Source: a virus
IMG/VR virus record: IMGVR_UViG_3300005856_000020
Span: 1-25,312 of that record
Reading direction: 5' to 3' (one strand)
Length of the DNA: 25,312 bases
Shown here: positions 1 to 25,312 of the stretch, one piece after another
How the letters are laid out: each line of letters opens with the position of its first letter
How positions within the stretch are numbered: position 1 is the stretch's first letter
Translations under genes and position numbers: made by a program
Notes under the pieces: model-generated
Seen by the model: only the letters and a program-made list of their open reading frames with translations
Databases searched by the model: none
Told to the model about the DNA's origin: nothing

Positions 1-69
1 ATAAACACCCTCTATGTCTTCAAAGGGAAGATAGTCCTGCTCTGCAGACCTAAGCTTTTCTCTAAGGAC
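1..69. other. probable host flank outside the phage end
   Basis: This stretch lies outside the first TG of the proposed phage terminus. It lacks the GGGAC and TTTGACAAA repeats that fill the next 290 bases. It is open on the minus strand (reads VLREKLRSAEQDYLPFEDIE) and also in one plus frame, so the phage may have inserted into a host gene, but the fragment is too short to identify. If replication is Mu-like, the 5 bp before the end (AGGAC, 65-69) should be repeated after the other end. Confidence 0.45.
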
Positions 70-76
70 TGTATAA

Positions 77-99
77 TTTGACAAATTTTCGGGACACCC
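77..99 (+). repeat. end repeat copy 1
   Basis: Reads TTTGACAAATTTTCGGGACA and then CCC, 7 bp inside the TG terminus. It is the outermost copy and the most diverged in the middle. Confidence 0.65.
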
Positions 100-111
100 T
101 TTTGGGATACC

Positions 112-147
112 GGGACATAGGGGGACATTGCGGGACTTTCTGGGACG
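112..147 (+). repeat. GGGAC hexamers at 10-bp pitch
   Basis: GGGACA (112), GGGACA (122), GGGACT (132) and GGGACG (142) start exactly 10 bp apart. They are preceded by GGGATA (104) and the GGGACA of end copy 1 (91). One helical turn between copies places them on one face of the DNA. Confidence 0.65.
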
Positions 148-181
148 CTTGAAAATCAAGGGCTTCAAGAGGGTGGGTTCT

Positions 182-195
182 CTGCAAAATTGCAG
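182..195 (+). repeat. dispersed palindrome site 1
   Basis: CTGCAAAATTGCAG, in the non-coding phage end between end repeats 1 and 2. Exact TGCAA-AA-TTGCA. Confidence 0.75.
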
Positions 196-203
196 TCCGG
201 GGG

Positions 204-227
204 TGTCCCACGATTTTGTCAAACTTT
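204..227 (-). repeat. end repeat copy 2
   Basis: On the minus strand it reads AAAGTTTGACAAAATCGTGG followed by GACA. All 24 bases are identical to copy 4. Confidence 0.7.
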
Positions 228-278
228 TCTGCCAAAAAAATGGGACACTTTTTCATGGCGTTTTGCGTTGGTTCAGAA

Positions 279-301
279 TTTGACAAAAATATGGGACACC
301 C
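279..301 (+). repeat. end repeat copy 3
   Basis: Reads TTTGACAAAAATATGGGACA and then CCC, in the same orientation as copy 1. Confidence 0.65.
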
Positions 302-332
302 TACCCATCTGGGCTCGTTGATTTTCTAAGTT

Positions 333-356
333 TGTCCCACGATTTTGTCAAACTTT
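333..356 (-). repeat. end repeat copy 4
   Basis: This is an exact 24-bp duplicate of copy 2. It touches the stop codon of the last leftward gene, whose TGA is at 358-356, so the gene cluster ends right at the terminal array. Confidence 0.7.
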
Positions 357-907
357 CACAACTCTCTAATCTTCTTTCTCACGAGGTCTCTCAGGGCTTC
401 TCCGTAATAGTTCATCAGCTCCCGGGCGAATTCTGATGTGAGGAACTCTACAAACAGCCCCCGCTTTAAGACCTCCTCTATAATCATTTCAACGGTTCCC
501 TCTGCGAAATGCCCTTTGTCCCACACCCACCTTTGATGTGGTAGTGGCTTAGGGGGCTTGGGTGGGCTTTCGTTCTCTTCTTCTACACTCCTCTTGAGCT
601 TTCTTCTCTTTTGCTTTTTGAAAATATCTTCATACCTTGGGAGTGGTAGAGCTTTTGGTTTTTCTTCTAACCTACAGTGCCAGCCTTCCACTACTTCAGC
701 CAGCCACTCTATGCCCGCAATCTCATACCCACCCTTCTTCCACCCCCGCTTGGCATACTCAATGTCTTCTATATGCGTGTATGTAAGCGTATATCTGATG
801 TTGAACTTCTCAAGCTCTCTTTGAGTTTCTCTTGTTGCGTCAAGCAATAGTTGATCGGAAAGGACAACTACTTTTTCGTTTTCTCTCTCAAGGAAGTATA
901 GCCACAT
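356..907 (-). CDS. hypothetical protein, last gene of leftward late operon
   Basis: This 183-residue protein was not recognised. It is charged, with a proline/lysine-rich central linker (about residues 90-125: a basic KKQKRRKLKR stretch, then PPKPPKPLP) between two more regular halves. No signal peptide or membrane segment is visible. Its ATG follows directly on the TAA of the endolysin gene, so translation is probably coupled. Lying between the lysis genes and the transposition end, it may be an accessory gene rather than a structural one, but nothing in the sequence assigns a role. Confidence 0.6.
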   Translation of the reverse strand: MWLYFLERENEKVVVLSDQLLLDATRETQRELEKFNIRYTLTYTHIEDIEYAKRGWKKGGYEIAGIEWLAEVVEGWHCRLEEKPKALPLPRYEDIFKKQKRRKLKRSVEEENESPPKPPKPLPHQRWVWDKGHFAEGTVEMIIEEVLKRGLFVEFLTSEFARELMNYYGEALRDLVRKKIREL

Positions 908-1510
908 TTACCAATATCTCCACCACCCATCCTCCCCACGGCGGTATTTGTCTGCGTATCTATATATCAATAAGGAATATTCATAGTTGATTTCACAAGC
1001 ACTTCTATACTGTTTGCATCCCGTCCCTGCCCTCCACACGCAAACCTGCCCTCTCCTGCAATTTTGCAGGCATTTCTCCCACTCCCACGACCCAGCTCGC
1101 CTGCACTCCTGAACAACCCAATCGCCCCCGTTGTAGCGTTGGTATACCATCCACAAGCGTGGAGCGGGATTGCTTTTGATAAGCGTATTCAGATAATAGG
1201 CAAAGGCGTAGAAATGGTCTTTACTGTATGGCTTTGTGTAATCAGGGAACAAAGGCTTAAGCAGTGGGTCTAAGAACTTTGGCGTTAACTGGAAGTATCC
1301 AACCGAGCCGTGCCCATCGGTGCTTTCTTTCCATTGACATTTTGTTTCCTTCTCTGCGGTGGCTATGTTGTAGTGGATAGGGTAGTCTGGGGCTATGTAT
1401 TTATGCGAGGCGTCTCGTATGGCTGGTTCAAGCTTTAGGCATCTGGGATTAGCCCAAAGCAAAGACAAGCCCGATATAGATAAGTAAAGCAATGGTATAA
1501 ATCTTGTCAT
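908..1510 (-). CDS. secreted endolysin, lytic transglycosylase (SLT-like)
   Basis: It probably cleaves peptidoglycan in the periplasm during lysis. The ATG at 1510 is preferred over an upstream ATG at 1537 because GGAGAG lies 6 bp before it and a signal peptide then starts at residue 1 (hydrophobic to about residue 20, LSLLWA-N). Goose-lysozyme/SLT-type features are visible: a Glu in the EKET segment (about residue 55), GSVGYFQLTP (68-77) and YNGG (126-129). The mature part has eight cysteines, so a disulfide-stabilised export product is plausible. It overlaps the holin gene by 62 bp. Export by Sec would make the holin a timing or membrane-depolarising device rather than the sole release route. 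Confidence 0.8.
   Translation of the reverse strand: MTRFIPLLYLSISGLSLLWANPRCLKLEPAIRDASHKYIAPDYPIHYNIATAEKETKCQWKESTDGHGSVGYFQLTPKFLDPLLKPLFPDYTKPYSKDHFYAFAYYLNTLIKSNPAPRLWMVYQRYNGGDWVVQECRRAGSWEWEKCLQNCRRGQVCVWRAGTGCKQYRSACEINYEYSLLIYRYADKYRRGEDGWWRYW
1056..1069 (-). repeat. dispersed palindrome site 2
   Basis: CTGCAATTTTGCAG within the endolysin gene; flanking C and G extend the arms to seven bases. Encodes L-Q-N-C. Confidence 0.75.
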
Positions 1511-1727
1511 AAGGGTCTCTCCATTCAATAAATCCAACTTTTAAAACTCTCGTGATGTAGTAATAGACCAATCCTGCAGATGCGAGGGCTACCTTTCTGG
1601 CTATTGCACTCAAAAGCGTTGGTTGGTCGTAAACATAGGCAAAAGCTACAAGCATAAACACAACTGCAAGGGCTACATCAACGCTGTAATGTCTGAGTAC
1701 TCTTTTAAACAGTTCTATCACTTGCAT
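1449..1727 (-). CDS. putative holin (three membrane segments)
   Basis: This 92-residue protein has three hydrophobic stretches, about residues 18-34 (LAVVFMLVAFAYVY), 42-60 and 75-91. That is the usual size and layout of class I phage holins, which form inner-membrane lesions at lysis. GGAGGTGA stands 9 bp before the ATG. Its start overlaps the o-spanin stop by 10 bp and its tail overlaps the endolysin start, giving a compact lysis cassette. The sequence family was not recognised; the call comes from topology and context. Confidence 0.7.
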   Translation of the reverse strand: MQVIELFKRVLRHYSVDVALAVVFMLVAFAYVYDQPTLLSAIARKVALASAGLVYYYITRVLKVGFIEWRDPYDKIYTIALLIYIGLVFALG

Positions 1728-1957
1728 GTGTCAATCACCTCCCTTAGAAGCTCGTTTTCTCTCTCAAGTCTAAACATGTAATTGAGTAAAGACTGCAATT
1801 TTTCAGTAGGTGGCTGGTCTGGTTTGATAACGGGTCTTTCTGTTTTTGGGATGTCAGGGATAGGGCATTTAACAATAACTTCTTTCTCTATCACTTGTGG
1901 CTTTGTAGCACAGGAGAACACGAACAGGCTAAGGGCTAAAATGCTTGCTCGCTTCAT
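1718..1957 (-). CDS. outer-membrane spanin lipoprotein (Rz1-like)
   Basis: This 79-residue protein has a short hydrophobic leader and a lipobox ending at Cys16 (LFVFSC). A proline-rich stretch follows (about 30-50: PIPDIPKTERPVIKPDQPP), then a short helix. Those are hallmarks of Rz1-type o-spanins, which fuse outer and inner membranes as the last lysis step. The gene begins inside the 3' end of the Rz-like gene (29-bp overlap in another frame), as is typical of overlapping Rz/Rz1 pairs. Confidence 0.8.
   Translation of the reverse strand: MKRASILALSLFVFSCATKPQVIEKEVIVKCPIPDIPKTERPVIKPDQPPTEKLQSLLNYMFRLERENELLREVIDTCK
1793..1806 (-). repeat. dispersed palindrome, near-match
   Basis: CTGCAATTTTTCAG in the o-spanin gene; one mismatch to the 14-bp form. 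Weak. Confidence 0.3.
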
Positions 1958-2267
1958 CTACCATCTCCTTCAAGGCTTGGCATTCGTCTGTATGTGGTGG
2001 GATGCTCACTTGTGGGATAGGTTCTGTAGCTTTCTTGAGAAGGGTAGTATATCTCTGCTCTATCTTCTTTTTGTCAAGCTCGCATTTGCTTTTCAGTTCA
2101 GAATAAAGGCTTGTGTATTTGGTGAGGTTTTCTTGCGTAGCTTTCAGTTCTGCTTTGCACTGAGATAGTCTCTCAGCTGTCTGTAGATGCATTTTGCGTT
2201 CAATGAGCAAGCCAGCGGACAACAGCCCGCATGCTACCAAAAGCGTGAAAGACAAAGCCCAGCTCAT
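1929..2267 (-). CDS. inner-membrane spanin (Rz-like)
   Basis: This 112-residue protein has one N-terminal membrane anchor (about residues 3-22, ALSFTLLVACGLLSAGLLI) followed by a predicted periplasmic coiled coil (about 30-85). This is the i-spanin layout. It would pair with the lipoprotein encoded by the overlapping next gene. Its ATG overlaps the preceding gene's TGA (ATGA). The primary sequence was not recognised beyond this architecture. Confidence 0.75.
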   Translation of the reverse strand: MSWALSFTLLVACGLLSAGLLIERKMHLQTAERLSQCKAELKATQENLTKYTSLYSELKSKCELDKKKIEQRYTTLLKKATEPIPQVSIPPHTDECQALKEMVDEASKHFSP

Positions 2268-2464
2268 GGGAACCTAAACCTCACTTTTCTTTTCGTGCTC
2301 CCAGTTCCACCGCCTGCGCCACCGCCACCGCCGAAATTCTGTATCCAGTCGTCCCTTCTTCTCTTCACGGAGAACTTCAAACCTCTTTTCACCACAAACT
2401 CGTTCCATTTCCGTCCTGCAGAGAACTTCAAGCCTCGTGTAATTTGCACCTCGTAGCTTGCCAT
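2264..2464 (-). CDS. small glycine-rich basic protein
   Basis: This 66-residue protein is of unknown function. It contains a duplicated RGLKFS segment (about residues 10-15 and 28-33) followed by basic residues, then a glycine stretch (GGGGGAGGGTG) and a basic tail. The ATG shares its A with the upstream TGA (TGATG), and its stop overlaps the i-spanin start, so it is embedded in the operon. A virion-surface or DNA-contacting role is possible but not shown. Confidence 0.5.
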   Translation of the reverse strand: MASYEVQITRGLKFSAGRKWNEFVVKRGLKFSVKRRRDDWIQNFGGGGGAGGGTGSTKRKVRFRFP

Positions 2465-2661
2465 CACTTCACCTCGTAGACTATCTCGTTGCCTACTTCC
2501 CTTAGCTTACTCACACTTGCGTATAGAGTTTTAAGTCTGTCTTCTATCTCCGCCACCGCAACGCCTATCCACTCTTCTTTTCTCAGCATGAAGCCTTCAT
2601 CGGTGTGGAACTCGTAAGCATCTTTAACCTTGCCGTCTTCAATCACAAACACGTACTGCAT
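2464..2661 (-). CDS. small hypothetical protein
   Basis: This 65-residue protein has a regular alpha/beta composition (starts MQYVFVIEDGKVKDAYEFHT). AGGAGGTTTGCG precedes the ATG closely. It sits between the putative fibre/decoration gene and the glycine-rich gene with 12 bp or less on either side. Similar short proteins with a VIEDG start are common near phage tail-fibre genes, but no family is assigned. Confidence 0.55.
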   Translation of the reverse strand: MQYVFVIEDGKVKDAYEFHTDEGFMLRKEEWIGVAVAEIEDRLKTLYASVSKLREVGNEIVYEVK

Positions 2662-2673
2662 CGCAAACCTCCT

Positions 2674-3231
2674 TTAAGCTCTTGAAAGCTCTAGTATGTA
2701 AGTGAATGTGATAGTGTCTCCCGGCAAGACACTAATCGGAGTAGCAAGCACGGAACGATCAAAGAAGTGCCACACAGCCCAGCTTGCGTTATGACTCCAC
2801 ACCGCATGCTCTGAAACAGTAGCGGATGTGGAGTATGAAAGCGTAGCAATAGAATACAGTCTGTATATTTGATTATTGGTGTCAAAAAAGTAGTTGTAAG
2901 TAGAAGCGGGCACGGGCGCGGTCTGTATAGGAGATTGAAGTGCTGTGTCTGTAAAGCTTTCAGGGTTTGTCCCTGTTCCAGATGTATGACCGAAAGCTGT
3001 ACTCCAAGAGGATCCTCTATTGAAATTATTATCGTCGTTGTGGAATGCCCCCAACGCTTTCAAAAGCGTGATCATGCCTCGGTTCGTTATGAGCTTCTGA
3101 CTTTGCAGTCCGTAGTCAATTTCCTTCCCGTCCCTCGTAATCTTTTTTGCATAAAGCTTGCTTCCCACAACAAGCAATTCCGTCTCGGGCATTATTAGTT
3201 TTCTAAAAACTCTCAAAAGCTTGTGTCTCAT
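2674..3231 (-). CDS. putative virion surface protein (head fibre/decoration or tail fibre)
   Basis: This 185-residue protein has a Ser/Thr/Asn-rich middle (about residues 65-110) and a C-terminus ending in a beta-rich VLPGDTITFTYILELSR segment. The ITNRGMITLLKALGAFHNDD stretch resembles N-terminal parts of phage structural proteins. The ATG at 3231 is preferred over 3234 because GGAGGT then lies 6 bp upstream. It follows the small beta protein gene by stop/start overlap. Head decoration, head fibre or tail appendage are all possible. Confidence 0.5.
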   Translation of the reverse strand: MRHKLLRVFRKLIMPETELLVVGSKLYAKKITRDGKEIDYGLQSQKLITNRGMITLLKALGAFHNDDNNFNRGSSWSTAFGHTSGTGTNPESFTDTALQSPIQTAPVPASTYNYFFDTNNQIYRLYSIATLSYSTSATVSEHAVWSHNASWAVWHFFDRSVLATPISVLPGDTITFTYILELSRA

Positions 3232-3518
3232 CATTCCACCTCCATAACTCTAATTTCTTTATTGTCTCCATACACATAAACTTCAAAGCCGGGCAGAAAA
3301 TTAAAGGAAATGCTGTCTCCGGGTGAAAGCTTAAAACCGTTTGTGTTATCTACTGTGCTATTTCCGATGTAGACCTCTGCATCAGACACATTCTGAATAA
3401 TCACCCACCGTGCCTTTGGGTCAAGGTCCACCTTTACTCTGCCGTTCACGGTTATTGCTCTTGTTCTTATTATTCTTCTCAACGTCTCTTGACTTAGCGG
3501 TCTATACTCGTAGCTCAT
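3231..3518 (-). CDS. small beta-rich virion protein, putative
   Basis: This 95-residue protein has the pattern ARWVIIQNVSDAEVYIGNST ... LSPGDSISF ... EIRVMEVE. This is a compact beta-barrel signature seen in many small phage structural proteins that modify head or receptor-binding parts. The start overlaps the previous gene's stop (ATGA). It belongs to the head/connector block. The precise location in the virion cannot be read from sequence. Confidence 0.55.
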   Translation of the reverse strand: MSYEYRPLSQETLRRIIRTRAITVNGRVKVDLDPKARWVIIQNVSDAEVYIGNSTVDNTNGFKLSPGDSISFNFLPGFEVYVYGDNKEIRVMEVE

Positions 3519-3862
3519 AGTAGCCTCCTTTTGGCTTGGGCTCTGATTAGGGCAAACAGATAGATGTCGTTATTTGCATACTCAACTGTGAAATCAGTTA
3601 AGGGTAGCTTGCTGTAAAGCTTCTGCAAAATTGCATCTACTTCAGACTGAAACTCATCAAACTGAGAAAGCTTCTTTCTGTGTGCTACGATGATAACAAA
3701 GCTTGAGACTGTGCTGTTTCTGTCTATTTGTTCTCTTTCAATAAACACACTCATAAGCTTTTGCACATCCGCCCGCAACTCCTCAGGGTTTTTATATCCG
3801 AGGATGTGGGTGTAATCTGGGAACAACCTGTTCAGTTCAGCATACAAATCCAAAAGCCTCAT
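3515..3862 (-). CDS. putative head-tail connector/tail completion protein
   Basis: This 115-residue protein lies after an HK97-gp10-like gene and a gp36-like adaptor candidate, the slot where phages usually encode tail-terminator or minor capsid proteins. The sequence (LNRLFPDYTHILGYKNPEEL ... FVIIVAHRKK) is not one I can assign to a family. Start and stop overlap neighbours by 4 bp. An operator-like site at 3623-3636 lies inside the gene. Confidence 0.45.
   Translation of the reverse strand: MRLLDLYAELNRLFPDYTHILGYKNPEELRADVQKLMSVFIEREQIDRNSTVSSFVIIVAHRKKLSQFDEFQSEVDAILQKLYSKLPLTDFTVEYANNDIYLFALIRAQAKRRLL
3623..3636 (+). repeat. dispersed palindrome site 3
   Basis: CTGCAAAATTGCAT inside the connector candidate gene; core 12 bp exact. 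Encodes A-I-L-Q on the gene strand. Confidence 0.75.
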
Positions 3863-4203
3863 GCCCTTTTCACCTCGTAAGCCCTTGGTGTCGTTCCTGT
3901 TCTGGTCATTGTCTGTGCGTTGAAGAGGCTTTGCAGTTCGTTTTGCATCTTGAGATACATATCAGATTTCTCGTAGTATTTGCTGTCTTCAGACTGTGCT
4001 AATCTCAAATACAGCCTTCTGAGGGCTACAATCTTTGCGTATTCCCTTGCCCATTCAAGCCCGGCAGTGTTTAAGTCTGTTGGTTGGATACCGAACAAGG
4101 AGAGTGTTCTTTCCGTGTATATATTTGCAAAGCTTATATCTGTATCAGATGGGCTTATGGGTTCGTCTGCAAAGTCTGCGCTTGTAATGAAAGCAAAACT
4201 CAT
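3859..4203 (-). CDS. putative head-tail adaptor (Mu gp36-like position)
   Basis: This 114-residue, mostly helical protein has an N-terminal extended segment and a central helix pair around WAREYAKIVALRRLYLRLAQ. That composition and the position just after the capsid and gp10-like genes fit head-tail adaptor proteins that sit under the portal. Family membership is inferred from order and size, not from diagnostic residues. Confidence 0.45.
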   Translation of the reverse strand: MSFAFITSADFADEPISPSDTDISFANIYTERTLSLFGIQPTDLNTAGLEWAREYAKIVALRRLYLRLAQSEDSKYYEKSDMYLKMQNELQSLFNAQTMTRTGTTPRAYEVKRA

Positions 4204-4646
4204 ATCACTCCCTCCAGAGCCCTCATAAACTCAAGGGCTACCTTTTTGGCTCTATCCTGCAAATTTGCAAAAAAGAAAGGATAGGGCTTGCTACCGGGAT
4301 GACTCACGCTCTTTCTAAAGATATAGCCCTTAGGAGTTGAGATTTTCAAGGCTTTTCTTCTCTTGGGAAGTATAGTATGTGGCTTTGTTCCAAATTCCAC
4401 GAACTTGGCGTAATCCGCTTGGGCTATTATGCGTGCGGATGTGTCTGTTGCCATATACCATGTGATTGATCTTTGAAGGTTTCCCGTGCGTGGTGTGAAT
4501 GCCCGCCAGCTGTCTATCCAATCATGGATGTCTTTCACATATGTTTCAGCCGCTATCATTATTGATCTCCTAAGGCTTTTCTCTACTGCGTTTGCTTGCA
4601 GTATCTGCGGGAGTTTTTTGATCTCCAGTTCTATCTTCATCTTCAA
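4200..4646 (-). CDS. HK97-gp10-like / Mu gpG-like neck or tail-completion protein
   Basis: This 148-residue protein carries the hallmark segments of this family: TPRTGNLQRSITW (about 51-63), YAKFVEFGTKPHTI (about 79-92), a lysine-rich PKRRKAL, and HPGSKPYPFF (about 116-125). Such proteins join heads to tails during assembly. Its 5' part overlaps the preceding small gene by 77 bp. A perfect-palindrome operator-like site (4258-4269) is encoded within its ANLQ segment. Confidence 0.75.
   Translation of the reverse strand: MKMKIELEIKKLPQILQANAVEKSLRRSIMIAAETYVKDIHDWIDSWRAFTPRTGNLQRSITWYMATDTSARIIAQADYAKFVEFGTKPHTILPKRRKALKISTPKGYIFRKSVSHPGSKPYPFFFANLQDRAKKVALEFMRALEGVI
4258..4269. repeat. dispersed palindrome site 4
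   Basis: TGCAAATTTGCA, a perfect palindrome inside the gp10-like gene; encodes A-N-L-Q. Confidence 0.75.
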
Positions 4647-4794
4647 TCACCTCTATACTGTTCCCATAGATCGCTATAAGCCTCCTGAGAAGTTGCTCGG
4701 GCACGGGTTCCACAGATACGCCATCCTTGAAGTGAATAACGCCCCCGGGAAAGTAAAGGGGGCTATCTCCTTGCCATGGGATTCTTACTCTCAT
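4570..4794 (-). CDS. small head-region protein
   Basis: This 74-residue protein directly follows the capsid gene (2 bp gap). It starts MRVRIPWQGDSPLYFPGGVI and has a charged, probably disordered C-terminus. Phages often place a small capsid-associated or adaptor protein in this slot. The 77-bp overlap with the gp10-like gene is larger than elsewhere in the operon, so one of the two starts may be different. Function unknown. Confidence 0.5.
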   Translation of the reverse strand: MRVRIPWQGDSPLYFPGGVIHFKDGVSVEPVPEQLLRRLIAIYGNSIEVIEDEDRTGDQKTPADTASKRSREKP

Positions 4795-4796
4795 GG

Positions 4797-5675
4797 TTAG
4801 TTATTGATGTTGGTTATTTTGGCTACATCCCACTTGTTCTTGCTTGCCATGCTCACATACCACTTTAGCCTCCACTTCCTTGCATCCTTGTCTTGAACTT
4901 TGCCCACCTCTTCTATCACCACGCCCGCATTGTCTCCCATATACACGCCGTGCACCGCCGTTTGTCCAAGTCTGACTGCATATACGGAGGTTAGTCCGCT
5001 TACGATGGGGATGTATTCATTCCTTAGGATGGGTATTCCGTTGTAAGCCAATACAGGTCTTCCGAAGTTGGGCAACATCACCTCGTCAGGCTTTACGTAG
5101 AGAGTCCTGAGCAGTGCTTTAATGCTTAGGTATGTCCTTGGATGCACTATGATTGCAGTGGGTTCAGCCCCGGGAGGGAACTTCTCTAAAAGCTGGTCAA
5201 GTAGCTGGAACGATATGGGAGCACCACCTGAACCAGCGTCAACTATCATGCTCGTGTCTACGAACTTGTCCAGCCCGTCAAACTCGTTTGGTCTTGTGCT
5301 GTCTCCTGCGATGAACAACCTTTTGAACGCCCTCGTTATCGCTTCCGACGCCGCAAGTGTCTTTTCAAGTATGCGGTCTACAAGCTGTTCTACTGCGGTG
5401 GCTTCAAAGTTGTAAACTACCACATCCGCAGCGATCATTGAAATCCTGTTTTGCATCACAGTGCCAACCACGTCCACTTCAGGGATAGTCCCGTAGGGAT
5501 CTACAACAGATGCGGTGGGGACATCGCCAGTCCTATACCAGCTGTAGATATTTGTTGCACTCTTGGCAAAAGGCAGTAGGGCAAACAGCTCGTCCTTGTC
5601 CGCCATATACTCAATGACCGCCCTTTCAGTTGTTTCTGCAGAAAGCCTTCCAGCTATCACCTTCAACACACTCAT
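4797..5675 (-). CDS. major capsid protein (HK97 fold)
   Basis: This 292-residue protein forms the icosahedral shell. The call rests on position after a scaffold gene, length, and the typical segments AITRAFKRLFIAGDSTRPNEFDGL (about 111-134; an alpha-helix then GDS..FDGL), AIIVHPRTY and GIPILRNEYIP in the C-terminal half. It has no long N-terminal delta domain, consistent with a separate scaffold. GGAGGT stands 5 bp before the ATG. The ATG overlaps the stop of a 13-codon ORF (ATGA). Confidence 0.85.
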   Translation of the reverse strand: MSVLKVIAGRLSAETTERAVIEYMADKDELFALLPFAKSATNIYSWYRTGDVPTASVVDPYGTIPEVDVVGTVMQNRISMIAADVVVYNFEATAVEQLVDRILEKTLAASEAITRAFKRLFIAGDSTRPNEFDGLDKFVDTSMIVDAGSGGAPISFQLLDQLLEKFPPGAEPTAIIVHPRTYLSIKALLRTLYVKPDEVMLPNFGRPVLAYNGIPILRNEYIPIVSGLTSVYAVRLGQTAVHGVYMGDNAGVVIEEVGKVQDKDARKWRLKWYVSMASKNKWDVAKITNINN

Positions 5676-5713
5676 TTCATACCTCCTTTAGGTTTCTTAG
5701 GTTTTCTCGCCAT
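5672..5713 (-). CDS. 13-residue basic micro-ORF ahead of the capsid gene
   Basis: ATG at 5713, preceded by AGGAGGTGTTTAAC, encodes MARKPKKPKGGMK and stops at TGA 5674-5672, overlapping the capsid ATG by ATGA. A near-perfect Shine-Dalgarno at good spacing and the same stop/start overlap used by real genes in this operon argue for translation. It may serve translational coupling of the capsid gene, or be a tiny basic structural peptide. It may also be an unselected by-product of the capsid ribosome-binding site. Confidence 0.45.
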   Translation of the reverse strand: MARKPKKPKGGMK

Positions 5714-5714
5714 G

Positions 5715-6284
5715 TTAAACACCTCCTAAAAGTTTTTTCAAAGCTTGTTTTAAGCGTTCTTCGGGGCTTTGCGGTTCTGTCTGTTCTGTAGTGTGTGGAG
5801 CACCAGAACCGCCGACTGCTTTAACGAGGAACGGATTTTCATTCAAAAACTTCTCAATTGCAGTATCCACTTCCTCGCCGTCTATCAGTATCTTACCGTC
5901 CTTGACCTGTATGGTCTTTTCTGCTTTCAGTAGCTTCAAAGCCTTGTCCGCATCTATCACCTTGTCTGCAAGCTTGCTTTTGACTTTGTATTCAATCAGA
6001 AGTTCTTCTTTTTCTTTCTGCAGTTGCTTTAGTTGTTCTTTGTATTGCTTTTCTATTTCCTTAGCTTTCTTTCTCTCTTGCTCTAAAGCTTCGTAAAGCT
6101 TGCCTTTCTCTTCAAGAATCTTAGCCTGTAAGTCATCCCAGCTTTCAAAGCCGAGGTATTTTGCTTGTTCATCAAGGTGCTTTTTGACGATTTCTTCTAT
6201 ATTGACGGTTTCTACCCTTTGTTCGCTTTTCTGCTGTGCTTGAGTTTGCTCTTGTGGTTGTTGTTCCTTCATTTCCTCCATCAT
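5715..6284 (-). CDS. capsid scaffolding protein (gp20-like coiled coil)
   Basis: This 189-residue protein has a Gln/Glu-rich start, a long charged coiled coil (about residues 60-105: EKGKLYEALEQERKKAKEIE and onward), a VKDGKILIDGEEV hairpin and a C-terminal basic helix (ERLKQALKKLLGGV). This is the standard layout of phage scaffolds that template shell assembly, where the C-terminal helix usually contacts capsid protein. It lies just upstream of the capsid gene. No head protease gene is visible in the window. Confidence 0.75.
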   Translation of the reverse strand: MMEEMKEQQPQEQTQAQQKSEQRVETVNIEEIVKKHLDEQAKYLGFESWDDLQAKILEEKGKLYEALEQERKKAKEIEKQYKEQLKQLQKEKEELLIEYKVKSKLADKVIDADKALKLLKAEKTIQVKDGKILIDGEEVDTAIEKFLNENPFLVKAVGGSGAPHTTEQTEPQSPEERLKQALKKLLGGV

Positions 6285-6529
6285 TCATTACCTCCGCAAT
6301 ATTTCTGATAAAGCTCTTCAGCCTTTGCCTTGATGCTGTCTTCTCCGTGCATGCTTGCTAAACGGATTGCAGACCTCAGCATGTAGCAGTTGATAGAGCC
6401 ATCTTTGTTTCTATACGGATAGCGTCTGTTTTTCGGGTCAAGAAAGTAGTCCTCTGGGAGTTTCTCTCTTTCGCTTTCTCTATCCAGCCACTTCAGTCTG
6501 TCCGTGGGAATATTGCGAACTTCGGGCAT
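6281..6529 (-). CDS. first gene of head operon, small protein with RRYPYR motif
   Basis: This 82-residue protein contains LPEDYFLDPKNRRYPYRNKD and then a helix (LRSAIRLASMHG ... IKAKAEELYQKYC). The RRYPxx signature recurs in small phage proteins near head genes (DUF6582-like); role unknown. The ATG at 6529 is chosen over 6571 because 6571 lies inside the late-promoter element, and because 6529 is at exactly the same distance from the -10 box as in the two other late operons. No Shine-Dalgarno is possible in the 8 bp available, so the message is probably leaderless. Confidence 0.7.
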   Translation of the reverse strand: MPEVRNIPTDRLKWLDRESEREKLPEDYFLDPKNRRYPYRNKDGSINCYMLRSAIRLASMHGEDSIKAKAEELYQKYCGGNE

Positions 6530-6537
6530 GGTATGGA

Positions 6538-6579
6538 AAGATAGGGCAGGGCAACGCAATGGTTTTCGCATTTTGCGAG
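6538..6579 (-). promoter_or_regulatory. late promoter L1 (head-lysis operon)
   Basis: On the minus strand the element CTCGCAAAATGCGAAAAC (6579-6562) is followed by 18 bp, TATCTT (6543-6538), 8 bp and ATG (6529). The 18-bp element is identical to that of L2, and all spacings are equal in L1, L2 and L3. The last hexamer GAAAAC falls where a -35 box would be; the inner CGCA-AAA-TGCG is an imperfect palindrome, as expected for an activator site. The opposite side faces the HTH gene at 6609. Confidence 0.8.
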
Positions 6580-6591
6580 ATAGTGGGTGCT

Positions 6592-6597
6592 TATATT
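6592..6597 (+). promoter_or_regulatory. possible -10 box of the HTH gene
   Basis: TATATT lies 11 bp before the ATG at 6609, with AGGA just before the start. Its upstream region overlaps the L1 element on the other strand, so the two promoters could share one regulator. No convincing -35 box is seen. Confidence 0.35.
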
Positions 6598-6608
6598 TTT
6601 ACTTAGGA

Positions 6609-6875
6609 ATGGCATTGCTTCACGACCTTGACGATGTGAAGAAGATTGAAAGGGAGCTTGAAAAATACGACAGTCTATTTTTGAAAGCAAGCGAGGTAGC
6701 CAAGCTTTTGGGCGTCTCACGGAGATTAGTGCATTATTACTGTCAGCGTGGAGAGATCTTTGCCGTGAAGTTGAGCCCGCAGAAAGGGAAGAAAGGAAAG
6801 GGGGGGAGCTGGCTGATTTATAAGGAAAGCTTGATAGAGTTTATACTGCGGAGAAATAACTACGAGGTGCTTTGA
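6609..6875 (+). CDS. small HTH DNA-binding protein, candidate late regulator
   Basis: This 88-residue protein has the excisionase/MerR-like winged HTH pattern (about residues 22-82): LKASEVAKLLGVSRRLVHYY (recognition helix near SRRLVHYY), a basic loop KKGKKGKGG, then GSWLIYKESLIEFI. It is the only rightward gene inside the leftward half. Its start is 30 bp from the shared late-promoter element and its 3' end overlaps the end of the early operon by 16 bp. That position between early and late genes suits a late activator (functional counterpart of Mu C, but a different fold) or an excisionase-like factor. The role is inference. Confidence 0.65.
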   Translation: MALLHDLDDVKKIERELEKYDSLFLKASEVAKLLGVSRRLVHYYCQRGEIFAVKLSPQKGKKGKGGSWLIYKESLIEFILRRNNYEVL

Positions 6876-7501
6876 AGTCGGAGATCTTTGTTTTCTTTTA
6901 TTTTGTGTAGTTCGCAGTATGACCTAAGCCTACTGAGAAGTGCCTCTGGGAGTGATTTGGCTAAGTCCGTGAAGCTGTTTGAGGTGATGAACAAATATCT
7001 CTCTTGTAATTCTGCAAAGTATAGGATTTCAATGATTAGTTCAAATCTGGGCTGTGGGAGAGTTGCGATGAGGTCATCTATCATAAAACAGTCGTAGTCT
7101 TTGTATGAGTTGTAAATCGTCTTTAGGTCTGGGAAAGCTACGCAGGAAAGATAGAGAGGGTTTGAGATTTCTCTATACTGAAGAAGCTTTGCTACCTTCC
7201 AAGTGCATGCAATTGATTTTCCCACACCGGGCTTGCCGTCAAGGATGACGCCTTTTTTCTTTGTTTCTCTAATCTTCTTCATAGCTTCGGTCTCTTTTAC
7301 TCCGTTCAATGCGATTTTCAAATACTTCTCAGGGAAGCCGTTTGAAAGCATCGTGGTGTATATCTTTTCCTTGCTAAGTGCCTTGGGAACCACGCTAACC
7401 GCCTTTCCCTCTTCTATCATGAAAAAGCTTTCATACTCGTGGATTTTGGCATTTGGGAATGCTGTTTTTACTTCTTCTATGCTTTTATAAACCTTCCTCA
7501 T
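6860..7501 (-). CDS. DnaC/IstB-like AAA+ helicase loader
   Basis: This 213-residue protein has Walker A GKPGVGKS (89-96), Walker B CFMIDDL (D142-D143), sensor-1 FITSN (171-175) and an arginine-finger candidate LLSRL (R191). This is the DnaC/DnaI-type core that loads replicative helicase. The ATG at 7501 is chosen because GGAGGG lies 6 bp upstream and it overlaps the upstream TGA. It ends the early operon. Mu relies on host DnaC, so a phage-borne loader would let this phage direct the host helicase to transposition intermediates. Confidence 0.7.
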   Translation of the reverse strand: MRKVYKSIEEVKTAFPNAKIHEYESFFMIEEGKAVSVVPKALSKEKIYTTMLSNGFPEKYLKIALNGVKETEAMKKIRETKKKGVILDGKPGVGKSIACTWKVAKLLQYREISNPLYLSCVAFPDLKTIYNSYKDYDCFMIDDLIATLPQPRFELIIEILYFAELQERYLFITSNSFTDLAKSLPEALLSRLRSYCELHKIKENKDLRLQSTS

Positions 7502-7764
7502 CTTTCGCCCTCCCACTCCAAATCCAAAAGCTTCCACATGTAGCCTTCCTCATCACATACTCCTTTTAGTTGAACTGTCGCCCATACTATGCCTAACTCC
7601 TCATTTTTCACTGTTATTCTGTATATCCTTTTTGCGTTGTCTAAAGTTTCCACATCTATAAGCTCCGTCTTGCCTTCCACAAGCTCCTCTTCTGCAATTT
7701 TGCGAAGGACATTTCTGATTGGCTCGGGTCTGTTTATAAGCTTTATGTATAAATCCTTCGTCAT
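7498..7764 (-). CDS. small early protein, unknown
   Basis: This 88-residue protein begins MTKDLYIKLINRPEPIRNVL and has an alpha-beta-beta pattern (ELIDVETLDNAKRIYRITVK, then ELGIVWATVQL). The ATG at 7764 has AGGAGGAG upstream, making the longer 7824 start unlikely. It lies between two putative replication genes with 4-bp or short spacing. No family is recognised. An operator-like site (7692-7705) is inside. Confidence 0.55.
   Translation of the reverse strand: MTKDLYIKLINRPEPIRNVLRKIAEEELVEGKTELIDVETLDNAKRIYRITVKNEELGIVWATVQLKGVCDEEGYMWKLLDLEWEGER
7692..7705 (-). repeat. dispersed palindrome site 5
   Basis: CTGCAATTTTGCGA in an early gene; one mismatch at the right arm edge. Encodes R-K-I-A-E. 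Confidence 0.6.
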
Positions 7765-7774
7765 GGCACTCCTC

Positions 7775-8284
7775 CTACCATGAAAAGTTGTCGTCCTCCG
7801 AGGAGAACGGCTTTTCTTCATCACTCCAGCCCTGCAGGTAGAAGTCTTTACCTCTCCTGTTTTCCTCGCTACTCCATTCTTTGCCTTGCTTTTGCTTTAG
7901 ACTGGGAAGCTGTTGCCTAAACTGCAGTATTCCATTCCAGTCCTTCCGAGAATTTTTGAACACCTCATAGTCCCGCTTCAGGGCTTCTATATCCTCTCCG
8001 TTTCTTTCGTATATCTCCGCCAGTTCCTTGAGATGCTTGCCAATGATGTATTTATAGTCTGTGAACCTGAAACTCTCGGGTGGTCTATTGTCCCACAATC
8101 TCAAATACCAGCCCATTAGGTGTTGGAGTTTTTTCCCTGCTTCTTTGTTTTCCTCCTCTTCCCTTATTTCCGCCTCAAGCCTGACCTTTATTTCCATTAG
8201 CACCTTAAACGCTTCTCTGAAGTTCTTCTGCGCAAACAGTTCCAAAACCCTGTCTATCTTTTTAAGGATTTGTTTCTCCGTCAT
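7775..8284 (-). CDS. early operon protein, possible replication partner
   Basis: This 169-residue helical protein has a charged N-terminal half, a middle segment YKYIIGKHLKELAEIYERNG, and a hydrophilic tail ending in acidic residues and an aromatic (EDDNFSW). Acidic-aromatic tails like this are seen on single-strand-binding proteins and their mimics, but there is no OB-fold signal, so the resemblance may be chance. The location two genes before the helicase loader suggests a replication role. Unassigned. Confidence 0.55.
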   Translation of the reverse strand: MTEKQILKKIDRVLELFAQKNFREAFKVLMEIKVRLEAEIREEEENKEAGKKLQHLMGWYLRLWDNRPPESFRFTDYKYIIGKHLKELAEIYERNGEDIEALKRDYEVFKNSRKDWNGILQFRQQLPSLKQKQGKEWSSEENRRGKDFYLQGWSDEEKPFSSEDDNFSW

Positions 8285-8799
8285 GCTACCGCCCTCCTTT
8301 GTTTTTTCATCTTCTTAAACTTGCTTTTGATAGCTTGAGGGTGGCGGTTTAATTTTTGTGAAAGCTCGTGCAAAATTGCACTCCTGCACCCGTGTTTGGA
8401 AAGGGTTTCCCAGATAAGCTCTTCTTCCCATGGTTCATATCTCCGCCTTTCTTCCATCCCCTTCTCTCTCCGAATTTTTTCTAAGAACCTTTTCCTGTAT
8501 TCTTTTTCGCATTCAGAGGAACAATGCTGGTCTCTGTCTTGGACGGGGATAAAAGGTTTTCCACAAACATTGCATTTCCGCATCACCTTTTCTACAGACT
8601 CTCCCGGGAAGCCAAACACAGGCGGGTCCTCGTTTAAGACTTGGAGGATGCCCGCCTTCACTTGTGCGTTTATCAAGCTTCTTATTCTTTCTTTTGTATA
8701 CTGTTTCAAGTATTTTGGTGGGTTTAGTTCCTTTAACACCATCCACGGAGTAAATACCCGAAGCCTCAGCATTATCCCCCAAATCTTCCCGTCAGTCAT
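8281..8799 (-). CDS. winged helix + zinc ribbon + SANT/Myb-like protein
   Basis: This 172-residue protein has three readable parts: an N-terminal helical region resembling a winged helix (about 5-60), a C4 zinc knuckle (C76, C79, C93, C97; CNVCGKPF ... HCSSEC), and a C-terminal SANT/Myb-like helix set (about 121-162, YEPWEEELIWETLSKHGCRS). This combination indicates DNA binding. It directly follows the MuB-like gene, with a Shine-Dalgarno (GGGAGG) nine bases before ATG 8799; a TTG at 8805 is an alternative. It may modulate transposition or early transcription. Confidence 0.65.
   Translation of the reverse strand: MTDGKIWGIMLRLRVFTPWMVLKELNPPKYLKQYTKERIRSLINAQVKAGILQVLNEDPPVFGFPGESVEKVMRKCNVCGKPFIPVQDRDQHCSSECEKEYRKRFLEKIRREKGMEERRRYEPWEEELIWETLSKHGCRSAILHELSQKLNRHPQAIKSKFKKMKKQRRAVA
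8368..8381 (+). repeat. dispersed palindrome site 6
   Basis: GTGCAAAATTGCAC in the zinc/SANT gene; core exact, outer pair G-C swapped relative to site 1 but still symmetric. Encodes A-I-L-H. Confidence 0.75.
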
Positions 8800-8805
8800 C
8801 TCCAA

Positions 8806-9495
8806 TTACCTCCCGAGGGCTTTGGCTACCTTATCTAATGCCTCCACAGTAGGCTCTATCTTTTGGTTCTTAATTGCTTGTAAGCAAATTGCTGTGTCCA
8901 GTGTAGTCCAGCCTTTTTCTTTCGCAAAATTGAATATCTGCACCGGGTCTGCTTGGATGCGGTATTCTTTGATGAGGTGCGAGATTGTTTCTTGTGTTAG
9001 TGGTTGTAATTCTTTTCTTATAGCAAACCTTTTAAATAGAGAGTGATCGTGAGATGCGAGAAGCTTGGGAGTAGTCTGGTCTCCGAGGAAGAGGTAAGAA
9101 AAGCTGAGTTCCTCATCCTCGCTAAGGTCTTTTAACTCGTTGAGGATGTGCGTTTTTCTTAATAGCCTTTGGGCTTCGTCAAAGATGATGATTGGCTTCA
9201 GGTTGTAGTATAAGATGTGGTGTTTGATAAGGTCTAAAGTAGCCTCATAAGTAGACCTCGCACCGCACCCAAGACTAAAGCCCAATAACCTGTATAACCG
9301 CCCCCTCGTAATCTCTCCATCAGGAGCCTTTATATAAAACACATCTGGCTCCCGCTTTGATATTCTCTGTGCGGAGACAGTTTTACCTGTCCCCCATTTC
9401 CCCCACACAATAGCGTGGAGTGGCATTGCCTGCTCCGTGCGGAGCTTTCTTAGTGCTTGCACAACTGTTGTTATTGTTTGCTCTGCGTGCGTCAT
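8806..9495 (-). CDS. MuB-like transposition ATPase
   Basis: This 229-residue AAA+ ATPase has Walker A GKWGTGKT (32-39) and Walker B IIIFDEAQ (D106, E107). A sensor-like SYLFLGDQTTPKLLA and a C-terminal helical domain follow. MuB proteins coat target DNA, bring it to the transposase and give target immunity. Like the B proteins of B3/D3112-type phages it is shorter than Mu's 312 residues and lacks an N-terminal HTH. Start overlaps the transposase stop by 4 bp, so the two are translationally coupled. Confidence 0.85.
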   Translation of the reverse strand: MTHAEQTITTVVQALRKLRTEQAMPLHAIVWGKWGTGKTVSAQRISKREPDVFYIKAPDGEITRGRLYRLLGFSLGCGARSTYEATLDLIKHHILYYNLKPIIIFDEAQRLLRKTHILNELKDLSEDEELSFSYLFLGDQTTPKLLASHDHSLFKRFAIRKELQPLTQETISHLIKEYRIQADPVQIFNFAKEKGWTTLDTAICLQAIKNQKIEPTVEALDKVAKALGR

Positions 9496-10913
9496 GATTC
9501 ACCTCCTAAAAAGAGTTTTATTGGGTCCAGCTCCTCTTCGGGTTGGGGAGCGGGTTGTGAGCTTGGCTCAGGGCTATTGAATACTTCAAAAAAGTCTGTT
9601 GTGTTTTGTGTTTGTTGTTCTTGCTGTTCAATTTCAATAAGCTCTTCTTTTAGCTTCTTCTTTCTTCTTTCAATTCTTTTCTCTTTGTTTTTGATTTCTT
9701 TAATCTCCGTCGGGTCAAGGCTTGGGACATCTTGAGAGATTAGGCGGGCAATCCCAAGCGGGCGAGTTTCCTTCGCATCCCATACCTCTAAAATGCTTGC
9801 GTTCTCAATGTCTCTATAACAAATAACCTCTGGACTTTTCCTTGTTCTGCCGATCTCCCCAGCCCTTTCCTCAAATGGGAATACAAACTCATATTTCAGG
9901 TTGTCTATTGTTATTGTGTTATTGCGGACTGTCCTTATGAACCTTTCCCTAAACGCTTTTCTGAGTTCATTCTCTCCCATATACCTATACTCAATCGTAG
10001 AGTGTAAATGTTCAGGGACTACTGGTTCGCTGAAGTGCTCAAATCGGTGTTCTGTGCGGTTGTATGTATCTATCGCAGCTTTGAGGGCATCTTCAAAGGA
10101 TGGATGGGTGTTTGTGTAATACCTTAGTAGGTCTTTTAGGTCTCTGAAAGCTCTCTCAATGAGTTTCTGGTTTGGGCTGTATGGCTTGGTGCGTGTAATC
10201 GGGATATTGAGATATTCAAGCCCTCGTGTGATAATCTCTGCCTTAAGGACTGCCTCATTGTCTGTAATTATTCTCTCTGGCAATCCGTGTTCTTTGAAAA
10301 GGGATATTAGGAACTTTGCAACGTCAAGAGAGGAGAAGGCTTTGTTATAGTGCCCCGCTACTGTATCCTCTTTTGCTTTTGCAACCATGCACGAGAGGAA
10401 GCAGCCAGACCACCTCTCCCGCACGGCAAGGATGAAATATCTCTCTCCTTTGAATGTGTAGCCTGTAGCATCTATCTCCCACTCGCCTTTTTCTCTTCTT
10501 TGCTTCCCCTTAGGCTTTCTATATTCCGCAACCTCCGACTTGTCCCTTCGCTTTAGCTCAAGGGCTTCCCAGCTTCCGAACCTCTCTTTTATAACCTCTT
10601 CCAGCCTTCTACGGAATGTCCTCTCGCTTTTGATACCCTTTAACCACAACTCCGGACTAAAAAGCTTGTAAATATACGAAATAGAGAATGTCCTCGTCCG
10701 TCCTTTTTCTTCCTTGCTGGACCTTAGAAGCTCTAAAACCCTGTCCCATATTTCGTCTTGGAATATAGGGTCTTTCCGCTGTTCCTCCGCTTTCAGTGGC
10801 TCCTTCACCCACCTTTCCACCGTACTTTTGGGTATTCCTAAGACTTTTGCGATTCTTCTGATTGGTATACCGAGAGAATAAAGTCGTATGACTTCCATCT
10901 TCCTTTCGTCCAT
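9492..10913 (-). CDS. MuA-class DDE transposase
   Basis: This 473-residue enzyme carries out strand transfer of the phage ends. N-terminal HTH motifs (about 8-36: IRLYSLGIPIRRIAKVLGIP) precede an rve/DDE core with D148 (EIDATGY), D218 (IITDNEA) and E253 (KLIERAFRDLK), with 34 residues between the last two. A beta-barrel-like region follows (about 330-400) and then a basic coiled coil and acidic, Gln/Pro-rich tail. It is about 190 residues shorter than MuA, with less N-terminal end/enhancer-binding sequence. It lies between the ParB-like and MuB-like genes. The probable binding array is at 70-356. Confidence 0.92.
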   Translation of the reverse strand: MDERKMEVIRLYSLGIPIRRIAKVLGIPKSTVERWVKEPLKAEEQRKDPIFQDEIWDRVLELLRSSKEEKGRTRTFSISYIYKLFSPELWLKGIKSERTFRRRLEEVIKERFGSWEALELKRRDKSEVAEYRKPKGKQRREKGEWEIDATGYTFKGERYFILAVRERWSGCFLSCMVAKAKEDTVAGHYNKAFSSLDVAKFLISLFKEHGLPERIITDNEAVLKAEIITRGLEYLNIPITRTKPYSPNQKLIERAFRDLKDLLRYYTNTHPSFEDALKAAIDTYNRTEHRFEHFSEPVVPEHLHSTIEYRYMGENELRKAFRERFIRTVRNNTITIDNLKYEFVFPFEERAGEIGRTRKSPEVICYRDIENASILEVWDAKETRPLGIARLISQDVPSLDPTEIKEIKNKEKRIERRKKKLKEELIEIEQQEQQTQNTTDFFEVFNSPEPSSQPAPQPEEELDPIKLFLGGES

Positions 10914-10923
10914 CTCCGCCCTC

Positions 10924-12546
10924 CTACCAACCTCTTACAGCTTTCTTAGAGAACTCCCTCACTTTCCCGTAAATTTCATCCGCTATTTCAAACGCCCTTG
11001 TCCACCCGAGCTTTACTCCCATGTCCATTAGAAGAAGCTCCAACTGATTTCTGTAATACTCCTCTATATCCGGGGGCAAGGTCTTCTTTTCTTTTTCTTT
11101 TGCTTTCTTTTGCTCTTGTGTTATCTTTTCATATTCCTTTCTTAACTCTTCCAACTCCTCATCGGTTATGCTTTGTTCTAGCTCCTCTGCGATTTGCTCC
11201 AGTGTTTCCCATTGTTCTTTTCTTATAAGCTTTTCAATCTTTTTTACAGCTCCCTCCACAACAGAGTCCACCACCCTTAGCCTTTTTTCTCTTAACGCCT
11301 TCCTTACTACCTCCCTCGCCTTATACTCCCTTGCCCACATGTCCTTCTCTCCCTTTACCTCTTCTTTTATCTTGTTGAGTTCTTCCTCGGAAAGACTATC
11401 CTCGGTAGCTTCCTCTATTTGTTTATACACTGCGAGCAATTCGTCGGCATGTTCGTGCAAGATTTCATCTATGATTTCCTCTTTTCCGTGTATTCCTCGC
11501 CTTGATAGTTCAAACCTAAGGTTCTTCCACGTGGAGAACTGATATTCTGGGTCCAAGAGGACTTCCTTAGCTTTTTCAATAACAATCTCTTCAAGCTTTT
11601 TCCTTTCCTCGTGCTCTCTTTTTAGGCTCTCCCACAGGATTTTGGCTTTTTCAAAGAATATCCTTCTGGCTCTAACGCTTAACTCCTTGTATGGCGGGCT
11701 GGTAATCAAGAAATTCTTGACGGTTTCATAACTGGTAGCATCTATAAGCTTTTTGAAGTCTTTTTTTACTGCCTCGTTGAGATATTTCAAGATGTCCCGT
11801 AGGGTCTGGTCTTTGACTACTTCGTTGAAGGGCTTCTGCTGTAATTCCTTTTCATTCTCTTCTATGAATTCAGAAAGTGCCTTAAAACCCTCGGGCGTGG
11901 GAGTGCCGTCGGGGGTGAGTAGCTGGGTTTGGTCCAAAATCTGCAATTTTTGCAGGTTTTGGACTTGCGAATAATTCTCATTTAGCCATACTGAAATGGT
12001 TTGCTTAGGAAGTCCAAGCTTTTCCGCGATTTCTTTTTGGCTCAATCCCTGCTTCCTAAGTTCAAGGGCTTTCCTCTTCAATTCCTCATCCTTTGCCCTT
12101 CTCTTTACACCTTCCACCCAGTTGTAAATGGTTCTCTCGGAAACTCTAAACAACTTTCTTAACTTCTCTATTTCCACTCCGTCCGCATACAATAGTCTTG
12201 CCAGTTCCCTTTTTTCCTCTTTGTCTAACGGTATCCCGTGGTTTGCGTTTTTCTCAATAGCTAAAAGTCTTGCTTCTAATTCGTTCTCCAGTTCTACCAC
12301 TTCCGCTTTGATTGTGTCCTTCCCAAGCCTCTTGCTTGCGAGAAGTCTGTGCATTCCGTCAATCAGCCAGTAAATCCCGTTTCCTTTGTCCCATACCGTG
12401 ATGGGCGGGAACTCCTGCCCTTCTGCCATTGCTTCCTTGTATTCCTCTACCTTCTCTTCTATGGTGTGGGTGTAGATGCGTGGCAGTAAGCCTTGAATGA
12501 CCTCAATCTTGCTAATCTGGACCTCAAAAATGCCTTTGTTTTTCAT
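10924..12546 (-). CDS. large ParB-like DNA-binding protein
   Basis: This 540-residue protein starts with a ParB/sulfiredoxin-like domain (about 5-100; box LIDGMHRLLASKRLG at 61-75), then two HTH units (about 125-145 LRKLFRVSERTIYNW and 162-190 GLSQKEIAEKLGLPKQTISV). A long charged helical region follows (about 230-540). ParB domains bind CTP and slide from parS-like sites; whether this one does is unknown, since the box differs from GERR. The ATG at 12546 is fixed by AGGAGGTG nine bases upstream; a longer open frame to 12924 crosses the structured gap and a neighbouring gene. It may act in early regulation, maintenance or transposition. Confidence 0.75.
   Translation of the reverse strand: MKNKGIFEVQISKIEVIQGLLPRIYTHTIEEKVEEYKEAMAEGQEFPPITVWDKGNGIYWLIDGMHRLLASKRLGKDTIKAEVVELENELEARLLAIEKNANHGIPLDKEEKRELARLLYADGVEIEKLRKLFRVSERTIYNWVEGVKRRAKDEELKRKALELRKQGLSQKEIAEKLGLPKQTISVWLNENYSQVQNLQKLQILDQTQLLTPDGTPTPEGFKALSEFIEENEKELQQKPFNEVVKDQTLRDILKYLNEAVKKDFKKLIDATSYETVKNFLITSPPYKELSVRARRIFFEKAKILWESLKREHEERKKLEEIVIEKAKEVLLDPEYQFSTWKNLRFELSRRGIHGKEEIIDEILHEHADELLAVYKQIEEATEDSLSEEELNKIKEEVKGEKDMWAREYKAREVVRKALREKRLRVVDSVVEGAVKKIEKLIRKEQWETLEQIAEELEQSITDEELEELRKEYEKITQEQKKAKEKEKKTLPPDIEEYYRNQLELLLMDMGVKLGWTRAFEIADEIYGKVREFSKKAVRGW
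11941..11955 (-). repeat. dispersed palindrome site 7, one base longer
   Basis: CTGCAATTTTTGCAG in the parB-like gene; six-base arms are exact but the spacer is three bases instead of two. Encodes L-Q-K-L-Q. Confidence 0.5.
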
Positions 12547-12710
12547 GCTATACACCTCCTGTATGGGTTTTGGTTTTTTGCTTTTGTAAAAAGCGGGAAG
12601 GCGTTGCACCTTCCCAAACTTGGCAACTGATAGGGAGGAAGACCCTTTTACAAAGGCGGGGCTTGGGACCCCGCAAGGAGAGGGAGGGAGGGGGAGGGAA
12701 GCCATGAGCA
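12547..12710 (-). ncRNA. structured intergenic element, possible leader RNA
   Basis: This 164-bp gap between two leftward genes contains GCGGGG/CCCCGC (12656-12661 with 12669-12674), GGGAAGG/CCTTCCC (12595-12601 with 12609-12615) and a longer-range pair TTTGTAAAA/TTTTACAAA (12583-12591 with 12646-12654) enclosing the second hairpin. The loop of that hairpin holds GTTGC (12603-12607), complementary to GCAAC at 12623-12627, so a pseudoknot is possible. No known riboswitch class is recognised. It precedes the parB-like gene's ribosome-binding site and could act as attenuator, processing signal or separate RNA. Confidence 0.45.
12682..12698 (+). other. G-quadruplex-capable run
   Basis: GGGAGGGAGGGGGAGGG has four G-tracts with single-A loops, the most stable class of predicted quadruplex. 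The G-rich strand is the template for leftward transcription into the parB-like and transposase genes. Confidence 0.5.
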
Positions 12711-13010
12711 TCATTTCCCCAACCTGTAGAACAAGTGCCTGAGCTTTTCTGCTAAGTAGATGAGTTCCTGTTCGGATAGCTGGAAGTTGATTTTTGTGTA
12801 TCCACCACCTGCTTCTCCTTCCATTAGAGAGAGTATCACTTTTAGATCGTCTGACACTTGCACGCTGAGTTTTTTGTATGTGTTCCCGCTTCCTTGATGA
12901 AAGAAGCTTATAACCTCTACCCACTTCCCTTTTAGAGGTTCTTTAGCCTCTTGTGGCTGTTGATGTTGGGGCTGTTGTTCTTCTCGCTTATACTTCTTCC
13001 GTTCACTCAT
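12711..13010 (-). CDS. early operon protein, unknown
   Basis: This 99-residue protein has a low-complexity Gln/Glu/Pro-rich N-terminus (to about residue 25) and then a compact beta-rich domain (KGKWVEVISFFHQGSGNTYK ... YTKINFQLSEQELIYLAEKL). The domain's beta-strand pattern and final amphipathic helix recall small single-strand-DNA-binding folds, but I cannot assign a family. The start overlaps the upstream gene's stop by 4 bp; the structured gap follows it. Confidence 0.55.
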   Translation of the reverse strand: MSERKKYKREEQQPQHQQPQEAKEPLKGKWVEVISFFHQGSGNTYKKLSVQVSDDLKVILSLMEGEAGGGYTKINFQLSEQELIYLAEKLRHLFYRLGK

Positions 13011-13177
13011 TGTTTACACACCTCCTTTATGGTTTGTTCAATGGCTTTTACTTCTTTAAGCATCTGCAAGGTCTGGCGGTGCTTTGCTTCGGCTATTAGC
13101 AATGCCACCATGCCAGCAAAGCCCACCAGCAAGCCAATAATCAACTGCCAAGTGCTTTCTCTCTCGGGCACTCTCAT
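13007..13177 (-). CDS. small membrane protein
   Basis: This 56-residue protein has one transmembrane segment (about residues 10-30, WQLIIGLLVGFAGMVALLIA) and a charged helical tail (KHRQTLQMLKEVKAIEQTIK). GGAGGA precedes ATG 13177, which overlaps the upstream TGA; the longer frame to 13243 starts inside the neighbouring gene and is unlikely. An early membrane protein could serve superinfection exclusion or host take-over, but no evidence decides this. Confidence 0.6.
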   Translation of the reverse strand: MRVPERESTWQLIIGLLVGFAGMVALLIAEAKHRQTLQMLKEVKAIEQTIKEVCKQ

Positions 13178-13398
13178 TCCTCCACCTCCTTTTTGATAGC
13201 TGGACCCACAACAGCAATTAGCTTGTCCTCGGAACTTTCCCACTTAAAGACCTCAAAGACCAAATACCCTCTGCTTGTTTCTACTTCTATAAGCTCCCAG
13301 GGCTTCAGCCACTGCCAGTTGTAAAAGCTCAAATCAAGAACAGCGAAAACTGCACCACTTACAAACTTCGCTATATTATTCATATCTGCGTGCGTCAT
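13174..13398 (-). CDS. small early protein, unknown
   Basis: This 74-residue protein begins MTHADMNNIAKFVSGAVFAV. GAGGAGGTAGAGCA precedes ATG 13398, so the longer frame to 13449 is not used. Its first 14 nucleotides (ATGACGCACGCAGA) match the start of the MuB-like gene at 9495, giving MTHA(D/E); this may be a common translation start sequence or chance. Beta-rich C-terminal half (YLVFEVFKWESSEDKLIAVV). Function unknown. Confidence 0.55.
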   Translation of the reverse strand: MTHADMNNIAKFVSGAVFAVLDLSFYNWQWLKPWELIEVETSRGYLVFEVFKWESSEDKLIAVVGPAIKKEVEE

Positions 13399-13402
13399 TG
13401 CT

Positions 13403-13867
13403 CTACCTCCTCTGAGAGGGTTTTCTCTCCCTCTCGGCTTTTCCCACAAGCTTCTTCTTCAATTCTGCCTTTTTCAATAGCAAGGTGTAAATAGCTTCTT
13501 CCACTTCCTTGAGGTCTTCTTCAATGCTGTTAGTCTCGTCCGCAAGGGCTTCCTCAGCGTCGTTGAGCTCTTTGAGTATTTCTTTAAAAGACACTTCTCT
13601 CTCCGCAGGGTAGGGCTCCAATCTGTATCCGAGCCTATGTGCCATCTCTGCTAACGCCTTGAATGCCAACTCAGGCATGTGTTCGTGGATAATGAGCAGT
13701 GTGTCCATCGCATAGCTGAGGGGATCTCGCCTATGGAAGGGATTGTCCTCATCCATAGACCACGCATAGATTAACTTTTCACTCCTCTGGAGCCTGCTTG
13801 CCAGAGGATAAGGGCTCTTCTTCCGGAGAAACTCCCGGAAGACCCAGTTGAAGCTTGTGCTTCTCAT
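13403..13867 (-). CDS. CII-like regulatory protein, putative
   Basis: This 154-residue protein is the second early gene. Its N-terminal half (about 20-80) reads LASRLQRSEKLIYAWSMDED, then NPFHRRDPLSYAMDTLLIIH. This resembles HTH domains of phage CII/CP76-type regulators, which have an 'R-S-x3-Y-x-W ... NP' pattern. The C-terminal half is a charged coiled coil (about 90-145). Start overlaps the Cro-like gene's stop by 4 bp. Regulation of the lysis-lysogeny choice is plausible; the family call is tentative. Confidence 0.5.
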   Translation of the reverse strand: MRSTSFNWVFREFLRKKSPYPLASRLQRSEKLIYAWSMDEDNPFHRRDPLSYAMDTLLIIHEHMPELAFKALAEMAHRLGYRLEPYPAEREVSFKEILKELNDAEEALADETNSIEEDLKEVEEAIYTLLLKKAELKKKLVGKAERERKPSQRR

Positions 13868-14169
13868 GACTTTATACCTCCTTTATGGGATTTTTTGCTA
13901 CCTTTTTTGCTGGGCGTAGGCTTCTCGCCCTTGTTTTCTACACGCCTTGACGCTAAATAAATCTCATACTGATTCGGGAGGTCATGGATATGCAAAAACT
14001 CTGCAATTTTGCGGATCAAGGGACGAGATATTTTTCTACCGGACAACACAGCAAACAAATAGACATGATTAACATTGAGAATGTTCGCCAACTTGCTAAG
14101 ACTTATTCCTTGTCTTCTACCAGCCTCTTTTACAATATCCTTAATATCCTTGATGAGGTTAGAACCCAT
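13864..14169 (-). CDS. Cro/Ner-like HTH regulator, first early gene
   Basis: This 101-residue protein has an XRE-type HTH (about residues 18-56: GISLSKLANILNVNHVYLFA, then VLSGRKISRPLIRKIAEFL) and a basic tail. It is the first gene after the leftward early promoter and divergent from the repressor, the position of cro in lambda and ner in Mu, so it probably limits early transcription and repressor synthesis. ATG 14169 lies 7 bp after TATAAT with no Shine-Dalgarno, so a leaderless message is likely; a longer frame to 14262 would cross the promoter. An operator-like site (14001-14014) is inside the gene. Confidence 0.75.
   Translation of the reverse strand: MGSNLIKDIKDIVKEAGRRQGISLSKLANILNVNHVYLFAVLSGRKISRPLIRKIAEFLHIHDLPNQYEIYLASRRVENKGEKPTPSKKGSKKSHKGGIKS
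14001..14014 (-). repeat. dispersed palindrome site 8
   Basis: CTGCAATTTTGCGG inside the Cro-like gene, 155-168 bp downstream of its start; one core mismatch. Encodes R-K-I-A-E, as at site 5. Confidence 0.6.
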
Positions 14170-14204
14170 GAGAGATATTATACGCAATTTTGCACAAAAG
14201 TCAA
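14170..14204 (-). promoter_or_regulatory. leftward early promoter
   Basis: On the minus strand TTGACT (14204-14199), 16 bp, TATAAT (14182-14177), then 7 bp to the ATG at 14169. The spacer between the boxes contains the operator-like palindrome GTGCAAAATTGCGT, so a bound repressor would block RNA polymerase directly. Confidence 0.8.
14182..14195 (-). promoter_or_regulatory. operator O1 (dispersed palindrome site 9)
   Basis: ACGCAATTTTGCAC lies in the early promoter spacer, touching the TATAAT box, and overlaps the possible -35 of the repressor promoter. One core mismatch (TGCG-side). Confidence 0.75.
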
Positions 14205-14219
14205 GAGGTATGGTAGGAT
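14190..14219 (+). promoter_or_regulatory. possible repressor-maintenance promoter
   Basis: TTGCAC (14190-14195), 18 bp, TAGGAT (14214-14219) is a weak rightward promoter whose -35 box overlaps the first operator. Such a weak, operator-overlapping promoter is what an autoregulated repressor would use. The inferred +1 would fall near or just after the ATG at 14224, which leaves the true repressor start uncertain. Confidence 0.35.
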
Positions 14220-14223
14220 AGGT

Positions 14224-14237
14224 ATGCAACATTGCAC
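14224..14237. promoter_or_regulatory. operator O2 (dispersed palindrome site 10)
   Basis: ATGCAACATTGCAC: exact arms TGCAA/TTGCA with a CA centre, overlapping the candidate repressor ATG. Centre-to-centre distance to O1 is 42 bp, four helical turns. Confidence 0.65.
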
Positions 14238-14928
14238 CAGCGGAGAGACAGGCAACATCCACGAAAGGCTTAAATACCTAAGGAAAGCTTTAGGGCTATC
14301 ACAGGAAGAGTTCGGGGAAAGGATAGGGAGATCTCTAAGGACTATACAATACTGGGAGGCTGGCACAGTTCAAATCCCCGACACCGCCCTAAAGCTTATT
14401 GCTTCCACCTTCGGCATCTCCTACGAATGGCTAAAAACAGGGCAGGGGGAGATGTGGGAGAGGAGAGAGAAAGCATTATTAGAAGAGTTAGAAACAAAAG
14501 CAAAAGAACTCCTTGAAAAGCTTGTGCGTATTCCAGTTGTGGGGCGTGCGGGGGCAGGGTTCCCAGAAAGCCCCGCAGACATGGAGGCGGTGGGCTGGGT
14601 TCTTGTTAGCAAAGAAACATTCCAGAAAGGTGGGAAGTTCTCAGTTCAAGTGCGTGGAGACAGCATGGAACCAACCCTGCATGATGGTGATTTTGTGGTG
14701 TTTAAGCCTTATGTAGGTGATGGGTCAGATATCCCAAACGGTAAGGTGGTAGTGGTGCGAAATATTGGCGGAGAACTCATTGTTAAAAGGCTCGTAAGGA
14801 TAAACGGTCAGATTGTGCTAACCTCGGACAACCCCAAATATCCACCTATCCCACCTGAAAGAGCTCAGGAAGAAGAGTTGCGGATAGTTGGGGTAGCGAT
14901 TAAAATAGTGAGGGAAATTGAGGTTTAG
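14224..14928 (+). CDS. LexA/CI-type self-cleaving repressor
   Basis: This 234-residue protein has an N-terminal HTH (about 12-48: LKYLRKALGLSQEEFGERIG, then RSLRTIQYWEAG) and a C-terminal S24 peptidase: Ala-Gly cleavage region GRAGAGF (107-113), catalytic Ser147 (RGDSMEP) and Lys188 (ELIVKRL). It should hold the prophage silent and be cleaved after RecA activation. The start is uncertain: ATG 14224 overlaps the second operator, while in-frame ATC 14257 has GGAGAGA 8 bp before it. It is divergent from the Cro-like gene. Confidence 0.88.
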   Translation: MQHCTSGETGNIHERLKYLRKALGLSQEEFGERIGRSLRTIQYWEAGTVQIPDTALKLIASTFGISYEWLKTGQGEMWERREKALLEELETKAKELLEKLVRIPVVGRAGAGFPESPADMEAVGWVLVSKETFQKGGKFSVQVRGDSMEPTLHDGDFVVFKPYVGDGSDIPNGKVVVVRNIGGELIVKRLVRINGQIVLTSDNPKYPPIPPERAQEEELRIVGVAIKIVREIEV

Positions 14929-14951
14929 ATAGTTTTGTCCTCCAACCCCTC

Positions 14952-14993
14952 CTCGCAAAATGCGAAAACAATAAAACTCTCTCTCTTTATCTT
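14952..14993 (+). promoter_or_regulatory. late promoter L2 (tail operon)
   Basis: CTCGCAAAATGCGAAAAC (14952-14969), 18 bp, TATCTT (14988-14993), 8 bp, ATG (15002). The 18-bp element is identical to that of L1 on the opposite strand 8.4 kb away. It lies in the 73-bp gap after the repressor gene. Confidence 0.8.
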
Positions 14994-15001
14994 CTCAAAG
15001 C

Positions 15002-15736
15002 ATGAGCACAACTAAGGTCTATACACTTGGCAGAGGAATGCTATTTTTTAAGCCCGTCGGAGAAAACGGCTTTCAAGACTTTGGGAACGTCAAGGACTTT
15101 AGCCTTACAGTTAAGACAGAAAAACTTGAGCACTACTCCACCGCATCGGGTCTAAAAATCAAAGATGCAGAGATAGTAAAAATGCAACAGTTCAACGTTA
15201 GCTTTGAGATTGACGAACTACAGATTGAAACGCTTGAAAAGTTCGCCCTCGCAAGCAGGACAGACACAAACATCACAGCAGGTTCTGTAGTAGATGAGGC
15301 TATAAACGGAGTCAAGCAAGGCTTTTGGTATAAGCTTGCACATGAGAAGATAAAAAGAACTCCCGCACCCACAATCACCAACGACGCAACAACTCCAGCC
15401 ACATACACGGAAGGCACGGACTACATCCTTGACTACGAGGCTGGAGCTATATACATAGTTCCGGGCGGGAACATCGCAGACAACACAAATCTGCGGGTTA
15501 GCTACTCTTACGATGCGATGACTAAGACTACACTTCAAAGCGGACAGAAGTATCAGATAATAGGCACCCTCTGGTTCAAAGGCGACCCACCTAAGGGACA
15601 GGTGTTGGACGTGATCGGAGATGTGTCCTTGCTTCCCTCGGGGGAACTCAAGCTTATTGGCGACGACTGGCTGACTGTAAAGTTTGAGGGAACCTTTACA
15701 AACAAACCTCAGATAATTAGCAGAGGAGTAAGATAA
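15002..15736 (+). CDS. major tail tube protein
   Basis: This 244-residue protein is first in the tail operon, and the order (tube, small protein, frameshifted chaperones, tape measure) is the siphovirus order. Segments such as LGRGMLFFKPVGENGFQDFG, FSLTVKTEKLEHYS and MQQFNVSFEIDEL are typical of phage tail tube proteins. A C-terminal part (YSYDAMTKTTLQSGQKYQII ... DVSLLPSGELKLIGDDW) fits the same beta-sandwich fold. No sheath gene precedes it. The ATG is 8 bp after the -10 box, with no Shine-Dalgarno. Confidence 0.75.
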   Translation: MSTTKVYTLGRGMLFFKPVGENGFQDFGNVKDFSLTVKTEKLEHYSTASGLKIKDAEIVKMQQFNVSFEIDELQIETLEKFALASRTDTNITAGSVVDEAINGVKQGFWYKLAHEKIKRTPAPTITNDATTPATYTEGTDYILDYEAGAIYIVPGGNIADNTNLRVSYSYDAMTKTTLQSGQKYQIIGTLWFKGDPPKGQVLDVIGDVSLLPSGELKLIGDDWLTVKFEGTFTNKPQIISRGVR

Positions 15737-16173
15737 TGGCTTTTGGGTTTTATTTAGACGCAAATCTCACACAACCTGTCAACATGAACACGCCCATCAG
15801 CATAGTGCTAAACACTACGGGAGGCGGTGCGTATATAGACATACAACTTTGGTTCGGCTCTCCAGACACCACCAAAAAATGCCAAGCTGCATCCAACCCG
15901 GGCGTAGACCAAATCACAATCACAATAAACGACACTAATCCCACCATCCACCAAGCAGACCCAAACGTCGGACCCTATTGGGTTTTAGCCCTCAACCAAG
16001 CCGACTTAGCTACAAACCCAAAGAACAACAGCATTGACATCGGCACAGAAGTTCTTGGTGGCGTAGCGAACGCTAAAAGCTTTTGGCTTCGCATATTTGA
16101 ACCCGAACAGGCACCAGCCATTTGGGAGGACTGGGTCCTCACAACCAACGCCATTCTGGAGGTCAACGTATGA
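15736..16173 (+). CDS. tail-region protein, unknown
   Basis: This 145-residue beta-rich protein is rich in Asn, Thr and Pro (NMNTPISIVLNTTGGGAYID). It starts by TAATG overlap with the tail tube gene and ends by ATGA overlap with the chaperone gene. Size, composition and position are compatible with an Ig-like tail decoration or a minor tail protein; no family recognised. Confidence 0.55.
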   Translation: MAFGFYLDANLTQPVNMNTPISIVLNTTGGGAYIDIQLWFGSPDTTKKCQAASNPGVDQITITINDTNPTIHQADPNVGPYWVLALNQADLATNPKNNSIDIGTEVLGGVANAKSFWLRIFEPEQAPAIWEDWVLTTNAILEVNV

Positions 16174-16514
16174 AGTATGAAACTGTGAAAACGGTCAGGC
16201 TTTCCGATGGCCGGGATGTGCAAGTGAGGAGTCTAACATTCAAGGACTTTATACGTTTTTCTGAACTGATTTCACAGATACTAAACGACATCCTCAAAGG
16301 GCATATAAACCCGTCTGCATATTTGCAATCTGCTGTGCCTTTTATGTCCGCCATGACTTATCTATCTCAAAGAGAAATAGAAGAACTCAAGCCCTCCGAT
16401 GCCCTGAAGATTTTCAACGCATGCGTGGATGTGCTGAAGGAGGACACGGATTTTTTTACAGAACTGAAAGCACTGCTTCAAAAAGCGAACGAATTACTCT
16501 CACAGAAATCATAG
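16170..16514 (+). CDS. tail assembly chaperone (gpG-like)
   Basis: This 114-residue product of normal termination has a helical domain (FKDFIRFSELISQILNDILK ... IEELKPSDALKIFNACVDVL). It is expected to hold the tape measure protein during tube assembly. Sequence is not similar to lambda G by eye; the call comes from position before the tape measure gene and from the frameshift overlap with the following frame. Confidence 0.7.
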   Translation: MKYETVKTVRLSDGRDVQVRSLTFKDFIRFSELISQILNDILKGHINPSAYLQSAVPFMSAMTYLSQREIEELKPSDALKIFNACVDVLKEDTDFFTELKALLQKANELLSQKS

Positions 16515-16735
16515 AAGAACTCATCAGTGCAAACCATCAAGTCTTTGATTACCCTCTCCCTTTCGTCCGTGAAATGCTGTCCGCTTACTACAAACGCAAG
16601 ATGCGGGAGTGGAAGGAGTTTGTCTATCTTGTCAAGCTTGCGGTATGGGGTTCAAAGGAAGATATAGACAGCGTGTTTGGAGAAGAAGAAAGCATAGAAG
16701 AACTTTTAGAGGAGTTTGGCGATGGCGGTCAGTGA
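16170..16735 (+). CDS. tail assembly chaperone frameshift product (gpGT-like)
   Basis: A -1 slip at T7 (16451-16457) would fuse the first 96 residues to the overlapping frame that ends at 16735 (YRTESTASKSERITLTEIIE, then a helical domain with VREMLSAYYKRKMREWKEFV). The second frame has no good start of its own until well inside, and its end overlaps the tape measure ATG. Fused chaperones made at a low ratio are conserved in long-tailed phages. Confidence 0.7.
16451..16457 (+). promoter_or_regulatory. -1 ribosomal frameshift slippery site
   Basis: The frame reads GAT TTT TTT ACA, giving the heptamer T TTT TTT. Both tRNAs can re-pair fully after a one-base backward slip. It falls 58 bp before the zero-frame stop, in the usual overlap of the two chaperone frames. 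Confidence 0.7.
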
Positions 16736-19361
16736 GCAGTTAGTTCTTGAGATCAAAGCGGAAGTTGGGCAACTCAAGGCGCAGATTGAAGAGATAAGGA
16801 ACAGACTTCAGGGCATAGACACGAGATGGACTGAAAACTTGCAGAAAAACATAGAACAAAGCACACAGTCAGCTAAACAGCTTGCAAGTCAGTTTGAAAG
16901 CATAGCATCAACTATAAGGACAATAGCATTGTCTTTACCCTTCATGGGCTTCATCAAAGAGGGTATTGAATTCAACAGACAGATAGAACAGGCAAGGATT
17001 GGCTTTGCTGGTATTCTCACATCTATCACACAGATAAGAAACGAACAAGGCAGACTCGTAGAAGGTGCGGAGAAATACGCAAACGCAGTTAAGCTGTCAA
17101 ATCAGCTTCTCAATGAACTGCGTGTTGCAGGATTGCAGACTGTTCTAACCTTCCAAGACCTTGTTGATATAGCGCAAGGCATTATGGCGCCGTTCCTGTC
17201 GGCGGGTGGAGACCTCAAAGAGTTTGCCCAATTCGTAGTGCTACTCTCTAACGCTGTGAGTGCGATCGGCTTACCGATGAATCAGGTAGTCCAAGAGACA
17301 AGAGACCTTTTGATGGGCACTATTGATATGAACTCTCAACTTGCGAGGTCCCTCGGGATTACTAATGAGATGGTCAACAAGTGGAGGGAACAGGGGACGC
17401 TATTCCAAGAACTGACTGCAAGATTGCAGGGTTTTCAATTAGCAGGTAAGGACATAGAAACAAGCTTCACGGGTCTTTTATCCCGTATAAAAGAGATTTT
17501 CCAAGTCTTCGCAGGCATGGCTACCGCAAAAGTCTTCGAGGCTATCAAAAAAGACTTGGATGAGTTTATAGCAAAATTCTTGGTTGTCAAAGACGGCAAA
17601 ATAGAACTCTCCGTGAAAGGGCAAGAACTCGTAGAAAAGCTTTCAGAAACCTTCAGCAATCTCTATCACATCATAAGCATGTTAGCTAAGGCGGTGGGCT
17701 TTATCACTGTAGAGTTCGGCGGGTTTATCACTAAAGCTTTGGAGATATACGTAGTAGTAAAAGCTGTCTCTGCTTTGAAGTCTGCTATTGAAGCCTTAAT
17801 CGGCAGCATAAGAACTCTCGGCACCGTGGGCGGGACAACTATAGCGGGATTAGGTGCTTTGTTCTCACGGCTAAACATCATAGTAGCCGCTGCACTTGTA
17901 AGCTGGAACTTGGGAGAGATGCTCCGGGAGTGGCTGGATGAACAAACTAAAGGAGCTTTCACAAAATGGCTAATCAGAATAGAAACGTTCATAATTGACA
18001 GCATTAACAGGCTAAGGGCACTAATCGGCAAAATCCCGGGCATCGGACGCTTTCTCGGCATCTCGGAGGAGGAACTGCAAGAAAGCTTAAAAATCACTGC
18101 AAAGATGCGGGAGATGGCGGAGGAGGACGCTAAGAGATACAAAGAAACTCAACAAAAAGTAGCACAAGAGATAACCCAAGCAGGAAAAATAACCGCACAG
18201 GCCATAAGGCAGGTCTCTAAACAGCAAATAGAAGAAGTTTTGAAGTCCCTCAAAGATCAGGAGCAAACCATTGCAAAACTGCAGGAGATGAAGCAAAAGC
18301 TAAAGGACAGCTTGTCTCTTGAAGATGTGATGGACGCACTCAAAGATGAGACTAAAGCTTTCTCACAGAAGCTTGAACTGTCTTTAGATACTTCAGATGT
18401 AGAAGACAGAATAGATACTCTCAAGAGAAAGCTTAGAGAACTACAAGACTTACTCAAAGAGAACCTTGAAGATGAAGCACGCAAGCAAGTGCTACGGGAA
18501 ATCTTGCAGACGGAACTTGAGATAGCACAAGCAGCCGTAGAGGGCTATCGGAGAAGAAAGCAGGCACTGGAGGAATTTCTCAGGGATGCATGGAGTAAAG
18601 AACAAGACTACGCACGCAAAGTAGTAGAACTCACAAGAGAACGCAACAATCTACTCGCACAGCTTGAGAAAGAAAGACAAGATCTGCTTAATAAATTCAT
18701 TCCGAAAGAGCTACAGATCAAACTTGGGTTTGCCACACAGCAGGAACCCATCACGCAAGTAGCAAACATCTTGAACCTTCTCCAACAAGCCAGAGATCTT
18801 GCAAGTCAAATCCAGCAAGCAATCGCACAAGGTTTAACACCGCAACAGATAGAAATTCTCAAAATGCAGTATCAAGACTTAGTCCAGCAAATCAGAGACA
18901 ACCTCAAACAGCTGACCCCTGAAGACCTCACACAAGCATTTAAAACCTTTCTCTCTATACCAAAACAAGCGCTCACAGACATGTTCACAAACATCACAGG
19001 AAGCTTTGAAAAAGCTAAAGATATGGTTTCTCAGCTTTCTGAAATTCTGCAGAGAACACCCACGGCGGAGGGTGTGGATTTTGGTAAGCTATTCGGTGCT
19101 ACCTTCGTTGACTCTGTGATGAAGCAACTTCAACAGATACAAGCAAGCGTGTCTGATAGTTTCATACAACAAGCACAACGGCTTGAAGACTTCTATGCAC
19201 AGCAGGTTAGCAAGCTTTCTCAGATGATCATGCAACTTGAGAACTTGAGACCACGCATACAACTTGATCTGTCTGCTGCGGAAGCACAGATACAAAGTCT
19301 GAACGGTAGAAGGATAGTGCTTTATGCGGATGTCGTCGTAGATAGCACTGCTTACAGATGA
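16722..19361 (+). CDS. tail tape measure protein
   Basis: This 879-residue protein sets tail length. It has long coiled coils (N-terminal about 5-75 and most of 465-700), a central hydrophobic Gly/Ala-rich segment (about 340-400, IYVVVKAVSALKSAIEALIG and TIAGLGALFSRLNIIVAAAL) as in other tape measures, and a Gln-rich C-terminal half. ATG 16722 is used; a TTG at 16716 is an alternative. It overlaps the chaperone fusion end by 14 bp. At about 0.15 nm per residue it predicts a tail of roughly 130 nm. Confidence 0.88.
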   Translation: MAVSEQLVLEIKAEVGQLKAQIEEIRNRLQGIDTRWTENLQKNIEQSTQSAKQLASQFESIASTIRTIALSLPFMGFIKEGIEFNRQIEQARIGFAGILTSITQIRNEQGRLVEGAEKYANAVKLSNQLLNELRVAGLQTVLTFQDLVDIAQGIMAPFLSAGGDLKEFAQFVVLLSNAVSAIGLPMNQVVQETRDLLMGTIDMNSQLARSLGITNEMVNKWREQGTLFQELTARLQGFQLAGKDIETSFTGLLSRIKEIFQVFAGMATAKVFEAIKKDLDEFIAKFLVVKDGKIELSVKGQELVEKLSETFSNLYHIISMLAKAVGFITVEFGGFITKALEIYVVVKAVSALKSAIEALIGSIRTLGTVGGTTIAGLGALFSRLNIIVAAALVSWNLGEMLREWLDEQTKGAFTKWLIRIETFIIDSINRLRALIGKIPGIGRFLGISEEELQESLKITAKMREMAEEDAKRYKETQQKVAQEITQAGKITAQAIRQVSKQQIEEVLKSLKDQEQTIAKLQEMKQKLKDSLSLEDVMDALKDETKAFSQKLELSLDTSDVEDRIDTLKRKLRELQDLLKENLEDEARKQVLREILQTELEIAQAAVEGYRRRKQALEEFLRDAWSKEQDYARKVVELTRERNNLLAQLEKERQDLLNKFIPKELQIKLGFATQQEPITQVANILNLLQQARDLASQIQQAIAQGLTPQQIEILKMQYQDLVQQIRDNLKQLTPEDLTQAFKTFLSIPKQALTDMFTNITGSFEKAKDMVSQLSEILQRTPTAEGVDFGKLFGATFVDSVMKQLQQIQASVSDSFIQQAQRLEDFYAQQVSKLSQMIMQLENLRPRIQLDLSAAEAQIQSLNGRRIVLYADVVVDSTAYR
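18271..18284 (+). repeat. dispersed palindrome, near-match
   Basis: TTGCAAAACTGCAG in the tape measure gene; the right arm has one change. Could be chance in a Gln-rich coding stretch. Confidence 0.25.
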
Positions 19362-19371
19362 GGAGGCAGAG

Positions 19372-20091
19372 ATGGCTGTCCGAATAGGAACCCTTACGCT
19401 GGCGGACGCTTGGATCAGAAATAAATGGGGCGGGCGAGCAGACAAGAGGAGACTTCTGACAGACAAGGTGAACTCCCTTGTGCTTCCTACGTGTGGTGTA
19501 AAAATGAGCGGAGAACGTCCTGTTGCTGTGGCGATAGACGGGACGGAATATTACGCAAGATGCATTGAATGGCAACAGAATAAACCACCAACTGCAAATT
19601 TGCAGGTTTTCAGCCCGGGCAAAGCCAAACCCGGAGACGTCATCTTTATAGCAGTAGAGGTAGAGCGATGCACTTTCCGTGCGGTAGATGTGTATGGACG
19701 GACCTATAGCCTGCAGAATTCGGAGACGATCCACGTTCAAGTCAACGACAGCTATGAGATGTATGTGATGAAGTATAGATTTTGCGGAGATGACGGCGAG
19801 GTAGTAAATGAAGGGCTAATTGAAATACCTGTAGAGGCGCAGTTAAGCGATGTGCACGAGAAAGAAATTGTAGTCAACACATGCACTTCTGCACAAGCAC
19901 GTACGCTTGGGCTCATGCTTGGGACAAGGGTAGACATATCGGACGAGGATGTAAGTTTTCCTGATGCATTGATAGTTGAGGTTAACCTTGAATACATCGC
20001 AACAGATATGGTAGATACCGCAACAAGAAGCAAGCAGGGCGTAGACATATATAAAGGCGCAGTAAAGTTTAGGGTGCCAAGGGGGGCATAA
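19372..20091 (+). CDS. distal tail region protein, unknown
   Basis: This 239-residue protein follows the tape measure gene; GAGGAGGCAGAG precedes its ATG. In siphoviruses this slot encodes the distal tail protein. The sequence shows beta-rich domains (PGDVIFIAVEVERCTFRAVD, a Greek-key-like pattern) and several cysteines, but no family motif I can name. A perfect operator-like palindrome (19592-19605) lies inside. Confidence 0.55.
   Translation: MAVRIGTLTLADAWIRNKWGGRADKRRLLTDKVNSLVLPTCGVKMSGERPVAVAIDGTEYYARCIEWQQNKPPTANLQVFSPGKAKPGDVIFIAVEVERCTFRAVDVYGRTYSLQNSETIHVQVNDSYEMYVMKYRFCGDDGEVVNEGLIEIPVEAQLSDVHEKEIVVNTCTSAQARTLGLMLGTRVDISDEDVSFPDALIVEVNLEYIATDMVDTATRSKQGVDIYKGAVKFRVPRGA
19592..19605. 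repeat. dispersed palindrome site 11
   Basis: CTGCAAATTTGCAG, a perfect 14-bp palindrome in the tail protein gene at 19372-20091. Encodes T-A-N-L-Q. Confidence 0.75.
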
Positions 20092-20092
20092 C

Positions 20093-21454
20093 ATGGGTGC
20101 GAGCTATTTCTTTCCTTGCTTAACAGAGGTTTTCTCTGGTAGCGGGACAAAAATCCCGTTGAGCAATATAAGAGAAATCACCATCACGCACCCAACTGGG
20201 TCATTCTTGAAAAATGCAACAGTGCAATTTATTAACACCGATGCCCCGGACGAGATCACTATAAAATTCGGTGAGAAAGTTTTATTCAAAGGAGTTTTAA
20301 AGAGAGCAGACAGGAGGTGCAGCGGAGTAGAGGCTTACTACGAGGAAAAAGTTATAACAGACTTTGCCCCCTCGTTGGTTATCACGAGATGGTTTGTTAA
20401 TACCCTTTTATACTCGGAGACAAAGAAAGCCCTGTCCGACATAGTGCTATACAATAGTCAAGGGAAAGGAAGTGTGTCGTATGATATACCATTTGCTGAC
20501 CCACCGGATGATATAAGTTTCCGCGATCAAGATTCAAACCTGTACCGCTTTCAGGTCCTATACGAGGAGATTGTGGGTTTTGCAGGGGTAATAGCAATAG
20601 GCTATCACGCAGGCTTCAGCGACATAATTCTTGGTCAATACGCAAACGGAAGGCAATTTTTAGAAGCCTTTGTGAAAGCTCAAGCGTCAAGGTATTTAGA
20701 GGGAGAGCTTATTGCACTTAGAGTTGGAATAGTGCTTTTGAGGATAAACAATCAGGATTATGGATGGATGGGAACTATTGTCGCTACAGGACGTATAGCA
20801 GAAGGGTCTCCCGGGCACGTGTATGTAGATGATAAATACGTCATCTACCCAGACGACAGGTACGGAGTAATGCACAAGGTGAGGCTTACTACACTACAGG
20901 ATGTTTTTGCAGTCTTCAATCAACGCTTTGTAGCAGACGAAGGAAAGACAAAGCTAATAGCATTATTAACCGTGCGAAATATAGGTGATCTAATAGGCTT
21001 GCTCCGGGAACTCCCATTAAACCTTTCCGCAACCGTAGAAAACGGGCTCCTCATTATTGACAAGGTTTCGTCTATACGGCAAAAATTCTCCCTTCCACCA
21101 AACGTCGTGTTTGATTTTACGACTCCGATTTTTCGCCCAAATTCTTACGAGGTGGTGTCTGAGGTAGGCGGACTAAGGAACGAGCTACAACTACAAGATG
21201 TAGGTGCCGTAGGGAAATATACATTCAAAACAAGCAGGGTGTTTATTGATGCGTCAGATTGGATGGGGGTTCAGAAACATTTCAGGCTGAACAGTCAAAG
21301 AGGCGGAAGACTAAAAACTGTATTACTTCCGGACATGTTTCAGCATGCATTAGTAGAATTTAACAACACATTATACAGAGTAAGGTCATACACGCATAGA
21401 ATAACAAGAGAGGTAGCAGAAACAGAGATGGAAATAGTATTTGCGGAGGTGTAA
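20093..21454 (+). CDS. putative tail hub / baseplate hub protein
   Basis: This 453-residue protein has features of gp27/gpD-like hub proteins: an N-terminal domain that begins with tail-linked beta strands (IREITITHPTGSFLKNATVQ, FGEKVLFKGVLKRADRRCSG), a middle LYRFQVLYEEIVGFAG, and a C-terminal segment ending TLYRVRSYTHRITREVAETE, the usual last strand that lets the hub bind the tube. It is one of four tail-tip genes after the tape measure. The similarity was read by pattern only. Confidence 0.6.
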   Translation: MGASYFFPCLTEVFSGSGTKIPLSNIREITITHPTGSFLKNATVQFINTDAPDEITIKFGEKVLFKGVLKRADRRCSGVEAYYEEKVITDFAPSLVITRWFVNTLLYSETKKALSDIVLYNSQGKGSVSYDIPFADPPDDISFRDQDSNLYRFQVLYEEIVGFAGVIAIGYHAGFSDIILGQYANGRQFLEAFVKAQASRYLEGELIALRVGIVLLRINNQDYGWMGTIVATGRIAEGSPGHVYVDDKYVIYPDDRYGVMHKVRLTTLQDVFAVFNQRFVADEGKTKLIALLTVRNIGDLIGLLRELPLNLSATVENGLLIIDKVSSIRQKFSLPPNVVFDFTTPIFRPNSYEVVSEVGGLRNELQLQDVGAVGKYTFKTSRVFIDASDWMGVQKHFRLNSQRGGRLKTVLLPDMFQHALVEFNNTLYRVRSYTHRITREVAETEMEIVFAEV

Positions 21455-21456
21455 AC

Positions 21457-22293
21457 ATGGGAAGCATAGAGTTCTACACTTATTGCCCCGACGAAGGGGT
21501 AGTAAAAATTTATTTCGCAGGAATTCCTCCGTTAGGGTCCACTCCAGAGGAGAACCGCATTGTGCTTCCAATCGCCTGTAAGAGAACAAGACCACCAGTG
21601 GATCCGTCCGTTGGGTATAAGCTCCGTCGGATATACTCCTACAAACCACACTACGAACTCTTAATCCCAATAGGTGGGGTTGCGGTCAATATGTTAGTTT
21701 ATCGCTGGGAGAGCATCGGATTCTGGTGGACGTGGAAGGAATACAAACAAAGGGCATTTCCCTTCACTATCTATCAGTTTCCAGCGTGGGATGCACCATG
21801 GGTTTACGAGGATTGGCAAAGGATCCCAAACCTCCTGTTCCTTTCAACGACAACGTTCATGCCACCGTTCGCAGACATGTCTAACCCACGAGATCAAGAC
21901 TTTCAGCTACACGTGTATTTAGTTATATATAAAGCGTCCCAAGACAGGTTTTTATACTCCGAATACCTCCTGCAGGGTCCCAAATGGAAAAAGGACTGGT
22001 TCGGGAGTATTGCAGAAGTGATGAAGTATTGGGAAGAAGTCCGGGAGACTCTACTGTTGTTCCATGACGCAGCCGTTAACGGTGAAGAAATTGCTATCTA
22101 CCCCCACCCGCTTGGAAGGATAGACGACTGGTGGGAAGGTCAATACAGAGTTCTAAAGGTGATGAGATATGAATGGTTTAAAGCGATACAGGTCGGGCAG
22201 AACTCCGCCCCAGAAGAACCCCAGAATTATTACATGCAGTTCATCGTGCAGGACAGCTCAAGAGACGCCATGGCGGTTATAGTGGGGGGGTGA
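21457..22293 (+). CDS. tail-tip protein, Trp-rich, unknown
   Basis: This 278-residue protein has an unusual aromatic content (WESIGFWWTWKEYKQRAFPF, then WDAPWVYEDWQRIP). GGAGGTGTAAAC gives a good ribosome-binding site. It lies between the hub and the beta-repeat protein. Such aromatic-rich proteins at the tail tip may bind polysaccharide or the cell surface, but no fold is identifiable. Confidence 0.55.
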   Translation: MGSIEFYTYCPDEGVVKIYFAGIPPLGSTPEENRIVLPIACKRTRPPVDPSVGYKLRRIYSYKPHYELLIPIGGVAVNMLVYRWESIGFWWTWKEYKQRAFPFTIYQFPAWDAPWVYEDWQRIPNLLFLSTTTFMPPFADMSNPRDQDFQLHVYLVIYKASQDRFLYSEYLLQGPKWKKDWFGSIAEVMKYWEEVRETLLLFHDAAVNGEEIAIYPHPLGRIDDWWEGQYRVLKVMRYEWFKAIQVGQNSAPEEPQNYYMQFIVQDSSRDAMAVIVGG

Positions 22294-22296
22294 TAA

Positions 22297-22938
22297 ATGA
22301 TAAAAAAACTCATACCTTTCTTTATAAGAGAAAATAAAGCAGAGCTATATGACTTCAGCGCCCCTCCGAAATACTGGGATGTCATCCCTGATGGCGACAG
22401 CAGATATATAGTGTATCTGTCTGGCATCCCAATTTACTACACAGACGTAAACGGGCATTTAGACTATACATACCCGCCATTCAGAAAAGATGTAAGCGCC
22501 ATCAGGGTGTTCTACACGCCACCCATCCAAATAAGCACCACACCATACACCAAAGTCTCTGCGGCGTTGCGTATATTCGTATCAAACACCCACTACGCCC
22601 ACACCTATCTCCGTATCAAAACCGCAGGACGGATTACTGCTCGTATCCGCATTCAAGCAGAAAATTACATAGCAGCACGGTTAAGAATTGAGACCCGCGG
22701 ACCAGTTCAGGCACAGTTGAGCATCATAACAATCTACAATACAACAAGAGGGAAGGCTAAGCTCCGCATAGTAGCAGAAAATAGCAATTACTCGTCCGCC
22801 ATGATCAGAATAAAGACAGAAAACATTCCGATACCTCGGGCGAAATTACAAATCTATATAAAATCAAATAAGCGAAAAATCTCCATGCCCGACTACTACG
22901 CCTTTTACGGCATCCAAACCTTCGGTTTCCTTCCGTAA
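22297..22938 (+). CDS. short-repeat beta protein, possible tail fibre/tip
   Basis: This 213-residue protein consists, from about residue 66 to 190, of some 8 degenerate 12-17-residue repeats built around A-x-(L/I)-R-I (SAALRIFV, HTYLRIKT, TARIRIQA, AARLRIET, QAQLSIIT, KAKLRIVA, SAMIRIKT, RAKLQIYI). Regular alternating hydrophobic-basic strands suggest a beta-solenoid or beta-prism spike. It is the last tail gene and so a candidate receptor-binding element. The family was not recognised. Confidence 0.6.
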   Translation: MIKKLIPFFIRENKAELYDFSAPPKYWDVIPDGDSRYIVYLSGIPIYYTDVNGHLDYTYPPFRKDVSAIRVFYTPPIQISTTPYTKVSAALRIFVSNTHYAHTYLRIKTAGRITARIRIQAENYIAARLRIETRGPVQAQLSIITIYNTTRGKAKLRIVAENSNYSSAMIRIKTENIPIPRAKLQIYIKSNKRKISMPDYYAFYGIQTFGFLP

Positions 22939-22942
22939 GAAC

Positions 22943-22984
22943 CACGCAAAATAGGAAAACTCTCTAAGCCATCGATTCTATATT
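22943..22984 (+). promoter_or_regulatory. late promoter L3 (packaging operon)
   Basis: CACGCAAAATAGGAAAAC (22943-22960), 18 bp, TATATT (22979-22984), 8 bp, ATG (22993). The element matches L1/L2 at 15 of 18 positions and all spacings are identical; the mismatches destroy the right arm of the CGCA-AAA-TGCG palindrome, so it may be a weaker or half site. Confidence 0.75.
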
Positions 22985-22992
22985 CCATCACT

Positions 22993-23202
22993 ATGCGTAT
23001 TACTGCCAAGCGTGTATGTGAGTTTTTACGCAGGATGAGGGAACTGCAAAATTGCAGTTTTCGGACAGAGAGACTGTCTGAGAAGGAAAAACTCATAGTT
23101 CTCACGATACAACTCACAGACGCAGAATACGAAGGAGTAGGTATAAACGCCCGCTTGGCTTTGGAGGATTTGATGCGAAAGGTTCTGGAGGTGGAAGAGT
23201 GA
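22993..23202 (+). CDS. first gene of packaging operon, unknown
   Basis: This 69-residue basic, helical protein (MRITAKRVCEFLRRMRELQN ... LTIQLTDAEYEGVGINARLA) has its ATG 8 bp after the L3 -10 box and no Shine-Dalgarno. The operator-like site 23044-23057 lies 50 bp inside the gene, close enough to act as a roadblock. Function unknown. Confidence 0.6.
   Translation: MRITAKRVCEFLRRMRELQNCSFRTERLSEKEKLIVLTIQLTDAEYEGVGINARLALEDLMRKVLEVEE
23044..23057 (+). repeat. dispersed palindrome site 12
   Basis: CTGCAAAATTGCAG with flanking A/T symmetry (16-bp total arms), 50 bp into the first packaging-operon gene. Identical to site 1. Encodes L-Q-N-C. Confidence 0.75.
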
Positions 23203-23513
23203 TGGAACAGCTTTTGACACATCCCGCCATCATCGTTTTTGCAGTCTCCTCGTTCGTAGCAATCGTAATCAACTACGCAATCATAAAGACAACGATGGCA
23301 AGCATGATGAAGACTTTGGAACAACTCCAAAAAGACTTAGAAGAAGAGAAGGAAAAGAACGCAGAGATTGAAAAGATGATGCTTAAAGAGTATTTGAGAA
23401 AAGAAGACTTCTTAGCGTTTCAAAACAAGGTGGAAGCACGCATGGAGATGAAACTGGAGAAGCTGGAGGAAAAAATAGAAAAGCTTTTGCACAGGCTGGA
23501 GGCTAAACAATGA
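23202..23513 (+). CDS. Mu gp25-like protein (DUF2730 type)
   Basis: This 103-residue protein has one N-terminal transmembrane segment (about 8-30, HPAIIVFAVSSFVAIVINYA) and a long coiled coil (EKNAEIEKMMLKEYLRKEDF and following). Mu-like phages carry a small protein of this architecture just upstream of the gp26-gp27-terminase block. ATG 23202 shares an A with the preceding TGA. Its role in those phages is not known. Confidence 0.6.
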   Translation: MEQLLTHPAIIVFAVSSFVAIVINYAIIKTTMASMMKTLEQLQKDLEEEKEKNAEIEKMMLKEYLRKEDFLAFQNKVEARMEMKLEKLEEKIEKLLHRLEAKQ

Positions 23514-23797
23514 GAAAGCAAGTCAATTACCTAATTCTGAAGTTTTTAGAACAAGTGTATCCCGACAGTCTTACCGTGAAAATGATTGAAGCTTTGTTGG
23601 CAGACTGGAGGATATTCACAGATAGCAAAAAGCTGCTTGAGAAGAACATCAAATATCTCTTAGACAAAGGCTACATAGAAGTGCTGGAAGTGGAACTGCC
23701 CACGCATCAGGCAAAAATCCAAAAACTCAGACTAACCGCCAAAGGCAAAGCTTTGATGGAGAAGGAATTCATTGACGAGCAAGTGGAGGAAGTTTGA
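23510..23797 (+). CDS. Mu gp26-like winged-helix protein
   Basis: This 95-residue protein has a winged-helix pattern: LILKFLEQVYPDSLTVKMIE, then LEKNIKYLLDKGYIEVLEVE, and a wing ending KLRLTAKGKALM. The 'YL.dkGYi ... LTakGk' signature matches small proteins adjacent to DUF3486 (gp27) in Mu-like phages. A 4-bp overlap connects it to both neighbours' reading frames. It may assist DNA recognition during packaging. Confidence 0.65.
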   Translation: MRKQVNYLILKFLEQVYPDSLTVKMIEALLADWRIFTDSKKLLEKNIKYLLDKGYIEVLEVELPTHQAKIQKLRLTAKGKALMEKEFIDEQVEEV

Positions 23798-24306
23798 TGC
23801 CTCGTAGACACTCCCTTGATAGATACCCGGAAGTGAAAGAATACGCAGTGAAGGAATACGAAAGAGGGAAAACGATTAGAGAGTTGGAGCAGGAGATAAA
23901 AATCAAGTTCCCACAAGCCCAAGCGTCCAGATCTTCAATCCACAGGCTAATCAGAAAGTTAAAGCCGTTGCTTGAACTCAAGAGAAGCGGGCTACTGTCC
24001 GATGAGGACCTTGATACATTTCAGCAGTCCCAAACCCTTGCAACAATCGCCACTGGCTTACTCCTTGAAGTCATAGCGGAGTGGCAGGAAAAGGGAGAAG
24101 TGGAAGATGCAAAGATAGACGCACTAATGAGACTTGTGCATACTGCAAGTAATCTCTCACGGAGCAGTGCATACATAGAAAAGACAAAAACTCAACTAAT
24201 AGAACACACAGAGAAAGTGCTTGAGAAGGTGGCAAAGACTTTAGCAAAGCATTTAGATGAAGACCTCGCAAAGCGTATCATAGCGGAGCTAAAGCATGAG
24301 TTATAA
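23797..24306 (+). CDS. small terminase subunit candidate (Mu gp27, DUF3486 type)
   Basis: This 169-residue protein begins MPRRHSLDRYPEVKEYAVKE and has an HTH-like part (GKTIRELEQEIKIKFPQAQA, SRSSIHRLIRKL) followed by helices. This is the layout of gp27 proteins in Mu-like phages, thought to be the small terminase. Its stop overlaps the large terminase start by 11 bp. ATG 23797 shares its base with the preceding TGA. Confidence 0.75.
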   Translation: MPRRHSLDRYPEVKEYAVKEYERGKTIRELEQEIKIKFPQAQASRSSIHRLIRKLKPLLELKRSGLLSDEDLDTFQQSQTLATIATGLLLEVIAEWQEKGEVEDAKIDALMRLVHTASNLSRSSAYIEKTKTQLIEHTEKVLEKVAKTLAKHLDEDLAKRIIAELKHEL

Positions 24307-25312
24307 AGAGAAGGCGGTTAGCAGAGTTTTGGAAAGGGTTCTCATCTCAGAAGCGGACAAGAACAGGAAAGAGCGGGCAAGGAACGACTTTGCTTTCTTT
24401 TGCCAAACCTACCTTCCGCACATCTTCAGAAAGCCCTTTGCAGATTTTCAGCTTGAGATAATCAGCTTTTTGGAAGACCCGCAGATGAAACGAGTAGTTG
24501 TTGCGGCGCCCAGAGAGCACGGGAAAACATCTCTCATATACTTGGGCTATGTTCTGTGGTCTATCCTATACGGCAAGCACAAGTTCATTGTTTGCATCGG
24601 AGCATCCGAGCAAAGGGCTAAGGAACAATTGGAGGATATTCGGTTAGAGCTTGAAAACAACACTGCAATTTTGCAGGACTTCGGAGAAATCATCAAACGG
24701 GCTACGGTGGAGAGAATAGACACAGTGCACACGACAGTGATTTCACGGGGTGCAGGGCAGAAGCTGAGAGGTTTAGTCAAGCGTGGAGAAAGACCCGATT
24801 TAGTCATACTTGACGACATAGAGTCAGAAGAACACGCAAACTCTAAATCTTTGAGGGACAAGCTAAAGAAGTGGTTTTACAGAGTGGTTATGGGCTTATC
24901 CCAGAACGCAAAAATATTTGTGATCGGAACCATCCTCCACTACGATAGCCTTTTGAATGAGCTGATCACAAAGGGACAGGAGCTTGGTTGGTTTGCTAAG
25001 AAATACAGAGCCATCACCGACGAGGGCACGCCGTTGCACCCACATCTCTGGACACTGGAAACGTTAGAAAGGAAAAGGCAGGAAATCGGAAGCTACGCTT
25101 TTGCTTCTGAGTATATGAACGAGCCCTTGTCGGATGAGGACAGGATATTCAGGCAGGAGTGGATTAGGTATTATGAAGAGAAACTGGATCTATCCAAGCT
25201 TGACATTGTGGCGGGCGTTGACCCAAGCACAGGCAAAGAGAAAGGAGACTACACAGCAATAGCGGTTTTGGGCAGGGATAAGGAGACAGGGTGTATATAT
25301 TCCTTATTTATA
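24296..25312 (+). CDS. large terminase subunit, 3' end outside window
   Basis: The ATPase-nuclease drives DNA into the prohead. 339 codons are in the window. The ATPase domain has Walker A APREHGKTS (71-79), Walker B LVILDDIE (D173, D174, E176) and coupling-motif candidate FVIGTILHYD; the start of the nuclease domain shows its first acidic residue at D309 (VAGVDPSTG). The C-terminal nuclease residues lie beyond 25312. The operator-like site 24663-24676 is inside the ATPase domain (TAILQD). Confidence 0.9.
   Translation, partial: MSYKEKAVSRVLERVLISEADKNRKERARNDFAFFCQTYLPHIFRKPFADFQLEIISFLEDPQMKRVVVAAPREHGKTSLIYLGYVLWSILYGKHKFIVCIGASEQRAKEQLEDIRLELENNTAILQDFGEIIKRATVERIDTVHTTVISRGAGQKLRGLVKRGERPDLVILDDIESEEHANSKSLRDKLKKWFYRVVMGLSQNAKIFVIGTILHYDSLLNELITKGQELGWFAKKYRAITDEGTPLHPHLWTLETLERKRQEIGSYAFASEYMNEPLSDEDRIFRQEWIRYYEEKLDLSKLDIVAGVDPSTGKEKGDYTAIAVLGRDKETGCIYSLFI
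24663..24676 (-). repeat. dispersed palindrome site 13
   Basis: CTGCAATTTTGCAG inside the large terminase gene, encoding A-I-L-Q; the same 14 bases as site 2. Confidence 0.75.

Follow-up and report, generated by a model that had tools for sequence, protein, structure and literature searches.

A shared promoter layout at three late operons of a presumed transposable phage, and a small winged-helix protein as its candidate reader

How could the head and lysis, tail, and packaging genes of one phage, arranged in three operons on both strands, come under common control? The question is raised by the IMG/VR viral record IMGVR_UViG_3300005856_000020, which was analyzed in its entirety (25,312 bases, referred to below as the window). 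The phage is best explained as temperate and transposable, with a Mu-like organization. Between its late blocks lie a leftward early operon, which encodes a cro-like gene (13864-14169), a ParB-like protein, a DDE transposase, a MuB/TniB-like ATPase and a DnaC-like loader, and a rightward gene for a CI-like S24 repressor (14224-14928). The scans made of this phage, which uses the DDE transposase, turned up no tyrosine integrase. Here, we describe the promoters of the three late operons, their counterparts in related phages, and the protein that probably acts on them.

Layout of the three late promoters

The promoters L1, L2 and L3 all read 18-bp element, 18 bp, TATNTT, 8 bp, ATG, with everything from the 18-bp spacer to the ATG exact in each. 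At L1, on the minus strand, the element CTCGCAAAATGCGAAAAC (6562-6579) is a near-palindrome that lies between the operon and a divergently transcribed gene for a helix-turn-helix (HTH) protein, and a -10-like TATCTT (6538-6543) stands 8 bp before the ATG at 6529. The identical element recurs on the plus strand at L2 (14952-14969), followed by TATCTT (14988-14993) 8 bp before the ATG at 15002. At L3, also on the plus strand, the element is CACGCAAAATAGGAAAAC (22943-22960), with three mismatches against CTCGCAAAATGCGAAAAC, and TATATT (22979-22984) precedes the ATG at 22993 by the same 8 bp. The sequences between element and -10 are unrelated among the three. The original prediction had described this layout, the identity of the L1 and L2 elements, the 15/18 match at L3 and the unrelated spacers, and its coordinates and letters proved correct throughout.

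The gene contents downstream agree with the head-lysis, tail and packaging operons that had been claimed. The L1 operon (356-6529, minus strand) begins with the gene at 6281-6529 and includes a scaffold-like gene and the major head protein (4797-5675) along with neck and lysis-like genes. The L2 operon (15002-22938, plus strand) encodes the major tail protein (15002-15736), the tape measure (16716-19361) and further tail genes, and the L3 operon (22993-25312, plus strand) consists of small genes, a putative TerS (23794-24306) and TerL (24296-25312), the last of which runs off the record. Within the window, three matches to the element with up to three mismatches were observed versus 0.04 expected, and none of 100 shuffles reached three; the full architecture was likewise matched three times, versus none in 100 shuffles. 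A weight matrix built from relatives only ranks L1-L3 first, at 21.8, 21.8 and 16.8, followed by a site at 16.7; the margin of L3 over that fourth site, which has neither a -10 nor an ATG, is nil.

What kind of RNA would such promoters make? The -10 lies only 8 bp before the ATG, and therefore, if that -10 is used, the RNA would start at or next to the start codon. Moreover, the first genes after the three late promoters lack a Shine-Dalgarno sequence (+0.3 to +3.5 kcal/mol). Nearly all other genes have a strong one, such that the count is 0/3 for the late first genes versus 34/36 for the other genes counted (Fisher p 0.001). A -10 a few bases before the ATG together with the lack of a Shine-Dalgarno sequence is the pattern of a leaderless message, and the late mRNAs are probably of this kind. 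This reading, like the second class of element described below, goes beyond the original prediction.

The early cro-like gene also lacks a Shine-Dalgarno sequence and starts 7 bp after TATAAT (14167-14182), and its mRNA is probably leaderless too. Its promoter, TTGACT-16-TATAAT (14177-14204, minus strand), ends 7 bp before the start at 14169 and contains an operator-like GTGCAAAATTGC in its spacer. The CI/Cro control region (14170-14245) contains two operator-like TGCAAnnTTGCA sites. The operator sequence is strongly different among close relatives (CATCCCAGATGGGA, ACACGGAACTGTGT-like and ACGCAATATTGCGT), which look, by these differences, as if they formed separate immunity groups.

Conservation among relatives and a second class of element

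The original prediction had read the three sites as a late regulon with a control site over the -35 position, and had suggested a search of the full phage and related phages for the element under a spacing rule. An architecture-core scan that covered 2.9 million viral contigs found 33 stretches, 30 of them from relatives of this phage; the other three, with no open reading frame and no related gene, are chance matches. The same geometry is thereby found in about 30 related contigs, the element is tied to the starts of late operons, and the late promoters of this type (class I) have no TTGACA, all of which supports a late regulon. The early promoter, for its part, reads TTGACT-16-TATAAT.

The class I promoters are most conserved in the element and the -10. 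Across 33 distinct promoters of L1, L2 and L3 homologues, the element averages 1.67 bits of information and the -10 averages 1.74, versus 0.71 for the spacer and 0.30 upstream; the letters GCAAAAT, GAA and TAT-TT vary hardly or not at all. Element and ATG are 32 bp apart in 30 of these promoters and 31 bp apart in 3. Among homologues having upstream DNA, the core is present in 13/13 for L1, 11/11 for L2 and 12/12 for L3, and in the more distant L2 of contig L060, where 7 of the 18 element bases differ, GCAAAATNNGAA and the 18/18/8 spacing are kept. Several late operons are found under one control site at a fixed distance from the -10, as in a late regulon, and the signature of element, 18, TATNTT, 8 and ATG would serve to single out this phage group in metagenomes.

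Relatives with different, myovirus-like late genes lack the class I element and have instead an unrelated one, class II (KTGMAATCTKTGCTTGAA), in nearly the same geometry. Sites of the form [GT]TG[AC]AATCT[TG]TGCTTGAA-like are found where the head, baseplate and tail operons start, and also ahead of the HTH gene. At the head operon, the class II promoter reads element, 18 bp, CATCTT, 8 bp, ATG, with 32 bp to the ATG in 13/13; the baseplate promoters have 30-32 bp, and in G007 the start codon is more distant from some of the class II promoters. Because TTGA occurs within class II sites near a -35 position, their dependence on an activator may be weaker. The matches listed by a class II pattern scan were mostly chance and are left out of the counts. 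AT-rich TTTGCAAAATTTGCAAAA repeats occur in three class II relatives (L107:1318-1343, L108:1321-1338, L109:950-1036).

The two classes also differ in the HTH protein that they encode. The window's HTH gene (6609-6875, plus strand) specifies a protein of the Pfam HTH_17 family, HTH-I, and class II phages encode a different HTH_17 protein, HTH-II. Counted on the DNA at hand for each locus, the class I core is present in 18/18 HTH-I contigs and 0/19 HTH-II contigs, and the class II core in 19/19 HTH-II contigs and 0/18 HTH-I contigs, although these contigs are related and the counts are not independent events. In the tree of MuA (the transposase), labels I and II are interleaved, with four changes, and a single change was found in 0/200 bootstrap trees. 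Because the transposase tree mixes both classes, the element does not follow the early genes; rather, its type follows the late arm with its HTH gene. That gene adjoins a late operon, and there could be some other reason why it moves together with the late genes. One contig combines the two types: G009 (IMGVR_UViG_3300042858_000010), the full contig to which L011 belongs, carries HTH-I together with a class I L1 site on one arm and class II sites on the other. It is likely a chimeric assembly or a dead recombinant, since genes for tail tube and tape measure are missing and there are two lysis cassettes.

Wherever the sample is traceable, the relatives come from hot springs. Some were traced to a Yellowstone spring of 55 C and pH 9.0 (sample 3300006065; PMC5498146), and L060 is from hot-spring sediment (PMC9241837). 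The one genome that gave a match contains L060, a phage contig placed in a Bathyarchaeota MAG; this contig is very likely misbinned and was set aside as a guide to the host. A PDB search with the sliding clamp of a relative gave no pointer to the host, and a transposase search of 50,697 phage records gave no match. In one relative, a complete bacterial-type sliding clamp (DnaN) gene (L009:13821-14912) lies beside the DnaC-like loader and HTH genes.

The HTH_17 protein and rival readings of the element

Which protein might read the element? The original prediction had suggested the product of 6609-6875 as the binder, and that suggestion is strengthened because, in two phage classes, HTH type and element type go together perfectly in the counts above. 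HTH-I is a putative winged-helix protein of 88 amino acids, encoded divergently from L1 with the L1 element in between. It scores 45.1 bits for HTH_17 (cut-off 27) and stays below the cut-off for MerR (PF00376; 23.1 versus 28.2); for the excisionase domain TIGR01764 (cut-off 28.8), HTH-I is below at 19.5 and HTH-II above at 46.4. The predicted structure of HTH-I (pLDDT 81) comes closest to the Pukovnik Xis and BldC-DNA structures, with Z 7.3, rmsd 2.0 and 56 aligned residues for Xis (4j2n) and Z 7.0, rmsd 1.4 and 51 aligned for BldC-DNA (6amk). A Z under 8 is weak when taken alone; here the fold match agrees with the sequence match, and the modeled fold is Xis- or BldC-like. The 18-bp length of both elements would suggest two bound subunits, by analogy with BldC. 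A 9-bp direct repeat is weakly visible in the element, a hint that fell short of significance in most versions: among periods 5-12, period 9 ranks first in class I and second, after period 12, in class II, with shuffle p from 0.03 to 0.9.

Judging from sequence, we think it probable that HTH-I activates the late operons by binding to the element over the -35 region. The small phage-encoded protein, of Xis/BldC type, would occupy the 18-bp element at about -48 to -31 and take the place of the absent -35 hexamer. Host RNA polymerase with its main sigma factor would then use the TATNTT -10 and begin RNA at the ATG or no more than a few bases from it, such that the head/lysis, tail and packaging operons would be switched on at once as leaderless mRNAs. 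The near-palindromic L1 site would also overlap the promoter of the divergent HTH gene in its upstream part, and through this shared site the protein probably controls its own gene. Since the related RdfS activates some promoters and reduces its own (PMC11963761), a dual role at L1, activating and self-reducing, is plausible by analogy. Regulator and elements would have been exchanged together between phages, with the geometry kept.

The least certain step in this scheme is activation rather than repression. Perhaps HTH-I does bind the element but represses, with the late operons off until the protein is removed or titrated. Such a role would fit a site that covers the -35 region and, at L1, a near-palindrome shared with the divergent HTH gene, and RdfS is known both to activate and to repress (PMC11963761). 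However, class I promoters have no recognizable -35 hexamer, which suggests a need for help and not for a block; moreover, a separate CI-like repressor is already present in the phage, and the class II element also stands upstream of the HTH gene in the same direction. Considering these points together, we find repression unlikely, though it deserves to be kept in mind. Less likely again is that the element forms the -35 part of a promoter for an alternative host or phage sigma factor, with the HTH protein a bystander. A bipartite promoter would be expected to keep its two parts at a constant distance, like the 18 bp between element and -10, but an 18-bp box is long for a -35, element type tracks HTH type, and two unrelated elements in phages whose early genes are interleaved on the tree would call for two sigma factors; the scans made revealed no dedicated sigma-factor gene.

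If the CI- and Cro-like proteins are at hand, could the late element be their operator, through which late genes are kept silent in lysogeny? In the window, the early operator GTGCAAAATTGCG does resemble GCAAAATGCG, but early operators differ widely among class I phages and the late elements do not. The early-promoter spacer has AACATCCCAGATGGGG in G008 and ACACG(G/A)AACTGTGT-like sequences in G003 and G005, all of which have class I late elements; with early operators varying between these phages and the window while the late element stays constant, the CI/Cro operator was rejected as very improbable. The identical letters at L1 and L2 might also be taken as copies of a mobile or duplicated DNA segment that plays no regulatory role. 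We rejected this idea as scarcely credible: the spacers are unrelated, while the element, the -10 and the distances are kept in many phages. Activation by HTH-I is the reading carried forward below.

Relation to known systems

Late control sites common to several operons are already well known, as are small phage activators. In phage Mu, a small activator serves several late promoters whose -35 is poor and whose activator site lies near that region, and activation by HTH-I would resemble the Mu C/Mor system (PF08765) in each of these respects. The phage described here differs in its probably leaderless mRNAs and in its activator: a Mor/C protein was rejected for this role, as there is no family member in the window and none over the cut-off in 12 relatives. 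The element is also unlike the known Mu C site. The MerR family has a related winged-helix fold, but HTH-I has no effector or coiled-coil domain, and whereas MerR sites lie inside a 19-bp spacer, the element here lies upstream of the spacer to the -10.

The closest solved folds include BldC-DNA complexes from Streptomyces, in which a dimer takes two 9-bp direct repeats, one per subunit (PMC5859096), a likeness that extends to the 18-bp length of the element. BldC, however, is a cellular protein that regulates development, HTH-I differs from it by an N-terminal helix and a longer wing, and the repeat structure of the element is not significant here. With Xis and other recombination directionality factors (Pukovnik Xis, 4j2n; RdfS, PMC11963761; phage 186 Apl, PMC7498355) HTH-I shares the HTH_17 winged helix; the differences are the DDE transposase of this phage and the location of the sites, which stand at late promoters at a fixed spacing to the -10.

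How far might this arrangement extend? Tentatively, and with somewhat less than even confidence, we propose that thermophilic transposable phages use Xis/BldC-type proteins as dedicated late activators, with two-subunit 18-bp sites, leaderless mRNAs, and regulator-site pairs that are naturally orthogonal and swapped between phages. If this is true, these phages hold a compact late-gene circuit with two such pairs set in one promoter frame, a means to study how Xis/BldC-like proteins contact RNA polymerase, and they begin their late operons from probably leaderless mRNAs, with Shine-Dalgarno sites serving the other genes of each operon. A non-exhaustive literature search turned up no account of this phage group and none of a late activator of Xis/BldC type. 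Set against the systems compared here, what is probably new is the class of regulator, the likely leaderless design, and the exchange of regulator and site within a fixed promoter frame.
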